Source: Phocaeicola vulgatus ATCC 8482 (GTDB lineage: Bacteria; Bacteroidota; Bacteroidia; Bacteroidales; Bacteroidaceae). From it: a stretch of DNA of 64,000 nucleotides. The translations under genes were made by a program, and so were the position numbers. Every line of letters starts with the position of its first letter. The stretch's first letter is position 1. The DNA lies in NCBI RefSeq assembly GCF_000012825.1, contig NC_009614.1, positions 1,674,001 to 1,738,000 on the forward strand. The letters run 5' to 3'. Of this stretch, positions 1 through 64,000 are shown piece after piece. The notes under the pieces are model-generated. The model had not been told where the DNA came from, made no database searches, and worked only from the letters and a program-made list of their open reading frames with translations.

Positions 1-10
1 CTAGGAGTGC

Positions 11-101
11 AATAACCATGCATCAATATACTCATGTACCCGTTCACGGTACAGCTACCGTATGTCAATGGGTATATGAGTATCTTGATACATGGTTACA
101 T
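11..101. repeat. Long imperfect hairpin at the 3' end of dprA
   Basis: Left arm about 11-42 and right arm about 67-101 are imperfect reverse complements of roughly 31 bp (AACCATG at 14-20 pairs with CATGGTT at 91-97). The loop contains a second small hairpin (ACGGTA / TACCGT). The right arm overlaps the last codons and stop of dprA. No long T-run follows, so a terminator role is only a guess; an RNA-stabilising 3' structure or a small mobile repeat are alternatives. Confidence 0.5.
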
Positions 102-1211
102 TATTAACCGGTACACTCCTCCTGCCAGTGCTCGTATCACCCCTTTCATTTCTAATTCAAACAGTAATGCACTCATTCGGTTTACAGGTATGTTGGTGTC
201 TATCACCAATGTGTTGATTTGTAATCCTTCCGACATTTTGCCGAGTCGTTTTACTATTCGTTCCTCTTCCTCGCTTAAATCAGGGAACAATTCCCGTTGT
301 ACTGTTTTCTCGGTTTTGGGGCTGCTTTCCCATCCCATGGCCTTCACTAAATCTTCGGCCGATGTGATAAGCACTGCCTGGTTTTTTCTTATCAGATTGT
401 TGCAGCCTATGGAATATTCGTCGTTGCATCGTCCCGGAAAGGCAAAACAGTCCCGGTGATAACTTTCCGCCAGTTCGGCGGTGATGAGGGCTCCCCCTTT
501 GGCGGCGGATTCGATAACGACGGTGGCGTCACTCATACCTGCCACAATGCGGTTTCGTTTCACGAAATTCTGCCTGTCGGGATTGGTTCCGCTTGTAAAT
601 TCGGTCAGCAAACCTCCCTGTTCCAACATGCTGACGGCTGTCTTCCGATGTTCGGCAGGATAAATACGGTCCAGTCCGTGTGCCAGCACGCCTATGGTCT
701 TGAAATGATTCTGCAGGGCGGCGCGATGCGCATGGATATCAATGCCATAAGCCAGCCCGCTCACTATCAAGGCGTTTGGGCACAACACCGACAAGTCGGC
801 AAGGAAACGAGTGCAGATATCCTGTCCGTAGGGGGTGGCATGACGGGTTCCTACCATATTGATGACATGCAGTGCATTCAGATCGGCATTTCCCCGGTAA
901 AATAAAGCTAGCGGAGCATCATCACATTCACGCAAACGGCCGGGATAACCTTCATCATTTAAGGTGAGGCAGCGGATATGATTTTTCTCACAGAAAGTTA
1001 GTTCCTGCTCTGCACGCCGGAAAGCTTCGGAGTTATTCAACGCAGTAATGATCTTTTCGCTTACTCCGGGGACCAGTTGTGACAGCTCTTTGCGGTGTTC
1101 GAAAACACGGGTGGCGCTTCCCAGACTGCTCACCAGTCTGAATGCGCCTGTCGGTCCCAATCCCGGTATCCGGGTCAGGGCCAGGCTGCAAATTTGTTCG
1201 TCTTGTGTCAT
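96..1211 (-). CDS. dprA: DNA-processing protein DprA
   Basis: DprA/Smf family, cytoplasmic; in competent bacteria it protects incoming single-stranded DNA and loads RecA. The 371-residue protein has the Rossmann-like core: NMVGTRHATPYG near residue 117, SGLAYGIDIHAHRAAL near 150, a GLDRIYPAEH segment near 180 and the GGALITAELA element near 240. A C-terminal winged-helix region follows (about 305-371). Length and order are typical. Its start overlaps the stop of the upstream thioesterase gene by 4 bp (ATGA), so the two are co-transcribed from the promoter near 1620. Assignment is firm; natural transformation in this organism is not implied. Confidence 0.95.
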   Translation of the reverse strand: MTQDEQICSLALTRIPGLGPTGAFRLVSSLGSATRVFEHRKELSQLVPGVSEKIITALNNSEAFRRAEQELTFCEKNHIRCLTLNDEGYPGRLRECDDAPLALFYRGNADLNALHVINMVGTRHATPYGQDICTRFLADLSVLCPNALIVSGLAYGIDIHAHRAALQNHFKTIGVLAHGLDRIYPAEHRKTAVSMLEQGGLLTEFTSGTNPDRQNFVKRNRIVAGMSDATVVIESAAKGGALITAELAESYHRDCFAFPGRCNDEYSIGCNNLIRKNQAVLITSAEDLVKAMGWESSPKTEKTVQRELFPDLSEEEERIVKRLGKMSEGLQINTLVIDTNIPVNRMSALLFELEMKGVIRALAGGVYRLIM

Positions 1212-1615
1212 TCGCTCAGATAGGGGGCGAAAGTCTCGTCAAATAGAGCGCTGTCCCCTAATCTGCCGTTTACCACGCATACTGATTCTACAGTGGCCTT
1301 GACAGTCACTTTCATGTCGGGCAGACGGAAAATGTCCTGATAGAACACATATTTAATACCTTCTTTTTTCAGATAGAGCTTGGACACGAATTCGTCACCG
1401 CTGCGCAGCGGAGTTTTGAACGCCATGGTGAGCCTCGCCACTACCGGGTCCACTCCTTCTTCGTGCAAGCGTGCGAAACTGATGCCCACCGATGTGAGAA
1501 ACTCATGGCGCGTATGTTCCAGATAATGTTGATAGTTGGCATTGTTCACAATACCCTGCAGGTCGCATTCATAATCGCGTACCTTCATCTTCAGTTCATA
1601 AATATACTTTTCCAT
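1208..1615 (-). CDS. Acyl-CoA thioesterase, YbgC/FadM-like hotdog fold
   Basis: A 135-residue hotdog-fold thioesterase of the 4-hydroxybenzoyl-CoA thioesterase superfamily, expected to hydrolyse acyl-CoA thioesters in the cytoplasm. The N-terminal signature YECDLQGIVNNANYQHYLEH (residues about 14-33) matches the family active-site loop and helix, with the Asp in the usual place. Length is normal for the family. It is the first gene of a two-gene operon with dprA (4-bp overlap). Substrate cannot be told from sequence; in other bacteria YbgC belongs to the Tol-Pal locus, but no tol genes are visible here. Confidence 0.85.
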   Translation of the reverse strand: MEKYIYELKMKVRDYECDLQGIVNNANYQHYLEHTRHEFLTSVGISFARLHEEGVDPVVARLTMAFKTPLRSGDEFVSKLYLKKEGIKYVFYQDIFRLPDMKVTVKATVESVCVVNGRLGDSALFDETFAPYLSE

Positions 1616-1619
1616 AAGG

Positions 1620-1648
1620 CAAAGGTATAAGAAAAATGTGTTACTTTG
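1620..1648. promoter_or_regulatory. Divergent -7 elements for thioesterase/dprA (-) and dus (+)
   Basis: On the minus strand TACCTTTG (1620-1627 read in reverse) matches the Bacteroides -7 consensus TAnnTTTG and lies just upstream of the thioesterase start. On the plus strand TTACTTTG (1641-1648) is a one-mismatch -7 element 26 bp before the dus start. No clear -33 elements were seen. Confidence 0.45.
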
Positions 1649-1673
1649 CAGATAAACTTAAAAAAAGAAACAA

Positions 1674-2591
1674 ATGAAACTGTACGCTGCCCCTTTGCAA
1701 GGTTTTACGGAAGCCCCCTGGAGAAATCTTCATCAGGAAGTTTTTGGTGGGATAGATGCTTATTATACCCCCTTTGTGCGGATGGAGAAAGGAGAGTTCC
1801 GTAACAAGGATGTACGGGAGATCGCTTCTGAAAACAATACTGTGTCCCGGCTGATTCCCCAGCTTATCGCTTCCACTCCTGCCGAACTGGAACGGCTGGC
1901 CGGTTTGTTTATAGAGAAAGGGTACAAGGAAGCGGATATCAATATGGGTTGTCCTTTTCCCCTGATGACAGGGAAACATAAGGGTTCGGGCATATTGCCG
2001 TATCCGGCCGAGGTGGAAGCTTTATTGAAAGAGCTGGTGCACTATCCGGAACTGGGTTTCTCCGTCAAGATGAGATTGGGATGGGAGTGTGCGGATGAAT
2101 GGCGGCCGTTGTTGCCTTTGTTGAACGCTGCCCCCTTGCGGCGGATCGTTCTGCATCCTCGTATCGGGAAGCAACAGTACAAGGGAGAGGTGGACTTGGC
2201 TGCGTTCACCGCTTTCTATGAGGAGTGCGCCCATCCGTTGGTGTATAACGGTGACTTGCTGACGGTGGAAGATATCCGGAAGGTGGACGAGGAGTTTCCC
2301 CGCCTGGAGGGGGTCATGCTGGGACGCGGGTTGCTGGCCAATCCTGCTTTGGCTTGGGAATATGCAAACGGAACCGTTTTTTCTCCCGATGAGCTGCATG
2401 AAAAGGTGAAGGCGCTTCACGCACGCCTTCTTCAATATTATGAAGCCCATTTACAGGGAGAGGCGCAATTGCTGAGTAAAATGAAGCCTTATTGGGAATA
2501 CCTGCTGCCCGATGCGGACCGGAAGATAAAAAAAGCGATAAAGAAGGCTACAACGATGGATAAGTATTTGACAGCGGTGAACCAGCTGTAA
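1674..2591 (+). CDS. dus: tRNA-dihydrouridine synthase
   Basis: FMN enzyme of the Dus family that reduces uridine to dihydrouridine in the D-loop of tRNA. The 305-residue protein starts with APLQGFTEAPWR, the usual Dus opening, and contains the catalytic-cysteine motif NMGCPFP followed by the K/G-rich loop KHKGSGIL near residues 91-110. The KMRLGW segment near 125 and GVMLGRGLLANPAL near 215 are the expected flavin-binding strands of the TIM barrel. Transcribed divergently from the thioesterase/dprA operon. Which uridine position is modified is not decidable here. Confidence 0.9.
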   Translation: MKLYAAPLQGFTEAPWRNLHQEVFGGIDAYYTPFVRMEKGEFRNKDVREIASENNTVSRLIPQLIASTPAELERLAGLFIEKGYKEADINMGCPFPLMTGKHKGSGILPYPAEVEALLKELVHYPELGFSVKMRLGWECADEWRPLLPLLNAAPLRRIVLHPRIGKQQYKGEVDLAAFTAFYEECAHPLVYNGDLLTVEDIRKVDEEFPRLEGVMLGRGLLANPALAWEYANGTVFSPDELHEKVKALHARLLQYYEAHLQGEAQLLSKMKPYWEYLLPDADRKIKKAIKKATTMDKYLTAVNQL

Positions 2592-2847
2592 TGATGGAAA
2601 AGGGGCTTCGGTACATGAAAACCGGAGTGTTTCTTCAGTTCATTCAGCCGGTCTAACAGCTTGTAAAATAGAGAGGTATCCTGATAGGAGAACCTTCAGT
2701 TTCCTGTCAGTTACTTCCAGCCCATATTTTTGTTCCTACCTGTTAGATGAGAGGTATGTCCGTCATGCCTGTATTTTAAGAAATACTTAGCTGTCTTTTC
2801 TTGGAGCATATCCTTTATCTTCCTTGTTATGCATCCAGTTGCTTCCT

Positions 2848-3002
2848 GATAAGTTTATCGTTTCACTAAAGTGATGAAACCTTATCACCCTAGTGATGAG
2901 CTTGTACCACTTGGGTGATGAAACTTCATCACTTAAGTGAAACACTGTACTTGTCAAGAAGAGAACACGAACTTGTCCTGATGAAAACCCTTTTACATAA
3001 GG
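2848..3002. repeat. Phased 22-bp quasi-repeats upstream of the first vapE gene
   Basis: GTGATGA recurs at 2871, 2893 and 2915 and GTGAAAC at 2937, exactly 22 bp apart. A diverged unit precedes them (from 2848). The next two units (from 2959 and 2981) continue the phase with a drifting sequence, for example ACTTGTC at 2949 and 2971. Adjacent units form inverted repeats such as GTTTCACTAAAGTGATGAA against TTCATCACTTAAGTGAAAC. The array ends just before the vapE promoter. Twenty-two bp is about two helical turns, as in iterons, and is not a codon multiple. The rest of 2592-2847 shows no gene. Confidence 0.75.
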
Positions 3003-3047
3003 ATGTTTACGCTTAGTCACTTTTCATCCCGAAACGCCGGAAATCCC

Positions 3048-3078
3048 TTGACAAAGGCTTTTCAATGTGCTATCTTTG
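3048..3078 (+). promoter_or_regulatory. Bacteroides-type promoter of the first vapE gene
   Basis: TTG at 3048-3050 and TATCTTTG at 3071-3078 are separated by 20 bp, fitting the -33/-7 spacing. This places transcription start near 3085 and supports translation from 3111 rather than 3003. The second vapE gene has the same promoter layout, including TTGACAAA at the -33 position. Confidence 0.75.
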
Positions 3079-3110
3079 TGGAAACAACAACTAAAAAAAA
3101 CAATAAAATC

Positions 3111-4367
3111 ATGATGAAAGAAATGATTCGGAAGGTGATGGAATGGTGCAAGTTATGGAACGGTGAAACTGCAACGGCGAAACAGGCGGACCCTTCTTCG
3201 GATAAAAGGGAAAAAGAACAGGCTGCGGATAACCGGGAGGTGCAAGACCGTCTGGAGAACTACTTGTGGAAACACTATGAGTTCCGTTTCAACGTGTTGA
3301 CGGAACAACCCGAATATTGCGCGAAGGGGCAAGGGACGGACACACCTTATAAGATAGTGACTCAGCGTACCTTGAACACCTTGTGCCTGGAAGCGCACCG
3401 TCATCGCATCAATTGCTGGGATAAGGATGTGAGCCGCCTGCTCCATTCGGAACGCTTGGAAGACTATCACCCTTTCCTTACTTATATGGATACACTGCCC
3501 CAATGGGACGGGGTGGACCGCGTCACTCCGCTGGCGCAGCGTATCTCGAAAAAAGCCTTCTGGATAAACGGTTTCCACCGCTGGATGCTGGGAATGGCCG
3601 CCCAGTGGGCAGGACGCATGGACCGTTGCGCCAATGCAGTGGCCCCTATGTTGGTGAGCCGTATGCAGGGCAAGTGTAAATCTACTTTTTGTCAGTTGTT
3701 GATGCCCGACGGGTTGAGAGATTATTATACGGACAGTTTTGAGTTGACGGGGCAGTCGGGATGCGAACAGAAACTGGCGCAGTTCGGGCTGATTAACCTG
3801 GATGAGTACGACCGTCTTTCTCCTCAAAAACTGCCGTTGCTCAAGACACTGATGCAGATGAAGAAGTTGGATTTCCGTAAGTCGCACCGTTCATCCTACA
3901 GTCACCTGCCCCGCATGGCTTCGTTTATAGGAACCAGTAATCATAAGGATTTGCTGACCGACCCCACGGGCAGTCGCCGTTATCTTTGTGCCGAGGTGAA
4001 AGAGAAAATAGACTGCACGCCACTGGAGCACAAGCAATTGTTTGCCCAATTGAAGGCGGAGCTGGAGGGTGGCGAGCGTTATTGGTTTTCGGCCGAAGAG
4101 GAAGCGGAACTGCAATTGCGCAACCGCGAGTTCTATGCCATGCCCGTAGAGCAGGAGGTGTTCTACCGTTGTTTTCGTCTGCCTGAGGCGGGAGAGGAGT
4201 TCAAACTCTATTCGGCCTCGGTCATTTTCACCATTTTGCAGAGCCGTTATCCTGCGGCTATGCGCGGCATGACGGTGGTGCGTTTCGGCAAGATGATGAG
4301 CGCCATGGGGGCGGAACGGATGCATACGGAGAAAGGAAATCTGTACAAGGTGGTGCTGGCGGCATAA
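3111..4367 (+). CDS. VapE-family P-loop protein with altered Walker A (copy 1)
   Basis: Virulence-associated E (VapE) family, related to phage and plasmid primase-helicase ATPases; cellular role unknown. The reading frame opens at 3003, but the promoter at 3048-3078 makes 3111 the likely start (418 residues). The ATPase core has the segment before the P-loop (NAVAPMLVS), Walker B INLDEYD and a sensor-like SFIGTSN, all parallel to the second copy at 53871-55484. The P-loop reads QGKCKST where the second copy has the usual QGLGKST, so the Walker A glycine is a cysteine. It also lacks the roughly 120-residue N-terminal domain of copy 2. It stands alone between core genes. Loss of ATP hydrolysis is inferred, not shown. 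Confidence 0.8.
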   Translation: MMKEMIRKVMEWCKLWNGETATAKQADPSSDKREKEQAADNREVQDRLENYLWKHYEFRFNVLTEQPEYCAKGQGTDTPYKIVTQRTLNTLCLEAHRHRINCWDKDVSRLLHSERLEDYHPFLTYMDTLPQWDGVDRVTPLAQRISKKAFWINGFHRWMLGMAAQWAGRMDRCANAVAPMLVSRMQGKCKSTFCQLLMPDGLRDYYTDSFELTGQSGCEQKLAQFGLINLDEYDRLSPQKLPLLKTLMQMKKLDFRKSHRSSYSHLPRMASFIGTSNHKDLLTDPTGSRRYLCAEVKEKIDCTPLEHKQLFAQLKAELEGGERYWFSAEEEAELQLRNREFYAMPVEQEVFYRCFRLPEAGEEFKLYSASVIFTILQSRYPAAMRGMTVVRFGKMMSAMGAERMHTEKGNLYKVVLAA

Positions 4368-4545
4368 TTCCCGTCCATCAGGCCGGCTGAAAGGACTGAC
4401 AGGAGGCTGAAGGGACTTCTGTCAGTCTTATTTGTTGTGCGACAGCGTGTTAACCGTGCTGAATGGACTGAAGGCGGGGTGCATGAATGCCAAAAAACAT
4501 ACTATAAGAATCTTTTTAAAGAGCCGTTTTCTCAAGAATTTGTAC

Positions 4546-4553
4546 TAAGTTTG
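4546..4553 (+). promoter_or_regulatory. -7 box upstream of the alcohol dehydrogenase
   Basis: TAAGTTTG matches TAnnTTTG and lies 28 bp before the ATG at 4581. It supports 4581 as the start instead of the upstream in-frame codon at 4437. No convincing -33 element was found. Confidence 0.5.
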
Positions 4554-4580
4554 CAACCAAACTACATAATTAAAAAAACT

Positions 4581-5735
4581 ATGATTAACAGATTTGTATT
4601 GAACGAAGTATCTTACTTCGGTCCGGGTGCGCGTGAAGTGCTTCCACAAGAGATTAAACGTTTGGGCTTGCATAAGGCGTTTGTTGCTACAGACAAGGAC
4701 TTGATTAAGTTCGGTGTGGCTGATAAAGTGTTGAAAGTCTTGGAGAATGCAGGTATTCCTTATGAAATATTCAGTGAAATCAAACCGAATCCTACTGTAA
4801 GCAATGTAAAGGCGGGAGTTGAAGCTTTTGCAAAATCAGGAGCGGACTTTATTCTGGCTATCGGCGGCGGTTCGTCTATCGATACTTCGAAAGCGATTGG
4901 TATCATCACTAATAATCCAGACTTCAGTGATGTGGTGTCACTGGAAGGTGTGGCTCCTACAAGGAAAAAGTCAGTGCCTATCATTGCACTGCCCACTACC
5001 GCCGGTACTGCCGCCGAGGTGACTATCAACTATGTCATCACGGATGAGGAAAACCATAAGAAGATGGTTTGTGTAGACCCGAACGATATCCCCGCCATCG
5101 CTATTGTGGATGCGGAACTGATGTACACTCTGCCTAAAGGGCTGACTGCTTCTACCGGTTTGGACGCACTGACCCACGCCATCGAAGGGTTGATAACCAA
5201 AGGCGCTTGGGAAATGAGTGATATGTTCGAGATCAAGGCGATCGAAATGATTGCCCGTTATCTGGAAACCGCTGTCTTCGAGCCTACCAATGCGGAAGCC
5301 CGTAACGGTATGGCTGTGGCACAGTACATTGCAGGTATGGCGTTCTCTAATGTAGGCTTGGGCGTGGTTCACGGTATGGCTCATCCGTTGGGAGCTATCT
5401 TCGATATTCCTCACGGTGTGGCTAATGCACTGTTGCTGCCTGTCATCATGGAGTTCAATGCTCCGGCTGCTTTGTCCAAATATGTAGATATCGCCAAGGC
5501 GATGAATGTGTACAAGGATGGCATGAGCCGGGAAGAGGCTGCGAAGGCTGCTGTTGAGGCGGTGAAGGCATTGTCTGTCAAGGTGGGTATCCCTCAGCAT
5601 TTGTCTGAACTGGGTATTAAGGAAGAAGACTTGCCCCGTCTGGCCGCTTCGGCTATTGCCGATGTGTGTACGCCGGGCAATCCTCGTGAAGTGACGGAAG
5701 AAATTATTCTGGAACTTTACAAGAAGGCTTTCTAA
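4581..5735 (+). CDS. fucO: Iron-containing alcohol dehydrogenase, lactaldehyde reductase (FucO)-like
   Basis: Group III iron-dependent alcohol dehydrogenase, 384 residues, cytoplasmic, NAD(P)-dependent. The nucleotide-binding GGGSSID is near residue 95. The metal ligands fall where FucO has them: Asp195 and His199 in GLDALTHAIE, His264 in GVVHGMAH and His278 in DIPHGVAN. FucO reduces L-lactaldehyde from fucose or rhamnose breakdown to 1,2-propanediol, which would fit the fucosidase locus downstream, but no other fucose catabolism genes are in the window. Other iron alcohol dehydrogenases share these motifs, so the substrate is provisional. Followed by a strong terminator at 5767. Confidence 0.8.
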   Translation: MINRFVLNEVSYFGPGAREVLPQEIKRLGLHKAFVATDKDLIKFGVADKVLKVLENAGIPYEIFSEIKPNPTVSNVKAGVEAFAKSGADFILAIGGGSSIDTSKAIGIITNNPDFSDVVSLEGVAPTRKKSVPIIALPTTAGTAAEVTINYVITDEENHKKMVCVDPNDIPAIAIVDAELMYTLPKGLTASTGLDALTHAIEGLITKGAWEMSDMFEIKAIEMIARYLETAVFEPTNAEARNGMAVAQYIAGMAFSNVGLGVVHGMAHPLGAIFDIPHGVANALLLPVIMEFNAPAALSKYVDIAKAMNVYKDGMSREEAAKAAVEAVKALSVKVGIPQHLSELGIKEEDLPRLAASAIADVCTPGNPREVTEEIILELYKKAF

Positions 5736-5766
5736 GCGTAATTCTTTTGTAATAAAAGCATAGGTG

Positions 5767-5804
5767 GTGTGTGGATGTGCAGGGCATATCCACACACTTT
5801 TTTT
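5767..5804 (+). terminator. Rho-independent terminator after the alcohol dehydrogenase
   Basis: Arms GTGTGTGGATGTGC (5767-5780) and GCATATCCACACAC (5784-5797) form a strong hairpin followed by seven T residues. Confidence 0.9.
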
Positions 5805-5909
5805 ATCTCCTTTCTGTTTTTTGAATTGTTATGTGAGTTTCATTTTTTTGTATTTGGATTGAAATGTGCAGTTCGTTTCTTTGCGGCAGAAAACAATAAA
5901 CTTAAAGTT

Positions 5910-6458
5910 ATGAAAAAGAAGTTCATTTTAACCGTTGCTTTTTTGAGTATCAGTTTGTTTGCCCAACAGATGTGGGCTATGCCGTTTTGTCCGGTGCGTG
6001 ACAAAAAAGAGAATGTGAAAACGGATGCATCTTCGGCTAAGGTGGAAACATGGGAGTTTTACTCTACTGTTGAAACCCCTTCTTCCGAAGAGCTGGCTGC
6101 ATTGGTTTCTAATCATAAATTAGGTAAGAAGGTAGCCTTCCTGTATGATTCATTTAAAGATACTTATGTGGTGAAGGAAGAGGTGGTACCCGGAGATCCG
6201 ACGCGTCGTACGGTGATTCGTAAGCCGGAAATCTACAATGCGGTACGTACCATTGAAAAAGAACTGAACCGTCAGGTAAGGAAAGACCTGCTGCCGCAGG
6301 ATAAGGCGGAGCAGGAGTTTACAGGGGTGCTGAAAGTGGCGTTGGCCGCTATCGACTCGGATACGGAGTCTTTTGAGACTGCTTTACAAGAGAATAAAAA
6401 GGACGTATCTCATTTGTTGGGTGTATTCCGCCGTGTCAGCCTTAAAAGTATCTATTGA
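5910..6458 (+). CDS. Secreted protein of unknown function ahead of a SusC/SusD pair
   Basis: A 182-residue protein not recognised as a known family. It begins with a clear signal peptide (MKKKFILTVAFLSISLF, cleavage probably near AMP at 24-26). The mature part is hydrophilic and charged, without membrane segments or visible catalytic motifs. The start at 5910 is chosen because it gives the signal peptide; the frame opens upstream at 5769 inside the preceding terminator. It ends 38 bp before the SusC gene and is probably co-transcribed with it, so a role in the same periplasmic or surface uptake system is inferred. Confidence 0.7.
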   Translation: MKKKFILTVAFLSISLFAQQMWAMPFCPVRDKKENVKTDASSAKVETWEFYSTVETPSSEELAALVSNHKLGKKVAFLYDSFKDTYVVKEEVVPGDPTRRTVIRKPEIYNAVRTIEKELNRQVRKDLLPQDKAEQEFTGVLKVALAAIDSDTESFETALQENKKDVSHLLGVFRRVSLKSIY

Positions 6459-6496
6459 ATTCTTTCTTTTCAGGATAAACTAACAATTATATATAA

Positions 6497-9400
6497 ATGA
6501 AAACTAAACAGTGCTTGGTCATTGTTATGACCTTGCTATGCCTTTGCGTGAAGGCGCAGAATCTCAGAGTGACCGGTGTGGTGCGGGATAAGTCGGATGT
6601 GATTATCGGTGCCAGCGTAATGGTTAAAAACTCAACAGTGGGTACGGTGACAGATATGGATGGGCGTTATTCAGTGGAAGTGCCCGCCAATGGTGTATTG
6701 ATTTTTTCTTATATCGGATATACTCCGGTAGAGAAACAAGTAGATGGACAAACGGTGATTAACGTGACGATGAATGACGATGTGCAGGCCATTGACGAAG
6801 TAGTGGTAACTGCTATCGGTATCAAGCAGCAGAAAAAGAAGTTGGGATATACTACCCAACAAGTCAATACCGAGGCTTTAGACCAGCCGGGTACGGTGAA
6901 TGTTGGTAATGCCCTGTCGGGTCAGGTAGCCGGTTTGACGGTAAATAATCCTACCGGTATTTTTCAGGCTCCTTCGTTTTCCTTACGTGGAAAGACTCCG
7001 TTGATGGTGATTGACGGTGTGCCTGTGGAGTCGGATCTTTTTGACGTATCTCCCGAAAATATAGAAAGTATTAATGTTTTGAAGGGAACTGCCGCCGCTG
7101 CTTTGTATGGTTCGCGGGGTAAAGACGGTGCTATTTTGATTACTACCAAACTGGCGAAAGAGGATGGATTGACTGTTACGGCCGGATTGTCCAGTATGGT
7201 TTCTGCCGGATTTACGGTCTTTCCTGAAACTCAGACAGAGTTTGGTTCGGGCTCTAATGGTCAGTATGCCTTTTGGGATGGAGCAGATGGTGGTATCTCG
7301 GATGGAGACATGACCTGGGGACCTCGTTTTGCCGGGCAGAAAATAGCACAGTGGAATAGTCCTATCCGTAATAAAGAAACAGGAGAAACGATTCCTTGGT
7401 GGGGGGATGTTTCCGGTACGATTTATGATGACCAGTCTAAGTACGAACGGGTGCCCATCGCATGGGAACCTCATGATAACCTGAGGGACTTTTTACGTAC
7501 CGGAATTATTACAAAAGCGACTTTTTCAGTGGCAAGCAAAAGTAAAAAAGCTAACTATAATTTTAACGGTGATTTCTCCAATCAGCGCGGACAGGTTCCC
7601 AATACTTCGGTTTATACGGGGGGATTGAACTTTAACAGTATGTATAACCTTAGTAACTCGGTTACTTTATCAGCCAATCTTTCTTATAACAAGGTATATT
7701 CTCCCAATTATCCACGTTATGGATATGGACCGAAAAATCATATGTATACCATTTTGTTATGGATGGGAAATGATGTAAATGGAAAGGAGTTGGCCGAGCA
7801 TTATTATCGTCCGGACTCTGAAGGTACACGTCAGGCCAACTACAACTATGCGTGGTATAATAATCCTTACTTTGCTGCCAATGAACTGACGCAAAAGCAT
7901 GACCGTAATACAATGAATGGACAACTGAAACTGAACTGGGATGTAATACCGGGGCTGAGTTTGCAAGGACGGGCTGCGGGACGTTTGGAAAGCACATTTG
8001 AAGATATGTCTGTTCCTAAGTCTTATATGAACTATGGTGATTCGCGGAATGGCGACTACAAAACGTGGAATACTGATCAGCTGGACATCAATGCGGATTT
8101 TCTTGCTACTTACACACGTGCTTTCAGCAGGAATTTTACGTTGACTGTCAATGCCGGTACTTCACTGTATTACCGTCAGATTCGGAAGCAAAGCCAGTCT
8201 ACAGACGGACTGATTGTGGCGAAAGTATATAATTTGGGTAATAGCCTGAATCCTGTAAGCGCTACCAACTCGATGAACGAAAAAGCTATCGAGAGTGTTT
8301 ATGGTTCTGTGAATGTAGATTTGTTTGAGTCTTTGTTTCTTACATTTACCGGGCGTAATGACTGGTCTTCTACTTTGGCAAAAGGGAATAACTCCTATTT
8401 CTATCCTTCTGTGTCATTAAGTACATTGGTTAATGAATATGTGAAACTGCCTTCATGGATGGATTATCTGAAAGTAAATGGTGCATGGGCGCAAGTTTCC
8501 AGTGACCTTGATTCTTATTCTTTGTATGCTACTTATTCCAATGGCACACTGTATGGCAGTATTCCGTCCGTGACTTATCCGGGTACGTTACTCAATGCGA
8601 ATATATTGCCGCAAAAAACAACCTCGTATGAGGTGGGGGTTTCTACTTCGTTTTTGCATAATCGCATTGGAATTGATCTGACCTACTATCATATGCTGGA
8701 TGAGAACAGTATTATAGAACTGCCCATATCATCTGCCTCGGCATTTACCAAACGTTATGTGAATGGTAACGAATACACAACAAACGGTTTCGAGCTGATT
8801 GTTTCCGCCACTCCGGTAAAAAACAAAAACTTTACCTGGAATGTAGCTACCAATTGGAGTAGTAATATTCGTAAGCTGACCGGGATTTATGGAAACCAGG
8901 AGAAGTTCGGCGATTTGAAAAAAGGTGACCGGGCTGATGCTATGTATGCTACCGAGTGGGAAAAGACACCGGATGGCCGGTTGATATTGGATGCGAATAC
9001 GGGTTTGCCCACTCAGAGCGCTTTTAAGACCAAAGTAGGAAACCAGTCTCCTGATGTTCGTTTCGGATTGCAGAATACTTTCAAGATAAAGGATTTTACT
9101 GTCAATATAGATATGGACGGAGCTATCGGAGGAACGTTGATATCTACTACCACGCAGAAAATGTGGTGGGGAGGAAAGCATCCCAAATCTACCATGTATC
9201 GTCAGGAAGAATATGATAATGGTGGCAAGCCTGTTTATGTGCCCGAAGGTGTCAATATAGTAAGCGGTGAGGTGACTTATGACGTGAATGGGAATATTGT
9301 TTCCGATACCCGTGTCTATAAAAAGAATGAAACAGCGGTAAACATACAGACTTGGGCCCAGAATTATCCTTATCGTGCCGTGGTGCGTACAGAAGAAAGC

Positions 9401-9643
9401 GAGTTGTTTGCTAATACGTTCAGCCGTTCTTTCCTAAAACTGAGACGTGTTGCAGTGACGTATGATTTGACTAAGTTCATTCAGTCACAGTTTATAAAAG
9501 GGCTGGATGTCACAGTGTTTGGAAACAATCTGGCCGTGCTGAAAAAGACTCCTTATTTGGATCCGGACTTTGGTGCCAGTGATGGAGATTTGCAGGATCC
9601 GTCGGCCCGTTATGTAGGAGTGAGTGCTAACATTAAATTTTAA
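6497..9643 (+). CDS. SusC/RagA-family TonB-linked outer-membrane transporter
   Basis: A 1048-residue TonB-dependent beta-barrel that imports ligands across the outer membrane together with its SusD partner. After a signal peptide (ending near VKAQN) come a carboxypeptidase-regulatory-like domain (about 24-100, with GASVMVKNSTVGTVTDMDG and FSYIGYTPVE), a TonB-box-like IDEVVVTAIG, and the plug domain (FSLRGKTPLMVIDGVPV; GTAAAALYGSRGKDGAILIT). The rest is barrel, ending in aromatic VSANIKF. There is no STN signalling domain, so no direct anti-sigma control is expected. The SusD gene starts 15 bp downstream. The presence of a metallophosphoesterase two genes on suggests a phosphorylated ligand, but this is inference. 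Confidence 0.93.
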   Translation: MKTKQCLVIVMTLLCLCVKAQNLRVTGVVRDKSDVIIGASVMVKNSTVGTVTDMDGRYSVEVPANGVLIFSYIGYTPVEKQVDGQTVINVTMNDDVQAIDEVVVTAIGIKQQKKKLGYTTQQVNTEALDQPGTVNVGNALSGQVAGLTVNNPTGIFQAPSFSLRGKTPLMVIDGVPVESDLFDVSPENIESINVLKGTAAAALYGSRGKDGAILITTKLAKEDGLTVTAGLSSMVSAGFTVFPETQTEFGSGSNGQYAFWDGADGGISDGDMTWGPRFAGQKIAQWNSPIRNKETGETIPWWGDVSGTIYDDQSKYERVPIAWEPHDNLRDFLRTGIITKATFSVASKSKKANYNFNGDFSNQRGQVPNTSVYTGGLNFNSMYNLSNSVTLSANLSYNKVYSPNYPRYGYGPKNHMYTILLWMGNDVNGKELAEHYYRPDSEGTRQANYNYAWYNNPYFAANELTQKHDRNTMNGQLKLNWDVIPGLSLQGRAAGRLESTFEDMSVPKSYMNYGDSRNGDYKTWNTDQLDINADFLATYTRAFSRNFTLTVNAGTSLYYRQIRKQSQSTDGLIVAKVYNLGNSLNPVSATNSMNEKAIESVYGSVNVDLFESLFLTFTGRNDWSSTLAKGNNSYFYPSVSLSTLVNEYVKLPSWMDYLKVNGAWAQVSSDLDSYSLYATYSNGTLYGSIPSVTYPGTLLNANILPQKTTSYEVGVSTSFLHNRIGIDLTYYHMLDENSIIELPISSASAFTKRYVNGNEYTTNGFELIVSATPVKNKNFTWNVATNWSSNIRKLTGIYGNQEKFGDLKKGDRADAMYATEWEKTPDGRLILDANTGLPTQSAFKTKVGNQSPDVRFGLQNTFKIKDFTVNIDMDGAIGGTLISTTTQKMWWGGKHPKSTMYRQEEYDNGGKPVYVPEGVNIVSGEVTYDVNGNIVSDTRVYKKNETAVNIQTWAQNYPYRAVVRTEESELFANTFSRSFLKLRRVAVTYDLTKFIQSQFIKGLDVTVFGNNLAVLKKTPYLDPDFGASDGDLQDPSARYVGVSANIKF

Positions 9644-9657
9644 CGTTTATTCAAAAT

Positions 9658-11142
9658 ATGATGAAGAAGTATATCAAATACATGGCATCTCTTCTTGCCG
9701 TATCCTTTGCAATGAGTGCTTGCATTGATTTGGAAGAGATGAATGTGGATCCTAATAATGCCACTACTACCAATCCTTCCCTGTTGTTGACCGGAGTTGC
9801 TTATAGTGCTTTCAATCAAACCAGTTCGGATGCTTGCCATGCAGCCAAGATGCTGATTCTGACTTCGGGAGAAAGCAAGTATCAGGTTTATAAATGGACG
9901 CGTGGGGATTTTGATTATTATAGCAATTTGCGTGATGTGACCAAAATGTCAGAAGAGGCCGGAGAAGGAAGTGCTTATCAGGCTTTGGCTCATTTCTTCC
10001 GTGCCAATTATTTCTATCAGTTGACTCTGGACTTTGGAAGTATCCCCTATACGGATGCGCTTAAGGCAGAAACAGATGCGAATTACCAGCCGGCATACGA
10101 TTCGCAGGAAGTTGTGCTGGCCGGCATTTTGAAGGAACTGGAAGAGGCCGATAAAATGCTTGAAGGCAGTGATGAGATTATTTCGGGAGATATTATCTAC
10201 AATGGCAACTTGGTTAATTGGAGAAAATTGATTAATGCTTACCGCTTACGTATTTTGATGTCTTTGTCGGGAAAAGAGAAGGTAGGTGATATAGATGTTA
10301 AATCGGAGTTTTCAAAGATTGTAGCCGACGGACCTTTAATGGAAAGCTTGTCGGATAACGGGCAGTTGATCTATCTTGACCAGCAGGATAACCGTTATCC
10401 GTATTTTAATGACAGCGATTTCGGTTCGGGGCGTTTTATGGATTCCACTTATATTGCTGAATTGGCTACACGGCAGGATCCGCGTTTATTTGCTGTTGCC
10501 ACGCAAACTCCGAATGCTGAAAAAGCCGGAAAAGCGATTAATGATTTCAGCTCTTATGACGGGGGTGATCCGGCTGTTCCTTATAGTTTGGTTAATGATA
10601 AGGCGGTGGCTGGAAACTGTTCCAAGCCTGCTCCCCGTTATTACCAGACTCCGACCAATGAGCCTATGGTCTTGTTAGGTTACGTTGAACAGCAGCTTAT
10701 ATTGGCTGAGGCTGTAGTAAGAGGATGGATTCAGGGAGATGACAAGATTTATTATGAATCGGCCGTCAAGGCGTCTTTTGAGTTTTATCAGAAATATGCT
10801 GTGTCGGTAGCTGATTATCTCACTCAGGATGCAGCGGCAGAATACCTTCGAAATGACAAGGTGGCTTATTCCTCTTCCCTTTCTACTGATGAGAAGATAG
10901 AGCGTATTATTATGCAAAAGTATTTGCCGACATTTTTGCAGGGAAGTGTATGGCTACCCTACTATGAGGCGCTTCGTACGGGGTATCCCGATTTCCGCCG
11001 TGCCGCAGGAGTTAGTCTGCCTTATCGCTGGATGTATCCGCAGGATGAATATAATAACAATGCCACTCATGTGGAGGCTGCTTTGAATGAGCAGTTTGGT
11101 GGAAGTGATAAAACCTCGGATAAGCCTTGGTGGTTGCAGTAA
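9658..11142 (+). CDS. SusD/RagB-family lipoprotein (SusD-like 2 type)
   Basis: A 494-residue surface lipoprotein that caps the SusC partner and binds ligand. The N-terminus has a lipobox (SFAMSAC, Cys near residue 21) followed by the phrase NVDPNNATTTNP typical of the SusD-like-2 subfamily, which is often paired with SusC proteins outside classical starch systems. The alpha-helical body includes HFFRANYFYQLTLDFGSIPY and ends at WWLQ. It lies 15 bp after SusC and 23 bp before the metallophosphoesterase, so the three are one transcription unit. The ligand is unknown. Confidence 0.9.
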   Translation: MMKKYIKYMASLLAVSFAMSACIDLEEMNVDPNNATTTNPSLLLTGVAYSAFNQTSSDACHAAKMLILTSGESKYQVYKWTRGDFDYYSNLRDVTKMSEEAGEGSAYQALAHFFRANYFYQLTLDFGSIPYTDALKAETDANYQPAYDSQEVVLAGILKELEEADKMLEGSDEIISGDIIYNGNLVNWRKLINAYRLRILMSLSGKEKVGDIDVKSEFSKIVADGPLMESLSDNGQLIYLDQQDNRYPYFNDSDFGSGRFMDSTYIAELATRQDPRLFAVATQTPNAEKAGKAINDFSSYDGGDPAVPYSLVNDKAVAGNCSKPAPRYYQTPTNEPMVLLGYVEQQLILAEAVVRGWIQGDDKIYYESAVKASFEFYQKYAVSVADYLTQDAAAEYLRNDKVAYSSSLSTDEKIERIIMQKYLPTFLQGSVWLPYYEALRTGYPDFRRAAGVSLPYRWMYPQDEYNNNATHVEAALNEQFGGSDKTSDKPWWLQ

Positions 11143-11164
11143 TCAGTTTAAATAAATTTTTAGG

Positions 11165-12169
11165 ATGATGAAAAAGATAAAAACATTATGTGGTGTGTTG
11201 GCTCTGCTTTGTGTAGGGATGATGCCGGTAAGCGCGCAAAATGTGCTGAAATTCAATGCAGACAAGAAGTTTAAGATTGTTCAGTTCACTGATGTTCATT
11301 GGGTACCGGGAGACTCTGCCTCGGAAGAAGCGGCGGAGCGAATGAATGAGGTCTTGGATGTTGAGAAACCGGATTTGGTGATTTATACAGGTGATTTGGT
11401 GTTTGGCAAGCCGGCGAGCGAGGCATTGTCTAAAGCTTTGGAACCTGTTGTTTCCCGCCGTTTGCCTTTTGCCGTGACTTGGGGAAACCATGATGATGAG
11501 CAAGATATGACCCGTATTGAGTTACTGGAATATATCAAAGATATGCCGGGTAATCTGACCTCTACCACGGCAGGGATTTCGGGAGTTACTAATTATGTAC
11601 TTCCTTTGAAGTCGGAAGACGGAAAGAAGGATGCAGCTGTGCTTTATGTCTTCGATAGCAATGCGTATTCGTCTTTGAAACAGGTAAAAGGGTATGATTG
11701 GATAAGGCCGGATCAGATAAATTGGTATGTTGAGAGCAGTGTGGGATATACGGAACGTAATGGTGGCAAGCCACTGCCCTCGTTAGCTTTCTTTCATATT
11801 CCTTTTCCGGAATATAATGAAGCGGCGCAAGATGAAAATGCGTTATTGATAGGAACACGTAAGGAAAAGGCTTGTGCTCCGTTGATTAATACAGGTTTGT
11901 ATGCTGCTATGCTGAATGCAGGAGACATAATGGCTACATTTGTGGGGCACGACCATGTGAATGATTATGTGGTTGATTGGAAAGGGATTTTGTTGTGCTA
12001 TGGACGGTTTACCGGAGGGAATACCGTTTATCACGATATTCCGGGAGGAAATGGGGCACGGGTCATTGAACTGACACAAGGAGTGCGCTCTTTCAAGACA
12101 TGGGAGCGTTTGGAGGGAGGAAAGATTATTAATGAAGTAAATTATCCGTCTGATTTCCAAAGAGAATAA
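11165..12169 (+). CDS. Secreted calcineurin-like metallophosphoesterase
   Basis: A 334-residue phosphoesterase with a signal peptide (cleavage near VSAQN, about residue 26). The metal-binding blocks of the calcineurin-like fold are present in order: FTDVHW near 39-44, YTGDLVFG near 76, WGNHDDE near 104-110, FFHIPFPE near 203, and GHDHVNDY near 260. Similar to the purple-acid-phosphatase-like group in which the signature Tyr is not obvious. It closes the operon with SusC/SusD, so it probably removes phosphate from a substrate in the periplasm or at the surface. The terminator near 12273 follows. Confidence 0.85.
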   Translation: MMKKIKTLCGVLALLCVGMMPVSAQNVLKFNADKKFKIVQFTDVHWVPGDSASEEAAERMNEVLDVEKPDLVIYTGDLVFGKPASEALSKALEPVVSRRLPFAVTWGNHDDEQDMTRIELLEYIKDMPGNLTSTTAGISGVTNYVLPLKSEDGKKDAAVLYVFDSNAYSSLKQVKGYDWIRPDQINWYVESSVGYTERNGGKPLPSLAFFHIPFPEYNEAAQDENALLIGTRKEKACAPLINTGLYAAMLNAGDIMATFVGHDHVNDYVVDWKGILLCYGRFTGGNTVYHDIPGGNGARVIELTQGVRSFKTWERLEGGKIINEVNYPSDFQRE

Positions 12170-12272
12170 TAGTCAGTTGGGCAGGATAGGGGGATTCTCA
12201 GTACCTGTCCTTCCGGTGACAAGACTGTTTCGTCATTTGTTATACATAAATTATTGTCACAGCTTCATACAT

Positions 12273-12317
12273 CCCTGTCGGCATTCTATGGATATAGTTA
12301 ATAATGGCCGGCAGGGT
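12273..12317. terminator. Hairpin between convergent genes
   Basis: CCCTGTCGGC (12273-12282) and GCCGGCAGGG (12306-12315) are inverted repeats with one G-U pair. They lie between the convergent phosphoesterase and DUF2851 genes; no long T-run follows. Confidence 0.5.
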
Positions 12318-12326
12318 GATAGAATA

Positions 12327-13592
12327 TTATGACCGTTTCAGATATTCGTACCCTATCCGGCAATACAGGCATTTTTTCTTATCGCAATATTCTTTCTTTA
12401 ATTGTATCAAAGCTTGGCTGTCGGCGGCATTGGAGGCTTTCATTCCGCATTGTTCCCACATGCGGGTGATATAATTGTTCTCCGCTTTCAATTCTTCCAG
12501 AAAACAGCCGGCACGTGCACAAAGTACACGATTCCCTTTATGCAGTCCGTAAGCATAGAGAAATGTCACTACCGTGTTGATAATGAGTAAATCCAGTGAG
12601 GTGTTACTTAGAGTCTTCGGACGGGAAGGGGAAGAACCGCCAAATGTATAATGAGTGAGCCAGTATTCTGACGTTCCTCCTTTCAGAATATCTCTGACAC
12701 CTTGTAGTGTTTCCGTTTCCATGATGCGAGAGAGCAGTCCGTAGGCACGATGATAAAGACATGCCAACTGTGCAATCCGTATATGCGGAAAATTAGCAGG
12801 ACGTAGCCGGAGAAAACGCCATAGGGAAGCATCCATCGGGATAAGTCCGAATTTATGCTGTAGATAGGTGTACTCTTTTTTTAGCCGGAGATAGTATCCG
12901 TCTCCATCAGAATCTTCCAGAATGCCGGCTTGTCCAAAGAAGATGGCTTCTATCTGGAAAAGGTCGTTCCGATGCTTGTCTACTGCCCGGAAGGGAAGCC
13001 GATGAGCCCAGGTTTCGAAAGCGTCTCCGTTCAGCCCGAAACCGAAATTACGTGCCAGTGTGATAAAAAAAGCATCTTCCCAATTGCCTTGACAACGTTT
13101 TAACCGTTCATTCAATAAGGTCGCTTTTTGCTCGAATCTTTCCATCTGTAAGGCAGTCATCCATGAGTGGGCGGTGAAAGGGGGGAGTGAAGGAATGATG
13201 CGGTAACAAGGGGGGTAGCTGTCTGTTTCCAACAGTTCCTTGTAGTTGGTGCGGACCGCTTCCGGGCAGATGAGTTGTATTTGGGGGATTCTTTCTCCAT
13301 TGCTCCTGCTGATTTCCGTATCTATTTCGGAGGCTATATGCAGAATGACAGAGTTGTAACCGGCATCTGCATGATGTCCGTGTTTGAACCAGTCTGAAGA
13401 TCTTTCATGTATCTCGATATTGCCTATCCAAAGCACACCGTCCAGCTTGAGCTTGGCATTAAAAAAATCGGGACCGGCGTCGGTATTCGCCAGTCCCGTA
13501 TCTATAACTTCCACTTGTTGGCCGGTTGTTGTTTTCAGTTCTTTGAGAGGAAATATTTTATGTTTCCATACATAGTGTAATAGTTGTTCCAT
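12327..13592 (-). CDS. DUF2851 family protein
   Basis: A 421-residue protein of the Bacteroidetes DUF2851 family; function unknown. Visible features are the N-terminal LLHYVWKHKIFPL, a stretch with aspartates and glycines (DTGLANTDAGPDFFNAKL, about 33-50) that with the following WIGNIEIHERSSDW resembles the conserved front half of the family, and a C-terminal cysteine cluster (CDKKKCLYCRIGYE, about 402-415) that could bind a metal. No signal peptide is seen. It is divergent from dapB with a shared intergenic promoter region. The name rests on recognition of the overall pattern, not on a search. Confidence 0.75.
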   Translation of the reverse strand: MEQLLHYVWKHKIFPLKELKTTTGQQVEVIDTGLANTDAGPDFFNAKLKLDGVLWIGNIEIHERSSDWFKHGHHADAGYNSVILHIASEIDTEISRSNGERIPQIQLICPEAVRTNYKELLETDSYPPCYRIIPSLPPFTAHSWMTALQMERFEQKATLLNERLKRCQGNWEDAFFITLARNFGFGLNGDAFETWAHRLPFRAVDKHRNDLFQIEAIFFGQAGILEDSDGDGYYLRLKKEYTYLQHKFGLIPMDASLWRFLRLRPANFPHIRIAQLACLYHRAYGLLSRIMETETLQGVRDILKGGTSEYWLTHYTFGGSSPSRPKTLSNTSLDLLIINTVVTFLYAYGLHKGNRVLCARAGCFLEELKAENNYITRMWEQCGMKASNAADSQALIQLKKEYCDKKKCLYCRIGYEYLKRS

Positions 13593-13615
13593 GTTAATGA
13601 GGTGTAAATGTTTGG

Positions 13616-13652
13616 CAAATGTAATGGTTTACAACGAAAAACGCTATCTTTG
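13616..13652. promoter_or_regulatory. Divergent -7 boxes for DUF2851 (-) and dapB (+)
   Basis: CAAATGTA at 13616-13623 reads TACATTTG on the minus strand, upstream of the DUF2851 gene. TATCTTTG at 13645-13652 on the plus strand sits 23 bp before the dapB ATG at 13676. The latter rules out the in-frame GTG at 13652 as the dapB start. Confidence 0.6.
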
Positions 13653-13675
13653 TGGCTGAAATAACATTCGTAATT

Positions 13676-14431
13676 ATGAAAATAGCATTAATAGGATACG
13701 GAAAGATGGGCAAGGAGATTGAAAAGGTTGCAGTTGCCCGCGGACATGAGATTGTGAGTATTATAGATGTTGATAATCAAGATGATTTTAATTCGGAAGC
13801 ATTTAAATCAGCAGATGTGGCTATTGAGTTTACTAACCCGATGGTGGCATATGATAACTATATGAAAACTTTTGCTGCCGGTGTCAAATTGGTATCGGGC
13901 AGTACCGGATGGATGGACAAACATGGTGATGAGGTGAAAGAATTATGCACGAAAGGTGGAAAAACCTTGTTCTGGTCGTCTAATTTCAGTCTGGGTGTCG
14001 CTATATTCTCTGCTGTAAATAAATACTTGGCTAAAATAATGAATAACTTTCCCGCTTACGAGGTTTCCATGACCGAAACTCATCATATTCATAAACTGGA
14101 TGCGCCCAGCGGAACAGCCATCACGCTGGCCGAAGGAATTCTGGAAAATATGAACCGCAAGAGTAAATGGGTGAAAGGGACCATGGTGGCACCGGATGGA
14201 ACCGTGTCGGGAACATCGGAATGTGCCGAGAATGAGTTTCCTGTAAATTCGATCCGTGAAGGGGAGGTGTTTGGTATTCATACTATCCGCTATGACTCTG
14301 AGGCGGACAGCATCTCAATTACCCATGATGCCAAGAATCGGAAGGGGTTTGCCTTGGGAGCTGTTTTGGCGGCGGAATATACATCCAGGCATGAAGGGTT
14401 ATTAGGAATGAGTGATTTATTTCAGTTTTAA
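13676..14431 (+). CDS. dapB: 4-hydroxy-tetrahydrodipicolinate reductase
   Basis: DapB reduces 4-hydroxy-tetrahydrodipicolinate to tetrahydrodipicolinate in lysine and diaminopimelate synthesis, using NAD(P)H. The 251-residue protein has the N-terminal nucleotide-binding motif ALIGYGKMGKE, the SGSTGW segment near residue 82 and the family signature ETHHIHKLDAPSGTA near 141-155 carrying the catalytic His and Lys. Slightly shorter than the enterobacterial enzyme, as usual in Bacteroidetes. First gene of a run with lepB copies (3 bp to the next start), so peptidoglycan precursor synthesis and secretion genes share a transcript here. Confidence 0.95.
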   Translation: MKIALIGYGKMGKEIEKVAVARGHEIVSIIDVDNQDDFNSEAFKSADVAIEFTNPMVAYDNYMKTFAAGVKLVSGSTGWMDKHGDEVKELCTKGGKTLFWSSNFSLGVAIFSAVNKYLAKIMNNFPAYEVSMTETHHIHKLDAPSGTAITLAEGILENMNRKSKWVKGTMVAPDGTVSGTSECAENEFPVNSIREGEVFGIHTIRYDSEADSISITHDAKNRKGFALGAVLAAEYTSRHEGLLGMSDLFQF

Positions 14432-14434
14432 GAT

Positions 14435-15859
14435 ATGATAAGAGCAACACGTACACAGTGGATTAAGTTTGCCGTTGTTCTGGCGCTTTACCTGATATTT
14501 CTTGTCTGGTTGAGAAGCTGGCTGGGATTGGTGGTTGTACCGTTTATCTTCGATGCGTATATCACAAAGAAGATTCCATGGACTTGGTGGAGAGAGTCCA
14601 AGAACCGTCATGTAGTGACTGTCATGGGATGGGTGGATGCTATTGTATTCGCACTGGTGGCGGTATACTTTGTCAACCTCTATTTCTTCCAGAACTATGT
14701 GATTCCTTCTTCTTCGCTGGAAAAATCATTGCTGACGGGTGATTATCTGTTTGTGAGTAAAATGAGTTATGGGCCCCGTGTGCCTCAGACTCCGCTGCAC
14801 ATGCCGTTGGCACAACACACACTGCCGTTTTTTAATTGTAAATCATACCTTGAGCATCCACAATGGGATTATAAACGGGTGAAAGGTTTGGGGGATGTAC
14901 AGTTGAATGATATCGTTGTCTTTAACTTTCCGGCCGGAGATACAGTTGCCACCGGTGTGCCCAATGATGATATTTACCGTCTGAGTTATGGCGCAGGCAA
15001 GGAGCTGGCAAAACCGGTGGATTTGGCTTCCATGACTCCGGAGCAGCAACGGGTGGTCTATGATTATTATTATCAGTTGGGACGGGAGTACCTGAAAGAG
15101 AATCCACAGAATTTCGGTGAGATAATCAGCCGTCCGGTAGACCGCCGTGAGAACTACGTGAAGCGGTGTGTGGGTTTGCCCGGACAAACGCTGGAGATAA
15201 AGGATCGTATTATTTATTTGGATGGTAAAGCTAATAAAGAGCCTGATAATGTGCAGTATCGTTATCTGGTGAAAACCAAGCGTCCTATTCCCGATGACCT
15301 GGCTCATGAACTGGGTATCAGCAAGGAGGATATGATGATGTATTATACGGATGCTTCTGTTTATAATATGCCTCTGACGGAAAAAGCGAAAGCGGGTTTG
15401 TTGGCGCGTAAGGATATTGTAGTCAGTATTGAGAATACACCGGCTGATGATGCGGGGGGCTTGTACCCGCTGAATATGTATAAGAACTGGACTACGGATA
15501 ACTACGGACCTGTATGGATTCCCAAAAAGGGAGAGACGGTGAAACTCACGATAGAGAATCTTCCTGTTTATGAGCGTCCTATTCATGTTTACGAGGGTAA
15601 TGAACTGGCGGTGAAAGATGGAAAGATTTATATTAACGGCAAGGAAACCGATGAGTATACTTTCAAGATGGATTATTATTGGATGATGGGAGATAACCGT
15701 CATAATTCGGCTGACTCCCGCTTTTGGGGATTTGTTCCTGAAGATCATGTGGTGGGAAAACCTATCTTTATCTGGTTGTCATTGGATAATGACCGTGGCT
15801 GGCTGGATGGAAAAATACGTTGGAACCGATTGTTTACCTTTGTAGATAACATTAAATAA
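14435..15859 (+). CDS. lepB: Signal peptidase I, long form
   Basis: Membrane serine protease that removes signal peptides from exported proteins. The 474-residue protein has hydrophobic segments near 10-45 and 69-92, then the catalytic serine box IPSSSLEKSL (about 98-107). The general-base lysine lies in VKRCVGLPGQTLEIKD, near residue 238. The C-terminal box GDNRHNSADSRFWGFVPEDH is near 420-440. It is much longer than E. coli LepB because of insertions between the boxes, which is common in Bacteroidetes. A second, shorter lepB follows after 1 bp. Confidence 0.92.
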   Translation: MIRATRTQWIKFAVVLALYLIFLVWLRSWLGLVVVPFIFDAYITKKIPWTWWRESKNRHVVTVMGWVDAIVFALVAVYFVNLYFFQNYVIPSSSLEKSLLTGDYLFVSKMSYGPRVPQTPLHMPLAQHTLPFFNCKSYLEHPQWDYKRVKGLGDVQLNDIVVFNFPAGDTVATGVPNDDIYRLSYGAGKELAKPVDLASMTPEQQRVVYDYYYQLGREYLKENPQNFGEIISRPVDRRENYVKRCVGLPGQTLEIKDRIIYLDGKANKEPDNVQYRYLVKTKRPIPDDLAHELGISKEDMMMYYTDASVYNMPLTEKAKAGLLARKDIVVSIENTPADDAGGLYPLNMYKNWTTDNYGPVWIPKKGETVKLTIENLPVYERPIHVYEGNELAVKDGKIYINGKETDEYTFKMDYYWMMGDNRHNSADSRFWGFVPEDHVVGKPIFIWLSLDNDRGWLDGKIRWNRLFTFVDNIK

Positions 15860-15860
15860 A

Positions 15861-16760
15861 TTGCGCATACCCTGTATTCCTGTATGGATAAAAGCAATGC
15901 TTACTGCTGTCATTCTGGTACTGTTGGTAAAGACATTTGCTTTCACCTCCTGCACCATTCCCTCTACCGGTATGGAGAATAGCCTTTATCAAGGGGAAAG
16001 GGTTTTGGTGAATAAGTGGAGTTATGGGTTTCGTGTGCCTTTTTCTATCTGGCGGTGGCTGGGAAAAACTGCCGGGAAAGGGGATATTGTGTTGTTCAAC
16101 AATCCTAATCCACGGTCTCCTCAGACGTCGGTGGGCAATCGGGAAGTGTTTATAAGCCGTGTGGTAGGAGTACCCGGAGATACGTTGATGTTGAATGATG
16201 AACTGTGGGTGACCGACGAACAAGTGTTGAGCCCGGATAGTAAATCTTTGTATGTCTATTCTCATACGGAAGAAGAAACGATGCAGGCTGCCATGCAGCA
16301 AGTGAACATTCAGGGAAACAGGTTGGTGGGGTATGCCGAGGGGAAGTATATACGTACCTTCAGTCATTATGAATATTACCTGTTAAAACAAAAACTGGCG
16401 GGAAAAGTGGATTTGATTCCTCTTTATCATAAGGATATAAGCAAGAGCCATCCCTTTGTGATCCCGGAAAAAGGGAAACCTGTCAAGGTATATCCTTGGA
16501 ATGTGACCTTGTTGTGCAATACTATTGTCCGCCATGAAGGGAGAGTGGCTTCTGTCAGGGGAGATACCCTGTATGTAGGGGAAAAACCTGTAGAAGCCTA
16601 TACATTTAATAAAAATTATTACTGGATGGCATCCAATAATCCGGTGAATCTGTGTGATTCGCGTTTATTCGGCCTGGTGCCCGATGACCATTTGATCGGT
16701 AAAGCTTGGCGCATTTGGTTTTCATCCAGAAAAGGGCGCATTTTTCAACGAGTGCAATAA
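15861..16760 (+). CDS. lepB: Signal peptidase I, second copy
   Basis: A 299-residue signal peptidase I paralogue. One membrane segment (about 11-28) precedes the serine box IPSTGMENSLYQGERVLV, the lysine box is ISRVVGVPGDTLMLND, and the C-terminal box is degenerate: WMASNNPVNLCDSRLFGLVPDDH instead of the usual GDN.xNS. The frame starts with TTG at 15861, directly after the previous stop; an ATG at 15897 would cut into the membrane segment, so the TTG is preferred. Its stop overlaps the start of the next gene (TAATG). The altered third box suggests different substrate preference or reduced activity, which is inference. Confidence 0.85.
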   Translation: MRIPCIPVWIKAMLTAVILVLLVKTFAFTSCTIPSTGMENSLYQGERVLVNKWSYGFRVPFSIWRWLGKTAGKGDIVLFNNPNPRSPQTSVGNREVFISRVVGVPGDTLMLNDELWVTDEQVLSPDSKSLYVYSHTEEETMQAAMQQVNIQGNRLVGYAEGKYIRTFSHYEYYLLKQKLAGKVDLIPLYHKDISKSHPFVIPEKGKPVKVYPWNVTLLCNTIVRHEGRVASVRGDTLYVGEKPVEAYTFNKNYYWMASNNPVNLCDSRLFGLVPDDHLIGKAWRIWFSSRKGRIFQRVQ

Positions 16761-17416
16761 TGGAGAATACGATATATTTAAGTTCGGCCTATCTGGCCCC
16801 GGTGGAATATTATACAAAACTGTTTGCCTGTGAGAAGGCCTATGTGGAACAGTATGACAATTATGTGAAACAGACTTATCGCAACCGTTGTGTCATTGCG
16901 GCAGCCGACGGTCCGCTGGCACTGACTATCCCTACGGAAAAAAGCGGTACACCTAAATGCCTGATGAAGGATGTCCGCATTTCGGATCATGGCAATTGGC
17001 GTCATATACATTGGAATGCTTTGGTGGCTGCATATAGAAACAGTCCTTTCTTTGAGTACTATGCTGATGATTTCCACGTCTTTTATGAAAAGAAATATGC
17101 CTTCTTGTGGGATTATAATCAGGAAATTTGTTCTTTAGTATGCGATTTGATCGATATTCATCCCCATATGGAAGGAACAACGGAATATTGCATGGAATTT
17201 GTTCCGGGTGAGGTTGATTTTCGTGAGACTATTCATCCGAAGCGTGACTGGCGTGAGGCGGATGCTGACTTTTGCCCTAAACCTTACTATCAAGTTTTTG
17301 ATGCCAAATACGGTTTTCTGCCGAATTTGAGTATCGCCGATCTTTTGTTTAATATGGGGCCGGAGAGCCTGATTGTTTTGCGAGATAGTGTTAAAGGTAT
17401 AAACCATAAAGAATAA
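16760..17416 (+). CDS. WbqC-like family protein
   Basis: A 218-residue cytoplasmic protein recognised as WbqC-like, a family first seen in polysaccharide loci and of unproven function. Visible marks are the N-terminal LSSAYLAPVEYYTKLF, NRCVIAAADGPLALTIPT near 40-57, HGNWRHIHWNALVAAYRNSPFF near 75-96 and the C-terminal YQVFDAKYGFLPNLSIADLLF. The ATG at 16760 shares its A with the stop of lepB copy 2; the frame opens earlier at 16706, inside lepB. It is translationally coupled to the signal peptidase genes and 4 bp before the SDR gene. Confidence 0.75.
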   Translation: MENTIYLSSAYLAPVEYYTKLFACEKAYVEQYDNYVKQTYRNRCVIAAADGPLALTIPTEKSGTPKCLMKDVRISDHGNWRHIHWNALVAAYRNSPFFEYYADDFHVFYEKKYAFLWDYNQEICSLVCDLIDIHPHMEGTTEYCMEFVPGEVDFRETIHPKRDWREADADFCPKPYYQVFDAKYGFLPNLSIADLLFNMGPESLIVLRDSVKGINHKE

Positions 17417-17420
17417 TATC

Positions 17421-18233
17421 ATGAATAATTTGTTTAGTGTAAAAGACCAGGTGGTGGTAATCACCGGTGGAACAGGGGTTTTGGGAAAGGCTATTGCCGC
17501 CCATTTGGCAGAAGAAGGTGCCAAGGTTGTTATATTAGGTCGTAAGGCAGAAGTAGGAAATGCCATTGTAAACGAAATCAAGGCCAAAGGCGGGGAAGCC
17601 ATGTTTCTTGTAACGAATGTGTTGGATGAGGCTATATTGGAGCAGAATCTGAAGGATATTCTCGCAGCATATGGTCGTGTAGATGCATTGCTGAATGCAG
17701 CAGGAGGTAATATGCCGGGTGCTACGATTGCTCCTACAGGAAATTTCTTTGATTTGAAAGTTGATGAGTTTCAGAAAGTGCTTAATCTGAATCTTACCGG
17801 AACCGTTCTGCCTACACAGGTATTTTTGAAGCCGATGGTGGAACAGAAGAAAGGGGCTATTGTGAACTTCTCTTCTATGGCGGCATTCCGTCCGATGACT
17901 CGTGTATGTGGTTATGCGGCTGCAAAGGCGGGAATCTCTAATTTCACTGCGTTCATGGCCAATGAAGTGGCTACGAAATTTGGTGAAGGCATCCGCGTGA
18001 ATGCCATTGCTCCGGGATTCTTCCTGACCGAACAGAACCGTACTTTGTTGACAAACGAAGATGGTACATATACTCAGCGTGGTAATGATGTGATTCGCCA
18101 GACTCCGTTCAAACGTTTCGGTAAAGCAGAGGAATTGTGTGGAACCATCCAGTATCTCATCAGCGATGCCAGCAGCTTTGTAACCGGTACAGTAGCCGTA
18201 GTAGATGGTGGCTTCAATGCATTTGCCATGTAA
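17421..18233 (+). CDS. SDR-family oxidoreductase, probable D-mannonate oxidoreductase
   Basis: Classical short-chain dehydrogenase/reductase of 270 residues. The cofactor motif TGGTGVLG is near residue 14, NAAGG near 91-95, the catalytic Ser lies in NFSSMAAF and the Tyr/Lys pair in GYAAAK (Tyr165, Lys169). In Bacteroidetes this SDR type sits next to uxuA and acts as D-fructuronate/D-mannonate reductase in glucuronate and galacturonate breakdown; the uxuA gene follows here after 39 bp. The substrate is therefore inferred from context. It also sits 4 bp after the WbqC-like gene, so the transcript may start as far up as dapB. Confidence 0.85.
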   Translation: MNNLFSVKDQVVVITGGTGVLGKAIAAHLAEEGAKVVILGRKAEVGNAIVNEIKAKGGEAMFLVTNVLDEAILEQNLKDILAAYGRVDALLNAAGGNMPGATIAPTGNFFDLKVDEFQKVLNLNLTGTVLPTQVFLKPMVEQKKGAIVNFSSMAAFRPMTRVCGYAAAKAGISNFTAFMANEVATKFGEGIRVNAIAPGFFLTEQNRTLLTNEDGTYTQRGNDVIRQTPFKRFGKAEELCGTIQYLISDASSFVTGTVAVVDGGFNAFAM

Positions 18234-18272
18234 CAAGTCTTTAGTCTTTAATTCTCAATTTTTTTATTTGAT

Positions 18273-19448
18273 ATGATTTTATGTGAGCAAACATGGCGCT
18301 GGTACGGACCGAATGATCCCGTATCATTGTGGGACATCAAACAAGCCGGAGCAACCGGTATTGTCAATGCCTTACATCATATTCCCAACGGTGAAGTATG
18401 GACGGTAGAGGAAATAATGAAGCGCAAGAAATTGATTGAAGAAGCAGGATTAACTTGGAGTGTCGTAGAATCCGTGCCCGTACACGAACATATTAAGACA
18501 CAGACAGGAGATTATCTGAGATATATCGAGAACTATAAACAGAGTTTGCGTAATCTGGCAGCATGTGGTATCTATATTGTGACTTATAATTTCATGCCTG
18601 TATTGGATTGGACCCGTACGGACCTGGCATATACGTTGCCCGATGGTTCCAAGGCATTGCGTTTTGAGCGGGCTGCTTTTGTAGCGTTCGATCTGTTCAT
18701 CTTGAAACGTCCGGGAGCCGAAAAGGAATACTCGGCCGAAGAGATAGAAAAGGCAAAAGCGCGTCTGGCACAAATGGATGAGGAAGAAATTCATCGTCTG
18801 ACACGAAATATGATTGCAGGATTGCCCGGTTCGGAGGAAAGTTTTACATTGGAGCAATTCCAAAATGAACTGGACCGTTACAAGGATATTGATGCGGACA
18901 AACTCCGCAATAACTTGATTTTCTTCTTGAAAGAAATTTGTCCGGTAGCCGATGAAGTGGGAGTAAAGCTCGTTATTCATCCGGACGATCCGCCTATGTC
19001 TATTCTGGGCTTGCCGCGCATTATGAGTACGGAGGCGGATTTCAAGCTGTTGGTGGAAGCTGTACCTAATCCGTCAAACGGACTTTGTCTGTGCTGTGGC
19101 TCATTTGGCGTATCTGCACAGAATGATTTGCCGGGTATCATGGAACGTTGGGGAGACCGTATCAATTTTGTTCATTTGCGCAGTACCCAACGTGATGCTG
19201 AAGGGAACTTTTATGAGGCGAATCATCTGGAGGGTGATGTGGACATGTATCATGTAGTTAAGAACCTGTTGAAAGTGCAGCAACGTCGTGGAATATCTAT
19301 TCCTATGCGTCCGGATCATGGTCATCAGATGATAGATGATTTGAACAAGAAAACAAATCCGGGCTATTCTTGTTTGGGACGTATGCGTGGCCTTGCCGAG
19401 CTTCGTGGTTTGGAAAAAGGAATAGCGATGAGTATGGTGGCAGAGTAA
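18273..19448 (+). CDS. uxuA: Mannonate dehydratase
   Basis: UxuA converts D-mannonate to 2-keto-3-deoxy-D-gluconate in hexuronate catabolism; metal-dependent TIM-barrel enzyme. The 391-residue protein begins [20 protein letters not shown], has [12 protein letters not shown] near 70, [20 protein letters not shown] near 212, HPDDPP near 236, CLCCGSFG near 270, [10 protein letters not shown] near 297 and [10 protein letters not shown] near 342, all in the expected order for the family. Length is normal. The terminator at 19471 follows, so the sugar acid pair ends here. No KDG kinase or aldolase is in the window. Confidence 0.95.
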
Positions 19449-19470
19449 CTTCTTTTTAACATATAAAAAT

Positions 19471-19520
19471 AAGACCTGAATGTCTTCCGGTATCCGGAGA
19501 TCTTCAGGTCTTATTTTGTT
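19471..19520 (+). terminator. Terminator after uxuA
   Basis: AAGACCTGAA (19471-19480) pairs with TTCAGGTCTT (19503-19512), with a second small stem in the loop (CCGGTATCCGG), followed by a T-rich stretch. Confidence 0.9.
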
Positions 19521-19595
19521 TAAAGGCTGGATAATAGGGGCTTTCTAGACAAATACAGATATTAATTAGGGACATTCATTAAATATTACAAAATC

Positions 19596-19643
19596 AGCCA
19601 ACTAATTCATACACAAAGTATTGCGAATTAGTTGGCTTTTTTG
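19596..19643 (+). terminator. Insulating terminator inside the left end of the insertion sequence
   Basis: AGCCAACTAATTC (19596-19608) and GAATTAGTTGGCT (19625-19637) are perfect 13-bp inverted repeats followed by a T-run. It lies between the left terminus and the transposase and would protect the element from read-through. Confidence 0.85.
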
Positions 19644-19713
19644 TATCTTTAGGTATTCCCCCGAAAATAAGATTTGACGGCCAAAACGGGGGAAATATCC
19701 AAACTAATAAGAT

Positions 19714-21072
19714 ATGGCAAAGATAGTGAATATTTCAGAAATTCACCCTACTTTGGGTTTTACAGAATTTGATATTCTGGAAAAATACCGCAAGAGTTTT
19801 AATGAGAGTGAGCTTGGCAAGCTTCATTCGGTCTTTCCGTTTGAATGTATGGCAAAAGCCGCCGGCCTGTCGGACCGGCGCCTGGGACGCAGGAACAGAT
19901 TCAGTCCTTCCGCAAAGATCGCCCTTATGGTCCTGAAGGCATACACCGGATTCTCCGACAGGCAACTGGTGGAACATCTGAACGGGAACATACACTACCA
20001 GATTTTCTGTGGAATTATGATTCCCCCGTCCCTTCCCATAACCAACTTCAAGATAGTCAGTGCCATCCGTAATGAGATAGCATCCCGCCTTGACATTGAT
20101 TCTTTCCAGGAGCTCCTGGCTTCACACTGGAAACCTTATCTTGATAACCTTCACGTCTGCATGACCGATGCCACATGCTATGAAAGCCACATGCGTTTTC
20201 CTACGGACATGAAACTCCTTTGGGAAAGCCTCGAATGGCTCTACAGGCATATATGCCGGCATTGCAGGGAGTTGGGCATAAGGCGTCCGCGCAACAAATA
20301 CAGGAATGTGGCGGAATCCTATCTGTCCTACTGCAAGAAAAGAAAGAGGAGAGCTTCAAGGACAAGAATGCTTAAGCGCCGTATGATCAAGCTTCTTGAA
20401 AAGCTCCTCAGTCAAAGGGATGGGATCCATAGCGAGTACGGTGCTTTACTCCGATATACCCAGGATTATCATAAGCGTCTTTCCATCATCAGAAAGGTGC
20501 TTGTACAAGAAAAGGAAATGTTTGAAGGGCGGAAAGTCAGTGACCGCATCGTCAGCATTGACCGTCATTATGTACGTCCCATCGTCAGAGGCAAGGAAAC
20601 CAAGTCCGTCGAGTTCGGTGCAAAGGTCAATAATATACAGATAGACGGCATATCGTTCATCGAACACCTCTCGTTCAAGGCATTCAATGAGGGTATACGC
20701 TTGAAGGACTGTATCCGTATGCAGCAGAAGCTTATGAATGTAAGGGTAAGATGTGTGGCTGCCGATTCCATATATGCCAATAATGCCAACAGAAAGTTCT
20801 GTACAAAATATGGGATATCCACATCCTTTGTGCGCAAGGGAAGGGCGGCCAAAGATGAGCCTTTGAGGAAGGTGCTTAGAAGCGAACTCTCAAAAGAAAG
20901 GGCAACACGGCTTGAAGGAAGCTTCGGCACTCAAAAGCAACATTACTCGCTCTCAAGGATAAAGGCCAGAAACAGGAAGACGGAAATACTGTGGATTTTC
21001 TTTGGAATACATACGGCAAATGCCATACTGATGATAGAAAAAATCAGAAACAAAACAGCTAAAGCAGCATGA
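19714..21072 (+). CDS. Transposase of the insertion sequence at 19569-21252
   Basis: A 452-residue DDE transposase. The N-terminal region (about 60-110; RFSPSAKIALMVLKAYTGFS and LVEHLNGNIHYQIFCGI) is the DUF772-like domain found in IS5 and IS1182 transposases. Catalytic acidic residues are likely in CMTDATCYES near 150, AADSIYANNANRKF near 350, and the conserved Glu in TRLEGSFGTQKQHYSL near 405. The middle is basic and rich in Lys/Arg. The frame is intact and full length. The start is the ATG at 19714, downstream of the insulating hairpin. Confidence 0.88.
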   Translation: MAKIVNISEIHPTLGFTEFDILEKYRKSFNESELGKLHSVFPFECMAKAAGLSDRRLGRRNRFSPSAKIALMVLKAYTGFSDRQLVEHLNGNIHYQIFCGIMIPPSLPITNFKIVSAIRNEIASRLDIDSFQELLASHWKPYLDNLHVCMTDATCYESHMRFPTDMKLLWESLEWLYRHICRHCRELGIRRPRNKYRNVAESYLSYCKKRKRRASRTRMLKRRMIKLLEKLLSQRDGIHSEYGALLRYTQDYHKRLSIIRKVLVQEKEMFEGRKVSDRIVSIDRHYVRPIVRGKETKSVEFGAKVNNIQIDGISFIEHLSFKAFNEGIRLKDCIRMQQKLMNVRVRCVAADSIYANNANRKFCTKYGISTSFVRKGRAAKDEPLRKVLRSELSKERATRLEGSFGTQKQHYSLSRIKARNRKTEILWIFFGIHTANAILMIEKIRNKTAKAA

Positions 21073-21293
21073 TATGATTTTACTCACAGAATCAGAAGAG
21101 GTCATCAGACTTCTTCCGGAACGTCATGTCCTGTCGGATAGAAGTATGTGAGAAAGCACGGAAAAATGACAATAAGAATGGCATATGAAATGGTCATGCC
21201 CTATCATCTTCATATGCCATCTTATTTTTTAGAGACATTTACTGAATATCCCTAATTAGACAAATAAAGAGGTGCTGGCGGAATGGGAACGCC

Positions 21294-21301
21294 TATATTT
21301 G
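21294..21301 (+). promoter_or_regulatory. -7 box of the SusC/SusD/sulfatase operon
   Basis: TATATTTG matches TAnnTTTG, 41 bp before the SusC ATG at 21342. No -33 TTG is seen at the normal distance, which fits a promoter needing an activator. It lies only 42 bp from the right end of the insertion sequence. Confidence 0.65.
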
Positions 21302-21341
21302 CAACAGTTTTTAATCTAATTAATCCTTAAATTCTTTTATT

Positions 21342-24300
21342 ATGAATAAAAAAATGAAACTGCTTTCAGTCCTTGGATTGGTGACAGCTATTCTGTTTTT
21401 GTTCTCGCCGATGGTGACAGCTCAATCCTTATCCATCAGTGGTAAGGTAATTGACAAAAACAGTCAGGAGCCTGTAATTGGGGCCAGTGTTTTAATTGAA
21501 GGAACCTCAAACGGTACGATAACCGATTTGGATGGTAATTTTATGCTTTCCAATGTTCCATCCAAAGGAAATCTAGTCGTGTCTTATATTGGTTATGCTA
21601 CGCAAACTCTTCCAATCAATGGAAAAACTAGTTTCAGTATTGTCTTGGCTGAGGATACCGAAACGTTGGATGAAGTTGTTGTGGTAGGTTATGGTGTGCA
21701 GAAAAAAGTGAATCTTACCGGATCTGTCGCTTCTGTGAAAGGAGATGCGTTGGAACATCGTCCGGTAGTGGATGCAACACAGAGTTTGCAAGGTTTAGTT
21801 CCGGGTTTGTCAGTAAGCAATGGAGGATCGGGACGTCCTGGCGCTACCGGTTCGTTGAGTTTGCGTGGTCAAGGCAACTTGTCTGGAAATTCTGCTCCTT
21901 ATGTATTGGTAGATGGTGTGGAAATGTCTCTTTCAGATGTAAACCCGAATGACATCGAGAATATTTCTGTATTAAAAGACGCGGCGGCTTGTGCTATTTA
22001 TGGAGCACGTGCAGCTTACGGTGTGATTCTGGTGACAACTAAACAAGGTGAAGAAGGAAAGATGCGTGCCAGTTATCAAGGTACATTAGGATGGAGTGCT
22101 CCAACTGTGCTGCCGGATATGGTGAATTCACTTGACTTTGTGAAGTTTTGGAATGACGGTGTCAGCAATACAGGAGCTGCTAACCGTATGTATAGTGAGC
22201 AAAAAATAGCTGATTTGGAACAATATATGAGAGATCCGTCCAGTATTGACCCGTGGGGAGATTTGGCACCGGGTGAATCATTGAATGCCGCATTCGAAAA
22301 CTCGGAACGCGGATTGGGAAATACGGATTATTTTGATCTGCACTATAAAAATTATAGCTTTAAGCATAACCATAATCTCAGTTTTAGCGGGGGTAGCAAG
22401 AAAGCACAATATTATGTTTCCGGAGGCTATTATAATGAGGACGGTATTTTGCGCTATGCTGATATGGACTATACACGCTATACGGTTAATGCCAATATCA
22501 CTTCAGAATTGACTAAATGGTTGAAACTGAAATTCAACACTAAGTTTATGCATTCGGATAATAGGACTCCTTTTAATAATGAAGATCCGAAAACTGGACT
22601 TGACGGTGGTTTGAGTGAAGGATTTTATCATAGTTTGGCACGTTTCCGTCCTACGGTATCGGTTATTGACCCTAATGGACATTTTACGGAATTGTCTATG
22701 ATTCCTTATTTGCAGAGTGGAACGTATACAGATACGCAACGTGACCGTTTTAATATCACTGCAGGTTTTGAATTGCAACCGCTGAAAGACTGGTTTATTT
22801 TCTTTGATTATACTTATAAGCAAATGAACTTGGAGTATGAAGCATTGAATGTGGCTCCCAGTATTTATGAGCAAGATGGGGTGACAATGACCAAAGTGGC
22901 GCGTTCTGAATTGGGAGTAGTGGAAGACGGTAAGTTTACACGTACTTATGGACGTACCCGTTATCAGACTATCAATCTTTATACAAACTACCAGTTCACT
23001 CTGAATGATCATCATAACTTTACATTAATGGGGGGGTATCAAGAAGAGGATAATGATTATAGCTATATGAAGAACTCTATTACAGGCTTGTATTCTACAA
23101 ATAACCCTAATTTGGGTATGGGTACAGGTGATAAAGTGGTAGTGGATACTCGTAACGGATGGGCTACACGAGGCTTTTTTGGGCGTATCAATTATGACTA
23201 CGACGGTCGCTATCTGTTGGAATTGAACGGCCGTTATGATGGGTCTTCTCGCTTTGCTAAAGGAAACCGCTGGGGATTCTTCCCTTCCGCATCTTTGGGA
23301 TGGAATATTTATCGGGAGAAATTTATGGAACCGGCAGCCGATTTCCTTTCTAATTTGAAATTGCGTGTATCATATGGTTTGTTAGGTAATCAGGCAGATG
23401 CCGGTTTATATACTTTTGCTTCCAATATGTCACTGAATGGTGGTTTGGGAGGATATATATTTAGCGACGGTCGTCATATTTATACCAATCCCGCTCCTGT
23501 TATTGACCCGAATACTACTTGGGAGAAGGTGGAAAGCAAAAATATCGGATTGGATTTTGGTTTCTTTGGAAACGCTTTGACCGGAACCGTAGATATATTC
23601 CAGCGTGATACAAAAGATATGTTGGGACCGGGGCTGGAGTTTCCCGATATGTTTGGTGCGGTAGCTCCACAGGCTAATAACGCCCGTATGCGTAACCGTG
23701 GTTGGGAGTTGTCTTTGAATTATCGTGGAAAAATAGGTAACGATATTGATTATAGTGTCGGAGGGTCGGTTTCAGATGCTGTTTCCGAAGTGACGGAATA
23801 TGCTAATGCTAAAAAGAATGATCCTTACGGAAGCTGGTATACAGGCCGTAAAGTAGGTGAAATATGGGGATATCGGGCCGAAGGTCTGATTCAGACACAA
23901 GAAGAAGCTGACGCTTACAATGCGGAGTATGATTTAAGCTATATCAGTGGAAAACTGTGGGAACCGGGAGATGTGAAGTATATAGATCTGGATGGCAATA
24001 AAGTCATTGACAGGGGAGACAATAGACTGGTGGATGGTGATATGGGAGACCAGACTATAATTGGTAATACAACCCCACGTTATCAGTACACTTTCAATGG
24101 ATATATCAGTTGGAAAGGATTAAGTCTGAGTGTTATGTTCCAGGGTGTGGGCAAACGTGACTGGGTTGCCGGTGGCGCATATTTCTGGGGATTTGGACCT
24201 TATGCTCAAGTTACTGTTTTCAAGGAACATATGGATTATTGGAGACCGGACAATCCGGGAGCTTATTATCCGAAACCTTATATTAATTCTGCGGGTGGAG

Positions 24301-24596
24301 TAGCTCCTTATCAGGATAAAAATATACAGCGTACTGATTTGTATTTGCAGAATGCAGCTTATTGCCGGTTGAAGAATCTGACTTTAAGCTATGACCTGCC
24401 TAATGCATGGGTACACAAAGCTGGCTTGCAGAAAGTGCAGGTGTTCTTTTCCGGAGAGAATCTGTTGACATTTACCAAACTGAAAGGTATGTTTGATCCG
24501 GAAGCCATTTTTAGTTCCAACTCATATACAAGTGAGGGAGGAAAGAACTATCCGATGAACCGCGTATTGTCCTTAGGCTTTATTGTTAATTTATAA
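21342..24596 (+). CDS. SusC/RagA-family transporter of the fucose/sulfate glycan locus
   Basis: A 1084-residue TonB-dependent outer-membrane transporter. It has a signal peptide (cleavage near TAQSL), the carboxypeptidase-regulatory-like domain (about 32-105; VIGASVLIEGTSNGTITDLDG, VVSYIGYATQ), a TonB-box-like region LDEVVVVGYGVQ, the plug (LVPGLSVSNGGSGRPGATG; VLVDGVEM; VLKDAAACAIYGARAAYGVI) and a long barrel ending GFIVNL. It is followed after 12 bp by its SusD partner and then a sulfatase. Expression probably depends on the hybrid regulator at 28121-32008, and an insertion sequence interrupts the presumed operator. Confidence 0.94.
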   Translation: MNKKMKLLSVLGLVTAILFLFSPMVTAQSLSISGKVIDKNSQEPVIGASVLIEGTSNGTITDLDGNFMLSNVPSKGNLVVSYIGYATQTLPINGKTSFSIVLAEDTETLDEVVVVGYGVQKKVNLTGSVASVKGDALEHRPVVDATQSLQGLVPGLSVSNGGSGRPGATGSLSLRGQGNLSGNSAPYVLVDGVEMSLSDVNPNDIENISVLKDAAACAIYGARAAYGVILVTTKQGEEGKMRASYQGTLGWSAPTVLPDMVNSLDFVKFWNDGVSNTGAANRMYSEQKIADLEQYMRDPSSIDPWGDLAPGESLNAAFENSERGLGNTDYFDLHYKNYSFKHNHNLSFSGGSKKAQYYVSGGYYNEDGILRYADMDYTRYTVNANITSELTKWLKLKFNTKFMHSDNRTPFNNEDPKTGLDGGLSEGFYHSLARFRPTVSVIDPNGHFTELSMIPYLQSGTYTDTQRDRFNITAGFELQPLKDWFIFFDYTYKQMNLEYEALNVAPSIYEQDGVTMTKVARSELGVVEDGKFTRTYGRTRYQTINLYTNYQFTLNDHHNFTLMGGYQEEDNDYSYMKNSITGLYSTNNPNLGMGTGDKVVVDTRNGWATRGFFGRINYDYDGRYLLELNGRYDGSSRFAKGNRWGFFPSASLGWNIYREKFMEPAADFLSNLKLRVSYGLLGNQADAGLYTFASNMSLNGGLGGYIFSDGRHIYTNPAPVIDPNTTWEKVESKNIGLDFGFFGNALTGTVDIFQRDTKDMLGPGLEFPDMFGAVAPQANNARMRNRGWELSLNYRGKIGNDIDYSVGGSVSDAVSEVTEYANAKKNDPYGSWYTGRKVGEIWGYRAEGLIQTQEEADAYNAEYDLSYISGKLWEPGDVKYIDLDGNKVIDRGDNRLVDGDMGDQTIIGNTTPRYQYTFNGYISWKGLSLSVMFQGVGKRDWVAGGAYFWGFGPYAQVTVFKEHMDYWRPDNPGAYYPKPYINSAGGVAPYQDKNIQRTDLYLQNAAYCRLKNLTLSYDLPNAWVHKAGLQKVQVFFSGENLLTFTKLKGMFDPEAIFSSNSYTSEGGKNYPMNRVLSLGFIVNL

Positions 24597-24608
24597 TTTT
24601 GATATCTT

Positions 24609-26450
24609 ATGAAAAAAAGAAATATATTATTGGGGCTGGCTTTGGCATTCTGTTTTACGGCTTGCTATGATTTGGATAAAATGCCCGAGGGAGTATTGTC
24701 TACGGCCGAACCGTTTCGCAGTACAGGCGAAATAAGAAACTATATAGACCGCTATTATGAATTTGGTGTCCGTACGCAAGGGTTCATGGCTGGTGGTGGA
24801 GGTGGTATTGCCGGTAATGATGTTAACAGTGATAATTTGGCATCTGCTGCTGTCAATTCGCGCCTGATGGGATTAACTTCGTTGAGCAATGCGGTGGCTT
24901 TAGATAATTATACACATATTCGTAACATTAATTTTTTGATAAATAATGCCGGTGACTGTCCGGAAAAAGGCAGTGTAGAGTATAATCATCTGATGGGTGA
25001 GGCCTATTATTTCCGTGCTTGGTTTTATTATTCCATGTTTTCAGACTATGGTCGGTTGGCATGGGTAGACACCCCGCTAGAACCAAATCTGGAAGTAATG
25101 ATGTTGCCTCGCGAGAGCCGTACATTTATTGCCGATAAGATTTTGGCAGATTTGGATATGGCCATTTCACTGATGAAGGAGCAGAATAATTCGTCATCCA
25201 TGCGTCTGCACAAGGATGTAGCCCGTGCGTTGAAGAGTGAAGTCGCTCTCTTTGAGGCTACATGGGAAAAATGGCATTATGCTAAGGAAAAAAACAAACC
25301 CGAAAAGTTTTATGATACGGAACTTGGAGAGGCAGAGTTAATGGCAAAGATAGACAACTATTTGGATCAGTCTATCGCTGCTGCTGAAGAAGTGCGTCAA
25401 CGGGGAGTATGGAAAATATATAATACCGGAAATGTGGAGAATGATTATAGGAGCATTTTTGAAACTCCTGATCTGACTGCTAATCCTGAAATTCTTTGGT
25501 TTAAGATGTATGATGGAGATCAAGTGGGCAATAGTGTCACTCGTTATTTGAATACAGGTGGAGGTAATGTGGGGGTTACAGCATCTTTAGTAGATGATTA
25601 TTTGACGATAGACGGCCGGCCTTTGGTTGGGAAAGAGCTTCTTGATGCCAAGCGTGTCTATCCTACGGAGTTGCTTCCTACTGTCCGAGACCCCCGTTTG
25701 TCGCAGACTGTGGCCTTGCCTGGACAGCGCATGCAACCTGCTGGGGCTGGTAATCCGTACGTTGTCGGTTTCCCCTCGTTGGCTGGCGATGGTTCAGCAT
25801 TTGGAACGAACATGACCGGTTATGTGATGTTGAAACATGTACAGATAGATTATACTGGAGATTATATCTCGGAATATAAAGGCTCTACTCCTGCCATTCA
25901 GTTCCGTTACGCTGATGTTTTGTTGAATTATGCGGAAGCGCTGGCCGAGAAGAACGGGGCGGCTAATGCGGGCAAGATTATAGAGATATTGCATCCTTTG
26001 CGCGAGCGTGCCGGTATGCCGGATATTGATTTCGACCGTGAATATAATACTTCTGCGGAGTATCCGTTTAGAAATCTGGATAAATATATCCAAGCTGTAC
26101 GCCGCGAACGCCGGGTGGAAAAAGCATTGGAAGGTCGTCGGGTATTTGATATCATGCGCTGGGCCGCTGCCGAGGAGTTGATTATAGGTAACCGCGCACA
26201 TGGTGCTTTGTTTATAGGCAGTAACTTGCCGGAACAATACGGGCCAGAGTTGAAATATGACCAGGCATCTGGAAATAATATGTTTTTGACAGGCAGCCCT
26301 GATGATGCTGAACGTTACATATTACCGGTGCCTCCTTCTACAATGCCGAATGGATGGCAGTTTAAACCGAACCGGGATTATTTGTTGCCTATCCAGGAGC
26401 GTATGATTAATGTAATGGATGGCATGTGGGAACAGAATCCCGGTTGGTAA
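24609..26450 (+). CDS. SusD/RagB-family glycan-binding lipoprotein
   Basis: A 613-residue surface lipoprotein with a lipobox (AFCFTACYD, Cys near 19). The body shows the usual SusD marks: INFLINNA near 108, GEAYYFRAWFYYSMFSDYGR near 130-150, the TPR-like helices with VARALKSEVALFEATWEKW near 205, and the C-terminal IQFRYADVLLNYAEALAEKN and RRERRVEKALEGRRVFDIMRWA region. It works with the SusC upstream to capture oligosaccharides for import. A sulfatase gene follows after 33 bp, in the same operon. The ligand is inferred from the sulfatase and GH95 neighbours. Confidence 0.93.
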   Translation: MKKRNILLGLALAFCFTACYDLDKMPEGVLSTAEPFRSTGEIRNYIDRYYEFGVRTQGFMAGGGGGIAGNDVNSDNLASAAVNSRLMGLTSLSNAVALDNYTHIRNINFLINNAGDCPEKGSVEYNHLMGEAYYFRAWFYYSMFSDYGRLAWVDTPLEPNLEVMMLPRESRTFIADKILADLDMAISLMKEQNNSSSMRLHKDVARALKSEVALFEATWEKWHYAKEKNKPEKFYDTELGEAELMAKIDNYLDQSIAAAEEVRQRGVWKIYNTGNVENDYRSIFETPDLTANPEILWFKMYDGDQVGNSVTRYLNTGGGNVGVTASLVDDYLTIDGRPLVGKELLDAKRVYPTELLPTVRDPRLSQTVALPGQRMQPAGAGNPYVVGFPSLAGDGSAFGTNMTGYVMLKHVQIDYTGDYISEYKGSTPAIQFRYADVLLNYAEALAEKNGAANAGKIIEILHPLRERAGMPDIDFDREYNTSAEYPFRNLDKYIQAVRRERRVEKALEGRRVFDIMRWAAAEELIIGNRAHGALFIGSNLPEQYGPELKYDQASGNNMFLTGSPDDAERYILPVPPSTMPNGWQFKPNRDYLLPIQERMINVMDGMWEQNPGW

Positions 26451-26483
26451 GGAAGTGATGAATGAATCCAAAGTTATATAAAA

Positions 26484-28064
26484 ATGAATAGAATAACCAG
26501 TAGTGTATTGTATTCTTTGACGGGAGCAGCGATGTTGTCATCGCTGCCTTCCTGCAAGGTAAAGAAAGAGAGCGACGGGAATGAGAAAAAAAGCATGAAT
26601 ATTGTGTATATCATGTGTGATGACCATTCTTTTCAGACTATCAGTGCATATGACCAACGTTATATGCAGACACCCAATATTGACCGGATAGCCAATGAAG
26701 GGGTCCGTTTCACAAATAGTTTTGTGGCAAACTCCCTGAGTGGTCCCAGCCGTGCCTGTATGCTGACCGGTAAACATAGTCATGCCAATGGATTTACGGA
26801 TAATACCACCACATTTGACGGTAACCAGCAGACTTTCCCGAAACTGCTTCAGGCTAATGGCTATCAGACTGCTATGATCGGTAAATGGCATCTGGTATCT
26901 GAACCTACCGGATTTAATTATTGGGACATCCTGATAGGACAAGGGGATTATTATAATCCGAAATTTATTAAAAATGGCGAACGGGTACAAAGGGAAGGCT
27001 ATGCTACCAATATTGTGACAGATTTGGCAATAAATTGGATGGACAGCATCCGGGACAAGAGTAAACCATTCTGTCTTTTTATTCATCATAAGGCGCCTCA
27101 TCGTACCTGGATGCCTGATCTTTGTGACCTTGACTTGTATGATGATGTAACTTATCCGATGCCAGAGAACTTCTATGATAAATATGAAGGCAGAATTCCT
27201 GCATCCAAGCAGGAAATGAGCATTATAAAGGATATGGATTTGGTGTATGACCTGAAGATGGCGGACAAGGAGAATGAGATCCATACCACAACGGGACTGG
27301 AAGAAGCGGGCAGAAATATGTATAATGCTCTGAATCCGGAACAGAAGGCTGTTTGGGACAAGCATTATGATCCTATCATTGCCAAATTCAAACAGGATAA
27401 GTTAACGGGTAAGGCTTTGGCTGAGTGGAAATATCAGCAATATATGCATGATTATATGCGGGTTATCCATTCCATAGACCGTAATGTGGGGCGTGTTTTG
27501 AAGTATTTGGAAGAGAACGGATTGATGGAAAATACGATGATTGTCTATACTTCCGACCAGGGATTCTATATGGGAGAACATGGTTGGTTTGACAAGCGTT
27601 TCATGTACGAAGAGTCTTTCCGTACCCCCTTGCTGGTCCGTTTGCCGGGAGGAAAGAAAGGTGATGTTGATGAAATGGTGCAAAATATTGATTATGGTCC
27701 TACTATATTGGACCTTGCAGGGGTGGAGGTACCGGCAGATATGCATGGAGTTTCTTTCTTGCCTTTGCTGAAGGGGGAGAAAGTGCCTGACTGGCGTAAA
27801 TCATTGTATTATCATTTTTATGAATACCCGGCTGAACATGCTGTCCGCCGCCATTATGGTGTACGTACAGAACGTTATAAATTGATGCATTTTTATAATG
27901 ACATAGACTGTTGGGAACTATATGATTTACAGGAAGATCCTATGGAGATGCATAATATCTACGGACAACCTGGAACGGAAGAGTTGGTTAAAGAATTGAA
28001 GACGGAATTATTACGTCTCCAAGTTCAGTATGATGACCCTATTCGTAACATTTACAAGGATTGA
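26484..28064 (+). CDS. Sulfatase (S1 family), serine-type formylglycine site
   Basis: Arylsulfatase-superfamily hydrolase of 526 residues that removes sulfate esters from glycans in the periplasm. A lipobox-like SLPSC (Cys near 24) suggests a lipoprotein. Metal-binding CDDH is near 50. The formylglycine signature is S-x-P-S-R-A-C-M-L-T-G with Ser86 as the residue to be modified by an anaerobic sulfatase-maturating enzyme. MIGKWHL near 135, HHKAPHRTWMPD near 205 and the metal loop TSDQGFYMGEHGWFDK near 355 complete the set. Subfamily and sulfate position are not decidable here. It ends the SusC/SusD operon and is convergent with the regulator. Confidence 0.92.
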   Translation: MNRITSSVLYSLTGAAMLSSLPSCKVKKESDGNEKKSMNIVYIMCDDHSFQTISAYDQRYMQTPNIDRIANEGVRFTNSFVANSLSGPSRACMLTGKHSHANGFTDNTTTFDGNQQTFPKLLQANGYQTAMIGKWHLVSEPTGFNYWDILIGQGDYYNPKFIKNGERVQREGYATNIVTDLAINWMDSIRDKSKPFCLFIHHKAPHRTWMPDLCDLDLYDDVTYPMPENFYDKYEGRIPASKQEMSIIKDMDLVYDLKMADKENEIHTTTGLEEAGRNMYNALNPEQKAVWDKHYDPIIAKFKQDKLTGKALAEWKYQQYMHDYMRVIHSIDRNVGRVLKYLEENGLMENTMIVYTSDQGFYMGEHGWFDKRFMYEESFRTPLLVRLPGGKKGDVDEMVQNIDYGPTILDLAGVEVPADMHGVSFLPLLKGEKVPDWRKSLYYHFYEYPAEHAVRRHYGVRTERYKLMHFYNDIDCWELYDLQEDPMEMHNIYGQPGTEELVKELKTELLRLQVQYDDPIRNIYKD

Positions 28065-28101
28065 CAACCTAATCTGACCTAAATTTAACATAGCATGAAG
28101 T

Positions 28102-28144
28102 ATTCCCGGTCTTTCTGTTTTCAAGAAGGTCGGGAATCTTTTTT
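28102..28144. terminator. Bidirectional terminator between sulfatase and hybrid regulator
   Basis: ATTCCCG (28102-28108) and CGGGAAT (28131-28137) with paired inner bases form a hairpin, followed by a T-run on the plus strand. It overlaps the 3' end of the regulator gene. Confidence 0.8.
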
Positions 28145-31100
28145 TCTATAATCGGACGGACTCATTCCCATTGCATTTTTGAATACAGTGCTGAAATTGC
28201 GTGAATGCTTGAATCCTGACTGTTCTGCTACTTCGCTTATGGACAGTGTGGTGGCATCTAGTAATTTACGGGCATATTCCAAACGGCATTTTATGATGTA
28301 TTCACTGATGCCTATATCCATCATTCCTTTAGTCTTGTTGTAGAGTGACGCACGGCTCATTCCCATTTGCTTTGCTATGAAATTGACATCCATATCCACA
28401 TTGCTGATATTTTCATTGACAATGCGGCTGAATTGAAGCATCAGCTGCTCATTGATGTGATTCAGATTTTCTTGTTTGGGTATAGGGATATCTATGGTGG
28501 CATAGTGCTTTTTCACGATGTTGTGATTATGCATGATATTCTGTATCTGGATAGAAAGTAAATCCATGTCAAACGGTTTGGTTATATAGGCTTCTGCTCC
28601 TGTTTTGTATCCTTCTTCTATACTGGCGTCATCGACACAGGAAGTAAGCAGTATCACAGGCATATAGTTTAAGTCTGGTTTTTGTTTGATATAGCGGCAT
28701 AGTTCAAATCCGTTCATGCGGGGCATTTTGACATCACTTAATACAATTTGGGGGCGTTGTGACGTAAGGATAGGAAGAGCTTCCATGCCATCATGAGCTT
28801 CATACACTTCTTCAAACAGAACTTGTAGGTTGCAAATCAGGTAATTACATAAGTCGCGATCATCTTCCACTATTAGAATAGAATGAAATTTCTCTATGCT
28901 GTCTTGTTGAGGTTGTTTGTAATCGATGTCGGCTGATAGATGCAATGCATCATTCAAATAGGTTTGAGGTGTAGATTGAATGTCGGCGGCTTCCTGTCTA
29001 TACGGTAATGTGAAAAAGAAAGTCGCTCCTTTGGTTTCATTATTTTGGGCTCCGATGATGCCTCCGTGCATTTCTACCAGTTGTTTGGCGTATGACAAGC
29101 CGATTCCGTTACCTTGAAAGCTATGTTTACCCTGATAGAAGCGAGTGAATAAATTGGCTATATCTTCTTCTTGAAGACCTATTCCCTCATCTTTTATAGT
29201 TACCCGTACACGGCTTCCATTACCTTCGAGGTAAGTGGAAACAGTGACAGTAGAATTTTCTTCGCTGAATTTATAGGCATTTGTCAATAGGTTGTTAACG
29301 ACGATTTCACATTGACTGCGGTCAAAATACATAGTTTCTATGGTAGTGTCAGGAGTAAATGCCAATGAGATATTACGTAACGAAAGTTCATCCTTGAAAT
29401 CATTTAGGATACTTTGCAACCATTCGTTGAAGGGCGTGGAAGACATGCGCAGGATATTTTTCTCTACTTCCATCTTGCGCATATTCAGAATCATGTCAAT
29501 GATGTTTTTCATTTGTCGTGCTTGCTTGAACGCACCATATAGTTTGCCACGGAGTTCATAGGGGATTTGTTTGCTGTTTGTAAGTTGTTTCAACGGTGTA
29601 TAAATTAAGGTTAAAGGGGTACGCAGTTCATGGTTGATATTGATCAAAGCTTTCACTTTTTCCTTGTAGATGGTACGTTCCTGTTCCTTGTATTTCCGTT
29701 TCAGTTGACGGTCGTGAGCTTTTATGATATAGATAATGAAAAGAATGATGATGACCGCACATAATAGGATGAACCAGGATTGTTGCCACCACGGAGGAAG
29801 GACAGTGAATTTCAGCAAAGTGAATTCAGGACTCCAGCTACCATCGTTCTGTGTACATTGAACCGTTATTTTATAGTCGCCCGGAGAAATGGTATGTAAA
29901 ACAAGATGGGGACGGGATGTTTCTGTGTATTCTGTGTTCAGCCCTTTTATACGGAACCGGTAGATGCGCTTGTGAAATACATTTCCCCCTTCCAGTTGTG
30001 TATGTATTTTTAGGGAGGAGAAATTATAAGGAATTTCCATAGTTGATCGGGGGATGAAGTGAACTGTTGTGCCGTTCAATGCTATTTCTTGTAACTTAAG
30101 TGTGATGAGAGGTGGAGCCGAAGCTGGTTTTAAAGCTTTGTTGATTCGTACCAATCCCTCGGAGCCACCCATGTATATGTTGCCGTCACTTGCCACCAAT
30201 GCAGGTTTGGCTAAAAAGTCGTTAGGTAATATGCCGTCCATCTCATTGTAGATGACAAAATGATTTTTATGTGGATTATAAGCGTATATGATTCCCAATG
30301 ACCCCATCCATACGATGCCTTCATGGTCAATGACTAAAGAAGTGATTACGTCATTTCCATCGGGTAGCTTTAATGGCTCTTTACGGTTTGAGGGCAGGTG
30401 AATTCTGGTGACTCCATTAGGTTCGGCTATCCATAGAGTCCCTAAAGAATCAATGCTTGCAGCTAATATCTGGTTATTTTTCTCATAAGCTATGGTTTCG
30501 TATTCGTTTTTCTCTTTGTTGTATTGGAATACATTGTTTCGGTCATGAAAAAATGGATAAGTACGGTATTTTCCAATATAGATCCAGGAATATTGTAATT
30601 GTTTGTTCTTGAAGTGGATGGGAATAAGTTGTTGGCTTCCGGGAATATATCGGTAAAAAGCATTACCGTATAGTTCTATTTCGTTCCGATCATTAACTCG
30701 TATATTGGTGGGTGCACTGGAGCTTGCCAGCTTTGCTTCTGCATCTTTGTCCGGAAGAGAGAAGCGCTGGTAGTTTCCTGTCTTTTTATTGAAGCGGAAG
30801 ATTCCTTTTGAAAAACTGGATGCTAGCAGTTCGGTTTCGGATAAAGGGCAAATGGATACTATTTTTTCTCCCAATGTTTGCGGATAGTGGGTAAAACGTT
30901 CCGTTTGCGGGTCAAAGCAGTTGATACCGCCTCCGTCCGTACCAATCCAGATCCGTCCGTCTTTATCTTCCCATAGGCATAAGGGGCATTTGTCGGACAA
31001 GCCTGAGGCTGGGTTTTGTGCAGCTTTGGTATAGGTAGTGATAAAACCTTTTTCTGCTCCTAGTACGCCTTCCCGCACCATACCTATCCACATGTGGTTG

Positions 31101-32008
31101 TTGCTGTGGCATAGGCATGTGACTGAATTGGCAGGGAATTGCCGGTTTTCTTTGTTTGATAAGATTTGAATATCATGAGTGTCCGGATAGATTATATTCA
31201 CTCCGCCGCCATCTGTTGCCAGCCAAATGGCTTTATCCCATTCTGTTATATCAAGAACGATATCGTTGCTCAAGTTTGAATTACGGGTATTATAGGAGGT
31301 CAGCAGTTGTCCATCCTGATTATAACATTTTACTCCTTGCCCGTAGAAGGAAACCCAGTAACGTCCGGAGGAATCCTTATATAGATCGTATGCATTGGAT
31401 GATTCACCGAATGGAGAATCAGTTATTTCTCCTGTATGTTTATTTAATAGCTTTATTTCCCATGCATTGTTTATTATCAGGTAATGAGTGGAGTTGAAAG
31501 GCTCCATCTTGATAATATGGATTCCTGTTGTTTTTAAAGGGATTGCTTTGGAATGTTTTAATTCTTTTTCATATACAAGCAATGTGTCGGTTACAGGTAT
31601 CAGCAGCTTGCTTCCTTCAGTTGTTATAATGGAAGCTTTTACCGGCTGATTATGTCGCAGAAAAATTTGCAGGGAATCTTTCTCATATTCATAATAACTG
31701 ATTCCTTGTGAGGTGACCGCCCATATCCGCTCTTCATTATCTCCGAAAATATCGTTGATGTAATGGCTGTTTTTACGTAATAAATACGGTAGATTATATT
31801 TCTTGATTTTTTCTCCATTGAAACGATATATTCCCTGAGTGGTTCCGACCCATAATGAACCGTTTTTGTCATCGTATAGGGATATAATAGAGGTTGGAAG
31901 CCCTTCTTTAATAGAAAGTTGTTTAAAATGATAATAAGGACGGTTGATGGAATAAGCTTTTATGATAAAACAACATAGAACCAGGATTACATAGACGGTT
32001 TTTCTCAT
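28121..32008 (-). CDS. Hybrid two-component system sensor/regulator (HTCS)
   Basis: A single 1295-residue protein combining sensor kinase and response regulator, the standard activator of Bacteroides glycan loci. In order: signal/anchor helix, periplasmic two-component propeller repeats (about 25-640; SLWVGTTQGI, RIWIGTDGGG, IVWMGSLG), a Y_Y_Y domain (about 690-755), a membrane helix (about 762-783), HisKA with the phospho-His in NINHELRTPL (near 792), HATPase (NNLLTNAYKFSE; GIGLSYAKQLVEMHGG), receiver (VEDDRDL; phospho-Asp in VLSDVKMPRMNG near 1091; KPFD) and an AraC-type DNA-binding domain at the end. It should sense an oligosaccharide from the target glycan and activate the SusC promoter near 21294. 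Confidence 0.95.
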   Translation of the reverse strand: MRKTVYVILVLCCFIIKAYSINRPYYHFKQLSIKEGLPTSIISLYDDKNGSLWVGTTQGIYRFNGEKIKKYNLPYLLRKNSHYINDIFGDNEERIWAVTSQGISYYEYEKDSLQIFLRHNQPVKASIITTEGSKLLIPVTDTLLVYEKELKHSKAIPLKTTGIHIIKMEPFNSTHYLIINNAWEIKLLNKHTGEITDSPFGESSNAYDLYKDSSGRYWVSFYGQGVKCYNQDGQLLTSYNTRNSNLSNDIVLDITEWDKAIWLATDGGGVNIIYPDTHDIQILSNKENRQFPANSVTCLCHSNNHMWIGMVREGVLGAEKGFITTYTKAAQNPASGLSDKCPLCLWEDKDGRIWIGTDGGGINCFDPQTERFTHYPQTLGEKIVSICPLSETELLASSFSKGIFRFNKKTGNYQRFSLPDKDAEAKLASSSAPTNIRVNDRNEIELYGNAFYRYIPGSQQLIPIHFKNKQLQYSWIYIGKYRTYPFFHDRNNVFQYNKEKNEYETIAYEKNNQILAASIDSLGTLWIAEPNGVTRIHLPSNRKEPLKLPDGNDVITSLVIDHEGIVWMGSLGIIYAYNPHKNHFVIYNEMDGILPNDFLAKPALVASDGNIYMGGSEGLVRINKALKPASAPPLITLKLQEIALNGTTVHFIPRSTMEIPYNFSSLKIHTQLEGGNVFHKRIYRFRIKGLNTEYTETSRPHLVLHTISPGDYKITVQCTQNDGSWSPEFTLLKFTVLPPWWQQSWFILLCAVIIILFIIYIIKAHDRQLKRKYKEQERTIYKEKVKALININHELRTPLTLIYTPLKQLTNSKQIPYELRGKLYGAFKQARQMKNIIDMILNMRKMEVEKNILRMSSTPFNEWLQSILNDFKDELSLRNISLAFTPDTTIETMYFDRSQCEIVVNNLLTNAYKFSEENSTVTVSTYLEGNGSRVRVTIKDEGIGLQEEDIANLFTRFYQGKHSFQGNGIGLSYAKQLVEMHGGIIGAQNNETKGATFFFTLPYRQEAADIQSTPQTYLNDALHLSADIDYKQPQQDSIEKFHSILIVEDDRDLCNYLICNLQVLFEEVYEAHDGMEALPILTSQRPQIVLSDVKMPRMNGFELCRYIKQKPDLNYMPVILLTSCVDDASIEEGYKTGAEAYITKPFDMDLLSIQIQNIMHNHNIVKKHYATIDIPIPKQENLNHINEQLMLQFSRIVNENISNVDMDVNFIAKQMGMSRASLYNKTKGMMDIGISEYIIKCRLEYARKLLDATTLSISEVAEQSGFKHSRNFSTVFKNAMGMSPSDYRKKDSRPS

Positions 32009-32213
32009 TCAGATAAGGTCTTAAAAACAAATATTTGTACAAATATAAGAAATAGGTTTTGAAATTCAAAGCGAAAAGAGGATATTGATAACCGAATGGC
32101 TGTGATATTATATATAATTTGTCATTCTGAACAGATGTAAAAGATAACATAGTGTTCAGAATGACAAAATAGATTGAAAAATGAGGGGGGATTTGTCTGA
32201 CTGTTTTTTGTTC

Positions 32214-34670
32214 TTATAAGGGGATTTTTTTCAGTTTTTCATTCTCAACCATTACTTTATATGTCTTTCCTTTAGTTGTCTTAAAGGTAAAAGTCAGGTT
32301 ACCATATCTCAGATTGCAGGGCTCACCGGCTTTGGACAGAATGACGGCTTCTTTTAATTTCCCATCCTGCCAGATAATGTCAATTTCAAAGTTACCTTTG
32401 GCACAAAGCCCTTTGACAGAACCTTCTTTCCATGCGTCTGGCAAGGCTGGGAGTAATTGGATGAATCCCATGTGACTTTGCAACAACATTTCTGTGATAC
32501 CGGCAGTTCCGCCAAAGTTACCGTCAATCTGGAAAGGCGGATGGGTATCCCATAAGTTGTCCAAAGTTCCATTTTTTAGTAAGTTGCCAAATAGTTTGTA
32601 GGCGTGGTTGCCGTCTTGCAGACGTGCCCATTGATTCAGTTTCCATCCCATGCTCCAGCCGGTAGCTCCGTCACCGCGGTGTTCTAAAACAACTTTGGCG
32701 GCATTGGTTAATTCGGGAGTAGTAATTGGTGAAAGGGTGTGGCCCGGATGCAGTCCGAATAAATGGTTGACGTGACGATGCTCGTCTTTGGGATCGTCTA
32801 TGTCTGTTGACCATTCCATTAACTGACCATAACGTCCTATTTGATAGGGTACAAGATGTTTCAGTACATATTGCCATTGTTTACGGTCTTTGGAATCGAC
32901 ACCCAGTGCTTTGCTGGCATCAATGGCGTTGAGCAATATTTCGCGGACTACAGCGTGTACAAAAGTAGCTCCTTGGTCTACAGGTCCATGCTCGGGAGAA
33001 GTTGAAGGAGCAGCAGTGTAGGTCCCGTCCGGTTTATGCCATAAATAGTCTACAGCAAAGTTGGCACTGCTCTTGATAAGATCATAGCCTACTTCTTTCA
33101 GGAATTTTTTGTCTCGGGTGTAATCATAGTATTCCCAAATGTGAGTTGCCAGCCAGGGACCTGCCATCGGGTTAAAGTTCCAGGACATATTTTCATCGGT
33201 CAAAGGGGAGGTAAATCCGAAAATGTTTCCGGATATGGAGGCTGTCCATCCGCGTGCGCCGAAATAGGCTTGGGCTGTTTTTTCTCCCGGTTTTACCAAG
33301 GTACGGATGAAGTCTATCAAAGGCCATACACATTCGTTCAGATTGGTGGAGCAAGCAGGCCAGTAGTTCATCTGGATATTGATATTATTATGGTAATCTA
33401 CATGCCATGGGCCATCTACCCCGTTGGCCCACATTCCTTGCAGGTTGGCCGGGAGATTGCCGGGGCGTGAACTGGCAATTAATAAGTATCGTCCGAACTG
33501 ATAATAGATTTCTTCCAGCCGGTAGTCCGGATTTCCTTTGCGATAGCGTGCCAGACGTTGATGGGTGGGAAGATCTGTAACGGCAGGATATTGCAAGGTC
33601 ATAGGAGCATGAGGGTTCAGTTGTAGTTTGACTCTGCCAAACAGTTGGGTATAGTCCGTTTTGTGTCGCTCGCATAATTCGTTGTAATTTTTGGCAGCGG
33701 CAGCGTCTAGCATGGCCAGGGTTGTTTGGTCCGGATCAGGACCGACATACGTCTTGGGGTCTTTGAAGTCTGGATTGAAGTTGAGTTTATAATCGGTATC
33801 TGCGGTCAGCAGAAAAATGACTTCATCCGCATTGCGGACAATGAATTTGCCATCAGTCGTGTTCAGGCTTCCTCCTTTGTTTATGGCTTGTATGCGGAGA
33901 GCAAATTTCATTTGGTTGTTTTTGAGGCGACCGGTATAGAGCAAACGATTGGGACCGTCTGTTTTGATATCACCTATGGCTTCAGGGTTGCTGCCATAGC
34001 TGAATATCAGGTTTTGCATGCCGGGACGGTCGGCTGTGAACTTCAGTACCATTACGCTGTCGGGGTAGGAAACGAAGTATTTACGCTCGTAGTTCACTTC
34101 ATCTTTGCGAAAACTGACTATTGCCATGGCCGAGTCAAGAGACAGGATGCGTTTATAATCGGTCATACCGATTTCACTTAAACCGGTTTCGATGTAAGCT
34201 TCTCCCAATGTAGTAAAGGAGCCGAAGCGAAAAGGTGTTTCACGGCTTGGCTCATAATCGGCCAGTCCGTTGAAGTTTTTGCAGGTAAGTTCTTCTGCTT
34301 TTTTCTGGTTACCGTCTGTGAATGCTTGGCGGATTTCGGATAACAGGTGTGCCGACTCTTTATTTACGTTCCAATAATAAGCTGCTCCCTTTTCTGTGTT
34401 CGGCCCTCCGCGCCATAGTGTCTTTTCGTTTAAAGTGATTCGTTCTGCCGCTATAGATCCCATAACATTACCTCCCAAACTGCCGTTTCCTATGGGGAGT
34501 GAGTTGTTTTCCCATGCTTTGTCTGTTGCAGGAGAATACCAGGAAGCGCGTCCGTCCAAATTATTAGGGGTATCAAACCAGATGCTCAGTCCTTTGGTGT
34601 AATCTGTACTCTGTGCTTGTAAGGAAGCTGCGAATAAGCTTCCTAAAATGCATAGTTGAAGTTTCTTCAT
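32214..34670 (-). CDS. Glycoside hydrolase family 95, alpha-L-fucosidase type
   Basis: An 818-residue GH95 enzyme with a signal peptide (LFAASLQAQS, cleavage near 20). GH95 enzymes hydrolyse alpha-1,2-linked L-fucose, or alpha-L-galactose, by inversion. Conserved segments include LPIGNGSLGGNVMG near 57, YHNNINIQMNYWPA near 428 with the two active-site asparagines, STSPEHGPVDQGATF near 560 with the catalytic acid Glu, and QIDGNFGGTAGITEML near 714 with the Asp. Length is typical. Together with the sulfatase it points to a fucosylated, sulfated substrate such as host mucin-type glycans; the substrate is inference. It lies upstream of the regulator gene, same strand, with its own -7 box at 34702. 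Confidence 0.93.
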   Translation of the reverse strand: MKKLQLCILGSLFAASLQAQSTDYTKGLSIWFDTPNNLDGRASWYSPATDKAWENNSLPIGNGSLGGNVMGSIAAERITLNEKTLWRGGPNTEKGAAYYWNVNKESAHLLSEIRQAFTDGNQKKAEELTCKNFNGLADYEPSRETPFRFGSFTTLGEAYIETGLSEIGMTDYKRILSLDSAMAIVSFRKDEVNYERKYFVSYPDSVMVLKFTADRPGMQNLIFSYGSNPEAIGDIKTDGPNRLLYTGRLKNNQMKFALRIQAINKGGSLNTTDGKFIVRNADEVIFLLTADTDYKLNFNPDFKDPKTYVGPDPDQTTLAMLDAAAAKNYNELCERHKTDYTQLFGRVKLQLNPHAPMTLQYPAVTDLPTHQRLARYRKGNPDYRLEEIYYQFGRYLLIASSRPGNLPANLQGMWANGVDGPWHVDYHNNINIQMNYWPACSTNLNECVWPLIDFIRTLVKPGEKTAQAYFGARGWTASISGNIFGFTSPLTDENMSWNFNPMAGPWLATHIWEYYDYTRDKKFLKEVGYDLIKSSANFAVDYLWHKPDGTYTAAPSTSPEHGPVDQGATFVHAVVREILLNAIDASKALGVDSKDRKQWQYVLKHLVPYQIGRYGQLMEWSTDIDDPKDEHRHVNHLFGLHPGHTLSPITTPELTNAAKVVLEHRGDGATGWSMGWKLNQWARLQDGNHAYKLFGNLLKNGTLDNLWDTHPPFQIDGNFGGTAGITEMLLQSHMGFIQLLPALPDAWKEGSVKGLCAKGNFEIDIIWQDGKLKEAVILSKAGEPCNLRYGNLTFTFKTTKGKTYKVMVENEKLKKIPL

Positions 34671-34701
34671 AAATTAATGATATTAGTTAAAGGTATTTTT
34701 A

Positions 34702-34709
34702 CAAAAATA
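34702..34709 (-). promoter_or_regulatory. -7 box of the GH95 gene
   Basis: CAAAAATA on the plus strand reads TATTTTTG on the minus strand, matching TAnnTTTG, 31 bp upstream of the GH95 start. No -33 element was identified. Confidence 0.45.
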
Positions 34710-34768
34710 CAATTAGATTTTTATTTGTGAGAAATGTAATGTTTGAAATTTAGGGTGATTTCCTGTTT

Positions 34769-35989
34769 TTATAGGTATATCAAGGTTGAAAGATAATTTT
34801 CATCGAACATTTCATTGGCGATATCCCACAGATGTTCTGCTGTCAGCATTTCTATCCGTTTGAATACTTCTTCCGGACCTTCAAATTTACCATAGTGCAA
34901 GAACGTTTTTCCCATATCCAATGCATTGTTCTCAAAATTGTCTCCGGCAACTCCTATTTGTCCGATGATCTGTTTTTTTGCTGCACTCAGTTGTGAGGAA
35001 CTTAGTTTGCTGTCACGCAGTTTTTTCAATTCTTTATGAACTAGTCCGATGCAACGGTCTGCATCTTCCGGATCTGTTCCGAAATAGATGCAGAACACTC
35101 CTGTGTCTGTGTATGAGGTCAGATTGGCTTCTACGTTATAGACCAGCCCCCGGCGTTCGCGCAAGGAAACGTTCAGCCGGCTGTTCATACCGGGTCCTCC
35201 CAGCAGATTGTTCAGCAGGTAAAGTCCGGTTCGTTTTTCATTATATGCATTATATCCCCGGCTACCTATCATTACATGGGCTTGATGTGTTTCTTTATTC
35301 AGTGTCAATGTCTTAGGAATATAGAGAAAAGGTTCTGTCCGTTGGCGTTCGGTAATGGAAAAAGGGATGTCGGCTGTCACTTTCTCTATGGTGCGTATCA
35401 CTTTCTTAAAGTCTATATTGCCTTGAATGAAAAAGATCATATTGGTAGCTTTGTAAAAACGGGAAGTAAAATTCAAGGCGTGTTCACTTTTGAAACTACG
35501 CAATAAGTCCGGTTTGCCCAAAATATTCCTTCCCAAAGGATGATTGGGAAAAATCAATTCCTCGAAATCATCAAAAATCAGTTCTGACGGACTGTCTTCA
35601 TAACTTTGTATTTCATCAATAATCACTTCCACTTCTTTGTCAATCTCATGTTGTGGGAAGGTGCTGTGAAATACAATATCTGCCAGCAGTTCTGCTGCCC
35701 GTGAGAAGTGTTCTACCAGAAAAGCACTGTATATCACTGTTTCTTCCTTATTCGTATATGCATTTAAATCTCCGCCTACATTTTCCATGCGGTTCAGGAT
35801 GTGCCATGCATGTCTTTTTTGTGTTCCTTTAAAGATAAGGTGTTCCACGAAATGGGCCATTCCCTGTTCCTGTTCGTTTTCATCACGGGTTCCGGCATCG
35901 ACGGCAAAGCCGCAATAGGCTACATTAGACTGATTGGGAGCGTGAATAATGCGCAGTCCGTTAGGCAAGGTGAAAGTATTGTATGACAT
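34769..35989 (-). CDS. M16-family zinc peptidase
   Basis: A 406-residue peptidase of the pitrilysin/processing-peptidase family (M16). The inverted zinc motif is HFVEH (His46, Glu49, His50), with the downstream Glu expected near residue 126 (EVEVIIDEIQSYED). The second half (LLGGPGMNSRLNVSLRERRGLVY near 250) carries the conserved R/Y pair. No signal peptide is seen, so it is likely cytoplasmic. Natural substrate unknown. A -7 box (TATTTTTG on the minus strand, 36021-36028) lies upstream, divergent from the LOG gene. Confidence 0.9.
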   Translation of the reverse strand: MSYNTFTLPNGLRIIHAPNQSNVAYCGFAVDAGTRDENEQEQGMAHFVEHLIFKGTQKRHAWHILNRMENVGGDLNAYTNKEETVIYSAFLVEHFSRAAELLADIVFHSTFPQHEIDKEVEVIIDEIQSYEDSPSELIFDDFEELIFPNHPLGRNILGKPDLLRSFKSEHALNFTSRFYKATNMIFFIQGNIDFKKVIRTIEKVTADIPFSITERQRTEPFLYIPKTLTLNKETHQAHVMIGSRGYNAYNEKRTGLYLLNNLLGGPGMNSRLNVSLRERRGLVYNVEANLTSYTDTGVFCIYFGTDPEDADRCIGLVHKELKKLRDSKLSSSQLSAAKKQIIGQIGVAGDNFENNALDMGKTFLHYGKFEGPEEVFKRIEMLTAEHLWDIANEMFDENYLSTLIYL

Positions 35990-36020
35990 TGTTTTTTTGC
36001 TTCAAATAAGTTTCGGTTGG

Positions 36021-36028
36021 CAAAAATA
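36021..36028 (-). promoter_or_regulatory. -7 box of the M16 peptidase gene
   Basis: CAAAAATA on the plus strand is TATTTTTG on the minus strand, 31 bp upstream of the start codon. It fits TAnnTTTG. Confidence 0.45.
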
Positions 36029-36091
36029 CAACAAAAGTTATTGCCGTTCTTCAAAAAATGCAGATATTTGTATTTACTAACAGAAAACAAG

Positions 36092-36628
36092 ATGATGGAT
36101 AAAATTGCTATTTTCTGTTCCGCATCCGAGAATATAGAGCCTGTGTTTTTTGAAAAAGCACGTGAGTTGGGCGTTTGGATGGGACAAAACAAGAAGACGT
36201 TAGTGTATGGAGGTGCTAATATCGGATTGATGGAATGTATTGCCAAGGCAGCCAAAGACAACGGTTCGATGATAATGGGAGTTATTCCGACCAAGCTGGA
36301 AGAACGTGGACGAGCCAGCGATTTGGTGGATGTGACTTTCCGTACGGATAATTTGAGTGACCGTAAAGATGTGATGTTGAATGAATCGGATGTAGTGATA
36401 GCTTTGCCGGGAGGAGTGGGTACACTGGATGAGGTTTTTCATGTAATGGCGGCCGCTACGCTGGACTATCATCGTAAAAAAGTAATTTTTTATAATATAA
36501 ATGGCTTTTGGAATGGCATTATCGACTTTTTGGCCGGATTGGAGAGGCAGCATTTTGCCCATCATCCGTTGAACAGTTATTTTGCTGTTGCCAATGACTT
36601 GAGAGAACTAACCGAACTACTTAAATAA
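36092..36628 (+). CDS. LOG-family protein (TIGR00730), cytokinin-activating type fold
   Basis: Rossmann-fold protein of the LOG family; characterised members release a nucleobase from ribonucleotide 5'-monophosphates. The start at 36092 (178 residues) gives MMDKIAIFCSAS; the frame opens upstream at 36017 but the extra residues overlap the peptidase promoter. Conserved motifs are YGGANIGLM near 41, the PGGVGTLDE signature near 107-115, and a preceding RKDVMLNESD segment. A bacterial housekeeping or detoxifying role is possible; true substrate unknown. It heads a group with a SIS isomerase and a PfkB kinase. Confidence 0.88.
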   Translation: MMDKIAIFCSASENIEPVFFEKARELGVWMGQNKKTLVYGGANIGLMECIAKAAKDNGSMIMGVIPTKLEERGRASDLVDVTFRTDNLSDRKDVMLNESDVVIALPGGVGTLDEVFHVMAAATLDYHRKKVIFYNINGFWNGIIDFLAGLERQHFAHHPLNSYFAVANDLRELTELLK

Positions 36629-36645
36629 TATTCATGTAACCTATT

Positions 36646-37248
36646 ATGATGACATCTATACACGAATTGTTGCAGAAAGAGGCTCAGGCTGTTTTGAATA
36701 TTCCTATAACTGATGCTTATGAGAAAGCAGTGGAATTGATAGTTGAGCAAATACACCGTAAAAAAGGAAAGCTGGTGACTACCGGTATGGGTAAGGCCGG
36801 ACAGATAGCTATGAATATAGCTACGACTTTTTGCTCTACAGGTATTCCGGCAGTGTTTTTACATCCCAGCGAAGCCCAACATGGGGATTTGGGGATTTTG
36901 CAGGAGAATGATTTGCTGCTTCTGATTTCTAATTCAGGAAAAACCCGTGAAATTGTGGAACTGACACAACTTGCACATAATTTGAACCCAAATTTGAAAT
37001 ATATTGTTATTACCGGAAATGCGGATAGTCCATTGGCCCGGGAGTCTGATATTTGTTTATGCACCGGGCATCCTGATGAAGTGTGTGCTTTGGGTATGAC
37101 CCCCACAACTTCAACTACAGTTATGACCGTGATAGGTGATATTTTGGTAGTGGAAACCATGAAAAAGACCGGTTTTACCATCGAAGAGTATAGCAAACGC
37201 CATCATGGAGGGTACTTAGGTGAGCGTTCACGCGAGTTAAGTAAGTAA
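36646..37248 (+). CDS. SIS-domain sugar-phosphate isomerase (KpsF/GutQ-like)
   Basis: A 200-residue single SIS domain resembling D-arabinose-5-phosphate isomerases of the KpsF/GutQ group, which make the precursor of Kdo. GKLVTTGMGKAGQIAMNIATT (about 38-58, catalytic-site Lys included), the SEAQHGDLG segment near 77, LLISNSGKTREI near 95 and the SDICLCTGHPDEVCALGMTPT segment near 132-152 match the family. The C-terminal CBS pair of E. coli KdsD is absent, as in many Bacteroidetes. Located 17 bp after the LOG gene, likely same transcript, and followed by a long hairpin. Confidence 0.85.
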   Translation: MMTSIHELLQKEAQAVLNIPITDAYEKAVELIVEQIHRKKGKLVTTGMGKAGQIAMNIATTFCSTGIPAVFLHPSEAQHGDLGILQENDLLLLISNSGKTREIVELTQLAHNLNPNLKYIVITGNADSPLARESDICLCTGHPDEVCALGMTPTTSTTVMTVIGDILVVETMKKTGFTIEEYSKRHHGGYLGERSRELSK

Positions 37249-37256
37249 AATAAAAT

Positions 37257-37333
37257 AGAACCGGAACGCAAAGGACACAAATAATACAAATAAAATTTTA
37301 TTAAAGGATTTGTGTCCTTTGTGTTCCGGTTCT
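37257..37333. terminator. Long near-perfect hairpin between SIS and PfkB genes
   Basis: A 26-bp arm beginning AGAACCGGAAC (37257-37282) pairs with its reverse complement at 37308-37333 with a single G-U wobble. The loop is AT-rich. No T-run longer than a few bases follows, so it may act as a terminator for the SIS gene or as an mRNA processing/stability element for the kinase message. Confidence 0.7.
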
Positions 37334-37358
37334 ATGTATATAAATTGTAAATATAAAA

Positions 37359-38279
37359 ATGAGAAAAGTAATAGGTATAGGTGAAACCATTCTGGATATT
37401 CTTTTTAAAGATAGCCAACCTACGGCAGCTGTTCCCGGTGGCTCGGTTTTCAATGGAATTATTTCATTGGGGCGTTTGGGAGTCAATGTAACTTTTATCA
37501 GTGAAACGGGAAATGACAAAGTGGGCGATATCATTCTGAAGTTTATGCGAGAGAATGGAGTAAGCACAGATCATGTGAACGTGTTTCCTGAAGGAAAGTC
37601 ACCTGTGTCTTTAGCTTTTCTGAATGAACAGAATGATGCTGAATATCTTTTTTATAAAGATTATCCACGGTTGAGGCTGGATGTGACAATGCCTGAAATA
37701 CATCGGGATGACATTGTGATGATCGGCTCTTATTATGCTGTAACGCCTCAATTGCGTGATAAGGTGAAAGAACTGTTGGATAAAGCTCGTGAAAAAGGGG
37801 CTATCATTTATTATGACGTGAATTTCCGCAGTACTCACAAGAACGAGGCGATAAAGCTGCTTCCTGTTATTCTTGAGAATTTTGAATATGCTGATATCAT
37901 TCGCGGCTCCGTTGAGGATTTTGAGAATATGTTTGGTTTGACAGATGCGGATAAGGTTTATAAAAGTAAGATTGAATTTTATTGTCCGCATTTTATTTGC
38001 ACGCATGGTGGAAGAGGAATTCGCCTGTATACAAAGAATATAAAAAAGCATTATGAAGTGGATCCTTTGCAGACTGTCAGTACGGTGGGAGCCGGAGATA
38101 ATTTTAACGCCGGAGTAGTTTTCGGATTGCTAAAATATCGTATCCGCCGGGATGATTTGGATGAACTGTCGGAAGATGACTGGGACCATGTGATTCGTTG
38201 TGGAAAGGATTTCAGTGCCGATGTTTGTATGAGTTTGAATAATTCGATTTCAAAAGAGTTTGCTGCCGGTTACAGATAA
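37359..38279 (+). CDS. PfkB-family carbohydrate kinase (fructokinase-like)
   Basis: Ribokinase-like sugar kinase of 306 residues. The N-terminal IGETILDILF and VPGGSVFNGIISLGRLG (about 24-45) form the sugar-binding lid region, and the C-terminal signature STVGAGDNFNAGVVFGLL (near 240-258) contains the catalytic Asp of GAGD. IYYDVNFRSTHKNEA near 150 resembles the DPN..R motif of the family. Fructose is the usual guess for this group, but ribose, tagatose or other sugars cannot be excluded. It lies 25 bp past the hairpin and could be transcribed with the LOG and SIS genes by read-through. Confidence 0.85.
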   Translation: MRKVIGIGETILDILFKDSQPTAAVPGGSVFNGIISLGRLGVNVTFISETGNDKVGDIILKFMRENGVSTDHVNVFPEGKSPVSLAFLNEQNDAEYLFYKDYPRLRLDVTMPEIHRDDIVMIGSYYAVTPQLRDKVKELLDKAREKGAIIYYDVNFRSTHKNEAIKLLPVILENFEYADIIRGSVEDFENMFGLTDADKVYKSKIEFYCPHFICTHGGRGIRLYTKNIKKHYEVDPLQTVSTVGAGDNFNAGVVFGLLKYRIRRDDLDELSEDDWDHVIRCGKDFSADVCMSLNNSISKEFAAGYR

Positions 38280-38318
38280 ATCGGATAGCTCTCATTGTTT
38301 TAAACTCTTTTATTATGT

Positions 38319-39356
38319 ATGAGAACCTTTAAATTAATAGCAGGTCTTTCCTTTTTGCTGCTGATGGTTGCCTGTCAGGACAAAAAGCGGTCTTCGCAGA
38401 TTGAGGTAGCGGAGAATGAATCGAAATATGTGGTTTTGGCATATGTCACCTCATGGGGAGAAAGTACGCCTGATCCGGCATGTTTGACTCATATTAATTA
38501 TGCGTTCGGGCATGTTACAGATAATTTCAAAGGAATACGTATAGATAATGAACCACGTTTGCAAATGGTAGTGGGGCTGCGTGAAAAAAAACCGTCTTTG
38601 AAAGTTTTGCTGTCCGTAGGCGGGTGGGGAAGCAGTCGGTTTAGTGAGATGGCACAGACAGATAGTACACGTATGGCGTTTGCCGCAGATTGTAAACGGG
38701 TGATAGACCAGTTTGATTTGGACGGAATTGATATAGATTGGGAATATCCCGGTATAGGAACTGCCGGTGTATCTTTTTCGCCGGAAGATACTGATAACTT
38801 TTCTTTGTTGATGAAGGATATACGCCATGCTATCGGTAAAGACAAACTGCTGACCATTGCTACACAGGCAGGTGCCAAATATTACAACTTAAAGGCTGTC
38901 GAACCTTATGTGGATTATGTCAATATCATGACATACGATATGGAGGAATCTCCTAATCACCATTCGGCCTTGTACCGTTCGGAAATGACTGAGGAATGGT
39001 CTTGCGAGGATGCGGTTGCCGCCCATGTTGCCGCAGGTTTTCCTGTCGGACGCTTGGTATTGGGTATTCCGTTCTATGGGCATGGGACTAATGAAGCTCC
39101 AGAATTATTGGATTATCGTCATATTATCGTTTTGGATTCTTTACAGAGTTGTTGGGATAGTGCGGCACAAGTTCCTTATATGATAAATTCGCAAGGACAT
39201 GTGGTCGTTAATTATGAGAATGCCCAGTCCATCGCATTCAAGTGCCAGTTCCTGCATCAGAAAGGGATGCTGGGGGCTATGTACTGGGACTATGATAGCG
39301 ATGATGAAAAGGGTACATTACGCCATGCTGTCTATCAAGGTGTAATGAATCCTTGA
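38319..39356 (+). CDS. Glycoside hydrolase family 18 lipoprotein
   Basis: A 345-residue GH18 TIM-barrel enzyme acting on beta-1,4-linked N-acetylglucosamine (chitinase or endo-beta-N-acetylglucosaminidase type). Lipobox LLMVACQD places Cys near 19. The catalytic motif D-G-I-D-I-D-W-E is at 135-142 with Glu142 as acid. SVGGWG near 100, YVNIMTYDME near 205 and GAMYWDYDSDD near 322 are the other conserved strands. The surface or periplasmic location and single-gene context fit glycoprotein or chitin-oligomer processing; which one is undecided. Ends 10 bp from the convergent aminopeptidase. Confidence 0.92.
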   Translation: MRTFKLIAGLSFLLLMVACQDKKRSSQIEVAENESKYVVLAYVTSWGESTPDPACLTHINYAFGHVTDNFKGIRIDNEPRLQMVVGLREKKPSLKVLLSVGGWGSSRFSEMAQTDSTRMAFAADCKRVIDQFDLDGIDIDWEYPGIGTAGVSFSPEDTDNFSLLMKDIRHAIGKDKLLTIATQAGAKYYNLKAVEPYVDYVNIMTYDMEESPNHHSALYRSEMTEEWSCEDAVAAHVAAGFPVGRLVLGIPFYGHGTNEAPELLDYRHIIVLDSLQSCWDSAAQVPYMINSQGHVVVNYENAQSIAFKCQFLHQKGMLGAMYWDYDSDDEKGTLRHAVYQGVMNP

Positions 39357-39366
39357 TTCTTTCAGT

Positions 39367-41892
39367 TTATTTTTTCTTATCTGCATATTTTCTGTAAAGA
39401 GGATAAGCCGCTTGCAGTATTTTGTTTTTTAATAAAGGCGGATAGTCGGGATAAACCGATAAAAAAGCTTCTACTTCTTTGTAGGCCGCTTCGCTATCGT
39501 GATTCCTTAATAAAGCCCCGACCCAATTGCGAGGGAAAAAGATATCTCCGGTGCGTTGAACTTCTGTCAGTTTTTCCAATGCCGGACGGATATATTTCAC
39601 CGCATAATCTTGTCTTGTAGGATGATTCAGATAGCTTAAGGTTGTAGCTGCCCAAGGCTCAATCCTTCTGTTTTCCGCTTGCAATAAAGATCGGAATAAA
39701 CTGTCCAATTTTAAAGTATCGGCAGTCATCGCACGTGATATGAAATCGAATTGGCGTAGACGGTCCGGATTGTGGATGCGTTGGCGTTGTGTCTGAAGTA
39801 TTTCTTTTCCTTGCTCAGGTATGCGCAAGGCCAGTTCGTAGGCCAATGCAGTGTAATCTCTTTCATTTAATTGTTGGACTCTTTCGGTTTCCCATAAGGA
39901 ATAGAGGCACTGAATCATAGTCGGACTTGCTGCTTCTGTAATCAGAAGGCGTAATAACTGGATGCGACAAGAAGGAATCGGATGAGAATGGTTGAGTTTA
40001 TAAAGCTCATTTTCTATTTTATCACGTTCTGCCGAAGATATCTCTTGCAGAGGAGAGGACAGGTAATTGGTTAATGTTGAAGCTATCAACGGGTTCTTTT
40101 CACAATGTATTCCGTTGAGTAATGCATTCATCCATGCAGTATTCGGAATTCCTTTTGCTTGATAATTTTCATGCATCATCATTAAAACTGCCTGTCGGGT
40201 TGTTTCATTGTCTATTTCTTGCCAATGTTCCAGCAGCCAATGGAGACTGTTGTTGTCAGGAACAAACAAACCATATCCTCTCCCGTCCGTATTGGGCAGA
40301 ATACGGGTGGGGGTAAAGGGTAACGTAATACGGCATAAGCTGTCTGTCAGACTGGCTTCTATCGTTGTGTCCCTTGTTCCGCAAAGGGTGATATTGAATT
40401 TTTGAGGCCAGTTTAATCCTCTTTGATATGGATCTTGCTGATGTATGGTCAACTGTTTGTCTGATATTTCGAATTTGATTATCGGCATTCCTTTTTGGTT
40501 TACCCATACATCGCTGAAAGCGGCTAGATCTTGCTCTGTTTTACTGTCTAGAATTTGTATCAAGTCATCCCAAGTAGCGTTGGCGTAAGCGTAAGTTTTT
40601 AAATATTCTTGAATCCCTTCCCGAAATGCTTCTTTTCCCATTGATTCCACCAGTTTTACCATCATGACAGGAGCTTTGTTATAAATGATCTGTCCATAAA
40701 TTAATCCTGCATTTTGAAGGTTATCTAGCGGTTGCCGGATAGCAGTGGTTCCGGGTGTACGGTCTTCTGACAAGGATGCGGCTGTATAAGTCTTCATCCA
40801 ATTCAGCTGGTGATTGACTTGCGGGAATAATGGTTCGGTAATCAGAGCTGCAAAATAATTGGCGAATACCTCTTTAGTCCAGACATCATCAAACCAGTTC
40901 ATCGTTACTAAATCTCCGAACCACATGTGGGCGGTTTCGTGGGCGATTAATTGGGTTCGGCGAAGTTCTTCATCCGGAGTGGGATTTTCGCTTAGGAACA
41001 TTTGCGTGTCATTATATAAGGTGGCGCCTGTGTGCTCCATACCTCCATATTGGAATCCCGGCAAGATAATAAAATCGTATTTGGCAAAAGGATAGGGAAC
41101 ATTGGTATATTCTTCCAGCCAGTTCAGCGAAGCGGTCACTTGTTTGAAGATGGTATCTAATTGAGCTACTTTTTTAGAATCTGTTTCGCGGTAATATGCT
41201 GAGATTTTCCGGTTACCTTCTATATATTCTTGATGTTCTAATTTACCGGTGACAAAGGAAAAAAGATAAGTGCTTAATGGTTCAGTTGGGGCAAAAGTTA
41301 CTGTTTTGCAGTTGCCTTTTGTTTCTTCTTTAGTAATATAGGTATTGGAAACAGCTTTCCATTCTGTTGGTATATCCAGTCGTAAGGAAAATGTGGCTTT
41401 CAGATTCGGCTGTTCGAAACAAGGGAATAAGGTACGGGCACGGTCTGGCACTAATAGCGTATACAGAAATTCATCATTTCTGTTTAGCGACTGGTTTCCG
41501 GCAATAAATTTGATCGTGATATTATTTTTTCCTTCTACTATGTTTTTTTCAGGTAGGATGATGTGCTCGTTATGGAATTCATAACGGGCAGTTTGTCCAT
41601 TGACGGATACCGATTTTATTTTTTCAGGCTTTTCTCTGAAGTCGAGAATAATTTCTTGCGGTGCATCCAGATTAAATTCAATGGTAATCTCTCCATTTAC
41701 CGGTACTGATTTCTGTTCAGGAATGGAGAAATATAGCTTATACTTCAACTCCTTAATCTCCTGTTTGCGCAGTGTTGCCAGTTCTTGCGATACGCCCTCG
41801 TCGTAGAAACGAGGATTGCTTGTGGTCTGTTGGCAACTGCATAATAATAAGCTGCACATGAAAATAAGATATCCGATATATGTTTTCATCAT
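39367..41892 (-). CDS. M1-family zinc aminopeptidase, lipoprotein
   Basis: An 841-residue exported aminopeptidase with lipobox LLLCSCQQ (Cys near 20). The zinc site HETAH is near 314-318 with the third ligand Glu in VWTKEVFANYFAAL about 19 residues later. The substrate-anchoring GAMEN motif reads GGMEHTGA, a common variant. The catalytic Tyr is probably in the AGLIYGQIIYNKAP segment. It cleaves N-terminal residues from peptides, likely in the periplasm. Its ATG follows the mnmA stop with no gap, so it is the third gene of the EFR1-mnmA-M1 operon. Confidence 0.93.
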   Translation of the reverse strand: MMKTYIGYLIFMCSLLLCSCQQTTSNPRFYDEGVSQELATLRKQEIKELKYKLYFSIPEQKSVPVNGEITIEFNLDAPQEIILDFREKPEKIKSVSVNGQTARYEFHNEHIILPEKNIVEGKNNITIKFIAGNQSLNRNDEFLYTLLVPDRARTLFPCFEQPNLKATFSLRLDIPTEWKAVSNTYITKEETKGNCKTVTFAPTEPLSTYLFSFVTGKLEHQEYIEGNRKISAYYRETDSKKVAQLDTIFKQVTASLNWLEEYTNVPYPFAKYDFIILPGFQYGGMEHTGATLYNDTQMFLSENPTPDEELRRTQLIAHETAHMWFGDLVTMNWFDDVWTKEVFANYFAALITEPLFPQVNHQLNWMKTYTAASLSEDRTPGTTAIRQPLDNLQNAGLIYGQIIYNKAPVMMVKLVESMGKEAFREGIQEYLKTYAYANATWDDLIQILDSKTEQDLAAFSDVWVNQKGMPIIKFEISDKQLTIHQQDPYQRGLNWPQKFNITLCGTRDTTIEASLTDSLCRITLPFTPTRILPNTDGRGYGLFVPDNNSLHWLLEHWQEIDNETTRQAVLMMMHENYQAKGIPNTAWMNALLNGIHCEKNPLIASTLTNYLSSPLQEISSAERDKIENELYKLNHSHPIPSCRIQLLRLLITEAASPTMIQCLYSLWETERVQQLNERDYTALAYELALRIPEQGKEILQTQRQRIHNPDRLRQFDFISRAMTADTLKLDSLFRSLLQAENRRIEPWAATTLSYLNHPTRQDYAVKYIRPALEKLTEVQRTGDIFFPRNWVGALLRNHDSEAAYKEVEAFLSVYPDYPPLLKNKILQAAYPLYRKYADKKK

Positions 41893-43020
41893 CTAAAATT
41901 TATCTTGGTTATCTGCGGCAATTTTTCGGATGCCGCGCTGTGAAGCTATGAATGCACCTCCCAATACTCGTTTCCCCTCGTAAAAAACGGCTGATTGTCC
42001 GGGAGCGATGGCGGATGCTTCGGAAAGGAAACGGACCAATAGTTGTTTTTCATCTAATACGAGCACTTGACACGGAATAGGCTTGCTGCGATAGCGGATA
42101 CGTACTGACAAGTCCTTGCATTGCAGTAAATCCTGCATTTCTGTGATATGATAGTCCTCTACCAACATATATTCTGCTTTAAGTTCCTCGGCATCTCCTA
42201 ACATGACTGTATTCTTTTCTGCATTGATGCGTAGTACGTATGCTGGATGCCCCAAAGCGATTTCCAATCCTTTCCGTTGGCCTATTGTATAATAAGGAAA
42301 GCCTTTGTGCTGACCTATCTTGACTCCTTTACTATTTACAAACCATCCCGGTCCTACTTGGGTGTCAATATCCGGGCATTGCGAACGCAGAAAGTTTCGG
42401 TAATCCCCTTCTATAAAGCAGATTTCCATACTTTCACCTCCACGGGCTTTCGCTTCGAATCCTTTTTGTCGGAGATATTCCCGTACCTCCTGCTTGGTAT
42501 AAGTTCCCAGTGGAAAGAGAAAACGTTGAAGTATCTCCTGAGGAAGTTTCCATAGAAAATAGGATTGGTCTTTTGTCTGGTCATCTCCCGCTACTATATA
42601 CAGTTTTCCCTTCCGTTCTTCCAGTCTGCAATAATGCCCGGTAGAGATATGGGCGCAATTCGTTTGGTCTGCCCATTCACAGAGAATTCGCTCTTTGAAT
42701 AGCGGATTGCAAAGGACACAAGGATTGGGAGTTCTTCCTTGCATATACTCATCTATGAAGTGTTTTACAATAATCTGTTTGAACTCTTTCCTCACATCAG
42801 CTACATGGTGTTCTATTCCCAACCGTTCTGCCAAGGCCCTTGCTTCCAGTACATCATCAGGTTCATCTTGACCGGGGGTGGAAAAGCGGGAAGGGACATC
42901 CCACGTTCTCATGGTAACTCCTACCACTTCATATCCTTGTTCTTGCAGCATGATGCACGTGGCGGAGCTGTCTATTCCGCCACTCATTCCTACCAGGACT
43001 CTTTTATCTCTGTTATTCAT
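41893..43020 (-). CDS. mnmA: tRNA 2-thiouridine(34) synthase MnmA
   Basis: MnmA adenylates and thiolates U34 of tRNA-Lys, -Glu and -Gln. The 375-residue protein has the PP-loop MSGGIDSSA (12-20), the first catalytic cysteine in TPNPCVLCN (Cys101, with Cys104 next), and the second in [11 protein letters not shown] near 202. [18 protein letters not shown] near 225-242 and the C-terminal RIRYRSKP beta-domain follow. Full length. It overlaps the ferredoxin gene stop by one base and abuts the aminopeptidase start. Iron-sulfur protein and thiolase in one operon may be functionally linked, which is speculative. Confidence 0.94.
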
Positions 43021-43799
43021 TATATAAATAGTTCAGGTTCACGGCGTGCCGCACATTTTTGGTGTAGCATGGGGGTGTAAGGAGTATCAAAAACTCGTGC
43101 ACCATTAGGGCATTCTTTTACGCAAGCGCAGCACTTGATGCATTTGGTAATCTCTGTTTCTATTTTTCCTTCATCGCTTAAAGCAATGGCATGAGTAGGA
43201 CATACTTCGATGCATTCGCCACAGGCGAAGCATTCTTCAGTGCAGACTGGAGCGGCAGGAGTAGAGGGGCCAACAAAGCGATAAGGTATGTTTCCTTTTA
43301 GGTAAAAATCGGATAATGTTTCATCCTTCTCCAGTTTTGTCAGACAGTCTTTTCCAAATTGTTCCGCAATCTGTAAATCGGTAACATCCGGACGGCCTTC
43401 TGCAATGGGCATATTAGGACGGCTGTAGCTGTGTTCACCAATAAAGGCACCGGCAGCCAGTGGGGTGAATCCCAATTGAATAGTTTCATCTCTCAATTCG
43501 ACCAGTGCATCTTCGTAATCGCGGTTACCATATACAGCGACTAAGATAGCCGGAGCATTGTTGCCTTTTAATCTTCGTAGCCGTTGCAATGCTATTGGGG
43601 CTACCCTGCCTGCATACACAGGAACTGCAATGATCGTGATAGAATCTTTGATTTCTATCGGGCTACTATTCTCATCCGTAGTGAGATCTATTTCTATTCT
43701 TCTGCCCATACCTATACTTTCTCCGATGGCACGGGCTATTTTCGCAGACGTATGTGTAGGCGAAAAAAATACGATGTGATTGCTTGTATATGTTTTCAT
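43020..43799 (-). CDS. EFR1-family ferredoxin with flavodoxin-like domain
   Basis: A 259-residue two-domain redox protein. Residues about 1-170 form a flavodoxin-like FMN domain ([15 protein letters not shown] near 12-26; [32 protein letters not shown]). The C-terminus carries two 4Fe-4S clusters, [16 protein letters not shown] and [15 protein letters not shown] (about 190-232). Such EFR1 proteins are presumed electron carriers in anaerobes; the partner is unknown. First gene of the operon with mnmA and the M1 peptidase, with a -7 box at 43805. Confidence 0.9.
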
Positions 43800-43804
43800 A
43801 AACG

Positions 43805-43812
43805 CAAATATA
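43805..43812 (-). promoter_or_regulatory. -7 box of the EFR1-mnmA-M1 operon
   Basis: CAAATATA on the plus strand reads TATATTTG on the minus strand and lies just upstream of the EFR1 start. Confidence 0.5.
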
Positions 43813-44391
43813 GTGACTTTTGTCCAAAGGTAGCCAAATATATAGATAAGATGTGTAAAGGTGATAAAAATTGTCTTTATATGAATGTAAAAAATGATTA
43901 TTAAATATCTTTTTTTCTATTTTAGTTAATAGAAGTGATACGGTAAGCTATATTAGTTAAAATGTATTTAGGGGTGAACAAAAAAAATCCCATGTTTAGG
44001 GAGTTTGAATAATTCTTAATTAGAAAATGAATGACATATTTATATTGGATTATTTTGTTCTTTTCTGGTTTGTTTTGTTGAATAAAGGGATAATTTACAA
44101 GTTCTGGATTCCGCTTTATAGAGACTAAGCTATATTTTGACTGTTATAAGTTTAACTTCTTCGGCGTACTTATGCTATTATATTAAGGTGTATAGTGAAA
44201 GTAATGTCTTGTTTTAATAGGTCTATGGGGCTTTCTATGGTTGTTTGTAAGGTAAAGAATATAGAGATATTCCTATTTCTTAAAATATTCCTGTATTTTA
44301 TAAAGATTTTTAGTGGAAAGTCTTGCAGAATAGAGTAAAATGGGTACTTTTGTCCGATGAAATTATGGCTATTATAGAAACTGACTAAAAT
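43813..44391. other. AT-rich intergenic region upstream of the surface-protein switch
   Basis: About 580 bp without a credible gene, very AT-rich, between the EFR1 promoter and the regulator at 44392. The only clear element is the promoter at 44323-44352. The length is unusual for this window and may hold binding sites for the regulator; no repeats were recognised. Confidence 0.5.
44323..44352 (+). promoter_or_regulatory. Fixed promoter of the invertible regulator/surface-protein cassette
   Basis: TTG at 44323-44325 and TACTTTTG at 44345-44352 are 19 bp apart, a good -33/-7 pair. It lies outside the 62-bp inverted repeat, so it stays in place when the segment inverts. No comparable promoter precedes the second cassette at 61628-61689. 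Confidence 0.75.
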
Positions 44392-44883
44392 ATGGATGCT
44401 CTATTTCAAACGCAAAGCAATGAGCTTTCTACTACAACGCAGAAAGAAAAGCTGTTTAAAGATGCAGAACGGCAGTGGAATACACTGTCTACCGAGAAAG
44501 GAGCGCCCGGAAGAAAAGTTGATTTTGAGATCTATAAAAGCATTTTGTATAACCTAGAAATCAGAAAAGTATATTTGGATTCAAAACTCTCTTTAGAAAA
44601 GTTTAGTTCAATAGTCGGCACGAATACGACCTACCTGAGTAATGCGGTGAACAACTACTTCGGATGCAATTTCAAGCAGCTCCTTAACAAGTATCGTGTT
44701 GAGTATGCAAAGTCCTTATTACTAGAGGGTACGTATTCAGCCAGTTCTCTTTTTAGGAAGTGTGGTTTTGCATCCCAAAGTGTTTTTTATGCCGCATTTC
44801 ATAAAATTGTAGGCGCATCTCCCTTGCAGTTCCTATATAAAGCACCATCCGGACACAGAAAAAGATTTAAAGTCCTTTTATAA
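44392..44883 (+). CDS. AraC-like regulator, expressed copy of the switch
   Basis: A 163-residue protein with an uncharacterised N-terminus (1-60) and an AraC-type double helix-turn-helix: first helix-turn-helix about 66-100 (LEKFSSIVGTNTTYLSNAV), second about 115-150 (SASSLFRKCGFASQSVFYAAF). Codons 75-96 coincide with the 62-bp inverted repeat shared with the headless copy at 61431. Recombination there would keep residues 1-85 or so and replace the rest, in frame. It precedes the surface-protein gene by 48 bp and is driven by the fixed promoter at 44323. It probably controls its own operon; this is inferred. Confidence 0.85.
   Translation: MDALFQTQSNELSTTTQKEKLFKDAERQWNTLSTEKGAPGRKVDFEIYKSILYNLEIRKVYLDSKLSLEKFSSIVGTNTTYLSNAVNNYFGCNFKQLLNKYRVEYAKSLLLEGTYSASSLFRKCGFASQSVFYAAFHKIVGASPLQFLYKAPSGHRKRFKVLL
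44616..44677 (+). repeat. Left copy of the 62-bp inverted repeat (recombination site candidate)
   Basis: Starts CGGCACGAATACG and ends CAATTTCAAGC. It is identical, base for base, to the reverse complement of 61628-61689. Flanking sequence differs immediately on both sides: upstream completely, downstream within two bases although the protein remains homologous. Such a sharp perfect block inside diverged homologous genes indicates recent exchange or a maintained recombination site. Confidence 0.9.
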
Positions 44884-44900
44884 CAATAACATTTTGAGTT

Positions 44901-44920
44901 TTTAAATTTATAAATTTAAA
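44901..44920. promoter_or_regulatory. 20-bp perfect palindrome in the leader of surface-protein gene A
   Basis: TTTAAATTTA followed by its exact reverse complement. The same palindrome lies at 61381-61400 before gene B, within about 95 bp of near-identical sequence running from the end of the regulator into the signal-peptide codons. It could be an operator for the regulator or a leader structure for an abundant message. Confidence 0.6.
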
Positions 44921-44931
44921 GTTTTTCTATT

Positions 44932-47900
44932 ATGAACAAAAAATTTTTAAGTGCAATCCTGTTTGGAGCCCTTATGGTCACTTCAACAGGAACATTTGTA
45001 TCTTGTAAGGATTACGATGACGACATCGACCGCTTGGATCAAGAAATATCCAATGTGAAAGATGCAATCAAGGCCCTTGAAGACAAAGTAGGCTCAGGCA
45101 AATATGTCGAAAGCTGTACTCCGTTCACTGATGGTAATGGTGGTTATGAAATCAAATTCAGTGATGGAGAGACCATTAAATTATACAATGGTGCAAAAGG
45201 AGAACAAGGTGAACCGGGCAAACCAGGTACTCCGGGTACTCCAGGTACTTCTGCTGATGATTATGTAGTATCAGTAGAAGAAGGTGAATCAGCTTATGAA
45301 TTAGTTATTACTTATGCTGATGGCACTAAAAAGACTATCAGTATGCCTAAAGCTACTTCTGTAGTTAGCGGAGTTAAGTTTATCCCTACTTTCCTTTCTG
45401 AAGGTGAAGCTGCCAGAATCCATTTCCCTACCATCGTTACTGATAGTGTGGCAGGTAAAACAGAGATTACAGGTGCAGATTGGGGTACAAATAACTTTAG
45501 CACATTTAAAATCGTTTACTCAGGTAAGGCAGACGTGAAGTATCAGGTAAATCCTAACAGCGTATCATTCAAAGATATGGAAGTGGTAGGATTTGTTCGT
45601 GATACTGCTGAAATATGGAACTACAATACGAATAACAAGAATTGGGAATTGTTCAACGCTGGACAAAAACTGTACACTGATGGAAAAATTACCGTTGAAT
45701 CTTATAAAGAAGGACATGGTATGTTAAACTTCCGTGTAAAGGACTGGGCTTTTGCTGAACAATCTAATCTGGACGAAAGAACAGTATATTCATTGAGAAT
45801 TAAGAACAATGACCAAATCGTTCATTCTGATTTTGTTCCCGCCAAGCATGAAGTAATTTTGCAGAAAAACGTACATTTGGTTAAAGTAGCTGATGCATTT
45901 GACCAAACTAACGCTCCTGCTCAGATTAAAAATGCAATTGCTCCTAACAAGGTAAATTATAGAGAATTCATCAAAGATGAATATTATCTTAACACCTTGA
46001 ATCCGACCGGTACTGAAGAGGCTAAATTGAAGGCTTATCAAGCAGATAAAGCTAAGTTCGAAGCCAATGCTGAAAACCAGTTATATAAAGGAGATGCTGA
46101 ATCTAAAGATGATGCAGAACGTATTGTTGTAGAATTGAACTATACAGGTGATGGACATTCAAAAAATTTGAAGGACATCGTAACTTCATTCTTTGACAAA
46201 CGTATGGGTAGAGCCCAAGACGCTCAGTATCCTTTGATGGAGAATGGTTTTGATGACTATTCATTGGTGTTTGAACCGGTTGACTTCTATTATGATGGCG
46301 TTAACCAGACAAAACGTTATTTGGATGTTACCAAAGATGGTGTTGCTACAGTAAAACAAACTCCGGACCCGATTTGGGGCGCAGAAACTGATGCCAGCCA
46401 CACAGCTGCTATAGACAGAACTCCTATTGTTCGTGTGAAACTGGTAGCACCGGGTGAAGACAATGGTAATGTAGTTAAAACAGCAATCATCAAGATTCAC
46501 ATTGTACGCAAGACAGTTGTTCCTGAAATTAATATTACAGAAACAAAAGACGTCACTCTGAAACATATCAATCAAGTTCTTGACATGGATATGGATAAGA
46601 TATTCAACCATAAAGATGTACAGTTGAGTAAAGACGAATTCCGTAAGACTTATGATTTCGTTCCTGAATTTGCAACAGCAGATGAGGCTAAACAACACGC
46701 TGTATATGCATGGGATGGAAAAGATAATGCAGACTATTCATTAGATCCGAACTTTAAACCTGAAGAATACAATCAGTTGTTCGTTACAGTGAAGAATACA
46801 GCATTCTCTCGTCATGACGATCACGACGTTTACACTGTTAAGGGTACATACAAGCCAAATGCTGATCATAAGGGATTATCTGACATCCATGTTACTTATA
46901 CTATCAATGTGAAGTATCCGGATGTAGTTGCTCCTGAAAAGACTAAGTTGAACTGGGTAGATGATTCTTACTTCATTGCTCACGGTAGATACGATAACTT
47001 TGATGCTCCTACAACTTATGAAATGGTTGCAGTATTGAATGACGAGTTCGATTTGATCAACTATAATCCTTATAAGGGTCAGACTCATGATAAGGATTGG
47101 GCTAGAGCTACCTTGTCATTCGAATTGGTTGACCAGCATAATAACGCATCTAAGATAGTTGACGGTCACAATTCCGGCATCCGTTTGTATCAAGGTAAAG
47201 ACAACAAGTGGTATATCGCTTTGGAGGCTACAGACGAAGGACGTGCTTGGATCAATGCTGCTGACGCTAAGGATTTGAAGAAGATCAAAATGCGTGCCGT
47301 AGTAAGCTTCAATGAAGATGTTGACGGATTGTATGGTACTTGCAACAAGGAAGCCAATGCTCATAACAAGTATGCTAAAGAAGATTACAATAACTTCTCT
47401 TGCGATACTATCAATATGGTAAACAATACTCCTTGGGCTAAAGATCATACTACTACTTATACTGGTGCTCCTGCTCCTGAAAATGGACGTTCTACAGTGG
47501 TTATCGATGAATTTGAAGTTGCATTTGTAACTCCGATGGTATTCCACGCTTACGAAGCAGGTCCTTTGTATGACAAGTATCAGGAAGCTGAAAATACAGT
47601 ATCATTGAAGGATGCATTCTTCTTGTCAGATTATCTGTGGTCTGAAGGTGCTCAGGCACAATTCAATAACAACCATGTTATCTATGATCACAAAGATATG
47701 GCTAAGAATAATACTTTGGTTCAGACAGGTGATCAAGCTGGTTGGTCAAAGAAACTGGTAGTTGACCATAATGTATTCGATGTTAATACAACTGTTAACT
47801 TCAAGGTTTCTAAGGCATACTTTGCTGACGGAAGTGAACTGGATGCTGAAAACATGAAGAAGATCAAACTTGATAATGCTAAGCAGACTATCACATGGAT

Positions 47901-48057
47901 CAACAATGGTGAAGATATTGCTCAACCATTTACTATTGATGTAGAAGTTTGTGTAAATCACAAGTGGGGCGGTATCTGCGACCATACTTGGAAGAATGAT
48001 CGTGGACATTCTGTTGGAACTATCCAAATCCAAGTTAAGAAGCACAATGACAAGTAA
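44932..48057 (+). CDS. Surface-layer-like lipoprotein A (expressed copy)
   Basis: A 1041-residue exported lipoprotein; the N-terminal signature MNKKFLSAILFGALMV to FVSCKDYDDDID (lipidated Cys near 25) is shared with protein B at 58643 and, from memory, with the phase-variable surface-layer protein family of Bacteroides. After the lipobox come a short coiled coil (about 33-56) and a collagen-like G-x-y stretch (GEQGEPGKPGTPGTPG, about 100-115). The remainder is beta-rich, Ig-like sequence with no catalytic motif. Downstream of the regulator in the same transcript and followed by a terminator. A structural surface coat role is inferred; a glycan-lyase-related N-terminal domain name is sometimes given to such proteins. 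Confidence 0.8.
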   Translation: MNKKFLSAILFGALMVTSTGTFVSCKDYDDDIDRLDQEISNVKDAIKALEDKVGSGKYVESCTPFTDGNGGYEIKFSDGETIKLYNGAKGEQGEPGKPGTPGTPGTSADDYVVSVEEGESAYELVITYADGTKKTISMPKATSVVSGVKFIPTFLSEGEAARIHFPTIVTDSVAGKTEITGADWGTNNFSTFKIVYSGKADVKYQVNPNSVSFKDMEVVGFVRDTAEIWNYNTNNKNWELFNAGQKLYTDGKITVESYKEGHGMLNFRVKDWAFAEQSNLDERTVYSLRIKNNDQIVHSDFVPAKHEVILQKNVHLVKVADAFDQTNAPAQIKNAIAPNKVNYREFIKDEYYLNTLNPTGTEEAKLKAYQADKAKFEANAENQLYKGDAESKDDAERIVVELNYTGDGHSKNLKDIVTSFFDKRMGRAQDAQYPLMENGFDDYSLVFEPVDFYYDGVNQTKRYLDVTKDGVATVKQTPDPIWGAETDASHTAAIDRTPIVRVKLVAPGEDNGNVVKTAIIKIHIVRKTVVPEINITETKDVTLKHINQVLDMDMDKIFNHKDVQLSKDEFRKTYDFVPEFATADEAKQHAVYAWDGKDNADYSLDPNFKPEEYNQLFVTVKNTAFSRHDDHDVYTVKGTYKPNADHKGLSDIHVTYTINVKYPDVVAPEKTKLNWVDDSYFIAHGRYDNFDAPTTYEMVAVLNDEFDLINYNPYKGQTHDKDWARATLSFELVDQHNNASKIVDGHNSGIRLYQGKDNKWYIALEATDEGRAWINAADAKDLKKIKMRAVVSFNEDVDGLYGTCNKEANAHNKYAKEDYNNFSCDTINMVNNTPWAKDHTTTYTGAPAPENGRSTVVIDEFEVAFVTPMVFHAYEAGPLYDKYQEAENTVSLKDAFFLSDYLWSEGAQAQFNNNHVIYDHKDMAKNNTLVQTGDQAGWSKKLVVDHNVFDVNTTVNFKVSKAYFADGSELDAENMKKIKLDNAKQTITWINNGEDIAQPFTIDVEVCVNHKWGGICDHTWKNDRGHSVGTIQIQVKKHNDK

Positions 48058-48081
48058 TTAATACGCTCATTGTTTATAAAA

Positions 48082-48117
48082 AAAGAGGGGGGCAAAATGT
48101 TCCCCTCTTTTAGTTTT
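48082..48117 (+). terminator. Terminator of the surface-protein A operon
   Basis: AAAGAGGGG (48082-48090) and CCCCTCTTT (48102-48110) form a stem followed by TAGTTTTT. Confidence 0.9.
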
Positions 48118-48145
48118 TATAATCGTTTATCCAATTATATTGTGT

Positions 48146-49261
48146 ATGAAGTATATATATGCTGTCTGTTTTCTGTTATTAGTATGTGGCTGTCATAAAG
48201 AAAATGACACCCCTGTTGTTTTACCTGCACGGACACTATTGGTTTATCTGGGAGGAGATAATAATCTTGATGCCGAAACCTATGACAAACTTGTTCAAAT
48301 TAAAAATGGATGGGAAGACGGGACAGATGGAAATATAATAGTGTATCAGGATACACCATTTAAGGACTCTCCACGATTGATGGAAATTGATGGAAAAAGT
48401 GAGAAAGGCTATATTACCATACATACCTATGACCAAGAAAACTCAGCCTCCCCCCAAGTGCTTAAACGAGTTATAAACGACGTAACTCGGCTTTATCCTG
48501 CTAAAAGCTACGGTCTAATCGTGTTTTCCCATGGCAGTGGCTGGCTTCCTCCACATACATTGGTTAATGGCTCGCGGTCTATCATCATCGATAATGACAA
48601 TGAAATGGAAATAACAGATTTTGCCATGGCCCTCCCGGACCATTTATTTGAATTCATAATCTTTGAAGCATGTAATATGGCAGGTATTGAGGTGGCTTAT
48701 GAATTAAGAAATAAAGCAGCATATATCATGGCTTCCTCTGCCCCAGTAGTATCTCCGGGATTTACTCCTATCTATGCCGGCAGTATTTCCTGTCTGCTTG
48801 AAGAAAATGCTGATTTGCAAAAATTTGCAGAAAATTATTTTCATTATTGGAATTTGATGGAAGGCGATAAACGTTCTGCTACCATTAGCATAATAAAAAC
48901 TGCCGGATTATCAAATTTAGCGAATTTGATACGACAGATCAATACAGAAGCATCCGGCTCTTTTCTCCCAGTCGGTAACCTTCAAAATTATGATGGAGTT
49001 TTAAAAGCCCCATTCTATTTTTTTGATTTCGCTCAATATTATCAATCATTATCAGATGAAAATACATACAATGCACTTCAAGAGTGTATCAGCCAATGTG
49101 TGGTTTACAAAAGAAATACTCCTTTTTATGCTACGGAAGAAGGAACATTCCCTATCACCGCCTTTTCAGGTATGACCACTTTTATCATGCAGAGAGAACT
49201 TAATGACTTGAATGAAGAATATACAAAACTACAATGGTATAAAGATATTAATACACATTAG
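48146..49261 (+). CDS. Clostripain-related (C11) cysteine peptidase lipoprotein
   Basis: A 371-residue lipoprotein (lipobox LLVCGCHK, Cys near 16) of the C11 clostripain family. The catalytic His is in IVFSHGSGW near 130 and the Cys in IFEACNMAGIEVAYEL near 172-187, preceded by the typical LVYLGGDNNLD start near 33. C11 enzymes cut after Arg or Lys and often mature surface proteins. The ATG at 48146 is preferred over a TTG at 48140. It follows the surface-protein A terminator by about 30 bp. A role in processing the surface protein is only suggested by position. Confidence 0.85.
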   Translation: MKYIYAVCFLLLVCGCHKENDTPVVLPARTLLVYLGGDNNLDAETYDKLVQIKNGWEDGTDGNIIVYQDTPFKDSPRLMEIDGKSEKGYITIHTYDQENSASPQVLKRVINDVTRLYPAKSYGLIVFSHGSGWLPPHTLVNGSRSIIIDNDNEMEITDFAMALPDHLFEFIIFEACNMAGIEVAYELRNKAAYIMASSAPVVSPGFTPIYAGSISCLLEENADLQKFAENYFHYWNLMEGDKRSATISIIKTAGLSNLANLIRQINTEASGSFLPVGNLQNYDGVLKAPFYFFDFAQYYQSLSDENTYNALQECISQCVVYKRNTPFYATEEGTFPITAFSGMTTFIMQRELNDLNEEYTKLQWYKDINTH

Positions 49262-49526
49262 AGAATATGTATAACACTGACAAACAATGATATAGCAAAT
49301 TCAGTAGAAGAAGTATATCTTATTGCAGAATAGATAGATTCTAAATACTTTTCAAAGTATCCTTTAAAGGACAGAATGCCAATATATATGGACAGAAACA
49401 GGTGATTATCCATTAATAAGAAACGGAAAAACTTGTCATAAGCAGAAAAAACAAATCCTTTATTTGCTTTGTTTGTCATTTACTAATATCTTTGTTTTAT
49501 CATTCATTCTAGAACCGCAACAAAAT

Positions 49527-51137
49527 ATGAAATACCCTATTGGAATACAGAGTTTTGACCAAATCCGTGAAGATGGCTATGTATATGTGGATAAGACCGG
49601 TTTGATTTACAACTTGGTAACACAAGGCAAGACTTATTTCTTGAGCCGTCCACGCCGTTTTGGCAAAAGCCTGCTGGTAAGTACCCTTGCCTGTTATTTC
49701 CAGGGACGCAAAGATTTGTTTGCCGGACTGGAAATCGACGGATTGGAAAAGGACTGGTATGAGTATCCTATCTTCCGTATAGACTTTAATGGAGGACTGT
49801 ATACACAACCCGGAATTCTGGAGGCTACCATTGAAGGCTATTTAGGAAACTGGGAAGATATTTATGGCAAGAATCCCAATTATACAACCATAGGAACCCG
49901 TTTCATTGAAATACTTCGCCGGGCTTATGAACAGACAGGGCGGCGTGCGGTGGTTCTGATTGATGAATATGACAAACCTATTTTGGATGTATTAGATACG
50001 GAAGCTTGTTTTTATGATGATTATGGAAAGCAAGTTCTGTTGGAGAACCATAACCGGGAAATATTGAAATCCTTTTATTCTACCTTTAAAGGAGCCGATC
50101 AATACTTGAGATTCGTATTGTTGACCGGAGTAACAAAGTTTTCCCAAGTAAGTGTTTTCAGTGGATTTAACCAGCCTAAGGATATCAGTATGGATGAACG
50201 GTACGAAGCCTTGTGCGGTATCACCCAGAATGAGCTGGAAGCATTTTTCGAAGAACCCACCATACAGTTGGCTGCTAAATATCAGTACACAGTGAAAGAA
50301 ATGAAGGAACTTCTCAGACGGCAATATGACGGATATCATTTTGGAGAGAGGATGACTGACATTTACAATCCGTTCAGCATTCTTAATGCTTTTGACAGTA
50401 TGGCAATTCGTGATTACTGGTTCTCTACAGGTACTCCCACCTATTTGGTTCGTCTGCTGCAACACAGCCGCGAGCAGATAAACGAACTTGCCGGACGTTA
50501 TTATGTTCCCTCTTTGTTTGTGGATTATAAGGCTGATGTGGAACAGCCTCTACCCATGATTTATCAGAGCGGATATCTCACTATTAAAGAATATAATAGA
50601 CGTATGGGAACTTATCTGCTCGATTTTCCCAATAATGAGGTGCGTAAAGGGTTCTTGTCCGTATTGGCAGCACATTATTTGAAACCCGGAGGTGGAGAGG
50701 TCAACAGCTGGATTATCGATGCTGTTACTTGCCTTGAGCAAGGGAACACCTCCGCTTTTTGTGATTCTCTGACCGCCTTTCTTGCAAGCATCCCGTATGA
50801 CTCTCACGCTTCCTTGAAGGAATTGGATATGACTGAGAAACATTTCCAATACACTTTTTATCTGATTCTCCGTTTGATAGGAGTTTATTGCCGTGCAATC
50901 CATTGTGAGAATCGCCAGAGCTTCGGACGAGTGGACTGCATATTGGAAATGGACGAATATGTTTACATTTTCGAATTCAAGATGGACGGAACAGCAGAGG
51001 AGGCTTTACAGCAAATAGCAGAGAAAGGCTATGCCCGATCTTATTTGACCGATGACCGTAAAATAGTCTGTATCGGGGTGAATTTTTCTTCCCTTACACG
51101 TACTGTGGAAGAATGGAAGGAAATAATTTACAGGTAA
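49527..51137 (+). CDS. AAA-ATPase-like protein with C-terminal PD-(D/E)XK nuclease domain
   Basis: A 536-residue protein of a group repeated many times in Bacteroides genomes (AAA-ATPase-like plus PDDEXK_9 domains). It begins MKYPIGIQSFDQIREDGYVY, then a P-loop variant FLSRPRRFGKSLL near 38, Walker B VVLIDEYDKPILD near 146, and ends with the nuclease core GRVDCILEMDEYVYIFEFKM near 475-495. Upstream in-frame codons from 49464 precede the obvious start. Function is unknown; roles in DNA mobility or defence have been guessed for the family. It is a single gene between the protease and fimbrial genes. Confidence 0.88.
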   Translation: MKYPIGIQSFDQIREDGYVYVDKTGLIYNLVTQGKTYFLSRPRRFGKSLLVSTLACYFQGRKDLFAGLEIDGLEKDWYEYPIFRIDFNGGLYTQPGILEATIEGYLGNWEDIYGKNPNYTTIGTRFIEILRRAYEQTGRRAVVLIDEYDKPILDVLDTEACFYDDYGKQVLLENHNREILKSFYSTFKGADQYLRFVLLTGVTKFSQVSVFSGFNQPKDISMDERYEALCGITQNELEAFFEEPTIQLAAKYQYTVKEMKELLRRQYDGYHFGERMTDIYNPFSILNAFDSMAIRDYWFSTGTPTYLVRLLQHSREQINELAGRYYVPSLFVDYKADVEQPLPMIYQSGYLTIKEYNRRMGTYLLDFPNNEVRKGFLSVLAAHYLKPGGGEVNSWIIDAVTCLEQGNTSAFCDSLTAFLASIPYDSHASLKELDMTEKHFQYTFYLILRLIGVYCRAIHCENRQSFGRVDCILEMDEYVYIFEFKMDGTAEEALQQIAEKGYARSYLTDDRKIVCIGVNFSSLTRTVEEWKEIIYR

Positions 51138-51434
51138 GATTTAGTCATAGTCAGCCTAAAGCGTTAAACAAAAGATTGCCTTCCACTATTTTTTATGGGA
51201 ATATACCGGTAAGAATGTTCATGCTGTTGCCGGCATAACACATTTAATTTTCATCTTTTTATCATTTTGTTTTTCTTTTTGCTAAGAATGAATTATTTTC
51301 GCAGCCGAACACAAGTTTAATTTCTTACCGACAATAAGCAGACATGCTTTAATCCTCGACCAATTCAACTTGTCCTCATTTTAATTTTAACGGATAAGCT
51401 GATGTTTTGTCCCTCACTATTATAAAATAAAAGA

Positions 51435-52430
51435 ATGAAAAGATCACTGTATGTATCGCTATTGACGATCATGTACTTCTCTGCCTGCCAAGGTAGTGAG
51501 GAACTAGAGCAATCACAAGAAAAAGAGTACACGGTATCCATTATGGCAAGAATCGGGAAAACAGTTTCCGGAGCACGCTACTTGCAAGATCATGAAAATG
51601 CCATCGCTAGTTTTAGTAAAACCGATGATATAGGTGTTTTTATGGACAATGACAGCGCCGTCCGCTGGATATTCGATGGAACTTCCTGGACTACAGAAAA
51701 GAGTGTCTTTTGGAAAGATAAAAACCAGGAACATACTTTTTACGCATATTATCCCCACTCCGGTTCCAAAGCCGAAAGTAAGGAAAATATAAAAATGCCT
51801 TCTCTCGACAGCCAGAACGGGACTTGGGAAAATATTGACCAATATGACTTTCTAGTAGCATCCAGGAAGCTTTCCTACGATACCGACCTTGGCAATGTGG
51901 CCTTTTCGGGCGATTATTCATTTAAGCACGTTTTGTCACTATTAAAGATAAACATAAAGGGTGAAGGAGATATGGCACAGGCCGTTATTGACAAAATCAG
52001 ACTTGAAGGAAATGGGTTGACGACCCAAGGATACTACTCCTTTGAAACGAACAGCATCACCATCAGCGAAACTCCCAAGGAAACCTTCCAGATTACTCCG
52101 TCACACACCATGAACAATCAGGATGCTTCTTTTTATTTTATCCTGAACGGGGACGAGAATGACGGAAACATTGATCCGAAAGCCGTGAAAAACCATTCTG
52201 TTAATCTCACCATTGAATATACCCGTAACAACAAATATTACATAACACGACGAGACGACCTGTCTCCGGGCTTATTGTCCGGATGTATTCATAAATACAA
52301 TATTGTAGTAAAAGACGGAAATGTAATTATAACGGGAGGAAGTATTTCGGGTTGGACTCCGGGAAATGAAGAAGAGGATATAGTTATAAATGGAGAAGAA
52401 ATAAACCCACAAACAAATAATATGTTATGA
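51435..52430 (+). CDS. Fimbrillin-family lipoprotein
   Basis: A 331-residue lipoprotein (lipobox MYFSACQG, Cys near 18) with the Mfa/fimbrillin-like pattern. Visible parts are IGVFMDNDSAVRW near 75, HTFYAYYPHSGS near 105, YDFLVASRKLSYD near 138 and FSFKHVLSLLKINI-like strands near 160, all typical of Bacteroides fimbrillin-like proteins. It would be a surface-assembled pilus subunit processed by an Arg-specific protease, as in Porphyromonas; here this is inferred. Its stop overlaps the next start by 4 bp (ATGA), so the two are translated together. Confidence 0.8.
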   Translation: MKRSLYVSLLTIMYFSACQGSEELEQSQEKEYTVSIMARIGKTVSGARYLQDHENAIASFSKTDDIGVFMDNDSAVRWIFDGTSWTTEKSVFWKDKNQEHTFYAYYPHSGSKAESKENIKMPSLDSQNGTWENIDQYDFLVASRKLSYDTDLGNVAFSGDYSFKHVLSLLKINIKGEGDMAQAVIDKIRLEGNGLTTQGYYSFETNSITISETPKETFQITPSHTMNNQDASFYFILNGDENDGNIDPKAVKNHSVNLTIEYTRNNKYYITRRDDLSPGLLSGCIHKYNIVVKDGNVIITGGSISGWTPGNEEEDIVINGEEINPQTNNML

Positions 52431-53743
52431 ATTATAGATTAACCGAATTAAAGGTGCTTCTGTTTCTATTGCTGCTGTCTGCTGTTTCTTGCCAACGCCC
52501 GATGTATGATGAAGAAGACGATGAAGACGGAGTCTCGCAAACAAATCTTCCTTTAAAGATATCTGCCAGGTCTAGCGGAGAATCCCAGATTAATTATCCG
52601 GCCTATATCTATGCGTTTGCAGAGGACGGCAGCTGTTCTGCCAGTCTGAAAATGACAGATAACGCCCAGATTGAAATGAAGTTACCTCCTGCCCGATATA
52701 CTATTGTTGCAATAGCCGGTTTGGGAGAGGAATATATCGTTCCGAAAGATCCTAGCCTTGATGATGTAATTGTTATGAAAGAAAATAACAGAAGCTCACG
52801 CGCGCTAATGATGGGCACTTCAACTGTGACAATTGCCAATAAGAAAAATATATCTGTTTCTGTAACCCTCTATTATGCTGTATCTTTAGTTAATATCAGT
52901 TTGGAAGATATACCGGCAAACGTTAAAAAGGTGAGTTTGCAGATTTCGCCTTTATATTCTTCCCTGTCGTTTACAAGGGAGTATTCCGGCAAAGACAAGA
53001 GTACGGAAATTATTTGTGAGTCTGAGCCGGGTGGAATTTGGAGTGCAAAGCCTTTTTATATTTTTCCGGGGAGCGGCTCTCAGACCGTTTTTTCCATAAC
53101 CTTGGAAGATAATAGTCAGACAAAGACGTTTGGATACACTTTCAAAGGAAAGCCGGAAGCGAACGTGCCATTGAATATCGGGGGCAGCTATTCGGGTGAT
53201 GTCACGGTAGGAGGCAGTTTGATATCAGGTGAATGGAAGGCTCCGGTAGATATCAAATTCAATTTTGGCGGTGCTGATGAAGGTAATGGCGGTAGTGAGC
53301 CGCCTCCCATTAATCCGGATCTTTCCGGGCTACCCGAAATTGGCGGTATCTGGAACGGCGGTATTGTAGCTGGCATAGAGGATGCAAGTTCCACAGGGGC
53401 GGATATTTTGTTGATGAGTCTGGATGAGTGGAGTGGATTCGCTTCCGATGTGCGGAATATCATACAGGAGGAGGAAGCAGACGGATGGCATCTTCCGACT
53501 GAAGAGGAGGCAAAAATATTGCATAAGACGTTCAGCGGATCATCACTGGATGAACTGAATGAAACCATAGAGGGATTAAGAAACGGAGACCCGTTATTGG
53601 ATATTGAGAAACGGTATGTATATGATCATAACGGGAGCATATATGCATTCGGATTTAAAACCTCATCCAAATTTTTACAGGCAGGGAGTACGGTGAAATA
53701 CAAAATACGTTTGGTATGCAGCGCTCATTATGATGCCGGATGA
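52427..53743 (+). CDS. Fimbrial anchor/tip-like lipoprotein with LPTEEEA-type C-terminal domain
   Basis: A 438-residue lipoprotein (lipobox LLSAVSCQRP, Cys near 22). Residues about 40-280 look like the FimB/Mfa2 anchor family: repeated beta strands, YTIVAIAGLGEEY and the pattern RALMMGTSTVTI near 125. A Gly/Pro-rich linker (GGSEPPPINPDLSG, about 287-300) leads to a separate C-terminal domain (about 305-438) with GIWNGGIVAG, DGWHLPTEEEA and a terminal YKIRLVC that resembles the exposed domains seen on Bacteroidetes surface proteins. This may be a tip adhesin. Operon partner of the fimbrillin upstream. Confidence 0.75.
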   Translation: MNYRLTELKVLLFLLLLSAVSCQRPMYDEEDDEDGVSQTNLPLKISARSSGESQINYPAYIYAFAEDGSCSASLKMTDNAQIEMKLPPARYTIVAIAGLGEEYIVPKDPSLDDVIVMKENNRSSRALMMGTSTVTIANKKNISVSVTLYYAVSLVNISLEDIPANVKKVSLQISPLYSSLSFTREYSGKDKSTEIICESEPGGIWSAKPFYIFPGSGSQTVFSITLEDNSQTKTFGYTFKGKPEANVPLNIGGSYSGDVTVGGSLISGEWKAPVDIKFNFGGADEGNGGSEPPPINPDLSGLPEIGGIWNGGIVAGIEDASSTGADILLMSLDEWSGFASDVRNIIQEEEADGWHLPTEEEAKILHKTFSGSSLDELNETIEGLRNGDPLLDIEKRYVYDHNGSIYAFGFKTSSKFLQAGSTVKYKIRLVCSAHYDAG

Positions 53744-53765
53744 CCCATTCATATACTAGAAAAGG

Positions 53766-53808
53766 GCATTCACACTTCTTGACAATATATGCTTGAGAGT
53801 GTGAATGC
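53766..53808. terminator. Hairpin between convergent fimbrial and vapE genes
   Basis: GCATTCACACT (53766-53776) and AGTGTGAATGC (53798-53808) are perfect 11-bp inverted arms between two convergent genes. No T-run follows. Confidence 0.45.
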
Positions 53809-53870
53809 GTCTAATCGACTTCCATACCGGGAATCTCATTTCCATAGATAAATTCTCAATTAATTGAAAG

Positions 53871-55484
53871 TTAACATTCTACCACCCGGTATACATTTCC
53901 CTTGGTGGTATGTACCCGTTCGCCCAGCTGGGGCAGGATACGGCTCAGGCTGTAGGCGGTCATCCCTCTCATGATCGAAGGATGAGCGGCCTTCATGCGT
54001 TCAAACAGTTGGGTGGCGGAGAGGCTAAGCACTTCCTGCGGATTGTCCTCTTCTGTAGCAAAGCGAAAGCAAAGGCGGAATACCTCTTCTTCGGGTACAT
54101 GCTTGTAGAATAAGGCATTATGTTGCTGTATAGTCTGTTCCTCTTCTTTATTGAACCAGCTTCGTTCACCGGATAGAAGTTCTGTTTTAAGCTGGGCGTA
54201 CAATTGCTTATGCTCTACGGACGTGGTGCAGTCTATGGCATGCTTCAGACTGACGCAAAGAAAGCGGCGTGAGCCGGTGCGGTCTACCAGCAAATCCTCC
54301 CGGTTGCTGGTGCCGATGAACGAGGCAATACGGGGAAGCGATGAAGCGCTGTGTTTGTAAGCCTTGCGGATATTCAGTGCGGAGGCTTGCATCAGGTTCT
54401 TCAGCAAAGGCATTTTGGACGCACCTAGTTTGTCGAATTCATCCAGGTTGATTAATCCGTAGGCAGCCAGCTTGGCTTCGGCGGATGTCGGGGAGCTTAG
54501 GTCGTAACTTTCCGTGTAGTAGGATTTCAGCCTATCGGGCATCAGCAGACGGCAGAACGTACTTTTCCCCAATCCCTGGCGACTGCTCACCAGCAGGGGA
54601 GCCACACTGTTGGCGCGGTTGTTATCCGGATTGAGCTGCATCCATTGGGCAGAGAGTCCCAGCATCCAACGGTGGAAACCGTTCACCCATACCGGGTCGT
54701 CGGACACCCTGCGTGCCAACGCGGACACCCGGTCCGTGCCGTCCCATTCGGGAAGCTGCTCAAAATAGGCAGTAAAGGGATGGTATTCACTGATGCGGCG
54801 TGAGCGCACAAAGCGTTGAATGTCCCTGTCCCAACAGTCTATGCCCGTTTCAATAGCCTCCAGACTTAGTGAGTTCATCCATCGTTCGTCCACCTTGGCG
54901 TAACGCAGATGAGTATCGGGAATGTTGTTTTCTACACTTGCCACTTCAGTTTCTTCAGTAAGCACATTGAACCGGAAGCGGTAGCGGGAGGTGAGGAAAG
55001 CGGTCACTTCCTGCATCAGGGTATGTGATTTCGCCTTCTTGCCAGTATCTTCTGGGGAGGTTGGTCCCGCTTTTTTCTGAACATCTTTTTTCAAGTGAGC
55101 GGAATCCTTCTCTGTCTTTTCAGTTGAGACTGTCGGATGTGTCCGAGAATCGTCCATACTCCCCGGCAGGTTATCCTTACCGTTTTCAGTGAGAAGAACC
55201 TGTGAGTCGGCCATCTCTCTTACTCCGTCTTCGTCCGACACGATGTAGTGGTAACTGCCCGTGGGAGCATTCCCGTCGGTGCGCGGAGTCCAGTTCAATG
55301 CCAGAACTACTTGACCCTCGCGGATATCCAGCGCCAGACGCACGCCGGGTATAGTCCGGCAAAGCGGCATCAGCCCGTTGAGAGCGGATACGAGATCACG
55401 ACGCGGTGTTCCGTCAATAGGAACAGGGCTTGACAGGAATTTGCTTCCGAAGAAGACTGTTTTGAGAGTAGCGAATACATTCAT
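53871..55484 (-). CDS. VapE-family P-loop protein (copy 2)
   Basis: A 537-residue protein of the VapE family. Residues 1-95 form an N-terminal domain missing from copy 1 (resembling the VirE/BT4734-like N-terminal domain), then a charged Lys/Ser-rich linker (about 100-155) and the ATPase core. Here the P-loop is intact (RQGLGKSTFCRLL, near 300), with Walker B INLDEFD and sensor SFIGTSNRED. The core is clearly homologous to copy 1 throughout. It sits inside the invertible segment, convergent with the fimbrial genes, behind a promoter and a large quasi-repeat array. Related ATPases work with primases in phage and plasmid replication; the actual role is unknown. Confidence 0.85.
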   Translation of the reverse strand: MNVFATLKTVFFGSKFLSSPVPIDGTPRRDLVSALNGLMPLCRTIPGVRLALDIREGQVVLALNWTPRTDGNAPTGSYHYIVSDEDGVREMADSQVLLTENGKDNLPGSMDDSRTHPTVSTEKTEKDSAHLKKDVQKKAGPTSPEDTGKKAKSHTLMQEVTAFLTSRYRFRFNVLTEETEVASVENNIPDTHLRYAKVDERWMNSLSLEAIETGIDCWDRDIQRFVRSRRISEYHPFTAYFEQLPEWDGTDRVSALARRVSDDPVWVNGFHRWMLGLSAQWMQLNPDNNRANSVAPLLVSSRQGLGKSTFCRLLMPDRLKSYYTESYDLSSPTSAEAKLAAYGLINLDEFDKLGASKMPLLKNLMQASALNIRKAYKHSASSLPRIASFIGTSNREDLLVDRTGSRRFLCVSLKHAIDCTTSVEHKQLYAQLKTELLSGERSWFNKEEEQTIQQHNALFYKHVPEEEVFRLCFRFATEEDNPQEVLSLSATQLFERMKAAHPSIMRGMTAYSLSRILPQLGERVHTTKGNVYRVVEC

Positions 55485-55512
55485 GAGTTACTTTTTTAAG
55501 TTTGGCAAACTA

Positions 55513-55543
55513 CAAATATACAACATAAAAAGGCGTTTGTCAA
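55513..55543 (-). promoter_or_regulatory. Promoter of vapE copy 2
   Basis: On the minus strand TTG (55543-55541) and TATATTTG (55520-55513) are 20 bp apart. The -33 region reads TTGACAAA as in copy 1. Confidence 0.75.
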
Positions 55544-55566
55544 GAGGGGGCGGAAATATGGCAGAT

Positions 55567-55936
55567 CTTGGTGCAGGATTCGATGAAACTTGGTGCAAGA
55601 TTTAATGGAACTTGGGGCAAAATTCAATGGATACAGGGCGCAATACATACGTATGTGTGACCCGATGCTTATGTACGTGTGGGCTTACACGTTACTAACA
55701 TACGAGCTGACACGTTACTAATGTTGGGGCTTATACGTTACTAATGTTATTGTTGAATACGCCTTTATGTTTTTAAAATACACCTTGAGCTTTAAAAAAT
55801 ACGTCTTCAACTTTTAAGAAAACATCTTCAGGCTTTTAAAAAACAACTATACGTTTTTAAAACACGCCAGCTTGTTCAGTGCACAGACTTAGCCTGTTCA
55901 GCTTACAGACCTAGTCTGTTCCGTGTATTACTCCCC
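55567..55936. repeat. Four blocks of phased 21-23-bp quasi-repeats upstream of vapE copy 2
   Basis: Block 1: CTTGGTGCAGG / CTTGGTGCAAG / CTTGGGGCAAA at 55567, 55589, 55611 (22 bp). Block 2: ACGTTACTAA in units starting 55677, 55700, 55723 (23 bp). Block 3: AATAC/AAAAC/AACAC at 55756, 55777, 55798, 55819, 55840, 55861, exactly 21 bp apart, most units ending in TTTTAA. Block 4: CTTGTTCAG / CCTGTTCAG / TCTGTTCCG at 55871, 55893, 55915 (22 bp). Each block has its own consensus but the period is nearly constant over about 370 bp. Not CRISPR: there are no identical repeats with spacers. Confidence 0.8.
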
Positions 55937-56747
55937 CACTAATCCGATACGCTCCCTTTTCCCCTCATCCTGTCATCTTATGTAATATGCACAGAAAATC
56001 AGCCGGTTAAATCTGAAACCATTTCCCCTCACTTCCATTTCAGCCCGTATCGTTTTATTCCTTCACAAAAAATGTGAAAGAGCAGGCTGAAAGGAGGCTG
56101 ACAGAGCAATGACAGGAGCCCCTTCATAGCCGGAACGCTTATGGGCAGGGAGTTTCAGCGATAGATGAAAGGAGAAAAGGAACAACCGGATTTTATCGCT
56201 GAGGCATTTAAAATGAAGATAATCTCAGCATTTCCACCTGCGAATGAACAGATGATCATCCATGTTTTGAGCCTGATTTATGATTGGTATGAAAGATTTA
56301 TATCTTTCAGGCTATGTAACAATAATCCTCCCGGTATTTCTATACTCAAGATAAATTATATCACAATTCTTGCTGCTCCAAACAGAAGGTATATTTGCAA
56401 AATATACAAATGATGCTTCCGGCAACGGAGTAATTCTTTCTTCGCTTTCTTTTTAGGAATTCATCTAACGAACAATTTTATTATATGCAAAACAATTGCG
56501 AGGCCTGTTTATGAAACATGTGTTGATATTAAAATAGCAATTACTGTGGAAAATCAACTGTCATCCAACACATTAAAAACACATTAACCAATGCCACTAT
56601 AATAGCATTACATGATTTCTATTATCTATATGTACTAAAACAATATATTCTGTTAGAAAATCTGACCAGTAAAAAAGAATATTCACACCTGAAAGCCGAG
56701 TTCTGTTCCAATTATTAAATAAAATATTAAGCTAATTCAATTTAATA
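55937..56747. other. Intergenic region between the repeat array and the IS1182 element
   Basis: About 800 bp, AT-rich towards the right, with no convincing gene. An 82-codon frame at 56165-56413 lacks a recognisable product and a good ribosome binding site. The motif GGCTGAAAGGA near 56085 also occurs after vapE copy 1 at 4385. Probably degenerate sequence. Confidence 0.5.
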
Positions 56748-56814
56748 GAAGGTGTGTCGTAATGCACGATGCACCTCTTTTTTGTTCATCACTATACAAA
56801 TCTGTTCATTTTCT

Positions 56815-58470
56815 TTAAGCTGCGATCTTTTGAAGATTTCTTTGATTTATGTGTTCCCAGCATCTAAAAACAGCAGTTGTAAGCTTATAAAACAGTCTAA
56901 TCAGCCAGTTCATACCTTCTTTTGTCAGTTTTGCACACATCTTTTTTATATTGAAGGCAATGGCTAGGAAGGCAAAGTCCATGAAGACCTTGTCCTTTCC
57001 AAAATGTCGGAAACGTTTGTAGTTCATATTGTTTTTAATTTGTCCGAACACGGCCTCCGGTTCTATGCATCTCTGCCCTCTGTGTTTCAGTCCTTTCTCA
57101 GAGCAGAGCAGTTCTTTGGCTCTCCGCTTGTATTGTCTAAGCCTATGATTCAGTTCTATCGTCCTGTTTCCTTTTGCTTTAAAACAGCGGCATCGCAGGG
57201 GACAGCCTTCACACCTGACAGCTCTGTACCGTGCATTTTCGCTGACATATCCGGATGCTGTTTTCACATTCCTGGTGCCTATCCTCCGCATCCTTTGCCC
57301 CATAGGGCAGATGCAGAAGTCATGTTCTTCATTGTAGTAGAAGTTTTCGGCCTTGAACGGGTCCGGTTTGAATCTCGGCCGCTGCTCCATGTGGAAATAG
57401 TTGTACTTTACGTAGGCTTCCATGCCGTTTTCGGACATGAAGCGGTAATTCTCTTCGGAGCCATAGCCGGAATCAGCAGCCACCGTATGGGCCATCCGGT
57501 CATACCTGTTTGAAAAAGATTGCAGGAAAGGAATCAGGGTCAGTGTATCCGTAGGGTTCGGGAAGAGTGCAAAATCGGTGATGAACTGATTTTCGGTGCC
57601 GATTTGAAGGTTGTAACCGGGCTTCGTCTGTCCGTTGCGCATGGCATCCTCCTTCATTCTCATAAAAGTAGCGTCCTTGTCCGTCTTGGAATAGGAATTC
57701 CTCTCTTGCAGCGTTTCCGGATGGCAGTCGTATTCCTGCAGTTTGTCCCTGTGTTCTTCCAGTTCCTTCAACTGTTTGCGTTTCTTTTTCAGTTCAGTCT
57801 TTTCCTCTTTCGCGGATGGCTCGGAAACCTGTTCCAGTGCATGACGCAATTCTCCTGCCATTTCAGTCAGCATGGCCGGAGTGAACCCAACCTCCTCATT
57901 GTTCTCTGATGACTTCTCCCGGGCAATGACATCGTCTATCTGCCCTAACAGGACATGTATCTTCTTCATCAGGCGTTCACGGTTCCGCTCAACCGTTTTT
58001 CGCCAGACGAAAGTGTACTTGTTGGCTTTGGATTCGATCTTTGTCCCGTCAATGTATTCCACATTCAGGCTGATGAAGCCTTTGGAAGAGAGAAGAAGTA
58101 CGGTTTGCGTAAACACCTCGTTGATTTCCTTCTTCACCCGGTTGCGGAAACGGTTGATGGTAATGAAATCCGGTTTCTCATATCCGGCCAGCCAGATATA
58201 ATGGATGTCACGGTGAAGGAGCTTTTCAATTTTCCGGCAGGAGTAGATGTTGTTCATATAGGCATACAGAATTACCTTGAGCATCATCCTGGGGTGGTAA
58301 GGGCTGCGGCCGCATTCCTTATACAGCTTTCTGAAACTTTCAAGATTCAAGCCCTCAACCAGGGCGTCAACCATGCGCACCGGATCGTTTTCTGCAATAT
58401 CCTCATCAATTCTTTGAGGAAAAAGAACGGTTTGGTTGGGATTGTAAGGACGAAAATGTATCTTTGTCAT
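56815..58470 (-). CDS. IS1182-family transposase
   Basis: A 551-residue DDE transposase, full length and uninterrupted. N-terminal DUF772-type domain: FRPYNPNQTVLFP, YHPRMMLKVILYAYMNNIYS near 58-77, LLHRDIHYIWLAGYEKPDF near 83-101. Catalytic Asp candidates lie in NVEYIDGTKIESKANKY near 138 and AADSGYGSEENYRFM near 330, and the Glu in CIEPEAVFGQIKNNMNYKRF near 478. A cysteine cluster (CEGCPLRCRCFKAKGNR, about 425-441) is typical of this family. Related by domain, but not closely, to the other transposase in the window at 19714. Confidence 0.92.
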   Translation of the reverse strand: MTKIHFRPYNPNQTVLFPQRIDEDIAENDPVRMVDALVEGLNLESFRKLYKECGRSPYHPRMMLKVILYAYMNNIYSCRKIEKLLHRDIHYIWLAGYEKPDFITINRFRNRVKKEINEVFTQTVLLLSSKGFISLNVEYIDGTKIESKANKYTFVWRKTVERNRERLMKKIHVLLGQIDDVIAREKSSENNEEVGFTPAMLTEMAGELRHALEQVSEPSAKEEKTELKKKRKQLKELEEHRDKLQEYDCHPETLQERNSYSKTDKDATFMRMKEDAMRNGQTKPGYNLQIGTENQFITDFALFPNPTDTLTLIPFLQSFSNRYDRMAHTVAADSGYGSEENYRFMSENGMEAYVKYNYFHMEQRPRFKPDPFKAENFYYNEEHDFCICPMGQRMRRIGTRNVKTASGYVSENARYRAVRCEGCPLRCRCFKAKGNRTIELNHRLRQYKRRAKELLCSEKGLKHRGQRCIEPEAVFGQIKNNMNYKRFRHFGKDKVFMDFAFLAIAFNIKKMCAKLTKEGMNWLIRLFYKLTTAVFRCWEHINQRNLQKIAA

Positions 58471-58514
58471 AGTAAAGAACTTATGCTTAAAGATACAAAG
58501 TCTTTAGGTAATAA

Positions 58515-58546
58515 CAAAGCCCCAGCTTGTGAAAGTCGGGGCTTTG
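58515..58546 (-). terminator. Insulating hairpin inside the right end of the IS1182 element
   Basis: CAAAGCCCC (58515-58523) and GGGGCTTTG (58538-58546) form a perfect 9-bp stem between the right terminus and the transposase start; on the minus strand it is followed by TTATTACC. It would stop transcription entering from the surface-protein B gene. Confidence 0.75.
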
Positions 58547-58642
58547 TGCGTAAAAAACAGAAGGTGTGCATTTTGACACACCTTCGTTCTTTATAGAGTA
58601 ATAGAAAGAATATACATTTAAAGCATAATCTATTCTTCTATG

Positions 58643-61369
58643 TTATCGTTTGTTAACAGTCATAGCAACTTTAATTATTACATCGTGACCATACATATCC
58701 TTGCACTTGATAGTCAATGTAGAAGGAACAGCAGCAGTCGGATTCGTTTCAGAAGACAAAGCAGTAGCCTTGAAACCTGTAATATGCTTATTATTATCTA
58801 TAATTACATCAAAGTATTCTTCTTCACCATTTGCATCACTGGTCAAAGTCGCATCTGTAATAATCAGACTTGATTCATAAGGTGTACTTAACAGTTTGCT
58901 ATATCTGCTATCTTTAGCACTTGTTCCAAAAATGAAGCTGTCAGCAGCAAAGTCAAGACGATCTGTACCATAAGTTAATTTTGTAGACGGCATTGCAGTG
59001 GTATAATTACCGTCGCTATCCTTATCTGTATACGGAGCGCCTAATTGTTCGCGAGTAGCCCATGCCCAAGTATAAGTGCTATTATAAATACAGTTGTAGA
59101 TAGTTTCAAATCTTTCAGCTTCTCTAGTTACATCATCATAACCACCTTCAGAATTCTTCACTGAAGAAATCTTACCATAGTTGTAAACCACTGTAGTGGT
59201 ATGTTTAACTGAGTTGTTGATGTAATCTTTAGCAACTTCTAATGTTTTGTCTCCGGCAACTACTACAGCAACATCTTTATTTCCATCTTTCTTAGATGTA
59301 GCGAATGTTATGTTATAGTTAGCGGCAGCACCTGTACCATAGTTGAATACTTCAGACATCTTCATAGAACCCTTTGTAGCTGTTTCAGCTGTCCAAGCGA
59401 TATCATTGGCGTCATTCATAGGAATCATGTAACAATTATAGATGCCATCAGTAACCTGTGCAGTTTTAACAGAGAATCCCGCAGGAATAGTAGTAGGCAA
59501 TACCTTAGTCATAGAAACTTTCATAGTGGCTAATACATGTCCTGAAGCATTCTTGATAGTCAATGTTCCATTATAAGTTTTGTTATCTTCATACTTGGTC
59601 CAGTCATCAACAGTCGGAACAGTATAAACTTTGGCAACCTTGCTGAAATCTGCCGGGAATGTATTTGGAGCAGCTGTATTGTACAGTACATTATTATTAG
59701 CATCAACAAAGATAGCATTGAATGCAGGATTTACATTATTAACCTTGTCTGTAGTCCAAGTAGCAGCAGTCGGAGCAGTTAACTTAGTCAAAGACACAGC
59801 AACCTTATCTGACTGAGTGTCAGTAACAGCTTTGTCAGTCGGATTAAGTGCAGTAACAGTAGTGGCAGTAGCATTCCAATCTGTAGCAGCATTACCTAAC
59901 TGCACATAAAACGCTTTACCATCAGGATCAACTAAAGTACCATCAAAGTTTACAGCATATACACGGAAACCAATAACATCATTAATAGCCGTAGTGCTGT
60001 TGATGGTAATTTCTGTAGAAGTACCTTCAACCACTGTATTCAAACCAGAATAAGTATAGCTATTCCATGCATTCAATTCAGACGGTGCAGATTCTACCGC
60101 ATTAGCCTTATCTAAAACTACATAAATACCACGGATATTTACCGGAGCTGTTACTTTATCATCGGCTGTAGACAAAGCAATTTTGATAGCCTCTCCTTGT
60201 ACTGCAGGATATAATTTTTGAGTTTGACGGTCGTCTCCGTTATCTACTTTAACATTTGTATTAACCTTATCTAAAGGAATAATGGTAGTAGCCGCATCAC
60301 TCTTCCAAGCTAATTCTTGATATGTTACATTAGTACCATCTTCTGCTTTAGTGAAACGATTATGAATATCCTTGACGTTTGTTGCATCAACAAAATAGTT
60401 TAAAGACTTTTCACCTACATATTCAGTCCAATCCAAAGTTAAGTCATAAGATGAAATAACTTCTCTTGTTTCAGCAGTAGACAAGGTGTTATTTACCTGT
60501 ACAGCAAAGAGAATAGATTCAGTATCATTGCCAACTTTGGTTTCTGTTACAGCAGAAAAAGCTTTTTCATCATAATTCTTCAAAGCAACTGTAACTTCCC
60601 ACAATCCGTTGTTTCCTGCCGCACGGCTTAATAATCCATTATATTTCTCAACTTTCTGAACAGATAAAAATTCATTCAAGTTCTGTCCTTGGCTATTAGT
60701 CAAAGAAATCATATCAGGAGTAAGAACCGCATTTGTCGGAGATACACGTACTACAAACTTGTCACCAGTCTGAACTTGTTTACCCTTAGTAAATGTTATA
60801 GCATTTGTAATACCTTCACTAAATACGTTTTCTTTTTCAATAGCAGTGGAGAAAATCAATTCATCGCCTGTAGGATTAGCAGAATACGAAGCCACCAGTT
60901 CTACACTAGTAACCATATCAGCAATCTTGCCTACAATGTCTTCTACTTTCTTAGTGGCAGCATCAACTTTTTCTGCCATTTCTTTCAATGCTGCGTCAGT
61001 GGATTCTTCTACTTCTTTTTTCAATGTCTCAATTTCTGCTTGTACAGCTTTGATTGCTTCTGCCTTTGCATCTGCAACAGCTTTGTCTGCAGCGGCTTTT
61101 GCAGCAGCGGCAGCATCACCAGCAGCTTTTGCAGCGGTTTCAGCGGCAGTTGCTTTAGCAAGAGCATCGCTTGCATCTTTTGCAGCAGTAGTTAAAGCAG
61201 CTTGCAAAGTAGCGATCTGAGAAGTCATGTCCTCCTTAGTCGCCAGTTTGTTAATTTGTTCCTGCAAATTGTCTATGTCATCATCATAGTCTTTACAAGA
61301 TACAAATGTTCCTGTCGAAGAAACCATCAAGGCTCCGAACAGGATTGCACTTAAAAATTTTTTGTTCAT
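58643..61369 (-). CDS. Surface-layer-like lipoprotein B (silent copy)
   Basis: A 908-residue lipoprotein sharing the first 30 or so residues with protein A (MNKKFLSAILFGALMV, FVSCKDYDDDID). It then diverges: an alanine-rich coiled coil (about 33-155; TKEDMTSQIATLQAALTTAA, AADKAVADAKAEAIKAVQAE) replaces the collagen-like stretch, followed by a beta-rich region to the end (TIKCKDMYGHDVIIKVAMTV). No enzyme motif. It lies behind a headless regulator fragment with no promoter, so it should be off in this orientation and on after inversion. It closely resembles the Bacteroides phase-variable surface-layer proteins, from memory. Confidence 0.8.
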   Translation of the reverse strand: MNKKFLSAILFGALMVSSTGTFVSCKDYDDDIDNLQEQINKLATKEDMTSQIATLQAALTTAAKDASDALAKATAAETAAKAAGDAAAAAKAAADKAVADAKAEAIKAVQAEIETLKKEVEESTDAALKEMAEKVDAATKKVEDIVGKIADMVTSVELVASYSANPTGDELIFSTAIEKENVFSEGITNAITFTKGKQVQTGDKFVVRVSPTNAVLTPDMISLTNSQGQNLNEFLSVQKVEKYNGLLSRAAGNNGLWEVTVALKNYDEKAFSAVTETKVGNDTESILFAVQVNNTLSTAETREVISSYDLTLDWTEYVGEKSLNYFVDATNVKDIHNRFTKAEDGTNVTYQELAWKSDAATTIIPLDKVNTNVKVDNGDDRQTQKLYPAVQGEAIKIALSTADDKVTAPVNIRGIYVVLDKANAVESAPSELNAWNSYTYSGLNTVVEGTSTEITINSTTAINDVIGFRVYAVNFDGTLVDPDGKAFYVQLGNAATDWNATATTVTALNPTDKAVTDTQSDKVAVSLTKLTAPTAATWTTDKVNNVNPAFNAIFVDANNNVLYNTAAPNTFPADFSKVAKVYTVPTVDDWTKYEDNKTYNGTLTIKNASGHVLATMKVSMTKVLPTTIPAGFSVKTAQVTDGIYNCYMIPMNDANDIAWTAETATKGSMKMSEVFNYGTGAAANYNITFATSKKDGNKDVAVVVAGDKTLEVAKDYINNSVKHTTTVVYNYGKISSVKNSEGGYDDVTREAERFETIYNCIYNSTYTWAWATREQLGAPYTDKDSDGNYTTAMPSTKLTYGTDRLDFAADSFIFGTSAKDSRYSKLLSTPYESSLIITDATLTSDANGEEEYFDVIIDNNKHITGFKATALSSETNPTAAVPSTLTIKCKDMYGHDVIIKVAMTVNKR

Positions 61370-61380
61370 AATAGAAAAAC

Positions 61381-61400
61381 TTTAAATTTATAAATTTAAA
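61381..61400. promoter_or_regulatory. 20-bp perfect palindrome in the leader of surface-protein gene B
   Basis: Identical to the palindrome at 44901-44920 and at the same distance from the start codon. It lies in the second block of shared sequence (61338-61432, matching 44870-44963 with few differences). Confidence 0.6.
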
Positions 61401-61430
61401 AACTCAAAATGTTTATTGTTATAAAAGGAC

Positions 61431-61689
61431 TTAATTGCGTTGAACCATAAAAGGATTCCGACTCTGCGATATATATTGCAGGGGAGTCATGCCAACCACT
61501 TTTCTGAACGCCACATAGAACACGCTCTTGGAGGCGAACCCGCAACGGCTGAAAAGCTCATTCACCGGGCAATCTTTACCGTCCAGCAACTCCTTCGCGC
61601 GAACCACCCTGTAAGAATTTATTAACCGCTTGAAATTGCATCCGAAGTAGTTGTTCACCGCATTACTCAGGTAGGTCGTATTCGTGCCG
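61431..61689 (-). pseudogene. Headless AraC-like regulator cassette (3' half only)
   Basis: Encodes the C-terminal part of a regulator homologous to residues 75-163 of the protein at 44392, including the second helix-turn-helix (NELFSRCGFASKSVFYVAF). The homology begins exactly at the 62-bp repeat; in the matching frame there is a TAG about 20 bp upstream and no ATG. The only possible start is a GTG at 61658 (75 codons). It is best read as a storage cassette: joined to the N-terminal part at 44392-44615 it would give an in-frame regulator of about 160 residues. The 62-bp repeat places the crossover inside the first DNA-binding motif. Confidence 0.85.
61628..61689 (-). repeat. Right copy of the 62-bp inverted repeat (recombination site candidate)
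   Basis: Perfect reverse complement of 44616-44677. It lies 85 bp from the 3' end of the tyrosine recombinase gene. Left of it (towards 61627) the coding sequence diverges from the other copy; right of it there is no homology at all. Confidence 0.9.
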
Positions 61690-61751
61690 GATACTATACA
61701 GTAATACTAATTGTTTGAACACCAGTTATATGTGTGACAACTTTAATGATG

Positions 61752-61778
61752 CAAGGGCCGTTTCAGGTCCTTTTTTAT
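61752..61778 (+). terminator. Terminator facing the recombinase gene end
   Basis: AAGGGCC and GGTCCTT flank a short loop and are followed by a T-run on the plus strand. It would stop plus-strand transcription leaving the invertible segment before it runs antisense into the recombinase gene; the same stem could serve the recombinase message. Confidence 0.5.
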
Positions 61779-62893
61779 TTATAATTGACAATAATATCCG
61801 GTAAACTATCTACTGCTTTTTGTTTGAGTTCATCTATGATATGAACATATTTTTCAGTGTGCCGGGTAGTAGAATGTCCTGCAAGGCTGGCGGCGGTCTT
61901 GATATTAGCTCCATTTGCCATAATGTTGGTGATAAATGAGTGCCGGGCACAGTGGAAGGTGATGTGCTTGTGTATATTAGCCCTTTTGACCCATTTGTTT
62001 AAAATTCTTAGTGTGTAAGAATAGGAGGGGAGCCCGAATACCAACTCCTCGTTAATGCCTTTATGTCTTTGCAGGAGCTTGATGGCAGTGTGGTTTAAGT
62101 TTAGATGCAAGATTGCGTTTTTGGAGTGTGACTGTACTTTCTGTTGTAGAATAGTAAGGCGGTTTGATGAGAAATCTATGTCTTTATATTGCAGTTGGTG
62201 CACATCACACCAGCGCAGCCCGCAATAGCAAGAGAACAAGAATGCCCTTTTTACTTCGTTGTTGGGGCATGGAGTGATAGCAAGTTTCTGAATCTCTTTT
62301 AAGCTGAGGATTGCTTTGGTTACCTCATCAAACTGCATCAGGCGGATACCATCTGTAGGGTTAGAGGTCATTAACTTTTTTTCTATACATTTATTGATGC
62401 ACATTTTGAATTTCTTGAAATATCCGATGGGAGTGTTACCTCGGAGATGATCCCTGAGATACTCAAGAAAATTTATACAAAAATCTTTTGTGAGAAGGGT
62501 TATAGGTAAGCTTTTCTTTCTTGTAAACAGTCGCAGATGGGTGATACATGCCCTGACCATTTTCTTGTCTTTTTTGTGATAGGTATCCAGGTATTGTCCT
62601 ATCAGAATATAGAAATCGGGAACATTGCTTTTATCTGTTGGAAGTATATCATCGAATGTATTTTCTATATCGTTCAGATGATATTCAACAGATAAGAATT
62701 CTAGTTCCTTCTTTGCTTTTATCTGCCTGGCAATTAGTACCTTGTTTCTGTTTTCCGCTCTTCGCTCTGCACTGGTAGGAGCGTCCAGGATGATGCCCAA
62801 ATACTCTTTGCGGCGTTTCCCGTTATAACTGTAATTCAAATAAAGCGAAACTCTTCCTTTGTTCAATTGTTTCTTTCCTAATGTAATTCCCAT
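61775..62893 (-). CDS. Tyrosine recombinase, candidate invertase
   Basis: A 372-residue integrase-family site-specific recombinase. N-terminal arm-binding region (about 1-60, KGRVSLYLNYSYNGKRRKEY), a SAM-like core-binding domain (about 100-190) and the catalytic domain with Arg in FSCYCGLRWCDV (near 225), H-x-x-R in TFHCARHSF (near 316), His in LAGHSTTRH (near 338) and nucleophile Tyr in TEKYVHII (near 347). All catalytic residues are present. It lies just outside the right inverted repeat, pointing at it, and is divergent from ruvB. In Bacteroides such genes commonly invert neighbouring DNA; that it acts on the 62-bp repeats is inferred from position. No phage or conjugation genes are nearby. 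Confidence 0.9.
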   Translation of the reverse strand: MGITLGKKQLNKGRVSLYLNYSYNGKRRKEYLGIILDAPTSAERRAENRNKVLIARQIKAKKELEFLSVEYHLNDIENTFDDILPTDKSNVPDFYILIGQYLDTYHKKDKKMVRACITHLRLFTRKKSLPITLLTKDFCINFLEYLRDHLRGNTPIGYFKKFKMCINKCIEKKLMTSNPTDGIRLMQFDEVTKAILSLKEIQKLAITPCPNNEVKRAFLFSCYCGLRWCDVHQLQYKDIDFSSNRLTILQQKVQSHSKNAILHLNLNHTAIKLLQRHKGINEELVFGLPSYSYTLRILNKWVKRANIHKHITFHCARHSFITNIMANGANIKTAASLAGHSTTRHTEKYVHIIDELKQKAVDSLPDIIVNYK

Positions 62894-62995
62894 AATGAAT
62901 AATAATTAATACAATAATAATGTTGAAAAGAAGGACCAGAGAGGGACTGAAAATGAATTCCTCCATCTTTCTTTCTATAATAATAATATCTTTTG

Positions 62996-63003
62996 TACCT
63001 TTG
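62996..63003 (+). promoter_or_regulatory. -7 box of ruvB
   Basis: TACCTTTG fits TAnnTTTG and lies 16 bp upstream of the ruvB ATG at 63020. Confidence 0.55.
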
Positions 63004-63019
63004 TGTCATAAACAAAAAA

Positions 63020-64000
63020 ATGGAAGAAAATTTTGATATACGCGAGCAACAGCTCACAACTAAAGAACGCGATTTTGAGAATGCCTTACGTCCGCTGAAT
63101 TTTGAAGATTTCAGCGGGCAGGATAAGGTAGTGGATAATCTGCGCATCTTTGTCAAGGCGGCGCGTCTGCGGGCCGAGGCGTTAGACCATGTTCTTTTGC
63201 ACGGACCTCCCGGCTTGGGCAAGACGACCTTAAGTAATATCATTGCCAATGAACTGGGAGTAGGTTTTAAAGTGACCTCAGGACCGGTGCTGGATAAACC
63301 GGGTGATTTGGCGGGAGTACTGACCAGCCTGGAACCCAATGATGTGCTTTTTATTGATGAAATACATCGGTTGAGCCCTGTGGTAGAAGAATATCTGTAT
63401 TCTGCCATGGAGGATTATCGTATCGATATAATGATAGACAAGGGACCTTCGGCGCGTAGTATCCAGTTGGAGTTGAGCCCGTTTACTTTGGTTGGAGCCA
63501 CTACCCGGAGTGGGTTGCTGACTGCGCCTTTGCGTGCCCGTTTTGGAATTAATCTTCATTTGGAGTATTATGACGATGATGTATTGACAAGCATTATCCG
63601 TCGTTCAGCTACTATATTGAATGTGCCTTGTGACGTGAAAGCGGCGGGTGAGATTGCTTCGCGCAGCCGTGGAACGCCCCGTATTGCAAATGCGCTGTTG
63701 AGGCGCGTCCGTGATTTTGCCCAGGTGAAAGGTTCCGGAAGGATTGATGTGGAAATTGCCCGGTTTGCTTTAGAAGCCTTGAACATTGACAGGTATGGAC
63801 TGGATGAGATAGATAACAAGATTTTATGTACTATTATAGATAAGTTTAAGGGAGGCCCTGTGGGGCTGACTACTATTGCAACCGCTTTGGGTGAAGACGC
63901 CGGAACAATAGAGGAGGTTTATGAACCTTTTTTGATTAAAGAAGGTTTCTTAAAACGTACTCCGCGTGGACGTGAGGTCACGGAACTGGCCTATATGCAC
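63020..64000 (+). CDS. ruvB: Holliday junction helicase RuvB (3' end beyond window)
   Basis: Hexameric AAA+ motor that drives branch migration with RuvA. Read directly from the sequence, 327 codons are present, open to the window edge, of about 342 expected. It starts [13 protein letters not shown], with the [12 protein letters not shown] opening, Walker [11 protein letters not shown] near 60, Walker [12 protein letters not shown] near 112, sensor [18 protein letters not shown] near 160, and the C-terminal winged helix with [16 protein letters not shown] near 285. A core gene marking the right edge of the accessory region. Confidence 0.97.

Follow-up and report, generated by a model that had tools for sequence, protein, structure and literature searches.

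A probable inversion switch for surface lipoproteins with its crossover inside an AraC-type regulator gene of Phocaeicola vulgatus ATCC 8482

Anatomy of the locus

The locus described here lies in a 64,000-nucleotide stretch of the Phocaeicola vulgatus ATCC 8482 genome (hereafter, the window) and comprises two regulator/surface-protein cassettes, both facing inward and bounded by a perfect inverted repeat. Its arms, found by repeat search at 44616-44677 (plus strand) and 61628-61689 (minus strand), are 62 nt long, 100% complementary (62/62) and separated by 16,950 nt. A whole-genome search of the 5.16-Mb single-contig assembly gave no further full-length copy, and the other matches were two partial ones (82-87% over 39-49 nt). 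The left arm falls inside an open reading frame for an AraC-type helix-turn-helix (HTH) protein (44392-44883; PF12833 at residues 73-148), and on the minus strand the right arm opens a regulator 3' half that lacks its 5' end. This anatomy, including the recombinase gene just outside the repeat and the single regulator 5' end at the left, had been proposed in a first-pass annotation, and it is confirmed by our searches.

Cassette A begins with a regulator 3' half of 88 codons (44617-44883, plus strand), which encodes the first-HTH recognition helix as well as the second HTH. It is followed by an AT-rich leader (44870-44931, plus strand), near-identical in both cassettes as judged by repeat search and sequence comparison, and by the gene of a 1041-aa surface lipoprotein with DUF4988 near its N-terminus (44932-48057, plus strand), which occupies the expression slot. 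Travelling with this cassette is a gene of a clostripain-family (C11) protease, recognized with Pfam (48140-49261, plus strand); the alignment with a cassette of the complete close relative G010 (cassette 3) extends to its end. Cassette B, on the minus strand, consists of a regulator 3' half of 85 codons plus stop, without a start or a promoter-like site (61431-61688), and the gene of a 908-aa surface lipoprotein (58643-61369), faced by no promoter-like site in the assembly. A PDB sequence search with both surface proteins gave no match, and the AlphaFold model of protein B (mean pLDDT 38) was too poor for use. Between the cassettes are a middle block (49464-55484) with an AAA-ATPase/PD-(D/E)XK gene, Mfa1/Mfa2-like fimbrial genes and a VapE-like gene, and an insertion-sequence transposase gene (DDE_Tnp_1_6 by Pfam; 56815-58470, minus strand). 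Beside the recombination sites, and adjoining a gene which we take to be ruvB-like, lies the gene of a 372-aa tyrosine recombinase (61775-62893, minus strand) with catalytic and SAM-like core-binding domains (PF00589, 5.4e-19; PF13102, 3.2e-17) and PF17293.

The fixed 5' half of the regulator, codons 1-75 (44392-44616, plus strand; defined by the list of open reading frames, a fusion script and tblastn), has one tblastn match in every multi-cassette locus. Upstream of it is a promoter-like site (44322-44352, plus strand), called by its match to the Bacteroides promoter consensus, with CTTG at 44322 and TACTTTTG at 44345-44352. In all seven Phocaeicola fixed halves the latter sequence precedes the crossover by 271-280 bp. 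In eight of ten fixed halves from other genera TAnnTTTG precedes it by 210-227 bp, the exceptions being G152 and G156, which have none so placed. A direct repeat of TATTCCT with copies 18 bp apart precedes the -7 box by 53-77 bp (44268-44292, plus strand); it is the sole such pair at 15-25 bp on either strand of the window. Both copies are retained in the window, G010, G029, G030 and G044, the second is degenerate in G021 and G013, and no second copy was seen in other genera. We regard this repeat as a candidate site for binding of the regulator.

Recombination sites within the regulator gene

Comparison across loci narrowed the crossover to a spacer of 7 bp, usually CGGCACG, the first base of which is the last base of codon 75. 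In the window, the expression-side site (44609-44629, plus strand) reads arm CAATAGT, spacer CGGCACG (44616-44622) and arm AATACGA, and the recombinase-side site (61676-61696, minus strand) reads arm TAGTATC, the same spacer (61683-61689) and arm AATACGA. In a core site of a tyrosine recombinase, a spacer of 6-8 bp, identical in both partners, separates two inverted arms. The sites of the window have this form with imperfect arms, complementary at 5/7 positions on the recombinase side and 3/7 on the expression side; G021 and G152 each have one site with a perfect 7-7-7 dyad, TAGTATT-CGGCACG-AATACTA. Partner sites carry identical spacers in 12 of 12 loci, with four spacer types overall and three within one genome, and none of 200,000 label shuffles, which ignore ancestry, matched the observed agreement. 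These comparisons use sites read directly instead of those from a partner-site search allowing three mismatches, the reversed control of which also gave 4 matches. The 21-bp core is the same throughout each genome, and repeat positions 22-56 are 0.94-1.00 identical within genomes as against 0.65 on average between them, which we count as evidence for site-specific inversion. One site-like match, at 37629 of G021, was dropped as a chance match within another gene. A search of viral contigs for the core pattern gave no exact match.

The crossover codons encode the turn of the first HTH of the regulator; at this position seven paralogous regulators outside such loci have TNQTYL with varied codons. 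When the left 5' end was joined by script to the right cassette, the product was an in-frame regulator of nearly equal length, ending just before the leader of the surface protein. Assignment of the regulator as an AraC-type double-HTH protein rests on PF12833, on a model with mean pLDDT of 82, and on Foldseek matches to AraC-type domains (best E 4.6e-5). Complete 3' halves are intact in 25 of 25 cases, 19 of which are silent, and dN/dS was 0.07-0.20 in nine of ten comparisons of C-terminal halves, the tenth having saturated dS. These values show selection on the silent halves.

Related loci

Relatives carry the same elements in other arrangements. In G010, one fixed 5' half precedes four cassettes of alternating orientation (+ - + -). 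Its interior holds the surface protein expressed in the window, here silent and 95.6% identical, and its expression slot is taken by a third surface protein, different from both A and B. The same cassettes occupy other slots in a related genome, which supports the proposal of inversion. Six cassettes (+ - + - + -) stand behind one fixed half in G021. One-cassette loci were found in the ON form in genus g9 (G231 and G136), and in the OFF form in the same genus (G152, G166, G118 and three loci of G070) and in genus g15 (G156). The middle block sits between back-to-back sites in G010, and in the window cassette A meets this block across a 10-bp shared sequence, AGAATATGTA (near 49262; junction at 49252-49272 by comparison with G010), where G010 holds further cassettes. 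The two-cassette form therefore looks like a reduced form of a larger arrangement and, as other loci hold 1, 4 or 6 cassettes, the 17-kb size of the segment, stressed in the first-pass annotation, is correct as a measurement but incidental. With only two sites the window locus is best named shufflon-like; its relatives G010 (four cassettes) and G021 (six) are shufflons.

Recombinase identities were taken from tblastn; a recombinase tree was set aside because its comparison rows included at least two wrong-frame reading frames and two empty entries. The recombinase beside the sites is reduced to a 59-residue piece in G021, and we found none in the stretches retrieved for G156 and for two of the three G070 loci. 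Draft contigs of P. sartorii and IMSAGC_004 break at the repeat; we rejected these breaks as proof of mixed orientations, since repeats alone can break short-read contigs. G270 was not scored for the same reason, its two contigs having the first 141 bases of one cassette in common.

Interpretation as a probable inversion switch

We propose, with a probability of about 0.86, that the locus is a site-specific DNA-inversion cassette switch, or two-cassette shufflon, for surface lipoproteins. The recombinase, most likely the neighbouring one, would exchange strands within the CGGCACG spacers of the two inverted sites and invert the 17-kb segment, so that the regulator 3' half and all that is downstream are replaced, while the promoter and the regulator 5' half remain fixed. 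Every flip would reassemble a complete in-frame AraC-type regulator and place one surface lipoprotein with its co-travelling genes behind the promoter, leaving the other cassette without promoter or start. That inversion would connect the fixed promoter and 5' end to the other cassette had been suggested before, and the suggestion is supported by the occurrence of cassettes in different slots, the partner-matched 7-bp crossover and the intact, selected silent halves. The slot comparisons are between species, and inversion within one strain, like transcription of the cassettes, is what we infer. We give about even odds to auto-activation, in which the rebuilt regulator would act on its own promoter, possibly by way of the TATTCCT repeat; regulator and surface protein would then be switched on together.

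The alternative that fares best, even if we consider it unlikely, is that the regulator is the point of the switch: exchange of its 3' half would change DNA specificity and regulon, and the surface protein would be one target. The cassette does supply the first-HTH recognition helix and the whole second HTH, and the A and B halves diverge (dN of 0.36 across 84 codons). However, all 25 halves retain the GFxSxSxFY core of the second HTH, and in three of four G010 cassettes a nearly identical half accompanies different surface proteins.

Two further explanations seem very improbable. The repeat and the headless cassette might be relics, either of a former switch that has become fixed in this strain or of a duplication that never inverted. 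The window has two sites only, its interior cassettes were seemingly lost by a microhomology event, and an insertion sequence lies within the segment, all of which would suit a relic. Against this stand the full identity of the repeat copies, the full-length recombinase reading frame with its Pfam domains, the dN/dS of 0.11-0.13 between the intact silent half of cassette B and three G010 copies, and the presence of the same cassettes in other slots of G010. Equally, cassette B might have its own promoter in the shared leader, nearly the same in front of both lipoproteins; both proteins would be made together and inversion would matter little. Yet the 600 bp preceding the B leader contain no TAnnTTTG, in agreement with the earlier placement of a promoter at the left only, and in 26 of 33 paralogous operons read a candidate invertible promoter precedes the regulator instead of lying in the leader.

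Least probable of all is inversion by RecA-type homologous recombination between the repeats. The second inverted repeat at the leader (160 nt, 89%), about 100 bp of additional sequence shared upstream of the spacer at interior G021 sites, and homogenisation of the repeat within genomes, compatible with gene conversion, would fit it. Against it, partner sites of one-cassette loci share little past the spacer and a few arm bases, spacers match between partners although arms differ, and the spacer is where the shared sequence of the window and of G010 begins.

Our preferred reading, the cassette switch, resembles known systems in part. Shufflons of nutrient receptors under the control of one transcription factor have been reported (PMC12548429), and in B. 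fragilis the shuffling of SusC/SusD genes is the work of the invertase Tsr0667 (PMC11852207). As in these SusC/SusD and outer-membrane-protein shufflons of B. fragilis and B. thetaiotaomicron, recombinase inversions would move silent surface genes into an expression locus; unlike them, the window has its crossover inside the transcription factor gene, and a cassette consists of the other half of the factor and a surface lipoprotein. Phase-variable surface lipoproteins are also a feature of the BT1927-type S-layer of B. thetaiotaomicron (PMC12548429), and inverted repeats, a nearby integrase and OmpA-family genes have been reported (PMC12118408). In the BT1927 system the promoter inverts, whereas in the window the promoter-like site is fixed, coding segments of at least 3 kb would invert, and no short invertible promoter was found at the locus. 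Invertible intragenic regions, including those in regulatory genes, are described in gut Bacteroidales and termed shufflons (PMC10939037); the passages compared describe no split AraC-type regulator with surface-protein cassettes, although a locus of this kind may be among the regions in its tables. Five paralogues in the genome of the window have candidate invertible promoters in BT1927 style, with repeats about 185 bp apart.

Kilobase inversions swap silent and expressed surface-protein genes in the Campylobacter fetus S-layer, Mycoplasma pulmonis vsa and Lactobacillus acidophilus slpA/slpB systems, whose recombination sites are different from those of the window and in which we know of no split regulator. 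All three are from other phyla. In Mycoplasma agalactiae Vpma and the R64 shufflon the crossover falls within the surface gene or ahead of it instead of in a transcription factor. These two share with the present loci several silent cassettes and one site-specific recombinase (PMC5634654, PMC11852207; the latter also names the C. fetus and M. pulmonis systems). A full-text literature search, without preprints, supplements and most subscription papers and hence weak evidence, found no surface-protein inversion through an AraC-type regulator. Surface-protein shufflons are already known; what would be new here is one that splits a transcription factor.

A broader reading, that the loci form a family of split-transcription-factor switches in Bacteroidaceae, has in our estimate slightly less than an even chance of holding in all its parts. 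The recombination site would be built into the HTH turn, so that only productive inversion gives a working activator, which would turn on the surface coat that came with its half. One-cassette forms would be ON/OFF switches, mostly resting OFF, and multi-cassette forms would hold one coat ON while the promoter-inverted coat operons of the genome rest OFF. Candidate invertible promoters at other operons of the family point OFF in 26 of 26 cases; in the four genomes compared, the cassette locus is the sole one to face a promoter, apart from two G021 operons. Finally, different 7-bp spacers would insulate parallel switches of one genome.

Resistance to phage and to complement has been linked to surface-layer switching in gut Bacteroidales, and the S-layer switch of B. 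thetaiotaomicron flips a promoter (PMC12118408, PMC12548429). A switch that cuts a transcription factor would follow a different logic, in which one coat is on but exchangeable and the regulator is remade with each flip. Because the spacer is exact and ON and OFF forms occur naturally, such a switch can be tested directly, and the differences between spacers suggest how one cell may keep several inversion systems separate.

A regulator gene divided by the inverted repeat

A repeat search of the window (positions 1,674,001-1,738,000 of a 5,163,189-bp single-contig genome) recovered the perfect 62-bp inverted repeat which the first-pass annotation had placed at the borders of 44616-61689, and a whole-genome search found no further full-length copies. 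The left copy begins inside an AraC-type regulator ORF (44392-44883, 163 aa), at base 3 of codon 75; the HTH of this ORF is assigned to PF12833, and its Foldseek matches are to AraC-type domains. The right-hand cassette had been proposed to lack the regulator 5' end; indeed, the repeat there begins an 85-codon headless 3' half, whose stop lies immediately before the second surface protein. The left 5' half and this right 3' half together form an in-frame regulator, as expected if inversion linked the left 5' end to the other cassette.

The regulator 3' halves of cassettes A (in the expression slot) and B (silent) are related yet diverged, unlike the leader preceding both surface genes, which is near-identical. 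These AT-rich leaders (44870-44931 and 61370-61432) are more conserved from cassette to cassette than the regulator half before them. In the regulator model (mean pLDDT 82), the 7-bp spacer to which the crossover was mapped, spanning codons 76-77 plus the final base of codon 75, is predicted to sit in the turn between helices 68-75 and 79-90; the second helix of the first HTH and the entire second HTH would then come from the cassette. The 'S-layer' label of the surface proteins is tentative, being drawn from the shared leader, the lipoprotein form that we take them to have, and the likeness of the loci to annotated phase-variable ones; no structural support for this identity was found. Genes for a Mfa1-like fimbrillin and a Mfa2-like anchor (51435-53743) also lie within the putatively invertible segment, and their orthologues in the Phocaeicola genome G010 are found between back-to-back sites.

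Probable crossover sites and one-cassette switches

At the loci read as ON or OFF (cassette joined or not joined to the fixed regulator 5' half in the assembly), partner sites have the spacer and some arm bases in common. Partner spacers match at all 30 sites of 12 loci, as happened in 0 of 200,000 shuffles, which ignore ancestry. Identity at repeat positions 22-56 is 0.94-1.00 within genomes, versus a mean of 0.65 between them, and about 100 bp 5' of the spacer is likewise common to the interior sites of G021, another Phocaeicola genome. Outside such loci, TNQTYL is encoded by varied codons at the crossover place of seven regulator paralogues, of which five belong to the P. vulgatus genome, one to G029 and one to G058. 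The recombinase-side site in G021 and G152 is the perfect dyad TAGTATT-CGGCACG-AATACTA, and the recombinase presumably acts on such sites. In G021 (L100, contig C4, ~353-358 kb) the recombinase beside the sites is cut down to a 59-residue C-terminal piece, and another part of it matches on contig C2; two more recombinase-like ORFs follow the piece, which suggests an integrated element.

In a family-wide search that permitted one mismatch, the 21-bp core was found in 12 of 399 genomes (reversed-pattern control, 0). In genus g9, where the cassette site was found in 9 of 15 genomes (control, 0), the locus is a simple one-cassette switch. It is ON in G231 and G136. In G152, G166, G118 and the three G070 loci it is OFF: the cassette is inverted at the far side, and the fixed half meets a stop or leaves the cassette's reading. 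A locus of genus g15, in G156, is OFF as well. Of the nine one-cassette loci with both ends read, 2 are ON and 7 OFF. G244 (cassette on the recombinase side, one end read) and G257 and G270 (cut by contig ends) were left unscored. OmpA-family genes occur inside one-cassette invertible segments at L146 (14772-15899) and L148 (3246-4337).

In G070 and G118, GGGCACG was seen at cassette sites and, with a pattern allowing C or G at the first position, at the fixed-half sites too. Since up to three mismatches were permitted in this search and four matches turned up with the reversed control pattern, the partner calls rest on the sites as read: each has an in-frame regulator half before it, shares a contig with the cassette and is inverted to it. 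The spacers of the three G070 loci are GGGTACA, GGGTACG and GGGCACG, each identical within its own pair. These loci (L220, L221, L222) are separate one-cassette switches, all OFF.

Multi-cassette loci in the genus

With the right flank as query, some match was found in 25 of 61 genomes of the genus, and the locus was recognised in eight: by its core in G000 (the window's genome), G010, G013, G021, G030, G044 and G058, and by recombinase and fixed half in G029, whose contigs end just before the core. P. sartorii JCM 17136 and Bacteroidaceae bacterium IMSAGC_004, whose main matches to the window locus are ~85-97% identical, were treated as G029 and G030 because contigs and positions coincide. 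Four more surface-gene starts or ends in each, on contigs ending at a repeat or leader, probably represent cassettes.

The complete G010 locus consists of one fixed 5' half, four cassettes (+ - + -) and the recombinase. The surface protein in the window's expression slot corresponds to the third cassette of G010, where it is silent, with 95.6% identity over 1041 columns; the one silent in the window matches G010's silent second cassette (68.7%), and the expression slot of G010 holds a third surface protein, lacking an orthologue in the window. Contig C80 of P. sartorii aligns colinearly with the third-fourth cassette pair of G010 (96.6% over 7,562 bp), and in the window cassette A is joined to the middle block over AGAATATGTA; on these grounds the two-cassette form looks like a reduced version. 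In G021 six cassettes (+ - + - + -) stand behind a single fixed half. The surface proteins of its cassettes 1 (expression slot) and 6 (last) are 99.8% identical, a duplicate within one locus.

Promoters and the use of silent regulator halves

The locus is presumably transcribed from a promoter-like site, and the regulator may activate itself. In 7/7 fixed halves from Phocaeicola, TACTTTTG precedes the crossover by 271-280 bp; in 8 of the 10 other fixed halves, TAnnTTTG precedes it by 210-227 bp. The latter motif is absent from G152 and in G156 occurs only at 139 bp. Five paralogous regulator/surface-protein operons of the P. vulgatus genome (L071-L075; C1 near 1645k, 1796k, 1854k, 1958k and 1464k) each carry a promoter-like site flanked by inverted repeats whose arms, like ATCTCTTANTAAGAGAT, are ~185 bp apart, and these candidate invertible promoters all face away in the assembly.

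Among 33 family operons read (5/5 outside the locus in G000, 5/5 in G010, 10/10 in G021 and 13 of 20 leader matches in G013, its own switch included in the 20), the repeat pair is present in 26, and in 26/26 of these a single TAnnTTTG lies between the repeats, oriented away from the operon; on a given strand of a random 160-bp stretch, TAnnTTTG occurs in 8% of draws. By the criterion used, the pair is missing in seven: contig ends truncate three of them, and two G013 operons have one arm only and lack TAnnTTTG. The remaining two, L191 (no regulator detected) and L193 of G021, carry a forward TAnnTTTG, so that G021 may have more facing promoters; these two operons are possibly not phase-variable. 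Of all family members in G000 and G010, the cassette locus alone is faced by a promoter-like site.

As judged from their sequences, the silent regulator halves are used. All 25 complete 3' halves read, 19 of them silent in their assembly, are open and contain the second-HTH core. The C-half was compared in ten pairs. For nine of these, some with both members silent in their assemblies, dN/dS is 0.07-0.20; for the tenth, A versus B, dS is saturated. The corresponding values are 0.14-0.40 for surface-protein pairs and 0.52 for the fixed half of the window versus G010, the latter resting on three differences only.

The portions compared of PMC12118408, PMC12548429, PMC11868660, PMC10939037, PMC13114119, PMC12632263, PMC8375218 and PMC11852207 deal with Bacteroidales shufflons and with inversions that flip promoters or move genes, with regulatory genes bearing invertible intragenic regions mentioned in PMC10939037, and contain no description of cassette exchange through an AraC-type regulator. 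Relative to these portions, the proposed inversion is of a known kind, and its mode of exchange would be new.
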